Origin: Loripinus fragilis
Lineage: Eukaryota; Mollusca; Bivalvia; Lucinida; Lucinidae
Direction of reading: 5' to 3'
Assembly: GCA_964019695.1 (NCBI GenBank)
Contig: OZ026515.1
Span: 128,648,375 to 128,712,374, forward strand
Length of the DNA stretch: 64,000 bases
A model generated the notes under the pieces. It was not told the DNA's origin. It ran no database searches and saw only the letters and a program-made list of their open reading frames with translations. Made by a program: the position numbers and the translations under genes. This document shows, piece after piece, positions 1 through 64,000 of this stretch. The first letter of the stretch is position 1. Each line of letters begins with the position of its first letter.

Positions 1-404
1 AGGAAGTCTGCAATACCCGGGGCAATAAAATGACATCTGGTTAATACCTCAGTACTAACCTTATAATCGTGTAACGTCTCTTAAAATACACATCACCGAA
101 ACTGTGTTTAGATCTGTGTCTACATGTTATTACCCCTTTAGGCACTAATAGATTATTCCATCTGGCTTGATACTTTAAACTTGGGATGGTCTATTGTGAC
201 ACGGTATTGAGGTGTCACGTGTTACAATTTGCGAATCTATTCCTGAAAAATCGTTTTGTCCACTAGTAGGCACACAGTGAAGACCCTGATGAAATCTAGG
301 TCTTTACTGTTTGCCAAAGTACACGATAAGGAGTTATAGGTATACAAGGGTTGAAACCCAAAATGGAAATTTCGCACACAGCGCAGACCAATAACAATGT
401 GGTA
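1..404. other. Non-coding stretch, no gene seen
   Basis: No recognisable coding region. Positions 274-323 hold a shortened copy of a small inverted-repeat motif (GAAGACCCTGATGAAAT then its complement ending in ACTGTTTGCC). Fuller copies lie near 5965, 30575 and 45195. Confidence 0.5.
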
Positions 405-557
405 TGTCTGACCAGCAAATGCTCAGACTTGCCTGCGCATACGCGCAGTCTGATCAGAGACTTTGCTAGCTTTAATATTCTATGAGTGTTTAAGTTACTG
501 ACCAAACATCATTTGGAGCCGTAAGCTAAAAAGGTGGCTGCATAGGCTCGTTGCATT
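405..557 (+). repeat. Dispersed repeat family C, copy 1
   Basis: Contains GCGCAGTCTGATCAGAG followed by a block ending GCTGCATAGGCTCG. Similar blocks occur at 23178-23322 (same strand) and 49415-49570 (opposite strand). The third copy shows that the GCGCAGTCTGATCAG part is a short palindrome. No coding potential was recognised. Confidence 0.65.
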
Positions 558-696
558 CACGCCACATTGATGGCGGCAATCTTATGACACGGCTACCGCT
601 CGAGGCAGGGTCAACATAAGTTGCTGTAAAATAACTAGCAATCCCGTATGGCATAACTGGGGTAATAAAACTGCATTGCATTTTCTTCAAACAACA

Positions 697-845
697 AAGG
701 GGGCGCAGTGGCTCGGTGGTAGAGTGCTTGACTTGAGACCGAGGAGTTGCGGGTCCAAGCTTGCATTGTGTCCTCGATCTTTGCTCAGTACATGATCAAC
801 ATTGGTTGGCCCGTCCCGACATAGCTTAATTTTTGACTGGGACGT
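697..845 (+). repeat. tRNA-derived SINE, family SINE-1, copy 1
   Basis: The 5' part has a tRNA-like A box (TGGCTCGGTGGTAGAGTGC, about 710) and a weaker B box (GGGTCCAAGC, about 751). The tRNA-unrelated body ends in TGACTGGGACGTCA and runs straight into a CA microsatellite. Copies at 4527-4715 and, reversed, at 8895-9035 share the body, including the CTAGCTTAGTACTGGTT segment. A Pol III-mobilised SINE fits; no functional tRNA fold is intact. Confidence 0.75.

Positions 846-873
<28 letters not shown>
846..873. repeat. (CA)14 microsatellite
   Basis: Uninterrupted CA dinucleotides directly at the 3' end of a SINE copy, a common site for microsatellite birth at SINE tails. Confidence 0.95.
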
Positions 874-878
<5 letters not shown>

Positions 879-1044
879 CAAACAATACAATACAACTATG
901 ATTAGACTTGTTTGAATTTGTTTGTGCTAATTCTTTACATAACAGTCAACAATTTTTTACAGGCATGTCGGGACAATTCCCCGTCATCCCTGCTTGAACC
1001 AGTACACAGCAGCGGATAAAGTGTCGAAGTCTTGCCCAGTGACT

Positions 1045-1145
1045 GGTGGGTCTCGGACTCTTCTATCCCTTTCTATCCCTAGTTTGTGACGTATATAGGT
1101 CACTGCCGCCAGTCTAACGCTCTACCAGCCAATCACTGCCAGGCG
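1045..1145 (-). repeat. tRNA-like SINE head, third family
   Basis: Read on the minus strand there is an A-box-like TGGCTGGTAGAGCG (about 1130) and, further on, a B-box-like GAGTCCGAGACCC (about 1060). Between them lies GTGACCTATATACGTCAC, resembling a hairpin at 58854-58884. The acceptor stem is not intact, so this is a tRNA-derived repeat rather than a tRNA gene. Confidence 0.45.
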
Positions 1146-1159
1146 GCAATGTTTTTCAG

Positions 1160-1914
1160 GCTGGTTTAAACATGTTAAAGTTTTCACTAGGCACAGCTAA
1201 ATACTGTCTGTCAGTCGCATAGATAATATTTGAGAAAAGAGTCAAACGACTTTGACCAGCCGCCTCTATAGATCAGGCAGGCTCGTTACCGCAAAATTCA
1301 TGATTTTTTTATGCAACAAACGGGTCAGCCTGCACATCCCTGCCGTCTTAAGATTACTGCTAGTCAAGTCAGAAGAGCGTACGGAAGTTTAGTGAAAATG
1401 GGGTGCTAGTTTGAAGGTAGATTTTGTTGGTGCATCATGCGGCATCTGAATGGGGTCTGACCTGCCCGTAAGATGTTCATCTGCGGTAAAGATTTATAGA
1501 TAAGGTACTATTTGAACAAAGATTTTTGATTAAAAACGATGGGTGTTGTCCCTGATTGATAGTAGACGTACACCGTTTAACCTGGGTTTTCGCTACTAAC
1601 AAATGTCCTTAAACGGGAATGTACAAAACACATAATCCGGCGAAACGCAACCAGTGAAGACACAGCTCGGCTGTCGCGCGTTGATGCATATGACCTGGGT
1701 TGCACTGTTCAATCATGTCAATCCAGATGTGGTGCGACGAAACTATTTAACATCATTCCCGTATTAGCCATTCCTTAATGTAGATATAAGGCTCATCTAG
1801 TTTCAAGCAGTTTAGATCCGGAGCCGGACATTTTACGACTCGATCTACATCCAAACTGCTTATACATATTAGCAGTTGCCATCTCTTGTGATCTTTACAT
1901 ATTTGTTAATATCA
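1160..1914. other. Non-coding stretch, nothing recognised
   Basis: No long open frame, RNA gene or repeat with another copy in this window was recognised. Confidence 0.45.
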
Positions 1915-2345
1915 GGCCGCTTAGCGCAGTCGGTAACTACGGATGCGTGTCTGACTGCAGATCAAGGTGTCAGTGAGTTTGATCCCGGCCCGGTCCGATA
2001 CTTTAGTGAAGATTGATCATGAAATAAATTTATTTCTACGGTCATTTTCCACCATTCCGTTGATTCATTCAAGAAGGTTTTGATGGGGTAGAGAGAGCTG
2101 GTTGCTTTGCTTAATTTGTCTTCCTGGTGTCTCGTGATGGTTGAGAGGCTCTTCCTCGCGGTGCCACGGGGTTGTCTGCGGTTTGTGATTGTGGTATTTC
2201 CTGATCATACTCACTTACTATTTTTGCTGTCAGTGAAAGGCAAAAGTATGTGCACGAAGTTTTGGTTACCGCTTGTTCAAGCTTTGTTATGTGAACTGAA
2301 AACCGACATGATCGTAGCTGCTTACTTGGACGTAAAACAAAAAAA
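1915..2345 (+). repeat. tRNA-derived SINE, family SINE-2, split by an insertion
   Basis: The head GCCGCTTAGCGCAGTCGGTAA is an A box and GAGTTTGATCCCGGCC a B box. The body (GATTGATCATGAAAT, then CATTCAAGAAGG) matches the uninterrupted reverse copy at 9365-9655. Here the body stops at about 2080 and resumes at about 2245 with AAAGTATGTGCACGAAGT, which in the other copy follows almost directly. The intervening 150-165 bp is a family A repeat, so this SINE is older than that insertion. Confidence 0.75.
2080..2240 (+). repeat. Family A repeat, short form, inserted in SINE-2
   Basis: Starts near GATGGGGTAGAGAGAGCTGG and ends near ATACTCACTTACTATTTTTG. The same block occurs at 25125-25260 (plus) and, reversed and longer, at 15520-16380, 19190-19850 and 27118-27655. 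Frames open across it are incidental: no protein family is recognised and each copy has different breaks. Confidence 0.7.
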
Positions 2346-2748
2346 AACATAAAACGTTTTGTTAGGATACAACACGTCTCTTATCTTCCATTTATGCCTA
2401 ATGAAATATCCTGAATTGGACCAGTCCACTTCCGCTGTTGGGCGGTATTTGTCATGTTTATTCAAATTTTAATAGATAATTATGTTTAGCAAACTATGGC
2501 GACCCTGATCAGACGGCGAACCATGCGGCGTCTAATCTGGATCAGCACTGTTAGTCAATTTCCCAAAATAAGGGCGGGTTAACCCGGCCTACACAGGCCC
2601 TCTAACCTCTTGTTTTCTCCCCTGGAGCATCTAAACACTTTCTTAACCGATGGAACCTTCCTTCTACTTTGTAAGGGATTCTACAAGGTTTTCTGAATTA
2701 CCGAGACCCCCACCTAATCCTCCCCAATATAAGTTAGGTGTTCAAAAG

Positions 2749-3030
2749 CATGCGCGGATCCAGAGGGGGTGACAGGGGGTCCGGACCCCCTGAATAATCA
2801 CAAAAATATAGGTTTTTTTGAAATTCTCGAAAATTCTCAAAGCTATGAAGCCAGCATTCAATGTGGACCATAATATGCACGCCAGCGAAACGCCATTTAA
2901 ATGGCGTTTCGCTGGCGGGCCGACATTGGTCCGCTTTTAGTGGTATTTGGATCCGCTCTCCCGGTCTAAAATTATTGTCAGTGTTGCAGAGTTGGACCCC
3001 CTCTGACAAAACTTTCTGGATCCGCTCATG
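2749..3030. mobile_element. MITE M1, complete copy with 5-bp target duplication
   Basis: The ends are inverted repeats, CATGCGCGGATCCAGA on the left and its near complement (CATGAGCGGATCCAGA) on the right. AAAAG flanks the element on both sides (2744-2748, 3031-3035), as expected for a 5-bp target duplication. The middle holds a perfect 38-bp palindrome (2880-2917) centred on ATTTAAAT with arms containing CCAGCGAAACG. It has no transposase. Related copies: 8083-8284, 19863-20153, 36060-36237 and 54256-54422. Confidence 0.8.
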
Positions 3031-3159
3031 AAAAGAATCAATATATCGATAATCCGATGCAAATCCGACCGGCTCTGATCCGGGGTTACATTATGTTGAA
3101 TACGTATCTCGAGCGTGTCCGAGTGTGTAGACCAGGCGTGTAGAAAAATGTGTTTATTC

Positions 3160-3760
3160 ATACGCGCTAAATGGTCTCTTAAACGTTTTTTCGCATCAAA
3201 GGCACCGAATTATGAGGGGTCGAATTTATGTGCCGATTAAATGCCCAGTTTGCTTTGGGCCAAAATGTCCCGGACTCGTTTACAAGTCATATTGTTGGTT
3301 TTATTTTAGGAGAAACATGCGCTCAGGGTCGTTCTACACGCCTGTTTCGAGAGACTCTGATGTATTTAGGCGGCTAGTAGTGAAAGTTTAGCGTACTATC
3401 AGACTCATTTTTTTTTTCTTTTTATTTATTTTTCATATAGCTATTGTACATTCGAACATTACCAAGCCAGTTCTCGACATCTACGAGGATAAAAACTCCC
3501 CTAAGTAACAAGCCTTCGAATATGAAACGCATTTACAGGAATTTGCACACATTATTACAAAAACAATAATATGGGGAAATAAAGTAAAAACATGCACGCG
3601 TGCACGGCCGATGCATTAATATTGCAGCAAAGACTGCTATTGGTTTATAAAGCCAATACTCGTTCTGATACACTCGTTATCGGGTATATACGGAAATCTC
3701 CGATCAGCAGAAAGTAGTCCCGTAAATATTAAATTTCACACGGAGCCGTTTCCGTAATGT
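3160..3760. other. Non-coding stretch, nothing recognised
   Basis: AT-rich, with no supported gene and no second copy recognised in the window. Confidence 0.4.
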
Positions 3761-4154
3761 GAAGATTTTCAACATCAGATTTTTTTAATATTATGATTTA
3801 TTCTAAAAACAGATTCCAATTTTTCACGAATTGCCGAAATATATCATGCAACATCTTGTCACAACATGGGATAAAAACTAAACTTCCACATTTTCTAAAA
3901 GGTTTGATGTCATGGGCAATAATTTAAGTTAAAAGAAAGACGCTGGCTGAAGATTTTGAAGATTTTCAACATCAGATTTTTTTAATATTATGATTTATTC
4001 TAAAAACAGATTCCAATTTTTCACGAATTGCCGAAATATATCATGCAACATCTTGTCACAACATGGGATAAAAACTAAACTTCCACATTTTCTAAAAGGT
4101 TTGATGTCATGGGCAATAATTTAAGTTAAAAGAAAGACGCTGGCTGAAGATTAC
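3761..4154. repeat. Perfect tandem duplication, 197-bp unit, two copies
   Basis: GAAGATTTTCAACATCAG begins at 3761 and again at 3958. By eye the two units are identical to the closing GACGCTGGCTGAAGATT. No divergence implies a very recent duplication or an assembly artefact. It contains no gene. Confidence 0.9.
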
Positions 4155-4526
4155 AACAGTTTTAGCTCGATATTTAGGACTAATGTTATTCTTTCATATT
4201 TTTTAGAAAATTGGTCAAATGCTTAAAACTTCCATATGAGATTGTGGAAAAATAAGCACGGTGACATACCCTTTTTATTTCATAGATGAATAGCATGAAA
4301 CAAACTGTATGCAAAGTATTGAACAAATTTCAACATGGGAAGTATTTAGTAGCATATGTCCTTAAATGAGGGTCACTCTAATTCACTAACTTATATTTTA
4401 CATTGAACTTATAGACGAGCGAATAGTTATTTGACAAACAGGTGAAATTACATGGTTTTCTTAATAAATTATTCCCATGTTCATATAAAAAGATTCTATG
4501 AAAGTTATGAAATTCTGACACGTTTT

Positions 4527-4715
4527 GGGAGCGCAGTGGCTCAATGGTAGAGTGCTTGACTCGAGACCGAGGGGCCGTGGGCTAGAGCCTCACCTACGTC
4601 ACTGCGTTGTGGTCCTTGAGCAAGTCACATTCATCCTAGCTTAGTACTGGTTCAACCCAGGAAGACCCGTCCCTGTTTAACTGAAAGATTGTTGATGGGA
4701 CGTAAATAATCAAAT
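4527..4715 (+). repeat. SINE-1, near full-length copy 2
   Basis: A box TGGCTCAATGGTAGAGTGC and a degraded B box (GGGCTAGAGCCTCACC). The body includes CCTAGCTTAGTACTGG and GGAAGACCCGTCCC, and the tail is GATGGGACGTAAATAATC. Same family as 697-845 and 8895-9035. Confidence 0.8.
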
Positions 4716-4823
4716 AAAAACTCCGACACGTTTTTGTAAAATACGTCAAATCATTATTATTAAAGTCTTCTGGTGTTGCAAATAAATGATGAGCAAAACA
4801 CTCACATTTCAGTTTTCAGTTAA

Positions 4824-5068
4824 CCCTTAAAGCGCCAAGAAAAAAATGCATCTGAAAATGTCGTCTGCTGAAGTCGTCTGCTGCAAATATTTGCCTTGCT
4901 TTACTGACGAATAAAGTATAGAAGCAAACAGTGTGGAGCCAGAACAGAATGCTCCTATAGGTCTGGAGCAGTCTGATCTGGGTCCACACTGTTTGCCATA
5001 GAGGCTTCTTAAACATTTCAGCAGACGAGAAAAGCAGACGACTTTTGCTGTGATTGGCGCATTAAGGG
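4824..5068. mobile_element. piggyBac-type MITE, TTAA target duplication
   Basis: TTAA lies at 4820-4823 and 5069-5072. The element begins CCCTTAAAGCGCC and ends GGCGCATTAAGGG. CCC ends next to TTAA are the hallmark of piggyBac-type transposition. Inside are a second inverted pair (GTCGTCTGCTG / CAGCAGACGA) and a third (GCAAACAGTGTGGA / TCCACACTGTTTGC), so it folds as a concentric hairpin. Relatives: 34992-35228 and a right-end fragment at 30010-30064. Confidence 0.8.
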
Positions 5069-5072
5069 TTAA

Positions 5073-5960
5073 ACTTATTTCTAACAAAATGCACGATACG
5101 TTGATCGCTCATACTGAGTTGTTGCTACAAGTAACTAATGGAGAGTGGATAATTTGTAAACCGAGAAACTTAAAAACCTTGAAAAACGACATAAAATGTG
5201 AAAAATCTTTAATTAGAGGACGGCGCGTTTCGAAAACTCCCTCATGACATATTTAGCATATTTTCAGCAAACCACAAAGAATAAGATACAACGCTGTTCA
5301 TTATTGCGTCATCAGCAGATTACTCAAAATGACATTTATTCAAAAATTATTGACGTCACAAACGTGCTTGCTTTCTCGAGACTGGACATAATTATATATT
5401 TTTTTGCAAGCATCTTTGAGTATGTTACTAAAAGTTGCATCTAAAAGTTGGTGTCAATTTGCCTTAAACTGACAAAAATATGACGCTATATCCGCACATG
5501 TACCAAAACCTGTGTTGCAATTTGCTTTCTGCAAAAACCTCAGTATATAGGAGCGCCCTTCATATAAGTGTCTGTAGCTCAATGGGTGTATTGTGTGTTT
5601 CGTTATATCTGGTGCCAGTTTAAAGACGGCAAAAAGTTATTTCTGTAAGCGTATAGCATTTTGTCGTAGCATATATGTGGAGAGAGTTATGACGCTGGAT
5701 GCATTCATATTTGAGCACCCCTCGTATAACTTAGTTCGTTAACTGCCAAACATAACGTGGTTAGTTCAAACTAATCATTTTCTATGGAAATATATTTTTT
5801 TTTGTTTTTCAAAACGTTATGTAGTTCTTTGACTGAGCTAGATTTTTGCATAAATGTATAATCCTTTATCTACTAATGAATTCTCTCTTTTGATTGGCTG
5901 GTCTATTGACACATGTTTTAATTTCCTTTCTTTCTATGAAGATCGTTTGTGGACGTGGCA
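5073..5960. other. Non-coding stretch, weak tRNA-like trace
   Basis: No gene recognised. GTAGCTCAATGGGTG at about 5574 resembles a tRNA A box, but no convincing B box or cloverleaf follows. Confidence 0.35.
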
Positions 5961-5964
5961 AATT

Positions 5965-6030
5965 CTGTAGACCCTGATGAAATGCCAATGTATGTGGCAT
6001 TTCATCTAGGTCTTTACTGCTTGCCAAAAT
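5965..6030. repeat. Small fold-back repeat D
   Basis: GATGAAATGCCA and its complement TGGCATTTCATC face each other, flanked by GTAGACC and AGGTCTTTAC. Copies with variable tips lie at 274-323, 30570-30660 and 45192-45262. Arms are about 27 bp. Confidence 0.6.
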
Positions 6031-6051
6031 CCGCATTTAAAAGTCACTTAT

Positions 6052-7446
6052 GTGTTTCCAGAACTTAAGTGACCCCCGTTTTTTGCTAATTATTTATTTA
6101 ATGGTGATTTTAATTGAAAATAAATTAGAGATATGAATTTAGATATAGACCGTGTAATTGAATTAATTTTTTCCAACTAAATTTGAGTTTTTGTATAGGC
6201 TGGGATTAGATGGAACCTTGGTGTGTTTTTGTCGCTCCCCTTTGAATTAGTCCCCAAGTGGACCTAACGATATAAATAAAACATGGCTTATACGGGTCAG
6301 TGGAGATAATTCACCAGTCCTACAGATAAGAGTGCGTAACAGAAAATTATTTTTCCTATTTTTCAACCAAATAATATTTGCAAAAAATATTTGGTGTGTA
6401 CTCAAAATGATACGGTTCTTTTGAGCATCAAAACAGTCACGTGTTTAAACTGATGAAGACAGTCGCAGCTTCACGCTAAAATTGCTTAACTGGACCAATC
6501 TTCGCGCATTAGGCTATGATTCACTGCTTATACTGACATAAACTTCACTGTACATCTAAAACCGATGCATTGAAATGGCCTGTGTTAAAAAGCGATTCAA
6601 GTAATAGTATTGTCTAAACCTTAAATGCTGGGTTGTTGTTGTCCTCTGCTGATTTTTCTTTCGAGATAATTATTTTCTAAAAATATGTCTTTCAGGAATA
6701 CAAGTAGGTTTTCAAACATTATGGATCCAGATAATGCCCAACATTTTAGCCTGAATGTGGCTTCGGCTGTTGACAAAGTTTATAAGCGAAATATCTTAAG
6801 CAGGCAAATATCTGATGCTCTTGAAGTTAAATGTATATCCCCGATTCGCTATTTCTCGTCAACTCTCTAATTTGCTTGAATTGTCGTCATACACTCTTTA
6901 CTAACTAATGTCGTCTGCTGATAAACTTTGCAAACAATTTAGACCTAGATCAGACCCGACGGGCCTCGTAGGCAAAATGAGTCGATAAATTGAAATGGAA
7001 GGTGCTACATGTACATGCAGGTTTCATGCTTAAGCCTTATATTTGCCTGCTTTCAATACTGCATGGTCTAGGACCCACATAGACTTTTACAATTGCGTGT
7101 GTGCGTGTGTGTGTGTCAAAGTGATGCCGAGGGAGGTTTGCGGAATGGATTTTCATTGAATCAGCGGATATAGATATTCCTGTAGGCTAGTATATATCAT
7201 CATAGCAATGCAAATATACCACGTGTATCTATAGGGGTACACATGGGTATATTCAAAGGGAAAAACAACTAAGTTATTCTTTTGTACAGGGAATTTGAAC
7301 TTCATTTACAAATAAGGGCGTCTCCCAAAAATAAGTTTTAGTTACGCGGTGTGCATTTAAATCCACATGCTAAGTGCCGTTCTTCTAGGTTCAATTTAAA
7401 GCTGTTTAAAAAATAATAACGGGGGTCACTTAAACTCTGGAAACAC
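6052..7446. mobile_element. 1.4-kb TIR element with 3-bp TAT duplication
   Basis: The left end GTGTTTCCAGAACTTAAGTG and the complement of the right end (GTGTTTCCAGAGTTTAAGTG) match, and both continue into ACCCCCGTT. TAT occurs on each side (6049-6051, 7447-7449). The interior has no recognisable transposase, so it is probably non-autonomous. A 3-bp T/A duplication would suit PIF/Harbinger, but the superfamily is undecided. The interior carries a repeat (6305-6450) also found at 53405-53545. Confidence 0.6.
6305..6450 (+). repeat. Dispersed repeat shared with 53405-53545
   Basis: CAGATAAGAGTGCGTAA, then TTTCAACCAAA and GGTTCTTTTGA, occur in the same order in both places. A shorter trace is at about 24650-24700. 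It is inside the TIR element at 6052-7446; the other copy is inside a different TIR element at 52125-54040. Confidence 0.6.
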
Positions 7447-7449
7447 TAT

Positions 7450-7929
7450 AGTGTGAGTATACAAACTATTGACTAGAAACAAGCGAATGATACATGTCAT
7501 TGAATATATCACAAACTATAATATCACAAACTATACGTAGAAAACCATGTTACACACTTCACTTAATGTATCAACCAGCTGATGTACAGATACTGTTTAT
7601 CATCGGTTACTATGACAATTTGGGTTCTAGGATTCAGCTATAATTGCTAAAATAGTTCCGTTCTAATATCTAAGATAGCATACATCATGAACATAACATA
7701 ACTAGTCCATAGCAAAAACATGAAATACTACACAATGTAAGTCTAACGGATACAAAATGAAAATTTCCAAGTGAAAAATTGAGATGTTTTTCTTATCTCC
7801 GTTCAAAAATATACACTATGGATACTGGTTAGAATCGTCTCTGGATAAATACCCATATTGTATGTTTAAGAGCAGAACCAGCTACGGTAGAAAATATGCA
7901 GTCGAGTTTGAATATATGTCAGTCAAAGA
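7450..7929. other. Non-coding stretch, nothing recognised
   Basis: Contains a short direct repeat (ATCACAAACTATA, twice near 7508-7535) but no gene or mobile element recognised. Confidence 0.4.
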
Positions 7930-8390
7930 ACTACAAACCTTTTTGAAGGACACCTTTTGAGGTTTCTCTAAATTGAATCTCTATAATTTCGGCACAATCA
8001 GAGGATTCTTAATCATGCTACCAGAAGTAACCATTAAAGTGTTCCTTGTTATTTCCTCCATGTCGGAGGCGATTTCAAAATAAAGGCGGATCCAGAAGGG
8101 AGCAGGGGGTGCGGACTTTTCCCCCTGATACAATAGGCTCTTTTAGAAATTCTTGTACGGGCAATTGAACCCCTCGGGTCCAATGGCTTCTCAAGCGAGG
8201 TCCGTACGGCCCTCTGTGAAATACGTTGATTGCTAAAACACGTTGTCGGGACAATCCATGGCGGACTTTTCTGAATCCGCACATTCAAACTAAACAAACC
8301 AAATGTTCGTCTGCTGCCAAAAATAACTCAATTTATTTTGTTTTTTATTTGAAAATATTATTCATCTGTCCTTCAAAAAGGTTTGTAGTG
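7930..8390. repeat. Inverted repeat pair around an M1 copy
   Basis: ACTACAAACCTTTTTGAAGG at about 7930 is exactly complementary to CCTTCAAAAAGGTTTGTAGT at about 8372. The enclosed 460 bp contains the M1 copy at 8083-8284. This could be a further MITE that later received M1. No target duplication could be defined. Confidence 0.5.
8083..8284. mobile_element. MITE M1, shorter variant
   Basis: Left end GGCGGATCCAGAAGGG and right end CTGAATCCGCACAT are the M1 termini in weaker form. It shares AGCAATTGAACC-like and GGTCCGTA-like blocks with the copy at 36060-36237, so these two form a subfamily without the 38-bp palindrome. Confidence 0.65.
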
Positions 8391-8894
8391 CCTTCACTAA
8401 CTTATATTGAAATTTGGTAGCTATTACATAAACACTTTATACAACCAAATATCAAAATGTGACTGTCATACTTTCCTAAAGTAAACCTTATTTCACACTT
8501 GAGTTGATATACTATCCTAGCTGTTATCATTTTGGTTACATATGATTAGTGTTTGCTTTAGTTATTTGAATTCCAGAATTCTGCTATTGGACACAACCCG
8601 GCCTCAAATCTGCTTTTTCTAGACATTTGGACATGACTACGCATATTATGTTTACTTTTTGAAGTAGTTGCATTTTTATTGGTGTTTTGTATATTGTACA
8701 CGTTTTGTTTCCATGAATATGACATGAAAAGGGTTATAAAAACAGCAGCCATTTCATTTTATCCTATGAAAGACGAACATCATCTAGAAATGGTTATAAA
8801 ATGCATACGAGTATATTTCTAATTGGTCAGCTCTAATGGCTGTAGTGGCTCAAATGCTTAAAAATTCATTGTTTTACCTGCTTTGTTTGTTTGT

Positions 8895-9035
8895 TTTGAT
8901 TCTTTACAGCCCATCAAAAATCTTTCAGTTAAATAGTGACTGGTCTACCTGGATTAAACCAGTACTAAGCTAGGATAAATGTGTCTTGCTCAATGACCAC
9001 AACGCAGTGACGCCGGTGAGGCTCGAACCCTGACG
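8895..9035 (-). repeat. SINE-1, copy 3, reverse strand
   Basis: Complement of the SINE-1 body: AACCAGTACTAAGCTAGG, CTTGCTCAATGACCAC and, near 9021, GAGGCTCGAACCC, which is a B box read in reverse. The A-box end seems to be lost beyond about 9040. Confidence 0.7.
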
Positions 9036-9364
9036 TGTACGGAAACCTTACTGGAGCCTTCATTTATTTTAATATACTTAATTTGAGCCATACTACTGAA
9101 ACAAATAACGTCTTTAAGAATGTATGATTTCTTGTATTTTGTCTTGCAGCAATAAGAATATTGTCACATTTTTGTAATACATTCTATTACAAATATAACC
9201 TTTTAAACAGGCTTGCCATATTTCAGCACTTAACTTAAGTTGGTTGAAAGCACAGAAGCCATTTGAAAACTGGTTGAAAGGAAAGTGATGATCTATTAAA
9301 TAACACGCCCAATTCATAGACATTTTAGTGTTGTTTGTTTGTTTTGTTGCTTTACGCCCGAAGT

Positions 9365-9655
9365 CAATAGCTATGGTCATGGTGGGACGGTCAGTTCACA
9401 TGAACACACTTTTTTCCTGGGCAAGCTTGAACAAGCAGTTAACCAGTACTTCGTGCACATACTTTCGCATGTAACTGACAACAACCCTTCTTGAATGATT
9501 CAGTGGAAGGGAGGAGAATGACCGTAGAAATAATTTCATGATCAATCTCCACGAAAGTATGGGACCGGGCCGGGATCGAACTCGCGACCCCTGGATCTGC
9601 AGTCAGACTCGCATCTGTTGCCAGACACGTTACCGACTGCGCTACGCGGCCCGGT
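9365..9655 (-). repeat. SINE-2, uninterrupted copy
   Basis: On the minus strand it begins GGGCCGCGTAGCGCAGTCGG (A box), continues with GCGAGTTCGATCCCGGCC (B box), then GGAGATTGATCATGAAAT and ATTCAAGAAGGG, and ends about 290 bp later. It supplies the empty-site reference for the split copy at 1915-2345. The tRNA part is the best preserved in the window but lacks a clean acceptor stem. Confidence 0.8.
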
Positions 9656-9698
9656 ATTTTAGTGTTGTGACACCATGAGACAATACACTGTATATTCA

Positions 9699-10258
9699 CA
9701 CAGTATGTAAACTGAAATAAACATCCTGTACCCGTTCCTCCTAGCTCACGCCTTATACATTATGAATTACAGCACTCGTGCGTAACCAGTTGTCGGAAAT
9801 CGTGATGTGAGAGTTGTTGGTACAGCTGTAATTGCGAGGGCCCACCTATTAAAATTCATTTTTCCATAGATCTAAGTAACTGTTACAGTTACAACCATGT
9901 AATCATGTATACATAAGATTGCCAATTCCACTAAAACCGTGCAATCTGGCATTTAAGCTCGTTTTCGACACAGAACGGCTCTGATTGTGAGCAGGTCGTT
10001 TTTAACAAAGCAAAATGCAAAGGAGGAAACCGTTAAAATCATGGAATAAAACGGAATAAAATAGATAAAATGGCTTTTCTTACCTTGTTCGAATGTGTAT
10101 TGTCTGTATTGCTAACAATATAAATCGAAACGTGTACATGTGCCTAAATACACGCATTTTCCGACTACTGGTTACGCACGAGTGCTGTTATTCATGTTTA
10201 TAAGGCGTGAGCTAGCGGAGGAACGGTACAGGATGTTTTTTTCTGTTTACATACTGTG
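9699..10258. mobile_element. 560-bp TIR element, CACAGTA ends, 5-bp duplication
   Basis: The two ends are inverted repeats of about 100 bp that both start CACAGTATGTAAAC and continue through ACATCCTGTACC, CTCACGCCTTATA and ACTCGTGCGTAACCAG. ATTCA is present on each side (9694-9698, 10259-10263). The interior of about 360 bp codes for nothing recognisable, so it would need a transposase from elsewhere. The combination of a 5-bp duplication and CAC-starting ends is known from Transib and RAG-like transposons; assignment to that group is inference. Confidence 0.85.
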
Positions 10259-10263
10259 ATTCA

Positions 10264-10835
10264 GATAGATTTCACAGAAGGAGCTATATCATGCTACATC
10301 CCTTAGCCGGTTCTACCATATAGGTTGCAAATTTTATCATTCAAGAGCATTAATTTTATCATTATTATGCATTAAGACCACACTGTATGGCTTTATCTGT
10401 TTCCTTTGGAAATATCTTTCGCTAGTATTTGTTTTTCATGAAGGGTGATATTAATCTACATGTAATCTGAATAAAGGTTAGGTGAACGTCTTTGTATTGT
10501 TTTGCGTCTGTCTCTACGGAAGATACTCTAGCGGATTATCTTCTTTACAGAAGCACAAACCGTACATTAATGTTCTCATTGCACAAGCATGCATTTGTAT
10601 TTAGATCATTGCGAGCTAGTTGGTTTTAAACATTGGTATAAATTAAAAATGTGCATTAGGACAAAAGAACCTAATTGGCTAATAGATATCAGTGTTAAAT
10701 CTACTAATTGGCGATATATTTACAGCCTATACCCGTTAATATTACTCTTAGCATGCCGGGTATTGCTTCCTGCTTTTGTTGACTTCTGCTGACTTCTTTC
10801 AAACTCTTTATTTTAAGCAAAAATATTTCAGGAAC
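10264..10835. other. Non-coding stretch, nothing recognised
   Basis: AT-rich and without a supported gene. An open frame at 10589-10792 shows no recognisable domain. Confidence 0.4.
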
Positions 10836-10837
10836 AA

Positions 10838-10998
10838 GATCAGAGTGTCAAACGGTAGGGGTCCGGATCGAGGCTGATGTTCTGTCTGACCTGATATGTG
10901 TACAAACTGTTAGCAAAGATCATCATCAGACGACAATATTCGCGGCTAGAAGGCAAAGAGTTTGGACCCAGATCAGGACCCACCGTTTGACACTCTAA
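10838..10998. repeat. 160-bp inverted repeat, GAGTGTCAAACGGT ends
   Basis: GAGTGTCAAACGGT at about 10840 faces ACCGTTTGACACTC at about 10984. Inside are AAACTGTTAGCAAAG, CATCATCAGACGAC and GGACCCAGATCAGG. It is a distant relative of the AAACAGT / GTCGTCTGCTG inverted-repeat group (4824-5068, 12985-13075, 51945-52020). Confidence 0.55.
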
Positions 10999-11262
10999 TA
11001 GTGTTTCTAAAATAACTATTTTTGGAAAGAGTTGTTTAAAAAAAAAAGGCAGCAGACAATATACATGAAAAATCACACAGCATGCAGAGTTAAGGTCACT
11101 ACTGACACCTGGGCAATCTTTTTTTTCCGAACAAATAAATGTTCTTCTTTTTTGCAATTTGATGTTTCATTTTATTAATAATTAAATAAAACAATAAAAA
11201 AAATCAATGTCACGGTTTAGTATTTCAGCTCTGGCTCTTCAAGACATGCATAATAAATAGAG

Positions 11263-11420
11263 GAAATTCAAATGTTTTTTTGTTAAATATGTCTTTTATT
11301 TCACGAGTGAAGTGGACAATAATTATAATTCATGAGTGCTTCGCCACTCATAAAATATAATTATTGTCCACTTCACTCGTGAATTAAAAGACATATTTAA
11401 CAAAAAACATTTGAATTTTC
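11263..11420. repeat. Long fold-back element, about 70-bp arms
   Basis: The left arm (AAATTCAAATG, TATGTCTTTTATTTCACGAG, GTGGACAATAATTATA) is mirrored by the right arm through the tip ATGAGTGCTTCGCCACTCAT. The stem is nearly perfect. The tip differs from the CGAGGCTTGCCGAG tip used by other fold-backs in the window. Confidence 0.8.
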
Positions 11421-11710
11421 TTTTTATTATCTACAAATTTCCAATATTATTTTAAGGTAAAGAGAAGCGAATCTTACTTTACATTAGCTTTTGTTTTGAT
11501 TTTCTAGTTGAAGCAGCCGAATTTTATAAAAGCTCTTTCTTTTATTAAGCTTCTGAGCGATTCTGACATTTTGTTTACATTTCCATCGAAATAGGAAACA
11601 CCAATAGTTGTTTCCCTTAGGAAAGAAAACAGATATGCCATAAAGAGTTGCTTCCCTTAGACCATATTGAGAAAATAGAAAAAAGTAGTTCCAATCTTAC
11701 GGTTTCTCTC

Positions 11711-11785
11711 CCGTGAAAATATCAAATCTTGTATTTTCACTGCTGTGAAAATACAAGTTTTTATATTTTCACGGCTGTGAAATAT
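11711..11785. repeat. TATTTTCAC inverted repeat cluster
   Basis: Alternating GTGAAAATA and TATTTTCAC motifs (CCGTGAAAATAT, TTGTATTTTCACTG, CTGTGAAAATACAAG, ATATTTTCACGG) form nested hairpins over 75 bp. Confidence 0.6.
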
Positions 11786-12080
11786 ATGCATTATATTGAA
11801 TCAATATTTTCCAGTATTTCATTACATAGTAGATAATAAACCCTTTTTCTACAAAATTGTTCAGAGCTGAAGTAAGTGATATGGTAGCTGATCATTATGG
11901 CATATTGTGAATTATTGCATCAGAGCAGCTTAAGTTTACTTGAAATACTATAATGGTTAATTGATGTGAATATAGCCATTGTATATGGATCTCACAACTT
12001 TTTCATTGCAAATAATAGCCAAAGTTATTGCCATTTATATGTAGATAGTTTAATGCATTATAATTGCGTCTGACATATTT

Positions 12081-12675
12081 AAAGTAAGTGAGGGTGCAAA
12101 GATCAGGAATCGATACAATCAAAGTAAGTAAGGGTGCAAAGATCAGGAATCGATACAATCAAGTACCACACCTGACCCAGGATACCAATGGGAAAGTGAC
12201 AAACTCACAGGAGACACCACAAACGAGAGCCAAGAGGTCAGCCCTTTCCCAGCAGGTGACAACAAAGCACATATAAACAGACGCGCACAAAGACATAGCA
12301 AACACAAGACAGAACAAAAACATAAAAGATCCACAAAAGAAGTACCGCCTTGGAACGGTCAGTAAAATATTTTACTGGAGAGCTTAAACCGGTTTAACGG
12401 CGCCAACCTCACCCTTAAGTACCACACCTGACCCAGGATACCAATGGGAAAGTGACAAACTCACAGCAGATAACACAAACGAGAACCAAGAGGTCAGCCC
12501 TTTCCCAGCAGGTGACCATAAAGCGCATATAACAGACGCGCACAAAGACATAGCAAACACAAGACAGAACAAAAACATAAAAGATCCACAAAAGAAGTAC
12601 CGCCTTGGAACGGTCAGTAAAATATTTTACTGGAGAGCTTAAACCGGTTTAATGGCGCAAACCTCACCCTTAATT
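12081..12675 (+). repeat. Family B repeat, tandem pair with duplicated leader
   Basis: A 40-bp leader (AAGATCAGGAATCGATACAA) occurs twice from 12081 and 12121. The body starting AAGTACCACACCTGACCC occurs at 12161 and 12417 (period 256) and ends with GTAAAATATTTTACTGGAG and CTTAAACCGGTTTAA. The same unit is at 51361-51715, reversed at 37150-37720, and diverged at 31745-32050 and 38060-38820. Frames crossing it are not conserved, so no protein is proposed. Part of the unit (CGGTCAGTAAA...ACTGG...GGCTTAAA) is distantly shared with family A. Confidence 0.8.
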
Positions 12676-12889
12676 CAGATGTGGATCATAAGCCCATTTG
12701 TCTCACCAAGTTTCAGGTAAATACAGTAACAAATATTGATGTTATCATGCACAATGTGTTTAGTCATGAAGTGTTATGGTTATTGGTGTCAGTAGTGACC
12801 TTAAGTATTCAAGTTTGGTGTAAACACAATGTTTGTGCAGCTCCCAAAGCTTATGAGTTTATTTTTTCCTGAATTTAGTCAAATTAGTG

Positions 12890-13075
12890 CGTTGATATCA
12901 TCACGCTGGGAGAGATGATTGTTTGCTTTGCTTTAATATGTCTCTTGCCATTGTGGCATTTCCTGATAATGTTTACTAACTTAACTATTTGCCTTCTAGT
13001 GCCGTCTGCTGATAGCCTTTGGAAACGTTTGGACACTGGCCAGGCCCTGACCTGGATCCAAACTGTTTGACACAC
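12890..13075 (+). repeat. Fragments of family A and an AAACTGTTT fold-back
   Basis: TTGTTTGCTTTGCTTTAATATGTC to GTGGCATTTCCTGAT resembles the family A core. It is followed by GCCGTCTGCTGATAG and an inverted pair, GTTTGGACACTGGCCAGG / CCTGGATCCAAACTG. Confidence 0.45.
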
Positions 13076-13354
13076 TGATGGTATTAATTCCTGAAGATTT
13101 TTTTAATTGATTTTGAAAAATAAATCTGCAGGGGACAAAAACATGCACAATTACCAAGGAGGCAAACTGTTAATACAACTTAAAGTGCAAAGCAATGTCA
13201 ATGTGGGTGTCATTAATTGTTTTGATTTGCTGCTTTAAATGAAAAAAGTCAATAAGCAATGCTTATTAGATACCCCCGCACAGTAAGAGTCAGTGAAAAA
13301 CTTGGCAAGTTATAGTTCAAATCAGCAGACCTTAGTTTTGAAAAGAAGATTTCA

Positions 13355-14742
13355 GTAGAATCACAGCTGTCATTTTGTCAAAAATTGTTTTTTTAAGCAG
13401 ACTCCTTCATGCATATGTTTAATGTGTCTATATTGTATAGGCAAAGTATCAAACTGCTCCACTAAAAGCTGTGGTAGGAGTTGATTGGCCCATGAAGGCA
13501 CCATCTATGCATAAACGAAAGCCTTATAAGGGAAAATTGTCTAAGTTCTCACAGCTGTCATTTTGTCAAAATTATTTTTTGTGAACCAAAAAACTCCTTC
13601 ATGCATATGTTAAATGTGTCTACATTGTATTGGCAAAGTCTCAAATTGTTCCATCAAAAGCTGTAGTAGGAGTTGATCGGCCCATGAAGGCACCAACTAT
13701 GCATATACAAAGCCTAATTAGGGAAAACTTGTCTAAGTTCTCACAGCTGTCATTTTTTCTCAAAAACTATTTTTTCTAAACCAAAATCCTTCATGCATAT
13801 ATTCAATGTGTCTCCATTGTATAGGTAAAGTATCAAATTGTTCCATCAAAAGCTGTAGTAGGAGTTGATCGGCCTATGAGGGCACCATCTATGCATATAC
13901 AAAAGCCTTATAAGGAAAAAACTGTCTAAGTTCTCACAGCTGTCATTTTTTCAACAATTATTTTTTCTGAACCAAACTCCTTCATGCATATGTTCAATGT
14001 GTATGCGTTGTATTGGCAAAGTATCAAATTGCTCCATCAAAAGCTGTAGTAGGAGTTGATCGGCCTATGAGGGCACCATCTATGCATATACAAAAGCCTT
14101 ATTAGGGAAAAACTGTCTAAGTTCTCACAGCTGTCATTTTTTCAACAATTATTTTTTCTGAACCAAACTCCTTCATGCATATGTTCAATATGTCTCCATT
14201 GAATAGGTAAAGCATCGAATTGTTCCATCAAAAGCTGTGGTAGGAGTTGATCGGCCCATGAAGGGCCAAACTCCTTCATGCATATGTTCCATGTGTAAAC
14301 ATTGTATTGGCAAAGTATCAAATTGCTCCATCAAAAGCTGTGGTAGGAGTTGATCGACCCATGAAGGCACCATATATGCATATACTAACACCTTAGGGAA
14401 ACATTGTCTAAGTTCTCACTGCTGTCACTTTATCAAAAATTATTTTTTCTGAACCAAACTCCTTCATGCATATGTTCAATGTGTCTACATTGTACTAGCA
14501 AAGTATCAAATTGCTCCATCAAAAGCTGTGGTAGGAGTTGATCGGCCCATAAAGGCACCATCTATGCATATACAAACACCTTATTAGGGAAAATTGTCTA
14601 AGTTCTCACAGCTGTTATTTTGTCAAAAATTATTTTTTCTGAACCAAACTCCTTCATGCATATGTTCAATGTGTCTACATTGTATAGGAAAAGTATCAAA
14701 TTCTTCCATCTAAAGCTGTGGTAGGAGTTGATCGGCCCGTGT
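13355..14742 (+). repeat. Satellite array, about 190-bp unit, about 7.5 copies
   Basis: The phrase TCACAGCTGTCATTTTGTCA or a variant starts at 13361, 13549, 13741, 13934, 14125, 14416 and 14606, giving periods of 188-193 bp. The one larger step (291 bp) contains an extra partial unit near 14262-14360. Every unit also has CTCCTTCATGCATATGTT and GTAGGAGTTGATCGGCCC. Units differ by scattered substitutions, so the array is not brand new. It leads directly into the pearl-like tail at 14743-15020. Confidence 0.9.
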
Positions 14743-15020
14743 ATGGCCTTTAATAGCATAAGCATAAAACCCTATATTAAAAGCCATTTAAAACTACAAA
14801 GGGAAATAACTCTAATAGAACTGGCCCCTAGTCCTTATTTTTTTGTCTAAAGTATTTGTCTTGCATATATGAACATGTTTGCAAGGTTTGATGAAAATCC
14901 AGCAGTGACTCTTCGAGTTATTAAGAAAACAAACGTTACGAACGGACGGACGGACGCACGGACACACGGACAACGTGAAAACAGTATACCCACCACAAAC
15001 AGAGTTTGCGGGGGGTATAA
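14743..15020 (+). mobile_element. Pearl/Helentron-like tail after the satellite
   Basis: Contains AAGGGAAATAACTCTAATAG, GGTTTGATGAAAATCCAGCA, a GGACGGACGGACGCACGG tract, and a 3' hairpin made of GTATACCCACC and GGGGGGTATAAAG. Bivalve pearl elements, later grouped with Helentrons, are known to carry central tandem repeats of roughly this length, an ACGG-like microsatellite and a terminal hairpin. The array and tail together may therefore be one non-autonomous element. No Rep/Helicase is encoded here. Confidence 0.55.
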
Positions 15021-15079
15021 AGCCTCGAACTTCACAGAAATTTTCTATGACCGATACGTTTTAAAGATATAAACACTAT

Positions 15080-15519
15080 CATGGCTATAGGTAGGAGAGT
15101 CAAAGACAAAATTTACAGAAATCAGCACTAAATTAACGGAAACAAATTTCAACAACCCGGTCTACCAAGGAGATTGTACAAAGCTTTGGTTACCTTTATA
15201 TGCTTATATAGAAAATTTGAGCATCTTCACTGGTAAAATTAAAGTATTATCCAATTTGAAAACGAATGTTTAAACAGTTTTTGCAAACACTTAATAAGGG
15301 TCAAAACTTCAATACCACGGTAAACTATAATTATCAAGAATAGTTGTGTCATCCATAAGTCCATGTCTTCATTTTTTAGAACATTTCACATTGTTGAAAA
15401 GCGTTTTTAAGTCATATTTTGACAATTAAAGCAGCATTTGAGTTAATAATGATAGCAATGCTTCTTCGCTTACCGTTAATGGTACTACCTCGTTGGCCAG
15501 TGTTTATAAATAATCTGTA
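15080..15519. other. Non-coding stretch, nothing recognised
   Basis: No gene, RNA gene or window-internal repeat was recognised. Confidence 0.4.
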
Positions 15520-16380
15520 TTAATGAAAAATAGTGATTATAATCAGGAAAAAACACAATCACAAACTGTACACAAACCGGTGGCATCGCCAGGAAGAGCC
15601 ACACAACAATCACGAGACACAAGGAAGACAAATAAAGCAAAGCAACAAGCTCTTTCTTCCCCATCACGATTATTGTACAACTAGAATGGACACAAAGTAA
15701 CGCACCACAATACAAAGAACAATTACAGAATCCCACAATGGAAATAACAATCACCAACGAATCACCAACAACAGAACCACCGACTTAGAACGGGCAACAG
15801 CAAAAGTCACTGGGGGCTTAAATGCATTTTACTGGTACCAAATTGTTGTCCTAGATTCTGCTGTTGTTGAAGCACAAAAAATGTTAAGCTCTCATTGAGG
15901 ATTCCTAACTCTTGCAATGTATTATCATTTAAAACAATATAATCAAATCAATGCACTGTGATGAAACTGAGAAAAGGGCTCACGAAGTAGTCAGAGCTAA
16001 AGAAAACCTCAAGTTGAGCCACTGAGGGCCGAGCTACAGCCAAACCTCAGGCACCAACACACCGATTAAAGCTTTACGTCAGAGCCGTTATTGAGTATGA
16101 GGCCTGGCCTACCGTCGTGCAATTAAAGAGGAAACCAAAGCTATAAACCGTGATTGGGTTTACAACCAATCATGCGGCTATCGCATAATATCCAAGTTTT
16201 AAACTTTTTTTATAACGTTTGATAATCTTTTTGAATTGATCACTGAAATTAGGGTTTTCAACAATTTTTTTTGAATTTTTAAACCAAATCACCATAAAAT
16301 ATAGGTTCTGATATGCCCTGTTGCACAAGAGTTTTAAAACAAATATTGTATTTGACAATTAACTCTGAGAGTCTGTGGTA
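15520..16380 (-). repeat. Family A repeat, long copy 1
   Basis: Begins as the complement of the short form (GATTATAATCAGGAAAAAAC, GGAAGAGCCACACAACAATC). It continues through CACTGGGGGCTTAAATGCAT and GTACCAAATTGTTG to TATAAACCGTGATTGGG and ATCACCATAAAATATAGG. The same order is seen at 19190-19850. The last block (CTGATATGCCCTGTTGCA) recurs alone at 43380-43500. About 850 bp, no recognisable protein and no terminal repeats found. Confidence 0.7.
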
Positions 16381-16439
16381 GAATTTAGAAAATGCTTTTC
16401 GAATTGTATGATATCTATAAATTAGTGGACATGAAGTTA

Positions 16440-18115
16440 GTGTCTTATATGCATTAACTTTAACCTTTCTATGAGGGAGTTCGATCATTACCCGCAGTAC
16501 CTGCAGTTCGACTAAACTTTGATTGAACTCACTTTGGTCCAACAAAAGTGACGCACTTCCGGAACTGCGGGTAAGCCATGCTTTTCGCTCAGGGTCCTCT
16601 TGAACAAATATGGCCGACAGTGTACAAAACTGTTAGTTGATGAACTGTAAAGTTCTAATTTTTGGAAGCTGCGAGCTATCTATACTCATGTCCAATGAAA
16701 ACGTACCACCAACAAAAATGACTATATCTTTTTAACGACATAAAATTTCATTTTCGCAATTGCGTCTTATTGTACTGTAGCAATTCCGTAAGTTACTGAT
16801 GGTTATTTAAAACGGAATGATCACTGATGACACGTGCTGGAAGCATTTAACAAAATAACCGTCAAAACAGAAAGTCACACAACCAGCCATCGAATTCGTC
16901 AGAACTTTCAAAAACATTATGTTCGCTCTTTTCTGTGCATAAAATGTAAAGAATCTCTTAATTGATAGCCAGGAATAATCAGCTTGTCTTGAAAGCGGCT
17001 ATAACGTCACGATGTGACGTCACTAGCATAATTTTGACTAGCGCGTAAAATCGAGACATTCAAGGAATCCTTCTTTTACTGGTGCGAAATTACGACAAGG
17101 TCGTAACATGAATATTTCTTGCTCGTGTAGCGGGTCGTTAACATCGACGGAGCGAAGGTATCAACGTTTTTTGATAAACGTCAATCTCTAAAATCTCGAA
17201 TACAAAAACCTAAGAGTATCTGTGTTGAACTAAATGTTCGATAATACTCCCACCAACAGATGAAAACAAATTTTAGAAGATTTAAAACGCTAGCGTTGCG
17301 AACAATTGCCGACGACGCGCTCAAAGTTGGCGTCAGTGATGCAACGTTAATTGTTTAGAAGATTTTTGTGACGTTTTGCATGTGTGTGAGTTTGTACAAT
17401 GGAAATAAGCATTGTGTAGAAGACTAGGACTGTAGAAATCGCTATTAAACATTTTACGTCAAGTTTTGTTTGACCACGCCATATTTAAGCTCACATAGTG
17501 ACATTGTTCGCGTTAGTGTAGTGTTATGTGTTGCGCCACAACTGTCAACGTTATGGCGAAATGACAGGGGATATACTGGCAAACAGAAAACATTTAAACG
17601 AGATTTTAAGGTCTTTTTGTATACGCCCAAAATGCAATTAGCGCAATTTAGAGGCTGACGTTACGTCATGCGTAAACGGGGTCACTGGAATAGAATTTTT
17701 TGTGCGAAACCTTTGCATTTGTCCTAAATAATAAATATAAATAACACGATTTTGCACAACTTTTGATAGGCCACAGCTATGCGCATCTGAAGAGTGGTGC
17801 GTTTTCATTGGACATGAGTATATCTTCCCATACTTGAGTCAATCAGTTGCTTGAAATCAAATCAGGAAATGAATAACAGTTTTGGTGTTATTTCATTGCT
17901 AAAACGATATGAAAGTAAAGTTTAAAATGCACAAAAGCGGTTGGACATGGACGCCACCATGTTTCTACATGTAATTCTTCAATTGAAGGTACGTTTCAAC
18001 GTTCTGTCAAACATCTACCAAACTAAGTTCGATCAATCACCCGCTCAAGCATGCGCAATAGATCTTCCGGAACTAAACTACGGTTTGTGATCGAACTACC
18101 GCTATGTATATTGTC
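16440..18115. mobile_element. Putative 1.65-kb element with interrupted inverted ends
   Basis: GGGAGTTCGATCATTACCCG (about 16475) faces TTTGTGATCGAACTACCGC (about 18085). ATACTCATGTCCAATGAAAA (about 16682) faces TTTTCATTGGACATGAGTAT (about 17801). The matching blocks are in mirror order, as in long, eroded inverted ends. Inside are ACGTCACGATGTGACGTCAC and a run of GACGTCA-like sites, but no recognisable transposase. A frame at 17470-17658 shows no known domain. Confidence 0.55.
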
Positions 18116-18914
18116 CATGGCAGACTTTTGCTGCAAATGAATTTTAATTTTATGGTATTACATGTCTGCTATTATTTTGTAATGGACATTACAATAAATA
18201 GATAGACATGAGTGCTGAGATTTATAAGCGTCAAAATGTATCCTTTTTTTATCTTATGGCCATTATATGAAATACCGATGTCAATGCGATTATGTAAATG
18301 CTATTTTGATGGACATGATTATAATACTCGCCCGTGACTTAAATATGCATTTCCTTTGTGACCATTAGTTAACATTTTGTAAATAATGTTTTACCTTTTT
18401 TTATAATAATAATGGCCATTAAAACATAATGCAAGGGTAATGGTTCCATTAATATTCTAATGGGCATTAAAACCCTTAAAATACCATGAGGTTTATGCTC
18501 ATTCTGATGTAACCATTAGTTACCATTTTGGTCATTATAATGATTATGGAAAAAAGATAAAACAATGTTAAATGGCCCCATTAGTTTTCATTTACGATAT
18601 GCTGTAAGATTAAGGGCCATTTTTATGTTTTTTTATTTATTTTTTTTTTGTTAATCGTCATGATTGTAGGTTTTAATTGGTTTTTAATGGGTTCAAATAC
18701 AACCATTATTTTTTTAAGGAGTAATACCTTAATTTGATGGCTTCGAGATAACTTATTGTATTTTCAGGGTATATTAATGAGATTTTAATGGTTATGTTCT
18801 GCAGTAGTGACAGCAAACAAATTTCTGATAAATCACTGATACCGCTGCTTTTATCAAAGGTGTTTTTACAATACATCCCATGATCTGACGAACCTTTTTG
18901 CCTGTTATTTAATC
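18116..18914. other. AT-rich stretch with repeated ATGGNCATTA-like words
   Basis: No gene seen. Words such as TAATGGACATTA, ATGGCCATTA, AATGGGCATTA and ACCATTAGTTA recur about a dozen times between 18180 and 18790. The spacing is irregular, so it is not a simple tandem repeat. Confidence 0.5.
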
Positions 18915-19082
18915 ACAATAAATTCAAATTCTAATGCATTAACGTCACAACTACTACATGTACAAAATACGACAAACAAATCACTGTTTACTTTATAGAT
19001 TGGCCAAAATGTGTTACACTTTTGCAGCATTGAATTCGAACCTTTGTAGCTTTCTATGCTCATTCGGTGTTATTGGCGTTAT
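18915..19082 (-). pseudogene. Degenerate copy of the receptor gene's 3' end
   Basis: The segment GAATTCGAACCTTTGTAGCTT and its surroundings repeat the last codons of the receptor gene at 20506-21840, and the similarity continues into the receptor's 3' flank (AACTACTAC, CACTGTTTA...TATAGAT). On the minus strand the encoded KATKVRIQ is kept, but in-frame stops precede it and the residues after it diverge. It is therefore a broken remnant of about 165 bp, cut on the gene-body side by the family A insertion beginning near 19190. A partial tandem duplication of the locus is the simplest explanation. Confidence 0.75.
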
Positions 19083-19189
19083 TGGCGGTAAAAACAAAAA
19101 TCGCCAAAATATGAGACAGCGAAATACAGTTTCGATATCAGTTATACAATCACCAAAACTCAACTTTTGAATGGTAGAGTATGGTTTAA

Positions 19190-19850
19190 CGGAGAGAAAA
19201 AGAAGCAAGTGAGTATGATCAGGACATACCACAATCACACACCGCAGACCAACCAATGGACACCGTGGGGAAGAGCCATCATGAAGACAGTTGAAGCAAA
19301 TCAAACAGCTATCACTTCCCCATCAGGATGATTGCAAAACTAGACGGACACAAGTACTGAATAACAAAGCAAGGACCAAACCCTTAGCCACTTGGGTGTG
19401 TGTGGGGGGGGGGGCTTAAATGCATTTTACCAGTACCAAATCTTCGACCTAGATTTTACTGTTGTTAAAACACAATTGATTAGCTCGTATGGAGGATTCA
19501 TTACTATTACAATGTAACACCACAGAGAAACAACCTAATCAAATTAACACACAACGATGATACAAAGGAAAGGGACCATGACTAACAGATAGTCTAAGCT
19601 AAAGAAATCATAAAGTTAAACCACGGTGGGCCCAGCCAAAGACAGACTAAGCGATTAAAACCTTATGTCTGAGGTATGACCCTCCGTCGTGTAATTAAAT
19701 GGGAAACAAAAGCTATAAACCGTGCTTGTGTTTACAACCAGACATGCAGATTGTCGCATGATATCCATGTTACATCCAACCATTGTATAACGTTTGATTA
19801 TCTTTTTGAATTGATCACAACACCTCTTCTTAAAGAGACTACTATTATAA
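19190..19850 (-). repeat. Family A repeat, long copy 2
   Basis: Same block order as 15520-16380: GAGTATGATCAGGACATACC, GGAAGAGCCATCATGAAG, GGGGCTTAAATGCATTTTAC, CACGGTGGGCCCAGCC and ATAACGTTTGATTATCTTTT. It abuts the M1 copy at 19863. It contains GTGTGTGTGGGGGGGGGG at about 19395. Confidence 0.7.
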
Positions 19851-19862
19851 GAAAGAATATAC

Positions 19863-20153
19863 CATGCGCGGATCCAGAAAGTTTTGTCAGAGGGGGGCCC
19901 AACGTTAACAACCTTTTTTGATAAGGGAAGAGTAGATCTAATTACTATTATAAGCGGTCCGCCAGCAAAACGCCATTTAAAGGGCGTTTCGCTGGCGTGT
20001 CGATGTTGGCCCAACATTGGAAGCTGGTTTGGTAGCTTTGTGATTGTAAGGGGTCCGGACCAATATTGCTACGGAACCCTATATTTTTGTGATTTTTCAG
20101 TGGGGGGGGGGGGTCAAGACCGCCTGCCCCCCCCCCCTCTAGATCCGCGCATG
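19863..20153. mobile_element. MITE M1, complete copy
   Basis: Left end CATGCGCGGATCCAGA and right end TCTAGATCCGCGCATG are inverted repeats. The flanks TATAC and TATGC could be a 5-bp duplication with one change. It carries the central palindrome in slightly broken form (ACGCCATTTAAAGGGCGT), a 12-G run and an 11-C run. Compared with 2749-3030 it lies in the opposite orientation. Confidence 0.75.
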
Positions 20154-20300
20154 TATGCTCCCCATAAGGGGCATATTCCTTCATATAAAAGAAGCCCCTA
20201 TGAGAAAACATAATAACTTTAAAGGACATTAAATCGAGAAACGGCGAAAATAAAATTACGCCAATGTGGTAGTATTTTAAATTAGCCAAATTTAGATAGA

Positions 20301-20494
20301 CGAATTTTAATTTTACAGTAACAGCAAATTCAATTCTAGTGTTACATACTGCCGTTATTGACCGTCACGAACTACTACGACTTTAGATACATGTAGGCGA
20401 ATTTTAATTTTACAGTAACAGCAAATTCAATTCTAGTGTTACATACTACCACGAACTACTACGACGATCACACCACTGTTTATAGATGAAACCA
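20301..20494. repeat. 97-bp tandem duplication in the receptor's 3' flank
   Basis: CGAATTTTAATTTTACAG starts at 20301 and again at 20398, followed both times by AACAGCAAATTCAATTCTAG and ACGAACTACTACGAC. Each copy contains TTTAAT on the plus strand, which is ATTAAA on the receptor's strand. That is a variant poly(A) signal 100-200 bp past the stop codon, but use of it is a guess. The copies are nearly identical. Confidence 0.75.
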
Positions 20495-20505
20495 AACAAT
20501 CTGTG

Positions 20506-21840
20506 TTAAACATTTTCAGCATGGTGTGGTGCAAGAGCATTGCCGTACTGAATTCGAACCTTTGTAGCTTTTCTAGGCTCTTTCGGTGAAGGCGTCGTCG
20601 AACATGCAAAGCTGTCTGTACATGTGGTGCGACTGGCTTGTGACGACCGTCTTCTTTTGTTACTAAAGCGGAAATATCCTTTTAATCTGTCTTTGGTAGA
20701 AGAAGGCATCCGCCATGAGGCAAACAATAGTGGATTGACGCAAGTTGACAGAAAACCAAACCAGGCAAATGTTATAAATGTCACATCAATATGGGATTGA
20801 TTGTCATCAGTCTCGTGCACAAAATAATGCACGAGCAAGAGAATATTCATAGGGCACCAACACATAGCAAATAGTGTCACCATGGCGATAAGGTAGTTTT
20901 GTGTGCGCTTTTCCTTCGCAAGATCTATATCGTCGTCGCTATCTTGAGTAGTTCGTTCAGTATAATCACGTGACGTGGACGTATTCGCCTCAGATCGGTG
21001 CTCCTCGTCTCCGGCCCAAGTTACTTTCGAAGAAAACTCTTCATTCTGGGAGGCACGTGATGAAGTCCCACCATTCGTTACACTGTAGTGCACTACGACA
21101 GCAGAATTTTCTCGTGCTTTTATTTCCGCAGACACTTTCACATATAAAAAGGCAATAATTGCGAGAGGCAGCGCATACAATGTTACAAACACGGCTCGAA
21201 GATATTCCTCTATTTGTCTTTCCTGATTAAGGTAGCAAATCCCAACTCCCTCAAAACGCTCTCCAAGGAACGCACCTAGGTCAATATATTTGATGTAAAC
21301 CGCATGGGGAAGAACAACGCACACAGCGCATACCCAGACGCCAATGGTACAAAGACCAGCTGGTACCCGTGTCTTGAATGGATTCACTATCAACCGGTAC
21401 CTGTCGATGGCAATCATTAAAAACGTAAGCATCGATGCGTGGATAGGAAATATTTGCATCATGGGCAGAAAGAAACACATGAAACTTCCAAAGATCCAGT
21501 TTTGAATAAGCATATTGGCCAATGATATGGGTAGCACAAATACACATTTTATAATATCAGCGAATGCAAGATTGCCTAGAAAGAAAAATGTCTGGTCGTG
21601 GTAAAGGCGTCTTTTACCCATTGCGATGATCATCGCAGCGTTTCCAAGAAACCCAATGAGTCCCACTATAGCGTGTAGGAACATGAATAACGGGTAGACA
21701 TAACGCAACGATCGCTTGATATGTGGCTGGGTAAAATCAAATGACTGTACGGTCGTGTTGTTACGCGCCATAGTTTCCAAAGTGTCCATATAATGTAGCA
21801 CCATTGTAAAATAGTTTAATTCCGAGTCCTCGTCAGCCAT
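20506..21840 (-). CDS. Class A (rhodopsin-like) G-protein-coupled receptor, probably peptide-type
   Basis: A 444-residue, single-exon receptor that would sit in the plasma membrane and signal through heterotrimeric G proteins. Visible hallmarks: GN at 66-67 in TM1, LAFAD with D95 in TM2, W115 before the TM3 cysteine C122, DRY at 146-148, the loop-2 cysteine C202, CWCP at 327-330 in TM6, and NPLLF (369-373) in TM7, where the usual final Tyr is Phe. TM segments are near 49-74, 84-110, 118-145, 162-184, 214-240, 315-340 and 352-376. The N terminus has NNTT glycosylation sequons (27-30). The third inner loop (about 241-314) is long, acidic and Ser/Thr-rich, and the tail has an RRR and Ser/Thr cluster. 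An in-frame TAA 9 nt before the ATG supports this start, though a 5' UTR exon is possible. Overall form resembles invertebrate neuropeptide receptors; the ligand cannot be named. It is the only intact gene seen. Confidence 0.93.
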   Translation of the reverse strand: MADEDSELNYFTMVLHYMDTLETMARNNTTVQSFDFTQPHIKRSLRYVYPLFMFLHAIVGLIGFLGNAAMIIAMGKRRLYHDQTFFFLGNLAFADIIKCVFVLPISLANMLIQNWIFGSFMCFFLPMMQIFPIHASMLTFLMIAIDRYRLIVNPFKTRVPAGLCTIGVWVCAVCVVLPHAVYIKYIDLGAFLGERFEGVGICYLNQERQIEEYLRAVFVTLYALPLAIIAFLYVKVSAEIKARENSAVVVHYSVTNGGTSSRASQNEEFSSKVTWAGDEEHRSEANTSTSRDYTERTTQDSDDDIDLAKEKRTQNYLIAMVTLFAMCWCPMNILLLVHYFVHETDDNQSHIDVTFITFAWFGFLSTCVNPLLFASWRMPSSTKDRLKGYFRFSNKRRRSSQASRTTCTDSFACSTTPSPKEPRKATKVRIQYGNALAPHHAENV

Positions 21841-23177
21841 AATTGATTGTTATCCTTAGTAATACTGACTATTTCTATGTAAATGTACTACACTCCTTCC
21901 AAATATTTTAAACTGATATGCTGTAAGCTCGTTCTTTCAACCAGAGTGGAACACTCTAGATGTCGATTAGGTGGCTTCTTAGAAGCCAGCTTATTTGGAT
22001 CTACAATGTTTTCAAAAAGGATAAATCCAGACACAAAATATGAAGGGTTATTGTGAATCCTTTAAACGTATATCCTATACAACTGTGTTTAACGAAGAGG
22101 TAGTATCGTGTCTACAAACACAATGCATCTTCTCGACCAGTAGACTTGCATTGATTGTTTGACATATTAATGGTGTCCATTTCCTCCAATCTGATATTCG
22201 CTAACACCAGAAGTGACAACTATCATAAGCAAAGGAAGTCATCTTAACACCGGACACGAATGCGACTACTTAAGCTGAAGTATAGAATAAGCTAATGTGT
22301 CTCCTTTTCCAACTATTCAATTAATTCCGAAAGACCATGCTTGACCTAACTAGCATACGATGTGAAGTGTTTTCGATATTGCGAGCGCCATTTAATCATG
22401 TGGTATTCTTCCATACATCGGACAGATAAAAATTCAATTAGTACTTTGGAATCCTGTACCAACAAACAATTGACCTGCTACTTACTATCGTCATTTAAGT
22501 AATCAGCCTGTATTTACACAATAACGAATGTCACGTCGTCACTGAAATACAAATGTATTAATTGAATATGGCTTAGCTGGACATAGGCCTAGTTTATCAA
22601 AAGGTTGTTGCAAAACACCACAAATATGTCAACTAAAACACATTGCATGGTATAATCCAAAACACTCTCCATGAGCTTATATATTGTTTGTAATATTGGA
22701 TTCACTTCGCTATTCCTCAAGATCAAAACGCGCGGCATGAGTTCACATTCTTACAATAATCCATAAGCAGTTGCCTTATTGCAATATGTTCTGTGAATAT
22801 TAAAGTCAACAATGCTGCTGTTTCTATATTTTTCTCGCAGTGTGCTTTGAAACTGATTGTTATTGTTAACGTGTTTTGTCAATGATGTGTTATATTGATT
22901 GTTTCATTAGAATCTCCAGTCACGTAAATCTAATCCATTGATGGAATTAATATCTCCCTAAACGAAATTCCAATAACAAGAACAGCGGTAAGCTAATATT
23001 AATAAATGCGATGTGTCATTACTGCAATGTTTGCCCACGTACATTGTCGCAGAACAGCGGGAATCAAGCTGGTGGTCAATAGCTGTAGTTCTTGTCCGTA
23101 TCTATCTGCAGCTACCTGAAAATAAATAGGGAAAATGAAAGAGCATGATCATGTATACCCCATACGAACAACAAACG
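21841..23177. other. Upstream flank of the receptor gene, no gene seen
   Basis: AT-rich, with no recognised coding region, repeat or clear core promoter. This is where the receptor's promoter and any 5' UTR exons would be expected. Confidence 0.4.
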
Positions 23178-23322
23178 CATGTACCAGCCTGTGCGTCCGC
23201 GCAGTCTGATCAGAGTCTTTGCTAGTCGCTTTAATATTTTATGACTCATAGGCTACTGACCGACATCCTTTGGAGTTTTTAAGCTTAAAAGGAGGCTGCA
23301 CAGGCTCGTCTGACTCTACACA
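23178..23322 (+). repeat. Dispersed repeat family C, copy 2
   Basis: GCGCAGTCTGATCAGAGTC, GTCGCTTTAATATTTTATGA, then AAAAGGAGGCTGCACAGG and GCTCGTCTGACTCTACAC. Closest to the reversed copy at 49415-49570. Confidence 0.7.
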
Positions 23323-23812
23323 TGACAAATTGCCACATTGTTGGAAAACTCATATCGCGGCTCATATATATTAAACATTTACAGTATCAATGGACCAGAA
23401 TCTAACAGTAAGCTAAAAACATGCACAAGTCATTTCCTTCATATATATTGTATACTAGTTATGAGTATGTGGTAGTTACATCTCTAGTTTTAATAGTCAA
23501 GTTAGCAAATTGACGTTACTTGTAAGCCGAGAAGTAACGTTTTCGCAATACAGGATTGAGATAAAATATAGTGTCAAATATGCAACCGATACAGCAAAGC
23601 AATTCTAAGTATTCGCTTATAGTGGTCCCCATTGACTTGTTGTCATTAATGAGCACGTATTAAGCAATATAATAAATGCGCGAAGAAACAGGCTTTTGTT
23701 GGCTTATCAATATAAGCTAGTCATGCGGTTTTGGTGTTAATCGCTTATGCGAACAGCTAAGGCTCACACGAGCCTGTGCAAAGAAACAGACTTGTCAGAG
23801 CATTCATGCCTC

Positions 23813-23865
23813 AATTTATCTCTCTCTCTCGCTAGCTTTCTCTCTCTCGCTATCTCTCTCACTCC

Positions 23866-23914
<49 letters not shown>

Positions 23915-23924
23915 GCACACACAC

Positions 23925-23975
<51 letters not shown>
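23813..23975. repeat. Compound microsatellite (TC)n-(CA)16-(CG)8-(CA)n-(GA)25
   Basis: TC-rich tracts (to about 23860), then CA from 23869, GC from about 23901, AC again to 23924 and GA from 23926 to 23975. The CA/CG/CA part is about 56 bp of strict purine-pyrimidine alternation and the GA part is a pure polypurine run. Confidence 0.95.
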
Positions 23976-23978
<3 letters not shown>

Positions 23979-24167
23979 TTGAGGACTTAGATAAAGGTCC
24001 AGGCGAAAATTCAGAAACTAGATAGCTATACATAAGCGTGTTTAGAAAATGAATTTACACAAATGCGTCGAGAACAAAATGCTACAGCTTCTGTGGTGGC
24101 TATAGGCTAAAATGTTTCTCAAACAACTGGCTACCAGAGAACAGCATGAGATTAAGATATAGAGGAT

Positions 24168-24500
24168 CTTACATGAGTGCTCATGTTTTATTGAATTTAT
24201 TAAACGAGTTGGGGAAAAGAGATAAAATGCGAGGCTTGCCGAGCATTTTATCTCTTTTTCGCAACGAGTTTAATAAATTCAATAATACAAGAACACGAAT
24301 GTTTGATTCTATTTATCATATGACAAATACTTTGAATATCATTTCTGGCGTAAAAACGTTATAAATTTGTCATTATGTGCGCAACGTTTTTATGGACGTC
24401 ATAACGTTTCCCGAAATTCGATAAACCACTAGTGGTTTACAGATTTTATTGCATGGCGTTATTTCACTCCCAGACGCGACGTCATATGATAAAGGCATGT
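24168..24500 (+). mobile_element. Fold-back element H1, copy 1
   Basis: Starts GAGGATCTTACATGAGTG. The long hairpin has arms TTGAATTTATTAAACGAG and AAAAGAGATAAAATGC, mirrored after the tip CGAGGCTTGCCGAG (24230-24243). A tail of about 190 bp contains AACCACTAGTGGTTT and ends AGACGCGACGTCATATGAT. Copies: 35573-35903 (minus), 40990-41335 (minus) and 50330-50665 (plus). It encodes no protein. The ends are not inverted repeats of each other, unlike a usual MITE. Confidence 0.8.
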
Positions 24501-25099
24501 CTCATCATGATTATATTATCCAATTTCATAAAACATGTTCAAAATATTCCTTGATTGCTATACATGCTCCCCGTTTGCACAAGATATGTTCTGAGAACAT
24601 TCAAATCATATAAACATGCGTATTTGAAAATAAGTTTTCTTATTCTGTGGGTACACCTCAATCAGACAGTTCTTTTGAGAACCAAAAACACAAATTTAAA
24701 AAGATGAATAAGATAATGCATTTACGCGAACTACTATTGCGTATCTTGCCTTTTATTAGATAAGAAGAAAGATCTGAGACTGACTAGTCTTGAAAAATAA
24801 ATTGACAGCATTGACCGCACACTTGATAACAAAGTAAGTGAGGGTATGACGCAGATGAAGAAAAAAATGTTATGGATAAAAACAATTGAAAAGTAGAAAC
24901 GAGGACAGAAGTAAGAGGCATTGGTAATCAGAAGGCAGGGACAGTAAGCTTGGTGGTTTTTAATCTACAAGAGGCAGAAAGTGCTAGCAGTTAAGTTAGA
25001 AAAAAAAGAATGTATTAATCAGCTTATTGACATATGCTCAGAAATAGGGGTTGGAGCAGAGGATATGAAATCTGTATTCAGACTTGGTATGCATTGTTT

Positions 25100-25310
25100 T
25101 ATGTTTTGCAATTATCTTTACGAGGAAAAGAGAGCTGGTTGCTTTGTTTTATTTTCTTTTGGATGTCTTGTTGCTGTAAAAGTCCTGTATCTCTTCCTCA
25201 TGGTGCCGTGGGTTGGCCTGCAGCTTGTGATTATGGGATTTCCTGATCATACTCACATTTTGGCAACAAAAACCCTTACAAAAATTTAGGTTTTTGAAGA
25301 TAATTGCATG
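25100..25310 (+). repeat. Family A repeat inserted in the LINE, plus orientation
   Basis: GAGAGCTGGTTGCTTTGTTT to TTTCCTGATCATACTCACAT matches the short form at 2080-2240. It interrupts the LINE's upstream region between FRLG and the following LRQTFLDNARNIGAKA-like sequence. Confidence 0.7.
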
Positions 25311-27117
25311 TAACAGGCAGTTAAGACAAACTTTTTTAGATAACGCCAGGAATATAGGTGCTAAAGCATCCAGATCGTTTGGGCGAGTGGTTATAATAGG
25401 ACGTAAATCTTACCTTTAGAGATCCTTATGTGAATAATGATGTGTGCGTGATAGTGTGATTTTAGATACAATATAGTGTTAACCCAAAAATCAATAAGGG
25501 CATGTCAATGGAATCAGTGAAGAAGTTGAAGAACCAACTCACAGCCATAAATTTAAAATTAAGCATGGTAACACACCAAATGGACCATAATTTATCTGTT
25601 CTAGAGACATTAGTTTGTCTTATCAAATACAGAGTAGCCAAAGAGACTCAGAAACGTTCACAACAATTTCTAGTACTGCAAATATATCTATTGTGCAACA
25701 TGCACGGTCCAAAAATGAATCATCAATAGTCTATACAAATGCAGACTCGTTATTGAATAAACAAATGCATTTAAACTACTAAAAGCAGCAAACAAACACG
25801 ACAGTGTAGTGATAACTAAGTCACTCCTAAAGATCAGAGTCAATTCGATTGTCAATGAAAGTGCGTTTCATATCAAAGGTTACAGAATGTCCAATACAAC
25901 ATTTAATCTTGAGGAAGGTCGAGGTATAATTATATATGTAAAGAAATATATAATTGATACAGCTTTGCAACTGCTATTAAAATAGTTAACATATTGAAGG
26001 TACTGGAATAACGTTACAACTAAAAAAACAGTGTCTGGCTTTTTCCTGGTAGCAGTAAACCGCACCCCAAACTGCCATGCGGATTTCTTGTCTAGTTGGA
26101 ACAGATATTAAACTACGACAAAAAAGGGCCTATTAAAGCAAGTCAAATAGTTATAATGTGATCACATTAAGTACCTACCACCCCTTGGAAAAGGCAAACC
26201 CTTGATAATACATTCAGCTTAATATTGTATACAAACAGATTCTAATCGCAAACCGAAAAACCAAACTTCTTCATGAATGATTATGAAAACATAAGATCTA
26301 ATCTTAAGGATACTAAAGGGAAGAAATAATGACAGGTGGATTTAATTTACATGAATCATGGAAAAGCTTTACAGATCTAATTAACAATGAAGTAAAGAAA
26401 AATATAGCGGTGCGTAAAGCTTTCATTAAACATTATATCCCATTATAAGCCTTAGATCATTTTAAAAAAAAAGACAATGGAAGAAATATAAGTATTGAAG
26501 CCACAAAGAAGTTAAACGAAAAGGCTAAAATGAAGCAAGTAAGGAGATATAAGCAGCAATAATGGGTTGTGAAAACCTACTATCTGCACAAAAATTCAAA
26601 TGCATTTTGGAATTATTTCCAGGTAAAATCTATAGTTAGAGGATCCTTGGGACATCTGGTTGATGCTAATGGAAAAAATGTGTCAGAATGCATCAAGAAA
26701 GCAACGGTATTAAATGAATTCGTTACAAGTGTCTTTGCTAGAAATAACACACAAAAACACCAAAAATGCCAGCAATTAATAGCAGGTGTTATATATACAA
26801 TATATAACTTTGAAATTACACTAAAATGGTAGGAAAATACATAAAACATCCAAGAGCCAGAAGCCAGGCAATGATCATACAAGACTACTCATAGAAACCC
26901 TCGATGAATTAAAGAATCCACTGAAAGAACTAATTTAGACATCATAACAAGAGGGGTCAATTTCGAACGATTGGAAACTTGCAATGGTAGTAGCATTACA
27001 CAAAAGGACCTAAAATATTCGCCAGAAAACTACAGGCCAATCAGTTTGACATATGTGGTATCAAACCTAATGGCAAAAGCTGGTTCAGGATAAATTGAAG
27101 TAAATTACTTAGTTACT

Positions 27118-27655
27118 TAACATCCAAAAAATAAATGAGCATGATAAAACCATATTACAAACATAATCTGCAGACCGACCCACGGTATTGCACGAAAGAG
27201 CCACAGAACACTATCAGTAACAGGAAGAGGAAGGATCACGGAACAAGACATCAGGAAGACAAATAAATTGAAGCAATTAGCTTCCTCTTCCTCAACAAGA
27301 TGATTACAAACTAGAAAGGACACTAAGTACTGCTTAAGAAGGACTTAACACTGATCCCCAAAAACAATGGTTGCAACAATTAACAATGGATCAACAACAA
27401 CAGAACCACCGCCTTAGAACAGACAGCAGCCTAGCAAGACACTGGGGGCTTAAATGTATTTCACTGGAGTCAAATCTTTGCCCTAGAATCAGTTGCTGTT
27501 AAATCACAACAAGTGTTTAGCTCGCATGAAGGTTACCTAACTTATGCAATACATCATCACAGAGAAACAATCAAATCAAATAAACACACTACGCATAATT
27601 AAACAAAGCAAAAGTCCATGACTCACAGATAGTCAGTCTGAACTTAACAAAACCA
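27118..27655 (-). repeat. Family A repeat inserted in the LINE, minus orientation
   Basis: Complement of the core (AATAAATGAGCATGATAAAA, GAAAGAGCCACAGAACAC), then ACTGGGGGCTTAAATGTATT and AGGTTGAGC at the right edge. The LINE reading breaks after NLMAKAG and resumes with EHGFRKG right after it, so the insertion came after the LINE. Confidence 0.75.
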
Positions 27656-29004
27656 AAGGTTGAGCATGGATTTAGAAAGGGTTACTCATGTGTATAGTGT
27701 GACCAGCTTAGAGAGACTGGGCGTGTCAGACAGAGCGCTGTCATACACTGTCAAATAAGACTAGTCTACAGTAAATCGGGTGTAATAGCCTATGTACGCT
27801 TTACTCGTGCAGTCAACCTAAGCAAAGACGACAAGGGTGACCAACTTTATACGTTAACATGCCTGGTGAGCGTTTATCTTTAGTATGCTGCTCGGTACCT
27901 GCTGCATTTCATTTTTTCGGGATAGATATGTTGTGAAAATTTTGGGGGAGGGTAGGTTTGCACTTTCTTCAAATTCTGTCTGTATGGCAAAACTGGTTTA
28001 AATTTTAAGCCGATACAGTAATAATAAATCATCAGCAAGAATTCAGCGGGACAAGGGTTAAGTATTTGGATCATGACAAAAGAGCATACAAACATGAGAT
28101 TTGGTCTTATCGCATATCGGCAAAAGCCTCTAATAATCGCTCATTCTGGCGTGTCCAGAGGGACTAGATGACTAAAGGGTGTTTGGAGTCTTCTTCAACT
28201 TGCATACTTTGTTTATGCGAGAAGGGAAAGCTCTGGCGAGGTGATGCATACATGGTCTCGTCGGAGCCTTCGCCACACGCTGATGAAATAAGAACCATCA
28301 ATTCGTGTACTGCCCCCTTTAAGTGTGATTAAAAATTTATTTCGGCGGACCATTATTTTCATTTTTTATTCATTATGATAATTTGAATAGTTTTAATTTC
28401 GATCATTGTAAGAGGGTATATATCTAGACTAGTCAGTCTGCTTGTTATCCAAATAATTCGAAATGCCTTTTTCTCACAATGAGGCTCAAAACTACCACAG
28501 GTATATACAGGTATACAAGTGTAAAGCGTTTCACAGATGAATAAATTCTTTATCTGTCTTACCAAATTTTATATGGAAATGTCCGCGGGTGTGTCTTTGC
28601 TAAGAACCGCCCAGTCTCTCTTAACTGGTCGAACTATAACCCAACTGATTGATGTTTGTGAAAAGTGGACAGAAACATTTGTTAACAAAAACAACATTGA
28701 TATAGTGTATTTGGACATGCAGAATGCCTTCGACTCTGTCCCCCTAGAAAATAATATAGCCACATTAAAAAGCTATGGAATTTAAAGGATGTAACTCATT
28801 TAGGTAGAAAAGTTTTAAAGGATAGGAAACAGAGGCTACATGTTGATGGACTATTGTCCAAAATTGTCGGACGTCACAAGTGGCGCTTTCAAGGTCAGCT
28901 TGTTCGGCCACTCCTTTGCTTAATATATACAAATAAACAACCCGGATGTGGTACATAGTTTTGTTAAGTTATTTGCTTTTTGCAGATGACACTAAACTGT
29001 TTAT

Positions 29005-29264
29005 AGACGGGCAAAAGAAACGTTACATGCAACATTTTCGATAAATTACTCTGACGGAAATAAAAAAAAAAATTGGAGACAGCAGTCAAATATTCATGTA
29101 TATTAGCCATCATGCTTGATAAACAAACATCGATAAAGTCAAGTAACCCTGATGCTTTACTCAAGGTTCTGGTCATGGTAAGCTCGTGCAGCTCATGTTT
29201 GTGAACCACATGTGTAGCCTGACAGAATTCAATTGTAGCGTTTCTTTTGCCCGTCAGTATACAT
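29005..29264. mobile_element. Small TIR element at the LINE's broken end
   Basis: GACGGGCAAAAGAAACGTTAC on the left and GTAGCGTTTCTTTTGCCCGTC on the right are inverted repeats with one mismatch, about 260 bp apart. TATA-like bases flank both sides but no clean duplication could be fixed. It follows directly on the LINE's FADD motif. Confidence 0.7.
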
Positions 29265-29424
29265 AAAGTATCCAGCGCGTGCGCTCATTCGGTCACATAC
29301 AATGTATTTACGCAATGCAGTATCTTATGTTGAGGACAATTAGTGTGTGTTAAAATTTGAATTGTGTCGAGACGACGATATTTTTTGCAGCATAACCCAG
29401 CTAGCGCACAGTATCGGGCCACCA

Positions 29425-29475
29425 AAGGTCTGCCAGCGAAACACCATTTAAATGGCATTTCGCTGGTGGGCTGAT
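29425..29475. repeat. M1 palindrome fragment
   Basis: CCAGCGAAACACCATTTAA and its mirror ATGGCATTTCGCTGG are the M1 central palindrome with a few changes. The M1 ends are not visible. Confidence 0.6.
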
Positions 29476-29499
29476 GGTGGCCAGCTTTTAGATGTTCAT

Positions 29500-30009
29500 T
29501 GGGAAGATCCGTGGATATAAAGACGTGTGCTTGCAAAAGGTATTTCCATCTGTCTTCTTATCAAAGAAATGTTGAATATACATGATGAGAACTTTCCCCT
29601 TGTTGGAAAGAGATGTCAATTGGCCATCAATACATAGACTTGAGCTAATGAATCGTAGCACAGAATCGTCTGATATGTATGAGGAAAACCTTACGAAACG
29701 CTGGCTCTCATCTAATGATGCCCATTGATCACTATACCGTTATCCCTCCAAATGGCGTAGCTAGAATGCTGATAAAAGTTTGCACATCGACTGCTTTTAC
29801 AGTGTAGGAGCAGAGATTCTTATCAATTGCATCCCTGTTTTAAATGGGAACTCATAAAGAATATAATGCAGCAAGCCCTTATTGTAGTGTTTGTTCGTGA
29901 TTTTTTAACTTTGTACATTAATAAAATAGAAATACTTCTTTTTGTACTTATTTCGTTTACAAAGATCATGTTTCTACCTGCTAAGGTAATTACAGCAGTA
30001 GTATTGCTT
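29500..30009. other. Non-coding stretch, nothing recognised
   Basis: No supported gene. A frame around 29827-30105 shows no known domain and runs into a MITE fragment. Confidence 0.4.
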
Positions 30010-30064
30010 GTATTTAGCAGACGAGACATTCAGACGACATTTGTTGTGATTGGCACTCTAAGGG
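30010..30064. mobile_element. Right-end fragment of the CCCTTA/TTAA MITE
   Basis: TAGCAGACGAGACATTCAGA, TTGTTGTGATTGGC and AAGGG followed by TTAA (30065-30068) match the right end of 4824-5068. The left half is missing. Confidence 0.65.
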
Positions 30065-30141
30065 TTAACCCTCCGTATATATATGGACTTGTCCATAGAG
30101 TTTGATTCAGTTAAGTTAGGATGGTCAATATAATACATTAA

Positions 30142-30507
30142 AGCTGCATAGTATGTAACTTTTGATCTTTTAATTTTAAAACTAATGTTTCTATTTTTCA
30201 AGAAAACAGTAAAATAACTAAAATTCAAGTATACATTTTACCAGTTTCGTAAATCTTAACAAATTATCAGTATCGAAACAACAGCATTTATGTTAAAATT
30301 AACTGTCTATAATTATTGGAGGGACGCAAATAATTACCGACACGAGAAAAAACACCTGTTTTATATGATAATTCACTTTTCCGTGCAGTTTTCAGCTCTA
30401 GTTAACAGATTTATTGTGAAAACATAACTTAATTCAACTTTTACAAATGATTTAAAAAGTAAATAAAAAATTTCGAAAAATGTTCATAGTTGCAGACTTA
30501 GTCCCTT
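30142..30507. mobile_element. TTAA-flanked MITE (AGCTGCATAG type), copy 1
   Basis: TTAA at 30138-30141 precedes AGCTGCATAGTATGTAAC. The body matches 60257-60623 throughout (TATTTTTCAAGAA, TTATTGGAGGGACGCAAATA, TTCGAAAAATGTTCATAG). The right terminal repeat is eroded but TTAA is present at 30508-30511. Non-coding. Confidence 0.75.
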
Positions 30508-30569
30508 TTAAACGGTCACAGGTTATTATTTCAAGATATTACTGTAATTCTTTCTCTGAGATCGATTTT

Positions 30570-30660
30570 GTTTTTGCAAACAGTGCAGGCCCTGATGAAC
30601 CGCCGTGTTCTTTGGCATTTATCTGGGTATTCACTGTTTGGTAAATTACTCATTAAGGAG
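30570..30660. repeat. Small fold-back repeat D, diverged copy
   Basis: GCAAACAGTGCAGGCCCTGA on the left and TATTCACTGTTTGG on the right are the D arms with substitutions. Confidence 0.5.
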
Positions 30661-31101
30661 TCATCAATTTACGAATTTATATGTAAGCATTATATTGTGT
30701 ATCAAGTTTTTCGGTTATAATTTTTAACAACTTCAAGCCTCTCCCGGTAGTCTGTGATAGATGCCAAATTCTCACCCATGGATGCCAGTTCATTTTATTT
30801 TCCTATAATCCACTCTTAAAGACATGTATTTCTGTCCAATAGAGATCATTGAAGGATTAACTGATAAGGGACAGTTTCAGTATCTTACAAAATTAAAGGG
30901 GTCTCAAGAGGGTACTTATCTGTATACAACACAATTATTTTCACTAAGATAAAGATCAATACTTTATCATGAATTACCTAATCCCTTCATGGGATCACTT
31001 TATTGCCCCTGTAAGGAAGTTATAATTACCTCATTATGACTGTCCTTTTGATCTGCCTAGTATGACCCCTGGAGAGAGTCATAATGAGTGGTACCAGTAT
31101 T

Positions 31102-31134
31102 ATCTATAGTTAGAGGATCCTTGGGACATCTGGT
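31102..31134 (+). repeat. 33-bp exact copy of a LINE segment
   Basis: ATCTATAGTTAGAGGATCCT and the 13 bases after it are identical to 26628-26660 in the LINE pseudogene, whereas the bases on both sides differ. Confidence 0.8.
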
Positions 31135-31159
31135 CTTTAACAATCGACGAACACGGATC

Positions 31160-31235
31160 AAAAGTCGCTAGTAACAGTGTTTTCGATTGCCATTTGTCGC
31201 CAGTCGGGCGACAAATGGCAATTGAAAACTCTGTT
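31160..31235. repeat. Hairpin with GCCATTTGTCGCC arms
   Basis: TTTTCGATTGCCATTTGTCG and its mirror CGACAAATGGCAATTGAAAA surround a short loop (CCAGTCGGG). Confidence 0.75.
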
Positions 31236-31744
31236 CCTAACTATTTTTATCTACGTTCGGCGATAGTATTGACGTTTTCGATTGCCGCCTTTCCGACGTG
31301 TTTTATTGTTATGTGAGAGTTTAGGGAGCTTTTCACCCAACAGGACACAGATAAACTGTCTGATTCCAATTTGCAATCACATAAACACAATCAGTTTGTA
31401 AAATCATGCAACTTGCCCTAGCCTAATGTACTGGAAATGGCAGCCTATCCTTAATTTGTTTCTTTCTTTGATGTAGTCTTAACGTAAAGAACGATTCGGG
31501 AACATTCACAGTATTATTTAACCATTAAGTGAACCCTAGTCGATGTGCTCTTGTAGACCATGCAAGCATTTTGGGCTATTTGATGTTCGATTTACCATAC
31601 AACCTTTATACGCAAATTTTTTTTTAAAATTCCTTATCCTTAGACTAACCCATTTCAGATTTAAGGGCTGTTGGGTTGTAATATCATTGATGTTTATTGT
31701 ACGACTATCTTTTTAAATCAAATAATGCACTACCGGATCAGGGT

Positions 31745-32050
31745 GTGCACCGTTTGCCTGAATCCTTAAGTAAGGAAGAAGGCAAATATCAGGAATCGAC
31801 ACCATACCTGACCCAGGACATCATATTGAAAAGTGATAAAAACACTGGAAAACATCACTCACAAAAGAGCCAAGAGGCCAGCCCTTTCCCAGCAGGTGAC
31901 CACAAGGCAGCAATTTACAGACAAGCACGTATGCCAAAGACAAACATGAAACACAAATGGCAAAAATAATCCACAAAATAAGCACCTCCTTGAAAGGGTC
32001 AGTACGAAAATTACTGGATGGCTTAAACATGTTGACGGTACCAAAAGACC
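31745..32050 (+). repeat. Family B repeat, diverged copy
   Basis: ATATCAGGAATCGACACCAT, CCTGACCCAGGACATC, GCCAGCCCTTTCCCAGCAGG, then AAGGGTCAGTACGAAAATTA and GGCTTAAACATG. About 300 bp and clearly older than the copies at 12161 and 51361. Confidence 0.75.
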
Positions 32051-32099
32051 CAACACTGATGTAAATGCTATAATTACGTGTAGGAATAATGTCATCATT

Positions 32100-33355
32100 T
32101 TTGTGGTTAGCTTGTTGTTAGAAAAAGTGACATGGCCAAACGTTTGATATCACTTTTCCAGAGTAAATAATTATGTTATGTCGATGTCCGTAGCATTTTA
32201 TGAAATGTATATTTCCATTGAATAATTGTTTTCTTTAGAAGTAAAATGAAAATCTGGCCCGGAGAATATAAAACAAATTAAGCTCAACTCAACTAAGCAT
32301 TGAGTTTCAACTGCTCATAAACCACAAAATGCTGAAAAATACTCTTCTTGCTTTCAAACTCGCATATGCTGTATTTATCATGCCTATAATATTAAAATGC
32401 AAACAAGTATACGCATTTGAACATTTATGAGCGTGATAAATATAATGTAAAAAGGGCTTATAACCTCGGAGCCTAGTTGAAACGGTCATACATATTTATC
32501 GGAGTGTAGACTCATGGTATTTATTAAAAGAACTCGTGTCATAAATTTCATATTAATTGCCCGCTGCGTAAGATCATCTGTATAGTGTAAATTAACAATG
32601 ATTTTTTCTCTGTTACAAACACCTGAAACATGTGTTTTATTACTTCAGTCGAATCTATTATAGAAATATGCAAGTAAAAAAGAAAACCTTATATAGTTTT
32701 TCTTTATGCCATAGAGAATTTGTAATTTTAAGCTGAAATGAAATACAGGTGTTTGCTTTAAATACGAACGAATTACTTCTTTCATGGTACATGTAGAATC
32801 CAGTATTATGGAAAGGGGGTTTATACATGTATGTATAAAGGTGTGGGGTTCGCTTTGCTGATTTTATCCAATTTTCTTAAATGTCCCATGAAAATGAAAT
32901 AATTTTGTGTCACTGAGACCAAATTATTTCATTTTCATAGGATATTTAAAAATGGCGGACAGAGTCAAGCGAACTCCCGAGCCCCCTCTGGATCCACCAC
33001 TGACTTTTTTCTCGTGGTGCCATGACTGAGTCTGCTGTCTGTTGTAATTGTGGCATTACCTCTCACACTCACTTACGTTTACTTAATAGTAATAACGTAG
33101 TCATTCGTTCACGGATAGAAACTTACAATTAATGAAATTGCAGCGTCTGATCAGGTTATGTACTTTACTTGCATAATTACTTTTTAAATTTGAATCATAT
33201 AGAAACTAACTATTCAACAGCCCTTAAATTCGAAATGGGTTTGTCCAATTGATAAGGGTGGGAAATTCCATTGGGCATAAATGGTTCACGGGAGCCTATT
33301 GCGCATTTACGATAGATATCAATATCGCATGAGCTGGCCGAAATTTCAACTTTGA
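32100..33355. other. Non-coding stretch with scattered repeat traces
   Basis: No gene seen. It holds a reversed single unit of the 34019 tandem repeat (about 32530-32590), a hairpin at 32876-32952 with ATGAAAATGAAATAATTT arms, an M1-end trace (GAGCCCCCTCTGGATCCACC, about 32980) and a family A trace (about 33005-33080). Confidence 0.5.
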
Positions 33356-33359
33356 GGAC

Positions 33360-33660
33360 ATTTTCGAACTCACGCAATACGTGAGTGTCTTTTGATATCA
33401 AATTTACCAGGCAAGGCTTTGAGAACGCTTGTTGAATCGCGAAGCCGAGCCTAGTAAAATTGATATCAAAAGACGCGAACCTGGTATTACAAGATATTAG
33501 CAATGGTGAAGTAATTATCGATTTTCATATCAATGCAACGTCAGTGACGCCATTGACGACTTCATACAAAACGTGCAACATCATGATGACCTGATAAATG
33601 CACATGGCGTGAGATAGACAACGTTTAACACAATGCAGTATGAGAGGTAACTGATAGTGA
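33360..33660 (+). mobile_element. Fold-back element H4, copy 1 (tip deleted)
   Basis: TTTTGATATCAAATTTACCA and GCAAGGCTTTGAGAACGCTT form the left arm and GGTAAATT-like/TTGATATCAAAAGACGCG the right arm, but the tip is reduced to TGAATCGCGAAGCCGAGC. The tail has ACGTCAGTGACGCCATTG, CATCATGATGACCTGATAAA and GGCGTGAGATAG. Compare 63604-63890. Confidence 0.65.
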
Positions 33661-34018
33661 TAAGGACTTGTGTCATTTAGCATAAACGGTCGAAACGTTC
33701 TAGATCAACTCGTGCTTAGAATTAATTATCGTCGTCTTTAGCAGCCTTTTAAGTGTCGAACAGCCTTTTAAGTGTCAGACAAACTGGCAGATTTCCGACA
33801 CCATTTTTAAAGGTCTTTAACACTGAACGCTTTATAATGTCACTAATGAGCCAAAGTTTGTCTCTATTCACCAAGAGTGCCAATGTTCTCGTTGTTCTCC
33901 AAGTCTGACTTCCATTCTTCTATGATACAGAGACTGAAGAAATAAAACACGTTACAGCTATACTGTATATATGCATAGGTAAATACACTGAGGAAACGGA
34001 GAGAAAGATCATCTGTTT

Positions 34019-34300
34019 ACACTATACAGATGATCTTACGCAGCGGACATTTAATGTGGAATTTGTGGCACGAGCTCGCTTGAAATCAACACAAGTTTTC
34101 CAGCTTATTCTACAAATATATAGATGAAAGTTTGTCAATTCACACTATACAAATGATCTTACGCAGCAGGCATTTGATACGGAATTTATGACACAAACTC
34201 GTTTGAAATGTCTGCGGCTTTTCCGGCCGTAGCTATTCTAGGTAATATCTAACTACACTATGCAGATGATCTTACGCAGCGGGCATTAAAAATGAAGGAA
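34019..34300 (+). repeat. Tandem repeat, units of 123 and 113 bp
   Basis: ACACTATACAGATGATCTTA followed by CGCAGCGG(A/G)CAT occurs at 34019, 34142 and 34255 (third unit partial). The full units share TGGAATTT...GACAC(G/A)A(G/A)CTCG. A single inverted unit lies 1.5 kb upstream at about 32530-32590. Confidence 0.75.
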
Positions 34301-34850
34301 CCTCGGATAGTCTTAATGGAGATTTTCCCGTAGAAATGGCGAGATAATAGTTTTAAAGAAAATCTTTGTTTCCATGGGCAAGATTGTAGGTTCAGCCCTC
34401 GAATTATCTGCAAAAGGGTTTTTGGACAAGTACCTTTTAAAACATATGGGGTTTTACTATATAGGACTTAGAAAAAGGTTTTGGAACTGCACCCCATCCC
34501 ATTGTCCAAACTTATCCTTTTGCATACAGTTGTAGTTTCACATTAAACGTGCCATATAAAAATGGCATGCTTGGTCAAGGCAGAAGGGCTGTCAAAATGT
34601 TCGAAAACAATTTATAATAAGAGTTCATTAGTCGCTTATTTTGTACAAACTTGTAGCTTAATGCCCATTTACAAAGGCATGTATACAGTATGTAGATATG
34701 AAACACCTCAATGAACAAGTCTCACTGACTTAACTAGAAACAGAACATGTATAATGTGTGTAAGATATTTACAGGTAATAGTCGAAAGTTATGAACAGCA
34801 CACTTATTTCCAAATTTATTGCAGCAAATCGCTTGGGCATACTCTTTATT
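34298..34850 (+). repeat. Dispersed repeat family E, copy 1
   Basis: Collinear over 550 bp with 44118-44680: GGACAAGTACC, CATATGGGGTTTTA, GCATACAGTTGTAGTTTCAC, ACATGCTTGGTCAA-like and TATACAGTATGTAGATATGA. Both copies are non-coding and share no visible terminal repeats. Confidence 0.7.
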
Positions 34851-34991
34851 TTTTAAATGCATCAAACTTAAACTAACAAGATTACTTAGAACTCTAATAT
34901 CGCTTAATCTGCTAGTAGTCTAGGATTTGTATTTGAAAGAAATATTTCACGGCACCAATGGGAACAAGTAGTCCCTTATTATGCAAAATAA

Positions 34992-35228
34992 CCCTTAAAG
35001 CGCTGATATAAGATGCATCTGAAAATGTTGTATTGTGATGATGTTTGCTGCAGATGCCTTACATTTCTGACTAATTTAAGTATACAAGCTAACAACGGCG
35101 TGGACCAAAACAGCCTGCTCTTATAAGACAGTCTGATCTAGGCCCACACTGTTTGTCATAGAGGCTTCATAAACTTTTTAGCAGACGATGAAAGCAGACG
35201 ACTTTTGTTGTGATCTACGCATTTAGTT
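34992..35228. mobile_element. CCCTTA/TTAA MITE, eroded copy
   Basis: Starts CCCTTAAAGCGCTG and ends near TTGTGATCTACGCATTTAG. The interior GTCTGATCTAGGCCCACACT and TTTTAGCAGACGATGAAAGC match 4824-5068. The flanking TTAA sites are no longer intact. Confidence 0.65.
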
Positions 35229-35255
35229 GCGTGATTGTTTCGATACCAATTTAAC

Positions 35256-35258
<3 letters not shown>

Positions 35259-35287
<29 letters not shown>
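35259..35287. repeat. (TC)14 microsatellite
   Basis: Uninterrupted TC dinucleotides. Confidence 0.95.
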
Positions 35288-35290
<3 letters not shown>

Positions 35291-35572
35291 GATTTTGCAA
35301 ACTTATCATGTACAACATTATTTCATGTATATATGACTATACGTGCAGTGTAATAAGTGTCTAGACGTCAAGGGAAATATTTCACCTGACGTGACTCAGT
35401 CATTTGTCTGTCTCATGGCAACCATAATTATAAAAAATGTGAAAAAGCGTTAATAGAAAACTACATGTTATTAAGCGAGCGCACCTTTTACCTCTGGCGA
35501 TTTCTTTAGACATTATTTGAGGCATTGTAAAACTCAATTATAACCATATATAGGCGGACTGTTTTCTTCATT

Positions 35573-35903
35573 TATCATATGACGTCGCGTCTGGGAGTGA
35601 AATAACGCCATGCAATAAAATTTGTAAACCACTATCAATTGTCAGGAAACGTTATGACGTCCATAACAACGTTGCGTACATTATGTCAAAGTTATAACGT
35701 TTTTACGGCAGAAATGAGATTTCAAAGTAATCTTAATGCCATATGATAAATAGAATCTAACATTCGTGCTCTTGTATTATTGAATTTATTAAACTCGTTG
35801 CGAAAAAAGAGATAAAATGCTCGGCAAGCCTCGCATTTTATCTCTTTTCCCAAACTCGTTTAATAAATTCAATAAAACATGAGCACTCATGTAAGATCCT
35901 CTA
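35573..35903 (-). mobile_element. Fold-back element H1, copy 2
   Basis: Reverse orientation: the tail (ATCATATGACGTCGCGTCTG) comes first, then the hairpin with tip CTCGGCAAGCCTCG (35820-35833), ending CACTCATGTAAGATCCTC. The whole element is complementary to 24168-24500. Confidence 0.8.
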
Positions 35904-36059
35904 TATATTCACCACAGCAGGAGCAAGCAGTTAATAGTATTTCACGTTTTCATTACTTTATCAACAACGTCCTCTTAAATTTACACCTTTAAATACTGCT
36001 GCAGTTTTATTGGGGGACGCCACAATGCCATTGGCATACCATCAAATAAACCATGCATG

Positions 36060-36237
36060 CATGTGCGGATCTGGAAGGGGGGTCCGGACCCCGCACAGAA
36101 AAATAACAAGCTGTAATATGTTTCCCTAGTAATACTGGTACTGACCCTCTCGATGAGCAATTGAACCACTCGAGGGCGGTCCGTATGGCACTCTGCGAAA
36201 TAAATTGATAAATAAGTTTTCAGGACCCCCCTGATGT
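36060..36237. mobile_element. MITE M1, palindrome-less variant
   Basis: Left end CATGTGCGGATCTGGAAGGG, then GGGTCCGGACCCC. Shares GAGCAATTGAACCACTCG and CGGTCCGTATGGC with 8083-8284. The right end is reduced to CAGGACCCCCCTGATG. Confidence 0.55.
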
Positions 36238-36444
36238 AATTCTTTTGATCTGGTTCCTCATAGTTCCTTTACTGGCAACAATCACTAGCTGTTCATTATG
36301 CCAGGGAGGACCTTTCTTAAAACTAATCATAAAACCAACTTCTAAACAAAGACCTTTACTCCTCGCTGGTATTGGCTGCGGTCACAGATGGAGACAGATA
36401 ATTTCGACGAGGAAGAGTACTAGAGAAGAATATAAGAATGCATC

Positions 36445-36850
36445 ATGAGTGTGAGGGTTGGATAGAAAAATTTATCACGAGGATCACCGATCGGCATCAC
36501 GAGGCTTGCCAAGTGATGACAAACGGTGATACCGTGCGAAGGATTTTTCTATCCCAACTTTACACAAATCATGGATTCTTTTTCATGCTCACCATTAAAT
36601 ACGGCATTTTTATGTTTGAAAATGCTCCCGGAAGTTCGTGAATAAGCTGAGATGCGACATAAATATGGACGTCACTCGTTTTTCGACGTGCCGCTGTTCA
36701 ATTTTTATCTTTCTCACGGGTGGTATGGAATTATCTCACATACCGATTGGTAAAAAAACATCGGAAATCCTGATCTAGTGTGCAAGAATGAATTCCTCGT
36801 GGAATCACTGTATGTCTGGAGCATAGGAAACATACAATATTGGGACTTAC
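36445..36850 (+). mobile_element. Fold-back element H2, copy 1
   Basis: Arms GGTTGGATAGAAAAAT and ATTTTTCTATCCCAACT enclose an inner stem ending in CATCAC/GTGATG around the tip CGAGGCTTGCCAAG (36500-36513). The tail includes GCTCACCATTAAATAC, GCTGAGATGCGACATAA, ATGGACGTCACTCG and ATCTCACATACCGATTGG. It pairs with 55240-55560, where the hairpin is inverted relative to the tail. No coding capacity recognised. Confidence 0.65.
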
Positions 36851-37149
36851 CTGAGCATCTAGTTTGTTTCTACTTAAATGCTTGGGCCAGCTCCGTAGAC
36901 TTGGTCACAAAATGAATCTTTTGAAAGAGAGATAGAGAGGACTGATCCCGTAGGGCCTCATGGTTTGGCCACTACGGTTCTTTTTATCCATTTCATCAGC
37001 ACTATATCTTAACTTAGATGTGTTAAACGTTATGTGTTAAATCAGTCAACGTATTCTAGTTTCTAACAGGTTGCTTTAAACAAATAGAATACGTCAAGAT
37101 AATATTTTTCCTTATATCTAGACTAAATGTAAATGACACACCATTGACA

Positions 37150-37720
37150 AAACTGTATTTACATGTAAAAAAATTAAAAGAATTGGAAAAACATACAATG
37201 AAGGTGATGCTTTGGCTGTTTGTCGGGCCCACCGGGGTTTACCTGTTGGATTTCTTTTGCTCCGGTATTCAGTTTAATTTACTGTTGAGTCCTTATCCTT
37301 GCTTTATCTCCTTGTTATATCTTGATTTATATGTTTTAGGAGATGATGCATTGATAAGTTAGGGGTCTTTCATGCAAACCAAATATCTATGTGTCTTGAT
37401 CCACATCTGAATTAAGGGTGAGGTTGGCGCCGTTAAACCGGTTTAAGCCCTCCAGTAAAATATTTTACTGACCGTTCCAAGGCGGTACTTCTTTTGTGGA
37501 TCTTTTATGTTCTTGTTCTGTCTTGTGTTTGCTATGTTTTGTGTGCGTCTGTTTATATGTGCTTTGTGGTCACCTGCTGGGAAAGGGCTGACCTCTTGGC
37601 TCTCGTTTGTGGTGTCTTCTGTGAGTTTGTCACTTTCCCATTGGTATCCTGGGTCAGGTGTGGTACTTGATTGTATCGATTCCTGATCTTTGCACCATTA
37701 CTTACTTTTCTTCTGGTTCC
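37150..37720 (-). repeat. Family B repeat, longest copy
   Basis: On the plus strand it reads GTCGGGCCCACCGGGGTTTA, TTAGGGGTCTTTCATGCAAA, then TTAAGGGTGAGGTTGGCGCC, AACCGGTTTAAGCCCTCCAG and finally GATTGTATCGATTCCTGATC. It adds about 200 bp beyond the copy at 51361-51715, showing that the family is longer than 360 bp. A related leader lies at 46770-46862. Confidence 0.75.
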
Positions 37721-37947
37721 ACATGAAATAGATCAAGAACATTGAAGCAATGGCATTGAACCTCATCTTACAACGGTTAGAATATTGACAAGTACGGCAA
37801 AACAAGTGAAGCTGGCCAGGAAATGTCATATTTACAACCTGTAACACAAAGAAGACGATACACTATTACTCAGACAACGGATACACACACACATACAAGC
37901 CATTATGCATTAGCGATAAGATTTCTATATTAAAAATTCACAAATTA

Positions 37948-37949
<2 letters not shown>

Positions 37950-38017
<68 letters not shown>
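37950..38017. repeat. (CA)n(GA)n compound microsatellite
   Basis: CA repeats from 37950 to about 37998, directly followed by GA repeats to about 38017. It abuts a family B block. Confidence 0.95.
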
Positions 38018-38059
38018 GAAACAACAACAAAGAACTTACTAAAACAGAATCACATTAGG

Positions 38060-38820
38060 CTATTTAATATCACTGATGAATGTATGAAAGACGACAAAAG
38101 ATAGGAATCGATACAATGAAGTACCACACCTGACGGGAAAGTGACAACAACACAATTTAACATCACACACAAGAGCCAAAAGGTCATCCCTTTCGCAGCA
38201 TATGACCACAAGGCAGCAATGAACAGACGTGAAAGCATGATAAACACAAGACATAAATGAAACATATGATCCAAAAAAGATGTACCGTCTTGGTACGGTC
38301 AGTAAAAATATTTTACCGGAGGGCTTAAACTGGTTTCACAGGGCAAACCCTACTCTAAGTTTAGATGTCGATCAAGACACATAGATGTTTGGTTTGCATG
38401 AAAACCCATAGCTTATACATTCATTTTCTCCTAGAACATATAAATCAAGATATAAAAAGGAGATAAAGCAAAGATAATGACTCAACAGTACAAAAAACTG
38501 TTTACGGGGCAAAATAAAACCAAAAGACAAAACATATAAAACAAAAAAGATGTAACGTCTTGGTACGGTCAGTAAAAATATTTTACCGTAGGGCTTAAAC
38601 GGATTTCACAGCGCAAACCCTACTCTAAGTTTAGATGTCGATCAAGACACATAGATGTTTGGTGTGCATGAAAACCCATAGCTTATACATGCATCTTCTC
38701 CTAGAACATACAAATCAAGATATAAAAAGGAGATGAAGCAAAGATAATGACTCAAACGTACAAAAAACTGTTTACCAGGGCAAAATAAATCCAAAAGACA
38801 AACGCTGGTGGGCCTGACAA
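38060..38820 (+). repeat. Family B repeats, diverged, with a 270-bp tandem unit
   Basis: A first B-like block (ATAGGAATCGATACAATGAA to GGGCTTAAACTGG) is followed by a tandem pair. GTCTTGGTACGGTCAGTAAA starts at about 38287 and 38557 (period 270). Each unit runs through AGATGTCGATCAAGACACAT and TACAAAAAACTGTTTAC. The two units differ at several sites. Confidence 0.75.
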
Positions 38821-38829
38821 CAGTCGAAG

Positions 38830-39130
38830 CATTAGCCCTCCCTACCATCTCATCACCTATTTGCTAGCAATTGTAAAAACATGCAGTTATTCTAGTAATA
38901 AAATACAACTCTGGGTGCCATAGGCTGGTCTGTTTTCATAATGTGTGAAATTTCTTGGTCAGATTTACTTTTTCTTTTGACAGTTTGTTTACAACTGCGA
39001 CCGTTACAATCACAGTTTTCATGCGGAGCGAATATATATACAGCCGAATAGTGCAAAGCCGAAGTTTTAGATAAAGATATTTTATTAAGAGGTATCAAAA
39101 GTTCGATTTTTAGGGAGGTAGATATTATAC
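38830..39130. other. Non-coding stretch, nothing recognised
   Basis: No gene, RNA gene or other window-internal repeat recognised. Confidence 0.35.
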
Positions 39131-39262
39131 AATATTGACTTCAATGAGGTAGACATGAGGATTTATCTAACTGAAAAAGTGAAATTAACCAAGGCAGCAA
39201 GGCCGAGGTGAATAAAACTTTTAAAGGTAGATAAATCCTCATGTCTACCGAAATTAGAGTCA
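39131..39262. repeat. Fold-back element, about 45-bp arms
   Basis: TATTGACTTCAATGAGGTAG and ACATGAGGATTTATCT on the left are mirrored by AGATAAATCCTCATGTCTAC and GAGTCAATA on the right. The loop carries CAAGGCAGCAAGGCCGAGGT, faintly like the CGAGGCTTGCCGAG tip. Confidence 0.7.
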
Positions 39263-39264
39263 AT

Positions 39265-40985
39265 AACTGTTTTGTTATATGACTTTTAAATTATGAATGA
39301 AAATTCCCTACTTTCACTTTTGTTGCTGAAGTTATGTTCAACCTAAAGACTTTTTCACAAGTTTTAGCAACTGTTATTCAACTTTTTATGTAGTATTTTG
39401 TATTTTGAAATATATATAATTTTTCTGAACGTAGATTGTAAAAGGGGTACGTGCATTAAGGGGCTATTTTGGCCCCCTCTAGAAACAAAAACTGAAAGTT
39501 GCTTTTCACCAATTTCATCTTATTGGTTTATTAGAAGTATAGCCCTAATGTAAAATTCTTTAAAATTTTTGACCTCATAGGGGGGGGGGGGGCACGTAAC
39601 CCTTTAATCATAAAACGCTTTTTTGGATTTTGTTTATTAAAACAAAAAAAAACAAACAAAACAAAACAAACAGTACACTGTTGTTAATCTTTAAATTACC
39701 TGTTGGCAGGTGAAACAGCAAATCATGTCAATTTCATGCAGCCCATGCTAGTTTCACACTCATCATGCTATTTTTAGCTGTATAGAGGGTGATATTGTAG
39801 AAGTTACAAAAATATTAACTTCTGGAAACTATTTTAAGCTAATTTTCATCATGTATCACCTTCTAGGCCAGTTAAGACCAGTTTTTAGGTAGACATAGAC
39901 ATAACAAACAGACTGACTGCCAGTTGAATTAATGTCCGTGTATGACAAACTATAGAATGACATGTACAGGCAGTTAATATTCAGACATCAAGGCTAGAAT
40001 ATTGGCTGCCTACATCAAGCACATGTAATAATGAATTCTCTGCTACCCAACTGCTAGTGAACAGTGGAGGCTCTGATTTCGGTACTTTTGGCATCATTGA
40101 GAAGCGAGTGCTCAGGTCAGAGCCTACGCTGCTGGCATAGATAAAGCATGGATGTTTAAGTCTCAGACCAAAATTCAGACCTCTAGAATCGCTGGATATG
40201 CCAGTATTACCATTTATTTTGAGCATTTATGCTTATGCATAAACCCCTCAAATTCTAAAACAACAACACATGGATCAAATAATTTTCGTCAGTGGGGTCC
40301 AGGTCTAACTGTTCTGACAACATTTTTTTCTGTTTTTATTTTCTAGTCATCAACTTATTTTACAGATCGGACCCAAAGGCTTCTTGAGGGTGGGAGTGAC
40401 TAAACCAGTATTGTAACATTTCTTGATAATAGTCACTTGCTTTTTTTCTATAAAACCCAATAGCCACTTGTGATTTTTCAGGGGCTGGCGGTCCCCTGTT
40501 CCCTCTCTGGGTCCGCGTAGAAAAACGACAAAGAACTATGAACTAAAGGCACAGTACTCTTTTCTTAAAGAAAAACAAACAAGAAAATGTCACATTCATC
40601 GATAACAGATCAAACCATGGCACTGTCAGAAAGAGACAAAAATTGTAGACACCCACACGATAGCAAAACACAATTAAAGTAAAGCATCTCAGCATGATTA
40701 TTTCAAACCAGGAAGATCAATCAGAGCAACCAAACAAAAAGCAAAAACTCACACAATGACAGTATCAATAAGCATTTCTATACTGTATTAAGAAGCCACA
40801 TAACGGATCGAGAACAGTTCAAATGGGTTCTTGAGATTCTTTTACATTTAAAATAAACACTGGTCACCACTGTTTCTGCTGCACCAAGCTGATGCTTTAT
40901 AGTGGATATGCATCAGCTGTGAGTTGTTTATTCTGGTTATTGTCTGAGCTTGTCCAAGGAATGATTTTCTGTTCAATAGAAATAT
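39265..40985. other. Non-coding stretch, nothing recognised
   Basis: No gene supported. It contains a 12-G run near 39582, an A-rich (AAACAAAAC) tract near 39645, and an M1-end trace (CCTCTCTGGGTCCGCG, about 40502). Confidence 0.4.
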
Positions 40986-40989
40986 TGAG

Positions 40990-41335
40990 CATATGCGTCG
41001 CGCCTGGGAGTGAAATAACGCCATGCAATAAAATCGATAAACCACTAGTGGTTTACAGATTAAAGGGAAAGGTAATGACGCCCATAACAACGTTGCGTAC
41101 ATAATGACAAATTTATAAGGTTTTTACGGCAGAAATGAGATTTCAAAGTATTCTTTATGTCATACATGTATGATAAATATAATCTAACATTCGCGCTCTT
41201 ATATTTTTGAATTTATTTAACTCATTGCGAAAAAGAGATTAAATGATTGGCAAGCCTCGCATTGTATCTCTTTTTCCAACTCGTTTAATAAATTCGATAA
41301 ACTATGAACACTCATGTAAGATCCTCTATTTAATA
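40990..41335 (-). mobile_element. Fold-back element H1, copy 3
   Basis: Tail first (GCGTCGCGCCTGGGAGTGAA), then AACCACTAGTGGTTT, then the hairpin with an altered tip TTGGCAAGCCTCG (41247-41259), ending CACTCATGTAAGATCCTC. One stem half carries more substitutions than the other. Confidence 0.75.
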
Positions 41336-41364
41336 TATAGATGCATTACTGGTAAACTGGATAT

Positions 41365-41545
41365 ATCAAAAGACGTGAAGCTGGTATTCGATTTATCAGT
41401 TTACCCATTGATTCACTCTTCAAACAAGCGATTATGACGTAATTATCGTTGTTTCTGTCGATTCAGTGTCATTAGCGACGTCATTAAACTGTTATGTCAT
41501 CATAACCTGATAAAGGCACATGCCGTGAGATAGGCAACATTTAGC
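41365..41545 (+). repeat. Tail of fold-back element H4
   Basis: ATATCAAAAGACGTGAAGCT, TTTATCAGTTTACCCATTG, GTCATTAGCGACGTCATT and ACATGCCGTGAGATAGG match the tail at 63604-63890. The hairpin half is missing, and an H1 copy ends just upstream. Confidence 0.65.
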
Positions 41546-41624
41546 AGGTCAATGTGCAACAATGCAGTTTATATGACTGATAAAAAAGGATTTAACTCCC
41601 ATACGGTCAGGGGTACGCAAACCC

Positions 41625-41775
41625 CTAGTTAAACCACGATGGGCCCAGCCAAGCGCAATTATCATTCACGAACTCACGGATCAAAGATTAAGCTAAGTGT
41701 CGTCTAACTGAAGCATGACCCACTTTCATGCATATTAAACGGTAAACCATAGCTATAATAATCATACATAAATAC
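41625..41775 (-). repeat. Family A fragment
   Basis: TTAAACCACGATGGGCCCAG and ACGGTAAACCATAGCTATAA correspond to the inner part of the long family A copies (TTAAACCACGGTGGGCCC at about 19620). Only this part is present. Confidence 0.45.
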
Positions 41776-41904
41776 AGTCGCATATAATAGCCTTAAAAGC
41801 ATCAGGGCGTGACTGCACTAACAATAATGAACTGCTCCATGAAATAGGGGTGTTAAAACGTTACGACATGCAGTTATTCGTATTTACAAGTGAGTTTTAA
41901 CAAG

Positions 41905-42005
41905 CGATTCGATGGCGCAGTAAGTATAACGGTTGTACTCAAAGATTTTGAAAACAAAACTGAGGGTTTGAGCCCAAGGTTGATGGTTCGAGCCCCAGTA
42001 AAACC
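41905..42005 (+). repeat. tRNA-like repeat head
   Basis: GATGGCGCAGTAAGTATAAC resembles an A box, and GATGGTTCGAGCCCCAGTAA near 41982 is a good B box followed by a T run. An insertion-like segment separates the arms, so it is not a working tRNA. Confidence 0.5.
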
Positions 42006-42126
42006 TTTTTTATGTTTTTTATTTTTTCTTTCGCAAAGAAGCAGGAAATTTTTCGCTATGTACATGTTTGCAGAAAAAGCATGTTTTGATGTATTATGCA
42101 CATGCAAAGCGACTTCACTCAGTAAA

Positions 42127-42713
42127 ATGGCTAGGCTTGTATGGAGATACAGCGACGATGCAGGAGCTATTATTGAAAACGTGTACAAGTTCTGCATGGA
42201 GGAAAAGAAGTCTGGAAAGAAACTGTCACTGAATTGTGTATGGGACAGGACTGCAGCAGTCACTGACGTTAGCAGATCTACCGCTCAGAAAATTGGAAGA
42301 GAAGGAGAAGGCACAGGACGAGCAGCAACAACCAAAGCCACCATCGTCATCTACGTCGAAAGAGTCACTGTATGACTTTGACCAGGGTGTTGTACGGATG
42401 GCCATCGCCAGCATGAACTCCGCTAACGCTTGATAACATCAGAACAGAGCTCAAACAGAGCATTGGTTACACTGACAGCAAGGGTCGTCTTCGCAAAGAT
42501 CTCCTTCATACGAAGTCTGCTCACACACGCTGTGGGGTGAATCAAAAAGAGCTGATGGAGAGACAAGATGAAGTCCTCAGCAGGATCAGATACCTTCGCA
42601 TGGCCAGGGAGTTGCGAGAGGCGGGTTACACAGTCGTTTATACAGATGAAACTACAATCATACCAGCCACGATGTCCCAAAGTGCTGGCAAGATAGTTCT
42701 ACTGGACTAAAAT
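42127..42713 (+). pseudogene. Fragment of an IS630/Tc1-like DDE transposase
   Basis: Pieces in different frames spell a transposase N-terminal half. A helix-turn-helix-like segment has IIENVYKFCMEEKKSGK and VSRSTAQKI (about 42168-42290), a linker LYDFDQGVVRMAI (about 42365), a second HTH-like part has LKQSIGYTDSKGRLRKDL (about 42450), and VVYTDET (about 42635) matches the first catalytic Asp block (YTDETW) of this group. The sequence ends soon after, so the other two acidic residues are absent. At least two frame changes and the truncation make it non-functional. Assignment to the IS630-Tc1-mariner superfamily rests on this motif order recalled from the family, without a search. Confidence 0.65.
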
Positions 42714-42719
42714 ACCATT

Positions 42720-43085
42720 TCCTAAAGGTAATTTAAGAATAGTGGAATTGCACGACCCTTGGGTCTGCACTATAATCACTATTTGAGCTCATCCGCTCGT
42801 CCGTCCGTTAGCAGTTCCTGATAATGTTCATAGCTCTTGACCACATAGTATATTTTGATCACATTGTGCATGCATATGTCATTCTCTGACCACTGGCATG
42901 CTAAACCACTTGGCAAACATTCAACGTTGGCCGTGCATATTATTGTCTGTTAATTTCACTTTACATAAAATAAATTTATTCATTGGTACTAAATGAACTT
43001 TACTTTTATATTTTCAGGAGGGAGTCGTACCCAACGCACGAAAAAATCATTTTACTTTCCTATATTGAAATAATTAAACATCAAT
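42720..43085. other. Non-coding stretch, nothing recognised
   Basis: No supported gene or repeat. Confidence 0.35.
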
Positions 43086-43092
43086 ACATGCA

Positions 43093-43178
43093 ATAAAAAG
43101 CAAGTCCAAATTGAGGCTTGAACTCACGACTTCGCATGTTTCAGGAGAGCGTTTTAACCACTGAACCAATGAGCCAGA
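43093..43178 (-). repeat. tRNA-like sequence, SINE head or tRNA relic
   Basis: On the minus strand it has TGGTTCAGTGGTTAAAACGC (A box) and GTGAGTTCAAGCCTCAATTT (B box) at near-normal tRNA spacing. The acceptor stem does not pair, so a live tRNA gene is unlikely. Confidence 0.5.
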
Positions 43179-43179
43179 T

Positions 43180-44110
43180 AATAATTGAATATAGCTTTTA
43201 AGGATACAAAGAATTTTTACAGACAGTTTACGGTAAATGTTAACGGTAAATTATCTGCTCAACCCAGGAACATGGACTCGACCAAAGGTCAATACTGAGA
43301 GGTCACAAATGAATAATAGTTTTCATGTTATATCATTTTGTTTACTTATTCTTTTGAAGTGATCAAGAAAACGAAGGCGTTTCAACTGTTAATTTGAATT
43401 TATAACTAAATCACCATGAAATACTAGCTCTGATATGTCCTGTTGCAGAATAATTTTCAAACCAAAATTTCATTCAACGATTGACTCTTAAAGTGATTGA
43501 ACAGCTTTACGTTGTTTATGGTATCGATAGCCTTGTTTTAATAGCAAGGCAGTTAAAAATGGAGACACTAACATTTGAAAATATTCTCGCAAAACGAATA
43601 TGATGCGAAATATGTACACCATAAAGATGTAGATCGAGGACCATCTCCACCCAGAAAAGGGAAATTATCTATCTCAATATTAAAATAATCTCAAACCATG
43701 CCGTTTGCTATTGATAAGCCTTTATACAAAAATGGGTCAATGAATTTTTGCTAGAAGAAAATTTTATATGAAGATCTAGATATTCGTGATATTTTCTTCT
43801 TTTTAACATGCCCAGTATCTTATCTGTTGGTTTAGTGTCAATGTACTTTGCACAGACTGTCTCGTTAGCAGATAAGGCAGTTTATCAAAAGGAATCATTT
43901 TCCTCTGTGTATATCTTTCTCTAGATCAGGAAATTCATTAGTCGTTTGGAAAAGATATCAAATTATATTTAGCTCATTAGAAGCTTGAAAGACTAGAAAT
44001 TGACGAATCAAATTTGATATCAATGAAATGGTTGACATACAATGTATTACAGTAAACTCGAGCTCTCGCTACCTCAAAGTACATAGAATTGGAAAATATT
44101 TTACTCTAGA
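43180..44110. other. Non-coding stretch with a family A tail fragment
   Basis: Positions 43380-43500 (AAATCACCATGAAATA, CTGATATGTCCTGTTGCA) match the far end of family A at 16270-16380. TTGATATC sites near 44010 recall the H4 arms. No gene seen. Confidence 0.45.
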
Positions 44111-44117
44111 TGATAAA

Positions 44118-44680
44118 CAAAGGACCTCGGGCAGTCTTAATGAAGATTTGCCCATAAAATGGCCAGATAAAAGTTTCAAAGAAATTGATATTCTTTCCGT
44201 GATAAATGTAGTCCGTTAAGTCCTCGAATCATCCACAAAAATATCGTTCACATTGGACAAGTACCGATTAAAGCATATGGGGTGAAAACTCTGTTTCTGC
44301 TATTCAACATATAGGAAATAGACAAAAGTTTTTGGAGATGCTTTCGGCCATGTGACCAAGTTATTTCTTTTGCATGCAGTTGTAGTTTTACATTACACAC
44401 CTCATATAAAAATAACATGCTTGGTCAAAGGGAGATACGGCAGTCAAAACGTTCAAAACAAATTATTATAAATGCACATAAGTCATTAATTGTGTACAAA
44501 CCTATAGCTTAATATCCATATACAATGACATTTATACAGTATGTAGTTATGATACACCTCAGTGAACAGGTTAGACTGATTGAACTGTAAATATAACAGG
44601 TATAATATGTGTGTAAGTCATGCACAGGAAATAGCCAACGTTTATAGACAACATAGTTATTAACCAAACACAATGAAATA
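44118..44680 (+). repeat. Dispersed repeat family E, copy 2
   Basis: Collinear with 34298-34850: AAGGACCTCGGGCAGTCTTA, TTGGACAAGTACC, GCATGCAGTTGTAGTTTTAC, ACATGCTTGGTCAAAGG and TATACAGTATGTAGTTATGA. Confidence 0.7.
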
Positions 44681-44684
44681 TTCT

Positions 44685-45190
44685 AGATCAGAATTCTATG
44701 CAAACGCAAGTCTTTCTTGTCAAGTTTTATGCTGCAAACATTATATTTCCATGTATTTAGAAGAATACCTGACAAAACATTGGCTTTCTGCCAAAACAAG
44801 TTTGGTCTCAAAAATACCCCACCCCCTTAACCCTACGCACCTGGAATTAAGATGCAATAGTTTCCATATATTTCATTTGTTTAGGTGCACTGAATGTCAT
44901 ATTATAACAAAAGCACAAAACTACAGTTGTCAATAATACGTAATCCTAACCACAGGATCTCAAAATTTGGGCAGATTGAACAGGAGACTGTCTGAGGTCC
45001 TTGCCAATACCATTTCTCCCAGAATAGTAAACATATATCTTTATATTAAGGTATAATCCCTTTATGTACTTACTGATTCTACATACTGATTTATAGCAAT
45101 AAGCTTGGGATTGTCCATTGCATATATCGAGGGGACGGGTCCCAGATTATGCTTTCCGAGAAAATGTCTCTCTCTTTCTCTGAAGATCGA
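44685..45190. other. Non-coding stretch, nothing recognised
   Basis: An open frame at 44673-44936 shows no known domain or codon evidence. Confidence 0.35.
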
Positions 45191-45191
45191 G

Positions 45192-45262
45192 TTTGCCTCA
45201 GCAAACAGTGCAGACCCTAATGAAATGTGGCATTTCATCTCGGTCTTTACTGTTTGCCAAAT
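45192..45262. repeat. Small fold-back repeat D, best copy
   Basis: GCAAACAGTGCAGACCCTAA and its mirror AGGTCTTTACTGTTTGC-like arm meet at ATGAAATGTGGCATTTCAT. Total length about 65 bp. Confidence 0.65.
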
Positions 45263-45427
45263 TACACCATTCATGGGTCATTAAAATATAAAGGGCTTAA
45301 ACTAATTAGAAGTTGATGCATGGATACCTGTCATTTGCATTAATGCGAAGGAACATAGTGTCAAAAATATTAAATCATTGTCCACGTTTCCGCCAAAAAT
45401 ATACCTTTCAAATTTGCTGAACTTACG

Positions 45428-46304
45428 ATGGCCCAAATGGCTCACTTTTTCATTTCAGTGATAATTCACAATTCTGAATTCCGAATTCTTAATTCTGAAT
45501 TCTGAATTCTGAATTCCGAATTTTGAATTCTGAATTCCGAATTCTGAATTCTGAAGTTTGAATAAGCTTGATAGACGCTTTTATTTACTTATCATGCACT
45601 TGTGTAAAACGCCAGACTACGATGGCCCAAATGGCTCACTTTTTCATTTCAGTGATAATTCACAATTCTGAATTCTGAATTCCGAATTCTGAATTCTGAA
45701 TTCTGAATTCTGAATTTTGAATAAACTTGATAGACGCTTTTATTTACTATATCATGCACTTGTGTAAAACGCCAGAGTGAGTACACCCTACCCTCTAGAG
45801 GATTGTACTTAAGGGTTTATAAATTAGAATAGGGGGTACTTTGTGAAGTAGAATTTCCTGTGTGGAGTTCGAGGTACTCCCTTTTGCACATAGAATAACG
45901 CATAATCCATAGAGTACATCCTGTGCAAGCGCTTAAATAGCCCTACTGAAGAAGGCACCTTTCTTCTAGCGGGTACTCCCTACCCTACAGAGTACCATAT
46001 GGGGAATAGGTGTTACCTGTAGAGTGGGGGTTCTCTGTAGATACGCCATGGGGGTTGAGGTACTCTGTCGAGTAGAAGTTCTTCCTAGAGTAGGAGGCAC
46101 GCATGGGTGTTTATTGGTTACTAGTACAGCCTAGTCTAGACGGTAATCTGTGCAATAAGGGTTATTATGTACATAAGAGTTACACTGTAAGATATGGCCT
46201 ATACACCAATGGAGGTAACTTTTGACTGTCAATGATAATTCACAATTCTGAATTCTGAATTGTGAATTGTCACTGAAATGAAAAAGTGAGCCATTTGGGC
46301 CATC
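45428..46304. mobile_element. TIR element with tandemly duplicated left end
   Basis: GATGGCCCAAATGGCTCACT, followed by TTCAGTGATAATTCACAATT, starts at 45428 and again at 45621 (period 193). The complement closes the element at 46304 (AGTGAGCCATTTGGGCCATC). Between the ends are arrays of GAATTCT-type heptamers and a TACTC/GAGTA-rich interior without coding potential. The two left ends share a body (TTGATAGACGCTTTTATTTA) and differ mainly in heptamer number. A non-autonomous DNA transposon is the best reading; no target duplication was found. Confidence 0.75.
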
Positions 46305-46639
46305 ATAAAAACTGCTGGTATTCTGTGTGCGCGCCGCATTTTATTGCTATAATAGCAAAGTAAAGTGGTAACCCAGGTACATTTTACCAATCACTTCACA
46401 TTTCACATATATATTACCATGTTATAGTACAGTGAGGATGCCTTTAATTGTTTATAGTTTAATGGCGACTTATTGTTTTAATTAAAGAAAACTGTTGACA
46501 CTAATAAATTTTCAGAACAGTTTATTAAAATAATTTCTCAAAATACCAAAATTGGTTATAACATTACTGTATTGCAACAGACTGCATTCTTGATGTCTTT
46601 CCTTTTTAATTGTACGTCGGCTAGTCAGACCTCAGACTC

Positions 46640-47797
<1,158 letters not shown>

Positions 47798-48823
47798 TTA
47801 TACTCCAAGGAGTGAAAGCAAGATTATTCCGATAACTATAGTTGGATTTAACCTGCGTTACCATGTCTCTCATGAATCTCGTAATTACCCCATGTATTTC
47901 GATTGGGACAATATACTCCTGAATCATCTCCACACTATACAACACCTGATCAGGGAGAGAATTCTAGTAGGCTTGCTCCCTTCCTTCTTAGAAGGAAACA
48001 AGCATACAGATTAAGTCAAATGAACTCAAATTATGCAGAGAGGAGACAGGAGCACATCCCCCCTTTCCGACACGAGACTGCCTTACATGAGGCACACCGT
48101 CCCTCAAGGCGTAACTTAATGACAGGAGAGCTGCCCAGACAGTGAGAGTGCCTAAAGGAGTCATACATTGGTGGCTTGCTCAACCTAAACACCCTGAAAC
48201 ACGGAGATCCTCTGCAGACTAGTCGACAATGAGCATTTCAAAGGGGATAGGTACACTGCCAGCAAAAGAGGGTTAAGTATAATTCCCAGGCAAGTAGCTA
48301 CCTAGCAAACTCCCTATAGAGTAATTGAACACCCATCATACTCTCCCTCCCCTGCATGGCAGAATATAAGCAAGACAAAAGATATCCAGCATGTCCCTAA
48401 GGGAATACTGAAGATCATGCATCCTGCCACAGGATTTGCGTCCGCAGATCCAGAAATATGTTGTTGTTGTTGTGGTAATAGAAACTCAGCTAGTTGCATA
48501 GATAAGTTCCAAGCCCGCTCTGTTTGTGGACTTAGTTTGACAGTATATCTGCCTACAAGTGAAGAGGATGAATAGATTACAGGGTAGAACCCACAAGCTG
48601 GTCTAAGCACTGTTTGGTTTTCTAGACACTCCTCCCCATAAGCAAGCAGATTATAAACATGATGGAAGCATATCCAACATCCTCAGCTAGACTATGTTAG
48701 AAATCCTCCCTCGTGTTGCAACTGTGGATATCATGCTGGTAGCCTTTTGTTTAATTTGTGGACAGGGCGGATAGTAAATAACAACCAAGATAAAGTTCTT
48801 GTTTGAAAATGTCCGGTCATTTG
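47798..48823. other. Segment between arm 2 and the second direct repeat
   Basis: About 1 kb without a recognised protein. Frames at 47903-48145 (plus) and 48314-48610 (minus) have no known domain. With the direct repeats on each side it could be the inside of a larger element. Confidence 0.4.
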
Positions 48824-49053
48824 CCACCGGACGAGTGATTTTATATACGAAATCAAACATATATGTCCTTACTAAATGACAAAATTAACATCGAAGTCTG
48901 GTCATTTGCCACCGGACAAGACAATTTAATCTACATGTAAATCAACATTTAAAGTGTTAATCTACATAATGAACCTTAAGAGATATAATCTTATTATCTC
49001 ACACATTCACAAGAAATATAGGCCCAAGTCCCAAAGTTGGGCACCAAGACCCC
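48824..49053 (+). repeat. Second copy of the 230-bp direct repeat
   Basis: CCACCGGACGAGTGATTTTA to GTTGGGCACCAAGACCCC is identical by eye to 47221-47450. It contains the phrase GGTCATTTGCCACCGGAC, which also occurs just before it, giving an internal 90-bp echo. Confidence 0.9.
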
Positions 49054-49414
49054 AAATTATGTTAATTTTTGACATACTGATATTTTGTTTAGATTTCCGT
49101 ATATTCTTTGAAAAACTTTAATGTGTTTTTTTGTATCTTTCAACTCTAAGTTACCCTAATACAATATACATAACAAATTGGTTGCTAAAAATTCTTTATA
49201 GTTTCATGATGACCCTGTAAGACATACCGCCAAAATATTATTTTATTCACCTCTAATGGCAACCATACTAACTCACACTTTCCCCCCAATATATCCACTA
49301 TAAACATGTAAATCAGCAATGAGCAGTTCTTTGGTCATATTTAGTCCGAAATAATTGTACTTCGATTTCATACCACTTTCAATTACCTTATAACAATGTG
49401 GAATTTTGAATAGT
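49054..49414. other. Non-coding stretch, nothing recognised
   Basis: No gene or repeat recognised. Confidence 0.35.
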
Positions 49415-49570
49415 GTAGACTCAGACGAGCCTGTGCAGCCTCCTTTTAAGCTCAGAAACTCCAAATTATGTTCAGTAAGTAGCTTAAAACTCATAGAATA
49501 TTCAAGCGACTAGCAAAGGCTCTGATCAGACTGCGCGTATGCGCAGCCTGATCTGAGGCTTTGCTGGTCG
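49415..49570 (-). repeat. Dispersed repeat family C, copy 3
   Basis: TGTAGACTCAGACGAGCCTG, GCAGCCTCCTTTTAAGCT and CTGATCAGACTGCGCGTATG are complementary to 23178-23322. CTGATCAGACTGCGCG and TGCGCAGCCTGATCTGAG form a short hairpin. Confidence 0.7.
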
Positions 49571-50329
49571 CACAACACATATTGTTGGAAATCCTATGCC
49601 ACGGCTCAAATATTATACATATTGTTTCCATAAACACGTTTTTAAATAAGGCAAATATATATGCTCTGCAAATGATTAATACTTTTCTATCAGACCTAAA
49701 TTTTAAAGCAAAGTATTATATGTTTTCAATTGTAAGTCATAGGTAGTGATAACAGTACACTCAAAATTATTTTAACCCGTCTACACTTCCTAGAAAATTT
49801 ATCAAATATGTATGAGTTTTCTCTTAAAGTTAGTAAGTTTGAACAGGGAATACCTCCATTCACCAACTTTTCAATAATGGAAACCTCATTGTAATTGAAC
49901 AATAATAATATTGTTAAACCAATCATTGAATGCTTACAATGCATGTTATAGCTCTATTTTGCCGTTAGACTTTCTGGAAATATACCATATATAAAAAATG
50001 TGCAAAGTTGTCAAATATTAAATTAGACCTTAATAAAATTAAAATTATCACCAAATGATTTAAAGTCCATTCGCCTGAAATCGTTTCGAGATATCGAACG
50101 CTTATTGTATTTTTAAAAGCAAAATAATTAGGACAAAAAGTATCAGTAGAATTGCTTGACCTTGAATGGTGTATAAATGTACTCTGCTGTTTAATGGCTT
50201 TTATCACTGATAACTTTACCTTGATTTATTAATTAGCACTTAAATTATAAAATGTGTTCTATGATAAAGTATCAGCAAATAACACTAATGGAACAGGCCA
50301 CAAGATAATGGAACTCGTTGTATATATAG
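49571..50329. other. Non-coding stretch, nothing recognised
   Basis: AT-rich, no supported gene. Confidence 0.35.
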
Positions 50330-50665
50330 GATCTTACATTAGTGCTTATGTTTTATTGAATTTATTAAACGAGTAAAGAAAAAGAGATAAAATGCGAGGC
50401 TTGGCGAGTATTTCATCTCTTTTTCGCAACGAGTTTAATAAATTCAATAATACAAGAGCACCAATGTCAGATTCTCTTTATCATATGACATAAAGGTCAT
50501 TTTGAAATCTCATTTCTGACGTCAAAACGTTATAATTTTGTCATTATGTACGCAATGTTGTTATGAGCGTCATAACCTGGCCCAAGAATCTGTTAACCAC
50601 TAGTGGTTTATCGCTCTTAGTGTATGGCGTCATTTCACTCCCAGACGCGAAGTAATATGATAAAC
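50330..50665 (+). mobile_element. Fold-back element H1, copy 4
   Basis: GGATCTTACATTAGTGCTTA, the stem with tip CGAGGCTTGGCGAG (50395-50408), then TTTATCATATGACATAAAG and AACCACTAGTGGTTT, ending CACTCCCAGACGCGAAGTA. Same orientation as 24168-24500. Confidence 0.8.
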
Positions 50666-51129
50666 GATCGTAGACGTCCTGGAAATGTGCTCAGCTTAGG
50701 TGAGCATGAAAAATGTTTTATAAACTCGAGGCCAGGTCCACCACCATTTTTATGAGGCTTTAACATGTTTATACGCTTAATAAAACTAGTTCACTTACCG
50801 TCGTCATGACGTAGTTGAGCAGATAATAAAAAGGATGTCAAGTTACACATTTACGGCGTGTATAAAATCGTTCTTCAATGGCCATGTTAAGCGGAGGGAA
50901 ACGGCATTATCGGTGAAATAAATGGGAATTGCTAGTCTGACTAAGATTGAATCCGACTTGGTAAAGCTGCTGTCGGAACAGGGTGACTGAGTGGATTATC
51001 GGGTCATCTATCAATGACAAGCAACAAAATTGCTCTGCATCATCCTTATGGAAGACATCCGTTTTTACCTCTTTGCATGCTGGGTAACTTTCATATTTTG
51101 TCGTCAATTGCGAAATACCGCCACAATTC

Positions 51130-51900
51130 GAGAATCGAATCATGGCTCGGGTGTACATACGGAGCATTACGCGTAGCACTGTGTACCAAAACGCTCCATT
51201 TTGTTAGCTGGAACTGGCGTGTGGAAAATTAGTTCTGTAGCATGTGGATTCAGCTCTACTATAATCTTTGATAAGGATTATCCGAAAAGTTTAATCAGCA
51301 GAATAAATGAAGTTTATGTTTTTAAATAAAATATCGCTAAGGCGATATTTTATTACTTCATTAAAAGTAAGTAATGATGCAAAGATCAGGAATCGATACA
51401 ATCAAGTACCACACCTGACCCAGGATACCAATGGGAAAGTGACAAACTCACAGAAGACACCACAAACGAGAGCCAAGAGGTCAGCCCTTTCCCAGCAGGT
51501 GACCACAAAGCACATATAAACGGAAGCGCACAAAACATAGCAAACACAAGACAGAACAAAAACATAAAAGATCCACAAAAAAAGTACCGCCTTGGAACGG
51601 TCAGTAAAATATTTTACTGGAGGGCTTAAACCGGTTTAACGGCGCCAACCTCACCCTTAATTCAGATGTGGATCAAGACACATAGATATTTGGTTTGCAT
51701 GAAAGACCCCTAACTTATCAATTAAGCCGTTTGTTTTATTAAGCCGTTTGTTTTGCTGCAATCGCACTTGTAATTGTGCCAACATGGTTTCTGTGACGTC
51801 GGTGTCACGTTATAAAACGTCAGCGTCACGTTATCACCCGCGTTATCAAAGTAGTTCCTCGATGTACATCCGTGGTCTGATTCCACTGAATTTCTCGGAT
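51130..51900 (+). repeat. Dispersed repeat family F, interrupted copy
   Basis: Flanking parts (GAAAATTAGTTCTGTAGCAT, AAATAAAATATCGCTAAGGC on the left; TTGCTGCAATCGCACTTGTA, CATGGTTTCTGTGACGTC and ATGTACATCCGTGGTCTGAT on the right) match, in reverse, a compact copy at 62690-63060. The family B unit at 51361-51715 lies between them, so B inserted into F. Confidence 0.75.
51361..51715 (+). repeat. Family B repeat inserted in family F
   Basis: Runs from AAGTAAGTAATGATGCAAAG through CAAGTACCACACCTGACCC and GGCTTAAACCGGTTTAACGG to GAAAGACCCCTAACTTATCA. Nearly identical to the units at 12161 and 37380-37720, so it is a young copy. AAGCCGTTTGTTTT follows it twice. Confidence 0.8.
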
Positions 51901-51944
51901 TTTGTCGTCTGATGATTTCTTTTATAGTCAACGTTTTCAAATGT

Positions 51945-52020
51945 TTCTTTCAGACAGTTTAGATTCAGACCAGGTCCGACATTTTGTCTGTCCTGATCTG
52001 GGTCCAAACTGTTTGCAATG
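51945..52020. repeat. AAACAGTTTGGACC-type inverted repeat
   Basis: CAGACAGTTTAGATTCAGAC and CCTGATCTGGGTCCAAACTG face each other, with TGTCGTCTGATGATT upstream. Same motif group as 10838-10998, 12985-13075 and the core of 4824-5068. Confidence 0.5.
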
Positions 52021-52124
52021 GTAAAGTCAGCAAGCGAAACTGGCTGTCTAAGAGTTAAAAAAAACATCTAGAGCCCATAGCCAGGGAGTTTTACAACCAG
52101 GTAAGAATCATACGTTTGATTGCT

Positions 52125-54040
52125 CTACTATACTGGCACACTTCGAATCGAACTATAGTCCCTACTATAGTAACTATAGTTTGATTCGAACATCCATGGT
52201 CGCTATTATTGTTCTACTAGAGATCAGCGGTGGGTCAGAGCACCGTTACTCTAGTAGATTGTCTGGTTCCCTCCTCTAGCCATATCTAACAAGATGGGTT
52301 CAAGATCTGTTATAGTCGGGGAACCAAGGTAGAAAAAATGCTAACCCTTGCACCCGAAAGGTATACAGCTGGATCTTGCATGGTTGCAAAGGTAATTCTA
52401 TGGTGTATCTGAAACCACTGTATAGCAGACTCGATCGACTTGCATAACGCCAGAGCATTCAACTTTCTACGGAAGCCCAGCAAGAACATGTCAAAAAGTT
52501 ATTTTTCAAAATGTAATATTTTTTTATCAAAAAAGTTCATGATTAAAAAATATTGAGTTTATATAATAATACAACATCGGCGTAGACCTCAGAAGCAGTG
52601 GAGGTCATCTAAGAATACTGCTTATTGATTTTTAAAGCATGTAGATTAGGGCACCCCCATTTTGAAATTAAATTTATAGATTTCTTTTCTTCAAATCTTA
52701 TTGAAACTGCATTTATTGCCCCAAAATGTTTTTGATAATTATTTATATAACGCTTGGAAGCATATCTCGTAAAAAAATTGTGTGCTTACTTATTCACTTT
52801 TGTCCTCCCGCTGAAGTGGTTTGAATTGCATATTTTTTACATAAATAAATAAATTTTCATTTGAATGTGTTTAAACACTGCATACAGTTAGACAGACGTT
52901 TGGGACATAATTTAAGACAATTTATTTTATTTTCTATGGCAAAATAGAAAAGGTAGCTGAGAAGTAAAAATATGAAACCACGATAATTTGATACTAAGTA
53001 ATATAGCTCATGCCAGCGGTTAACCTAGTTACATACCAGGACAACTTAAGAGCAGTTTAACACATAAATGAAATTTATAAAGGTTTAAAGGATGTTTATC
53101 TTCCATATTTACAGCAGCTTTGAAACAGAGGGTCATTGTAGGGACCAAGGGGATTTTTATCTACTGAAAACAATAATTTCATATAACAGTGGTAAAAAAA
53201 TATAAAAAAACTCGTATAACTATTATCATATCACCATGAACAACCTGTCTGTCCCCGTATGAGATGCAGAAAGGTAACCGCATAGAACTTGTAAAGACAA
53301 AAATGTCCCTAAGAAGATTATTTTGGTGCACAAATGACTGTCTATACTTTTAAATGCATTTGATAGTGTATTATTGTATTATCGAATAGTCAAACGGCTT
53401 CTCATACCAATCCTCCAGATAAGAGTGCGTAATGGAAAATTAGTTTTGTTATTTCTCAACCAAAACATATGTTGTGGGTACTTAAATGGACCTATAAAAT
53501 GAGACGGTTCTTTTGAATACCAAAATCACACTATTTAACTTATTGATAAGGGAAACATCACAATTTCAATGCTATGAAAGATTGCTTAACATGACCTATG
53601 TGGCATACAAAAATGCAATTTTCCGCGAAATGCAATTCTGGGCGCATTGCTATACAGTGGTTTCGTATCAAGCACTATTTAGATTATCAGTATACAAAAT
53701 TCCAGCCGTATACCTTTCGGGTGCAAAAAATGTGTGTTTTTGCACGATACGCGGCTTTGGTTCCCCGACTATTAGTAGCCTCAAAATTATTTGATTTAGA
53801 AAATAAATACTCGCTGTGCTCTATTTGCGGTCCTACTTATTCTTTATTGTTAATAAGAGTTGGCTCTGCAGTATTTGAACATCATTTTTGTCTGCAATGA
53901 AGAATTGAACGGGGGCATGCAAGGCTATTCACTTTGTTTACTTAGCAACCAACTAAAGTTCCAACTGCAGCCGTTCGGATGTAAACGTGGGCGCGCAACT
54001 ATTACGTAAGAATTATAGTAGGAACTTAAGTTCGATGCGG
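52125..54040. mobile_element. Putative 1.9-kb element with long eroded inverted ends
   Basis: In mirror order: TCGAACTATAGTCCCTACTA (52150) faces AATTATAGTAGGAACTTAAG (54010); AGTCGGGGAACCAAGG (52315) faces TTTGGTTCCCCGACT (53756); TTGCACCCGAAAGGTATACA (52347) faces GTATACCTTTCGGGTGCAAA (53709); GAAACCACTGTATAGCA (52410) faces TTGCTATACAGTGGTTTC (53646). The inverted ends are therefore about 300 bp with gaps. The interior has no recognisable transposase and is AT-rich. Frames at 53513-53900 lie mostly in the right end and are not proposed as genes. Confidence 0.65.
53405..53545 (+). repeat. Dispersed repeat shared with 6305-6450
   Basis: CAGATAAGAGTGCGTAATGG, TTATTTCTCAACCAAAAC and GACGGTTCTTTTGAATACCA follow the same order as the other copy. 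Confidence 0.6.
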
Positions 54041-54079
54041 AGTGGGCCACTATCATTACAGGATAGTCGATTTCATACC

Positions 54080-54252
54080 ACATATGGCATATGCGAAATT
54101 TCGTGTAAATAAGACCCTCAAGAAATGACTAAATCACACTGTCATTTACTGATGTTGTAAATCATGCCCTAGTCGTGAATTTTAACGCCGCAAATATGTC
54201 TTTTAAAGTTATTCGCGAAAACAAATTCTCGAGAAAATTTCCGAATTTACAG
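54080..54252 (-). mobile_element. CTGTAAATTC MITE, copy truncated on the left
   Basis: Matches the complement of 59987-60201: GGCATATGCGAAATTTCGTG, ATTTACTGATGTTGTAAATC, ATCATGCCCTAG, TTATTCGCGAAAAC and the end CCGAATTTACAG followed by TA. The outer left terminal repeat is missing. An M1 copy begins only 3 bp further on. Confidence 0.7.
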
Positions 54253-54255
54253 TAC

Positions 54256-54422
54256 CTTGCGCAGATCCAGAAAATTTCTACATGCGAAAATTTCCTAATT
54301 TACAGAAATCGCTAGTGGGCCAATGATGGTCAATCATGGAATGCTGGCTGGGTAGCTTTGTGATTTTCCAGGGGGGTTGGGGTCCGGGCGCCGGTCCCAC
54401 ACCCCACCTCTAGACACGCATG
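54256..54422. mobile_element. MITE M1, short copy
   Basis: Left end CTTGCGCAGATCCAGA and right end TCTAGACACGCATG are M1 termini with changes. The inside has GCTGGCTGGGTAGCTTTGTG, as at 20025, and GGGGTCCGGGCG, but no palindrome. Confidence 0.6.
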
Positions 54423-54424
54423 AA

Positions 54425-55235
54425 TGCTAACACTAACACAGCTATCGCCAGTTTTAGAACTGTAATACTACAAAGGTTTGATAAGGCACTAAGAACCTTT
54501 CAAGGAATTAGCATTATATTCTTATAACGATGTCCATATTCGGTTTTACTATCCACTTATTTACCATTATATGTATTTAGCTTAATGCCATGGTAAGATA
54601 AGGTATAATTACAGAAACTAGAGATTAACACGAACATCAAAGAATCCTCTTGGTATTTAGCAACTTCATATGATACGGCAACGTGTGGAAATTAAAGTAA
54701 TTTGAAAGCCTGAAAGATAGATTCTCTTACAATACCTACGAAAGCTTGCGAAATACCACGGTAAACCACGGCAGTATCTGAATGGAAAAGTGACCTGTAA
54801 ACGTTTGATGGAATTTGTACAGTAATATATTTGCTCTGTCAAAATCCAAATAAAGGAAAGAATTTGAATAATACATTTAAGTAATAAAAGTACTATTTTT
54901 ATTTGACAACGGACCCAGCCTTCTGTTATTATTAAAATTTTGAACGAAATATTACGATGTTATGAGGCCTTAAACTTAGATTTTTTCCATTGCACGTATT
55001 TCCGTTCAACAGAATGAACGGTTTATACATGTATCCCCAATGCATTTCGCAATTCGTAGGCTGCATCACTACCTTATCAACAACAGTTAGTAAATTTGTT
55101 GAGGAAAACGAGTTTCATTTTTACCCTACATGTTGGCAAGACCCCAGGGCCGGGGCACGACTCCTTGTCCAACATGTAAAAATATGTCAATCACAATGAA
55201 TTCAACATGTTTAAAGCATTTGAATAAAATTAATG
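54425..55235. other. Non-coding stretch, nothing recognised
   Basis: No supported gene. A frame at 54990-55199 has no recognisable domain. Confidence 0.35.
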
Positions 55236-55239
55236 CTAA

Positions 55240-55560
55240 AAGAAAAATATCTCAGAAAAATCCGTCCCCTCGCGATCACCGTTTGTCATCACTCGGCAAG
55301 CCTTGTGATGCCAATCGATGATCAATCCTCGGAACCGATTTTTCTATCCCACCCTAAGACTCATGATAGTCTTTTTCTTGCTCACCACTAAACACCCAAT
55401 TTTATATTGGAAAACATGAAAAAGAAATCCAGAAAATCCTGAATACGCTGAGATGCGGCATGGTGACGTCATTTTAACATTACAACGACGTCAAGGATCT
55501 ACGTGTGGCCGACGTGCGGTTGCTCGTTTTTTATCTTTCCAAAGGGCTGGTACATGTATG
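55240..55560 (+). mobile_element. Fold-back element H2, copy 2, hairpin inverted
   Basis: The hairpin reads AGAAAAATCCG...GATCACCGTTTGTCATCA, tip CTCGGCAAGCCTTG (55292-55305), TGATGCCAATCGATG...GATTTTTCTATCCCACC. This is the complement of the hairpin at 36445-36562. The tail (GCTCACCACTAAACACCC, GCTGAGATGCGGCATGG, GACGTGCGGTTGCTCG) keeps the same direction as at 36445-36850. A third tail copy is at 56270-56410. Confidence 0.65.
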
Positions 55561-55579
55561 GGTATGTGAGATAAATAGA

Positions 55580-55740
55580 ATCCATCATTGGTGTTCAGTG
55601 GGGACAGAAAAATCCCAACCCGAGGGCCCACCGTTCCAGTGGGAAACGAGGCTTGCCGAGTTTCCGACTGAACGGTGGACCCGAGGGTTGGGATTTTTTT
55701 GGAACCACTGAACACCAATGATCGATTCTTTTTCTCATAT
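55580..55740. mobile_element. Fold-back element H3, about 62-bp arms
   Basis: ATCATTGGTGTTCAGTGG, AAAAATCCCAACCCGAGG and CCACCGTTCCAGTGGGAAAC form the left arm; the right arm mirrors them to CACTGAACACCAATGAT. The tip is CGAGGCTTGCCGAG (55647-55660). It lies in or next to the tail of H2 copy 2. Frames through the stem are by-products of the palindrome. Confidence 0.8.
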
Positions 55741-56269
55741 ACCACAACCATACGGTACAGTACTGTGTATAATTTGTTTGTGACGTCACTGAGATCGATG
55801 TTTACTGTCAATGACGAGCGCTGTACAAATCAACTTGAAATAGCGAATAAACAGCGCTTTAACGGTTATTTCATCAAATGGATTTACAAGAACTAGCTTA
55901 TCAGCCTCAGTAACTCGAGTAAGTAATTTTGATGAGGAAAATGTGTGTGTGTGGTGTGTTTTCACATCGTCTAGGCTCCCCGTCCCGGTGGATTCAGTCA
56001 TTCAATGTCCAACACAACAAGTTAAATATGATTATCGCAATGCACCCAGCATGTTCAGAGCATTGAATAAATGGTGTAAGTAAAATGCGCAGTTTTCCTT
56101 TTAATCCAAGTTGAAGGCCGACTTAAATCGCTGAAAATTCAACATAGAATTTTTTCCTGACTGACAACAAGTCAACTTTCGTTTTCGAAGGAATACAGTT
56201 ATGCGCCAAAAATGTTATCTCACATTAGCAACCAGCCGCGTGTGGCTTATCTCGTATTAGTTACGCTTA

Positions 56270-56410
56270 TCTCACATGGGTAGCGATGTAGGACAGATTT
56301 TTCCGACAGCCAGCTTACATAGGGATCACTCGATCTCGTATGCGTTGGTATGTGAGAAAGAATTATCTCACATCGGTAAAATCAACGGAAATCCTGATCT
56401 GGTATGCAAG
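56270..56410 (+). repeat. H2 tail fragment
   Basis: TATCTCACATGGGTAGCG, TATCTCACATCGGTAAAATC and CGGAAATCCTGATCTGGTAT match the outer tail at 36735-36790 (CGGAAATCCTGATCTAGTGT). Confidence 0.6.
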
Positions 56411-56414
56411 AAAC

Positions 56415-59400
56415 GTACATCTTGTGTTTTCCTTATGGTGCAACGGGTTAGTCTATTATATATGGTTGTGCCATTATCTGGTCATACACTAGTACTTTTT
56501 TGTATGGAAATTTCAGATATGTGGTTTGACTATGTCGCGTTTTGATCTATTTACTTGTTTTGTCACGTCGCATGGAGACTGTGGAAATCTTGAGTTTTTT
56601 GTCGCTTGAACTAGATATTGAAAATTAGAAGCCAAAACAAAAATAGAAGCTGCATCAATATGCAACTGCCATTGGGAGATATATTAAATATTGATGCAGT
56701 TTCTGAAATAATGGATTCTGACTGACAGTGTAAATTCTATTTTAGAATATATCTGACGACTGGAATGTGGATTATAACATCTCTTTTTTGGAAACATGCC
56801 TTTTTGTGTGTTTTAGTCATACCCAGCCTTAACCTATATAGGCCTTTTTGAGACATTAAAAAACAGTGTATGTGAAATACTTTTCAGGAGAAGGTGACAT
56901 TATATGTGTCTTCTATTGCCGGGCAACCACCAATTTAGGGTTTCGTTCCAATGAAACATCTCAAAAATATATAAAAGGCTGTCTGTCTTTTACTGTCATC
57001 CAGGTGCACGCCAAACTACACAAAAGTGTATTCATTTCTACATGCTCATTACACTGAGACGTAAAACAAGTAGTTGAGGAGTTTGTGGGGAAAATCGTTT
57101 ATGGTGAAAAACACTCATTCATTGAATGGACAGATATTGTAAGTGTAATTCCAATGTGTACCAACAACATATGTTACTGTAAAGGAGTAAATATATTTTA
57201 AAATATACATGTATCAAGAATCATGTCCCTCAGCTTTGCCTCTTGAAACGCCCCAATCTGCCTATCAGTATTAAAATACATGTCACTATAAAATTGTTTC
57301 TATTTAAATGATAGCTATACCACCAATTCGATTTCACGAATTTTGCTTAGCTCGTAGTTGCATGGCTGGATGTCTATTGGCCATTTAGTTCATCGAAGCA
57401 AACCCTCTGAGCAAGTAGGGGCGTTATGAAGAACATAAGGTATGTTGAAACCTCGTTTTAGGATTTTCCTTTTTTGTTCACAAAGCCAAAACTTTTGAAC
57501 ACGTTTTATAGTTGACTGAATATTTGTGTAGTATTTTCTATTTTGGGTAAAAGTACACGAGGAGATTTCATCTACTTATATTAATTCTGGTGTTTATTTT
57601 TTTCAGCGAAAGGAAACCGTTTGGGCGATTTTTGTAGAGGGTATTATAGGGATGTTTGTTTAAATCATTTTGAATTTTGACAAGTGGTTCAGTAGGAGGA
57701 GAGGTTTAGCTCTGGTGATGACTTTGTTCAGTAGAGCAGATTTATTCCTGGCATGTTGAAAAGGGACATTATACATGAAAGGATCGTAGATGTGATATTA
57801 TTTTAAATATGGACCAGTTGTTTAAAATGAGGCAATGTGGTTTCTAGAAAAAGTCTATGCACATCGCACGACACATTTCGGACTAAACACGATCAATTCC
57901 TATCCCTCGATCAGTTCGTAGTCAGAAGAACTTAAATTATAACATATACAACAACCTAAGAACTTATCCTACAAATGCCACCAAGAAATAAACACATACA
58001 CACACATACGCACACGCACGTACATGTTTGCAGGTAGATACGGCCGCGCTAAATGAAGCAATGCAAAAAACAACGTGGTTATTGTAGCAACATGTGGAGA
58101 TCCAGAACACTACGTCTGAGATGTTAGGGGGCGAAATGGGGTCTAGACAAGGTTGGAGTTTTTAAGTCATCGACGGATTTCACAGAGGGGGTCGAGAAGC
58201 AATGGAATCAAATTTGTTTCTCAAGGGGGATCCATACCAGAATATCTAAAGAAAGCTATAACTAAGTAAGTAAGTAAGTAATCTTTTATTATAGTGACTT
58301 GTGTAACATCGTAATACAAATAGGAATAAATATACATAATTAATACACCCGGCCGCATGGGCCTATAAGTCACTTCAAACTTTGTAATTTTTCTGTACAA
58401 AATGAGCGTTTTTAAAACGTATATCGAGCTTTAGTTGTGTCAAAAGTAGATCCATCACTGCCTTGTCCGTTATAGGACTAGTTTGACTCAACACCGCAGA
58501 GCCAGATCAGATCCACAGCGTGGTTTCTCGATCTGAGTCTACTGTGCTGGTCTCATAGACTTCACAACAAATCTTTGAGCAACAAACAGCATAGGTTCAT
58601 GCGCGACACTTAAATTGAAGCCCCGCGCATGGGCCTAGGCTGTTTCCGTGCTCTAGCCCATAGTAATGGCATTAATAAAGAAGCATAATGGAAATTAACC
58701 CCTACCATGCTGATCGCGGACATATCTCGCTTTGAAAACTGTGTAGATCCAGATCAGCTGGCTTCTGAGAGGTCAGCTGATCGGCATCTATACTGTCTTC
58801 AATTTGGCCTCCGCATCCACGGCAAAAGCCGGTTATGACATGATTGGTTCAAACAGTGACCTATATAAGATATATAGGTCACTGGTTCAAATTCGGGGAA
58901 TACGGCATACAGACTCAGCACGTCAATGGCTAAGAATGCAGTTCAAGCTTATATATTAAAGTAAGTTTGTATTAAGATTGATGTGGAGAGGGGAAAAAAC
59001 TTAAGGAACAAAGCTGTCTTTTGTGAAAGTGGGTCCAGTCTTATGAAACGCACAAATCCATCATGCACACAACGCTGATCAGCGTCGACGCAACGTCATG
59101 ACGCTGTGTTTACGCTGAACCAGCGCCGTGTGCCTGCTAGAGTTCATACGGTAAGGAAACTTAGAATCTGGTCCACTTTCGCCAGGCACATCTTAGTTAT
59201 ATAAAATAGTTTTTCTTTGCCTAAAGGACTGTGAAATGAATTTAGCTGTCTTTCTATACTCCTGAGTGACCAAGTATTTGAGTTGATCGTTTGGCGGTAA
59301 CGCATAGAAGTATTGGGTATTAACTAATGGTGATTTCCAGTGGGTCCGGACCACCTGCCTGGCTCTGGATCAGCTCAGGAGCAATACAACAGACCAATCA

Positions 59401-59650
59401 GCTTGATAACTGACTGTTGCTAAAGCTTTCAGATGGAGTGTTGACTAAGTACAGAATATTTGCATGGTTGTACATGTATGCAATAAGATAATAGCAAACG
59501 GTTACCCCTTCCTTGGTAAGTCCATAGAAACATGCTCGAAATTTTGGGCAGAATATAACTAGTTACCTTATGCGTTTATTTAAACTACTTTGTACACATT
59601 ATTGTATTCCTAACATACAATAGACGTGTCCGAGCAACGACCAGAATATC
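56415..59650. other. Long non-coding stretch, few features
   Basis: No gene supported; frames at 56276-56545 and 56866-57057 have no known domain. Small items: a CACACACATACGCACACGCAC tract near 58000, AAGTAAGTAAGTAAGTAA at 58264, a perfect hairpin CAGTGACCTATAT/ATATAGGTCACTG at 58854-58884 next to a B-box-like GGTTCAAATTCGGGG, and an M1-end trace (CCTGGCTCTGGATCAGC, about 59358). Confidence 0.45.
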
Positions 59651-59657
59651 ACTCAAA

Positions 59658-59716
59658 TATGGTGAACCAGAAAGGTCAAAAAGCACCGAAGTGCTTTTTG
59701 ACCGTTCTGGTACACA
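59658..59716. repeat. Hairpin with GGTCAAAAAGCAC arms
   Basis: GAACCAGAAAGGTCAAAAAG and CTTTTTGACCGTTCTGGT pair almost perfectly around CACCGAAGTG. Confidence 0.75.
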
Positions 59717-59986
59717 ATACTCAAAAGTAACCTGATGGTGTATAATTGACCGATGCAACAACGACTTAGCACGTGACATAGTCACTATGGCTGTTGATAC
59801 ACTGCGATAAGTGATATGGTCCTACGCAATCGAGTTTGATACTTATTGCATCGGCCTGCAGAACCTACGCATATGCACAGTCTTACCAGAACCTTCTCTG
59901 ATTACATACACAAATCATGAAAGTAGGTGTCTCAGACAAATTGTGTCTCTAGTCCCAATCAATAGCTATTGATGCAAGGTTACATA

Positions 59987-60201
59987 CTGTAAATTCGGAA
60001 ATTTTCGCGAGAATTTTATTTTCGCGAATAGCGTTCAAAGACACATTTGCGACCAAAACAATCGTAAACAGGGCATGATTTACCAATATCAGTAAACGAC
60101 AGAGTGATATCGCCACTTCGAGAGAGTTTGATTTTCACGAAACTTCGCATATGCGAAGTTTCGCGAAAATTAAACTCTCGCGAAAGTTTCTGAATTTACA
60201 G
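59987..60201. mobile_element. CTGTAAATTC MITE, complete, TA duplication
   Basis: Ends CTGTAAATTCGGAAATTTTC and GAAAGTTTCTGAATTTACAG are inverted repeats. TA lies on each side (59985-59986, 60202-60203), as in Tc1/mariner-type insertion. The right part has a nested hairpin (TTTCGCG, CATATG). 215 bp and non-coding. Second copy at 54080-54252. Confidence 0.85.
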
Positions 60202-60256
60202 TAGTGACTTTACGCATTAGTGACAAGTACAAACGCTGAAGTTCTTCTTTTTTTAA

Positions 60257-60623
60257 AGCTGCATAGTCTGTAACTTTTGATATTCTAATTTTAAAAAAAT
60301 GTTTTTATTTTTCAAGAACACAGTAAAAATACTCAAATTCAGGTAAACATTTTACCATTTTCGTTAATCTTAACAAGTTATCACTATTAAAACAACTGCA
60401 TTTATGTTAAAATTCAACGGTCTAGAATTATTGGAGGGACGCAAATAATTACCAACAAGAAAAAAAATACACCTATTCGATAAGATAATTCCTTTTTCCA
60501 TGCAGTTTTTAGCTGTACTGAACATTTTTATTGTGAAAACATAGCTGAATTCTACTTTTACAAATAATTTAAAAAGAAAATAAAATTTTTCGAAAAATGT
60601 TCATAGTTACAGAGTATACAGCT
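60257..60623. mobile_element. TTAA-flanked MITE (AGCTGCATAG type), complete copy
   Basis: TTAA at 60253-60256 and 60624-60627 flank inverted ends AGCTGCATAGTCTGTAAC and GTTACAGAGTATACAGCT. 367 bp, no coding region. The TTAA target suits piggyBac, although the ends lack the usual CCC. Copy 1 is at 30142-30507. Confidence 0.85.
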
Positions 60624-60629
60624 TTAAAG

Positions 60630-61426
60630 AATCAAAAGCAGTTTGCTAATCTTAATGCACGAAAATAAGACGTATTCTGTAATCCATAAATGTGCAATTG
60701 TCAATTTTTGCGCCGGGAATGCTAATTTCATCTGTTCTGATACAATTTAAAAATATTTGCACAGAAAATCAATTTCCTTTTCTGCAATCTAACATGTCTA
60801 AATGTCATGTTATGTAGAATTTATGTTCAGGGACAGGCAGCAGCAAAATGGCTTCAATGAACTACACATCAATACCTACGATATGTTCATGTACCTGTCG
60901 AGTGTATAGATTAATAATAACTTCGAAGCGGGCGTTTTGAAGATGCGGATGCGGGTAAACGTTCTAAAATTTCACTTTCCATTTTTTGTTCTCTAATTAA
61001 AAGCTGGTTACTAGGGCCCATAATTACAGTTAAGGAAGACTTAAGTTAAGTGTTGATTATTAGGATGCGAAAAATAACGTTTCGAACTTATTAAAATCAA
61101 AATAGTTTCACCTTTTCTGTAGATCACAATGCTAATTTGACCATAAGTACTGCATCGATCTTGGCAATTTATTAAAGGTTTTCTAGCATCTCATGTGTCA
61201 TATGATTTCTTTACTCTCTGTAATATATTGCCTCATCATCAAATCCTAGAAAAAAATCTAAATTAATTGATCGCAAGTTTATTAGAGAAAGATCCCTTTT
61301 TTGGTTTGTAATAAGGAGCACGCTTTTTCACTTCTGAACAACCAAAAGGATATTCCTTATAGTCATGTCAGAAAGTGTGTGACGCATTCCATTATTGTTT
61401 GGACAATATATTTATACAATGTAATA
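60630..61426. other. Non-coding stretch, nothing recognised
   Basis: No gene or repeat recognised. Confidence 0.35.
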
Positions 61427-62634
61427 TACGAGGGATGATCAAAACGTTCTCGGCCCCTTGTACTTCGGGATACCAGGGAATGAAAATTTGACGATTACTT
61501 TTCAATATAATCTCCATTCAAGGCAATACTTAGCCCATCTCTGTCCGAGCTTTCTTATCCCTTCAAAATAGAAGGCCTTTCCTGGTCCCCCAAATACTCG
61601 TTTACTGCCACTTTTACGCCTCCATTGCTTCCATAATGTGTACCACGAAGATGGATTTCAGTTTTGGGAACAGATAGAAGTCAGAAGGAGCCATATCAGG
61701 AGAATATTGGGGTGAAGAAGGATTTCAAATCCACATACAGTCACAGCAGTCATGGCAACTTGTGGCGTGTGGGCAGGGGCGTTGTCCTGCAAGATCAGAA
61801 CACCCTGAGTCAGTTTTCCATGCCTCTTTTTTGCGTAGCGCGTCAATTCGCCTGCATAATATGCACCATTTATCGTGCGACCTTACTCAAGATAATCATG
61901 ATCATCCCTAGACTATCCCAAAAGATTGAGGCCATCACCTTCCCTGCTGAATGAACCCTCGTACATTTATTAGGAGGGGTGTGCCAGGGTGCTTCCATTG
62001 TTTGCTCTGCATTTGTGACTCTGGGTCAAAGTAGTGAACCCATAAATCTCATCTTGGGTTACAACTCGCTTGATACAATCGACGGGATCATCTTCATAGC
62101 GAGACAGGACATACCTAGAAATATCGAGCCGAGTCCTTTTCTGATCATCGGTCAATATTCGTGGCACCCATTTTGCTGAAACCTTTGACATACCAAAGAT
62201 GTCGATAAGGGTTGACTGTACTGCCCCCAAAACGTATGCCCACTTCACTAGCTATGGTTCGCATCACACATGACCAGGGTGTACACGACATTTTCATCAG
62301 CGGTGGCATTTTGGGGCAGCCAGACCGTCCATCATCCTCAACGCTCTCTCTTTCCATCTTAAACTCTGCTGCCTATTTTTTCACTGTGCTATAAGGAGAC
62401 GCCTTCCCAATGGTTTCCATGAAGGTTTCATGAATTTCCTTGGGAGGCATTGCTGTCTTACAGAAGCATTTGATAACCGCTCTGATTTCAAGCTTCTCCA
62501 TTTTGCAAAAATGACCCCATGCTGTTCACACTCCCAATGTTCTTCAATTAGATCAAATGACCAACTTTCAAAGATTTAATTCAAAGATCGCACCGAAGCA
62601 TATCGGGCCGATAACTTTTTTATCACACCTGGTA
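61427..62634 (-). mobile_element. mariner transposon, nearly full length
   Basis: The terminal inverted repeats are TACGAGGGATGATCAAAACG (plus-strand left end) and, read inward from the right end, TACCAGGTGTGATAAAAAAG; both continue into TCGGCCC. Total length is about 1.2 kb, normal for mariner. TA occurs at the left edge. The two ends differ at about a quarter of sites, in keeping with an old copy. It contains one transposase pseudogene on the minus strand. Confidence 0.85.
61510..62501 (-). pseudogene. mariner transposase pseudogene (D,D34D)
   Basis: Would have cut and pasted the element between TA sites. It starts MEKLEIRAVIKCF (ATG at 62501) with the N-terminal helix-turn-helix region MPPKEIHETFM. 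KK-stop-AAEFK shows a Trp codon turned into TAG. SVEDDGRSG and WVPRILTDDQKRTRLDIS follow in another frame. The catalytic blocks remain visible: VTQDE (first Asp), LQDNAPAHT (second Asp) and YSPDMAPSD (third Asp), with 34 residues between the last two. This is the D,D34D signature of mariner. A frameshift falls between HPN and YSPD, and more occur near the C terminus (FYFEGIRKLGQRW). The length equals a normal transposase of about 345 residues, but with one stop and several frameshifts it cannot be active. Confidence 0.9.
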
Positions 62635-62689
62635 TTGCTCTAAATTGTATAAACAAATTGTGGGAATTGCAAATGGGTACTAGTTCAAT

Positions 62690-63060
62690 CGAAACTGCGT
62701 CGGCCAATTCCGTGGAATCAGACCTCGGATGTACATTGCAGGTCTACCTTTGATTACCTGACGCTGACGTTACATAACGTGATGCTGGCGTCACACAAAC
62801 CATGCCAATACAATACAAGTTCGATTGCAGCGAACCAAAAGGTAAAAACATTCCACAGGGTGCTATAAATGAAAATTAGGTTGTTGTTGTTTTTAATAAA
62901 ATATCGCTACAGCGATACTTTATTGAACAAAAACATAAACTCCATATATTCTGTTGACATAATAATGGATTTTAATATGCTACAGAACTAATTTTCTTTA
63001 CGCCAGATGCAGCCTTACATACAATCGAGGCTTGATTCCCGAATTGGGCCGAGATTTTCC
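62690..63060 (-). repeat. Dispersed repeat family F, compact copy
   Basis: Complement of the flanks of 51130-51900: GGAATCAGACCTCGGATGTA, GACGCTGACGTTACATAACG, AAGTTCGATTGCAGCGAA, AATAAAATATCGCTACAGCG and ATGCTACAGAACTAATTTTC. A segment of about 55 bp here (CAACAACAACCTAATTTTCA region) is missing from the other copy, which has the family B insertion instead. Confidence 0.75.
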
Positions 63061-63130
63061 GATTTGATACCGGTTATGCTCTTTTTGATGTAGATATTGT
63101 GAAAGAGACTTCATGTATTAAGCCAACAGT

Positions 63131-63190
63131 TTTTCAGTCATATGGGGATGGGTCTTCCTGGGTTGAACCAGTACTAAGCAAGTATTAATG
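63131..63190 (-). repeat. SINE-1 3' fragment
   Basis: GGGTCTTCCTGGGTTGAACC and AGTACTAAGCAAG are the complement of the SINE-1 body at about 4650-4670. The tRNA head is absent. Confidence 0.6.
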
Positions 63191-63304
63191 CTAATGCTAA
63201 TATGGCGTTTGACTCTATTTCAATCTATCCAGATGATATACTGAAATTGATAACCCTTAATTTGAAACTGAACATCAGTGATTTTATATATACATATTGA
63301 AGCG

Positions 63305-63324
63305 CCCCCCCCCCCCCCCCCCCC
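63305..63324. repeat. C20 homopolymer
   Basis: Twenty consecutive C residues; the length may be unreliable in sequencing. Confidence 0.9.
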
Positions 63325-63603
63325 ATTATTGGACTTGGCTTTGTCTACAATTAATGGCATATTGTCATCTTAAATTAACGATAGGCAAGATGATTTTAAT
63401 TTTAAAATATTTAATTTCCCATAATGGATGGAGATGTGCCTTGCTTTCCTTCTTGCGATACGTATACAATTAAATATGTATACAATTCGCAGCTTATCGT
63501 TTTGCAAGAGTATATTAAAATCTTAAATGACTTCAACAATACAAACCAATTTACTAATTATAAAATACCATAAACTTTATAAACGAAAAAAAGTATGTCC
63601 AAA

Positions 63604-63890
63604 TAAATTTTATCAAGTTTACCAGGCAAGGCTTTGAGAACGCTTGTTGACATTGCGAGGCTTGCCGAGCGATTCAACACGCGTTCTCAAAGCCGAGCCT
63701 GGTAAATTTGATATCAAAAGACGCGAACCTGGTATTCTATTTATCAGGTTACCCATTGTTGAACACTCTTCAAACTAGCGATTATGACGTATTTTTTTTA
63801 TTTTTGTGTTGATTCAGCGTCATTAGCGACGTCATTCAAAAAATGCAACGTCATCATGACCTGATAAAGGTAACATGCCGTGAGATAGGA
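63604..63890 (+). mobile_element. Fold-back element H4, best copy
   Basis: Left arm TTTACCAGGCAAGGCTTTGA and GAACGCTTGTTGA, tip CGAGGCTTGCCGAG (63656-63669), right arm TTCAACACGCGTTCTCAAAG and GCCTGGTAAA. The tail TTTGATATCAAAAGACGCGA, GCGTCATTAGCGACGTCATT and ATGCCGTGAGATAGG matches 33360-33660 and 41365-41545. No coding region. Confidence 0.75.
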
Positions 63891-64000
63891 ACGTTTATTA
63901 GGTTATGTTGAAACAATTCAGTTAATATTACGGGTGACTGATAAAATTAAATAAAGCCCCAGTGGCTTCGGTTGCTGTTCTAAGGCAATGGGTCTGTTGT

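Follow-up and report, generated by a model that had tools for sequence, protein, structure and literature searches.

A fixed hairpin tip on changing stems in a superfamily of small mobile elements of a lucinid bivalve, possibly of DIRS type

DIRS1-like elements carry left and right internal complementary regions that overlap at the circular junction, and they insert without target duplication (PMC3266345). In the molluscan table of that source, the right region measures 86-88 nt in four of five elements and 67 nt in the fifth, the left region measures 39-46 nt, and elsewhere in it the pair of a start TTT and an end TAT occurs in XtDIRS2. A second group of comparable elements, the HINEs together with DINE-1 and Cg_HINE, consists of a 5' subTIR, a core, a 3' subTIR and a 3' palindrome; according to PMC4067079, HINE subTIRs are 12-15 bp long, 2-4 nt separate the 5' copy from the end, the palindrome lies near the 3' end, and T-rich sites are entered without target change. 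Such elements are known in bivalves, and HINEs specifically from oyster (PMC7492417). For Cryptons, the corresponding part of PMC3212892 describes recombinase sites as inverted repeats separated by a spacer of 6-8 bp, and non-autonomous copies as more numerous than autonomous ones; it reports animal Cryptons without terminal repeats and does not mention a splint or hairpin for them. Our literature search found no paper on non-autonomous DIRS, which does not mean that the literature elsewhere lacks one.

The window, a stretch of 64,000 nucleotides from the bivalve Loripinus fragilis, contains eight occurrences of a 14-mer with at most two mismatches, against 0.09 expected, and none of 100 shuffles reached eight. 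In all eight cases a long imperfect palindrome has the 14-mer at its apex and a GACGTC-bearing tail to one side, as the initial annotation had described, except that the tip of the third H1 copy starts at 41246 and not at 41247. In the host genome (1.99 Gb) the exact tip is found 17,993 times (8965 + 9028), and a reversed-tip control is not found at all. Among exact tips in a sample of 68 fetched loci, 68 of 72 cap a hairpin (arm score of at least 8; 195 random positions had a mean of 1.3 and a maximum of 13, so that the cut-off alone is not absolute). The four tips below the cut-off (L046, L053, L061 and L068) belong to copies of H2 or H4 that are decayed, armless or part of arrays. Sampling loci by the tip favours intact 3' ends. 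Four 13-mers of the tip sequence gave no occurrence in a literature search, and the tip with partial H1-like flanks was absent from viral contigs.

Consensus sequences of 36 H1, 17 H4 and 12 H2 copies define the layout and the ends of an element of about 340-360 bp: a left end (TTTATC.. in H1 and H4, TTTCTTG.. in H2), the GACGTC-bearing tail, an internal splint, and a hairpin reaching the right end. The left half of the splint complements the left end and the right half complements the right end; this right half forms the hairpin with the right terminus, and the fixed tip closes it. Over its full length, the H1 consensus folds into a pair of hairpins that abut (z -12.5 and -13.5). When the two ends of H1, H4 or H2 are joined, their match to the splint exceeds that of 1000 random joins in every family, and ends and splint have therefore changed together. 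The 14-mer belongs to this complete element, with its defined ends and its splint, and a reading of it as a free-standing signal is not supported. These elements are small, mobile, non-autonomous and apparently gene-less, and exist in thousands of copies; those of the window are listed below.

Table 1. Coordinates of the elements in the window
Element	Position	Strand	Remarks
H1 copy a	24159..24493	-	tip 24230-24243; hairpin ~24159-24320; tail 24321-24493
H1 copy b	35571..35904	+	tip 35820-35833
H1 copy c	40985..41329	+	variant tip 41246-41259, 2 mismatches
H1 copy d	50324..50664	-	variant tip 50395-50408, 1 mismatch
H2 copy a (portion matching H2 consensus)	36427..36676	-	variant tip 36500-36513
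H2-type copy b	55254..55575	-	variant tip 55292-55305; hairpin, including tip, flipped (inverted) relative to tail
H3	55566..55860	-	hairpin ~55566-55745; tip 55647-55660; tail to ~55860, outer limit approximate
H4	63611..63945	-	tip 63656-63669
H4, tail and outer arm only	41349..41583	-	adjoins H1 copy c
H4 with collapsed hairpin, without tip	33378..33656	-	no tip

The left end of H2 copy b, TTTATCTCACATACC at 55561-55575, adjoins the right end of H3, and the outermost bases of the H3 hairpin overlap it. The families, first taken to be unrelated, align: H1 with H4 at z 13.6-14.6 and H2a with H3 at z 23, in both cases with the tip masked or unmasked, and H1 with H3 at z 5.7-6.5. H2b reaches z 11 with H3 and z 5 with H4 only with the tip masked, and the H1-H2 and H3-H4 alignments stay below z 3. 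The families are one superfamily of mobile elements.

We favour the reading that this superfamily consists of non-autonomous elements of DIRS type, with a probability of roughly 0.45, because the layout is that of the DIRS1 internal complementary regions and the target resembles that of a tyrosine recombinase. As in DIRS1-like elements, internal complementary regions match both termini and meet at one junction, the right end is palindromic, each arm spanning about 80 nt, the target is not duplicated, and the start TTT and end TAT are those reported for XtDIRS2. The differences are that the present elements are gene-less, that their left complementary region (the splint's left half) spans about 13 nt as against the 39-46 nt of the molluscan table, that their stem is imperfect with fixed mispairs, and that their loop is the 14-nt tip only, whereas loops of 101-118 nt were found in three DIRS of the host genome. 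Moreover, inverted terminal repeats are absent from H1 and H4 (116 and 386 of 500 shuffles were as good) and present as a trace in H2 (0 of 500). As they are missing in H1 and H4, the likeness to DIRS1-like elements is claimed in mechanism, not as full membership.

The same architecture can be read differently. If the left end and the splint's left half are taken as subTIRs of 12-15 bp, the one close to the 5' end, the other preceding the 3' palindrome (TTTATCATATGAC / GTCATATGATAAA and equivalents), and the hairpin as a greatly enlarged 3' palindrome terminator, the elements would be HINEs, that is, non-autonomous Helentrons moved by a Rep/helicase through a rolling circle. They share with these the order of 5' subTIR, core, 3' subTIR and 3' palindrome and the unchanged target; T stands at -1 in 42 of 59 copies, and Helitron_like_N has 120 matches in the host genome. 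However, the HINE palindromes of mites, as given in PMC4067079, are 5-10 bp long and lie 8-35 bp from the end, whereas here arms of about 75-87 nt run to the element end and abut the subTIR. Despite the common T at -1, neither a short palindrome inside the end nor a T-rich or TT site was found; the target motif lies on both sides and extends 8 nt upstream, and no microsatellite was noticed in the consensus. A canonical Helitron as partner was rejected: in two of the many Helitron groups the downstream sequence (5 kb read in L069-L072) lacks the tip, and one group (L071 and L072) ends canonically in a hairpin, CTAG and, across the boundary, T. We consider an origin as HINEs unlikely.

The insertion site carries T at +2 (53/65), A at +3 (50/65), A at -8 (47/59) and A at -7 (35/59), the left half of the symmetry being weak (T at -9 in 31/59, p 2e-3). 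The preferred site is thus roughly symmetric, showing A at -8, TA at +2/+3 and an 8-nt spacer. Target duplication was seen at neither of two readable empty sites (55 insertions searched), and these insertion data fit the proposal of the initial annotation that a recombinase acts on the element. They would also suit derivatives of Crypton-like DNA transposons, which encode a recombinase only and re-insert excised circles with no RNA stage. Such derivatives would share the recombinase-like site with the present elements, and a recombinase match lies in a 348-aa open frame at at least 10 places of the host genome with the same score. The splint that follows both ends is nevertheless at odds with the Cryptons reported in animals, and we think this origin rather improbable.

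That the elements are short, non-coding, palindromic and present in thousands of copies would also be expected of fold-back or MITE-type elements mobilised by a cut-and-paste (DDE) transposase. The H1 flanks even show a small excess of 2-nt matches (10 of 29 vs 4.4 expected) and 3-nt matches (6 vs 1.9), these being the best of many offsets. But neither a longer nor a fixed-length or consistent duplication appeared in 29 H1, 15 H4 and 6 H2 flank pairs or at the two empty sites, and H1 and H4 lack inverted repeats at their outer ends, which makes mobilisation of this kind quite improbable.

The tandem GA mispairs noted initially are real and recurrent: a tandem TC.TC (GA.GA) mispair is found at the tip in all six families, and a clean TC.TC at mid-stem in four (H1, H3, H5 and H6), with a 2x3 loop in H2 and CTTG on the 3' arm in H4 as variants. 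The two tandem mispairs are 18-25 nt apart on either arm in the six families. This spacing, with GACGTC sites on one side, might be taken to indicate host genes for hairpin RNAs, made of a promoter tail and a hairpin, rather than mobile elements. Against this stand the 17,993 tips, the sharp ends, the flanks that differ between copies, and the insertions into other repeats of which empty copies are known; the empty sites largely refute such genes, which we regard as very improbable. As for the hairpins being a known RNA family, this was discarded as well, the sole match above gathering score in the window being a tRNA at 4530. No literature joining sheared tandem GA hairpins with transposition was found.

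Across the six families, 51 of 66 stem pairs differ by paired changes while the tip is fixed, so the stems do turn over beneath a constant tip, as had been proposed. The tip is kept between families; in the comparison of tip and stem proposed initially, made within the families of the window, it shows no clear advantage in conservation (4 of 84 tip positions mismatched vs 57 of 850 stem positions, six copies). Changing stems with a fixed tip and a few fixed, placed mispairs suggest that an enzyme reads the hairpin's shape during movement of the element. A conserved apex on changing stems is also a property of the apex-nicked origins of Rep-encoding ssDNA viruses, an analogy only: the present elements have no Rep gene and another apex, and are genomic repeats.

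Arrays of the 3' arm form a further class of structures: 710 junctions join a right end, mostly 2 nt and a tip (control 0), the spacing being exactly 2 nt in 99 of the 100 junctions listed, and one H2 copy carries the same joint. The dinucleotide does not simply repeat the right flank now in place, from which it differs in L073-L077 and with which it agrees in L078; it varies within arrays. A tip start joined to a right end could be a rolling-circle junction, in line with the HINE alternative. Under the DIRS-type reading, the splint would hold both ends of a copy, itself probably a reverse transcript of RNA, in contact for closure into a circle, and the tyrosine recombinase of a DIRS-type retrotransposon would then insert this circle into the genome. 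The partner enzyme may use the fixed tip and the tandem GA mispairs, which are strand-specific (predicted to be stable on the CGAG.. strand and disruptive on the other), as a handle for recognition or priming, and the tip may also be a point of cleavage or template jump, since the arrays of tip, 3' arm and 2 nt suggest so. We propose, tentatively and at rather less than even odds, a non-autonomous parasite class of tyrosine-recombinase retrotransposons that would be to DIRS what SINEs are to LINEs, with a minimal circularisation splint, an apex and strand-specific tandem GA mispairs as a structural code for the partner enzyme, a stem free to change provided that this code persists, and an apical cleavage or jump point building the 3'-arm arrays. 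If true, this would be mobile DNA recognised by hairpin shape (the apex and placed mispairs) and not by stem sequence, the covarying stems would offer a natural series for finding what the enzyme reads, and a non-autonomous partner would be added to an order of retrotransposons.

A partial search for the autonomous relative envisaged initially, next to a recombinase or Rep/HUH gene, found none: no recombinase, Dam or Helitron gene lay within 20 kb of any of 78 rare-tip copies (78 of the 17,993 tips; 128 YR, 35 Dam and 112 Helitron hits entered). DIRS elements that encode Dam and recombinase domains do occur in the host genome, which has 143 YR places. The tip, at up to three mismatches, was absent from five DIRS loci of the Dam groups (L079-L083) over the roughly 3.4 kb that follow the Dam match. 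The right ends of three of these (L079-L081) form comparable helices, uninterrupted over 81-82 bp, and the right flanks of eight DIRS copies have T at +2 in six and A at +3 in four, too few to equate with the motif above and with a boundary chosen by the analyst. The rare tips, closed by Y..R, gave 78 hits, of which six were fetched. Four (L085, L086, L087 and L091) belong to H6, a long relative in which the stretch read, ending short of the left end, shows no recognisable coding sequence and has a longest open frame of 188 aa; in tblastn, frames of Helitron, DIRS and reverse transcriptase taken from other loci matched H6 only weakly and over short lengths. The other two (L084 and L088) are variants of H4.

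The tip, a fixed 14-mer (CGAGGCTTGCCGAG), matches the window at eight places with at most two mismatches, against 0.09 expected, and all eight are the apex of a long palindrome. The exact tip occurs 17,993 times in the 1.987-Gb genome, and a reversed control not once. In a sample of 68 loci with 72 exact tips (the first hits listed, from the start of contig C1, rather than a spread over the genome), the arm test finds a hairpin under 68 of the tips; the four that fail it belong to H2 or H4 copies in which an arm is lost, the copy has decayed or the tip stands in an array. The observation of the initial annotation, that the 14-mer sits at hairpin tips, is real and was mostly well described. A rough sorting gives 36 of the sampled tips to H1, 17 to H4 and 12 to H2; of the seven left over, L014 is an H3, L012 represents a new family, H5, and the others are, by eye, decayed H1, H4 or H2 copies.

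The families had been called unrelated, a description that has to be abandoned. H1 aligns with H4, and the window copies H2a and H3 with each other, whether the tip is masked or not, while the H1-H2 and H3-H4 pairs taken alone stay below significance; all form one mobile superfamily. In an alignment of the H1 to H6 hairpins, with consensuses for three families and a single or mixed copy for each of the others, both sides have changed in at least one sequence at 51 of the 66 predicted pairs and the 14 tip positions are invariant, an invariance that is partly built in, since the families were found by their tip. The proposed conservation of the tip on changing stems stands between families. It is not clearly seen within them: in six window copies the tip decays about as fast as the stem (4 mismatches in 84 positions versus 57 in 850), which is what one expects once copies are dead. 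The constraint on the tip acts on lineages that keep moving.

A second fixed feature is found in all six families. A CTCG of the 5' arm, 18 to 25 nt from the tip on either side, lies opposite a CTCG of the 3' arm (CTTG in H4), so that one strand has a tandem TC.TC mispair and the other strand GA.GA. This mid-stem mispair is clean in H1, H3, H5 and H6 and altered in H2 and H4, and H1, H2 and H4 have a third one close to the hairpin base. Tandem sheared GA pairs are known to be stable, as are CUUG loops. With both DNA and RNA parameters, the inner hairpin is more stable on the CGAG strand in six of six families, by less than 1 kcal/mol in four of them (DNA parameters); for the whole hairpin, H5 goes the opposite way. 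Stem collapses in L068 and at window 33378-33656 look like deletions between the CTCGG repeats of the mid-stem and the tip.

Aligned copies revealed sharp element ends (H1 in the table); H4 and H2 follow the same plan with different letters. Each side of the internal segment is complementary to the corresponding end of the element, left to left and right to right, and the segment is therefore able to hold the two ends side by side, as a splint. In each of H1, H4 and H2, the joined ends match it better than all 1000 random joins. Folded as a single strand, the H1 consensus gives two adjoining hairpins, which together take up almost all of the element. The object recognised is probably this whole hairpin code (apex, placed mispairs and splint) rather than the 14-mer alone.

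The right end CTCTAT followed after 0 to 6 nt by an exact tip is found at 710 places genome-wide (control, 0). Of the 100 such junctions listed, 99 have a gap of 2 nt and one has a gap of 0 nt; AT is the linker in 91. The six array loci read are H4 elements (the left side is complete in four), and in each a 3' arm beginning at the tip is repeated head-to-tail with a period of about 90 bp. The units are nearly alike except for the two linker bases, which vary between and within arrays; in five of the six loci they do not match the right flank now present. Another array stands in L053, and the joint recurs in one H2 copy (L068). This pattern implies that a defined reaction joins the start of the tip to the right end. 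Either end-to-end template jumping on RNAs cleaved at the tip or nicking at the tip would account for it. The 710 junctions are not a number of events, and most arrays may descend from few.

Of 55 insertions compared with the sequence collected for the analysis, two have clean empty versions: L036 lies in a dispersed repeat that has a copy at window 4820-5073, and L026 within another H1. No target duplication is seen at either, one or two bases at L036 being unplaceable. Site preferences were derived from 65 right and 59 left flanks of H1 and H4 after removal of near-duplicates and array positions; some of the loci had been picked for arrays or rare (variant-closed) tips. On the left, A is preferred at -8 (47/59) and -7 (35/59), and T at -5 (33/59) and -1 (42/59); on the right, T at +2 (53/65), A at +3 (50/65), T at +4 and A at +6. 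With an 8-nt spacer between them, A at -8 and T at +2 are mirror images, but T at -9, the expected mirror of A at +3, reaches only 31/59. A site of this kind, with no duplication, is the expected trace of a tyrosine recombinase, going by a published description of such sites (PMC3212892). The right end of H3 abuts the left end of the H2b copy in the window, and the same pair occurs in L014. The H2b hairpin (tip at window 55292-55305) is flipped with respect to its tail, an arrangement that recombination between the arms of the palindrome would produce.

DIRS1-like elements are described as closing into a circle, inserting without a duplication and carrying internal complementary regions on the left and on the right; of five molluscan elements tabulated, four have a right region of 86 to 88 nt (PMC3266345). 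The genome contains DIRS elements (37 matches to the Dam domain, 143 to the recombinase domain); three right ends were located, with a helix of 81 to 82 bp and a loop of 101 to 118 nt. From their layout and target site we infer that the elements are linked to the DIRS order, a DIRS-type partner being putative. Inverted terminal repeats, one of the defining features of DIRS1, are absent from H1 and H4, and we therefore say that the elements work like a DIRS-type element, not that they are one. The outline is also common to Helentron derivatives. The autonomous relative sought beside a recombinase or Rep/HUH gene did not appear: among the genes compared, none of the 78 rare-tip copies has a recombinase, methyltransferase or Helitron Rep gene within 20 kb, and the five DIRS loci read lack the tip. 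A candidate partner is a recombinase match in a 348-aa open frame, found with the same score at at least 10 places (including C1:23325049 and C1:88595973). A long relative, H6 (L085, L086, L087, L091), shares several kb and ends in the same type of hairpin; no coding sequence was recognisable in the stretch read, which stops short of the left end. Two large palindromes with like apices, downstream of a Helitron open frame in L069, may be a further instance of tips that are conserved while the stems change.

Parts of the H1 element and other features of the window and of L069
Feature	Position	Sequence or remark
H1 left end		TTTATCATATGAC; from aligned copies
H1 tail	after left end	about 180 bp, GACGTC sites
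H1 internal segment	between tail and 5' arm	GTCATATGATAAATAGAATC; from aligned copies
H1 tip	between 5' and 3' arms	CTCGGCAAGCCTCG
H1 right end	after 3' arm	GATCCTCTAT
Palindromes of L069	L069 1006-1061, 1216-1278	apices GGCTACTG, GGTTACTG
Satellite-like array	window 13338-14783	units of about 191 bp
Rhodopsin-type GPCR gene	window 20506-21849	intronless (single exon); like molluscan prolactin-releasing-peptide/NPY receptors
Direct repeat pair, 230 bp	window 47221-47450, 48824-49053	100% alike, 1.6 kb apart
Fragments resembling L020 reverse-transcriptase frame	window 16101-16419, 43344-43732, 46458-46631, 63329-63567	

The best named matches of the receptor gene are in Potamilus (73% identity), Ruditapes (67%), Dreissena (68%), Mya and Mactra, which places the host among the bivalves. 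The direct repeats are arranged as in a young LTR or TRIM element. Close relatives of the L020 reverse-transcriptase frame, which we take to be Penelope-like, are also present in the tip loci L049, L053 and L065.
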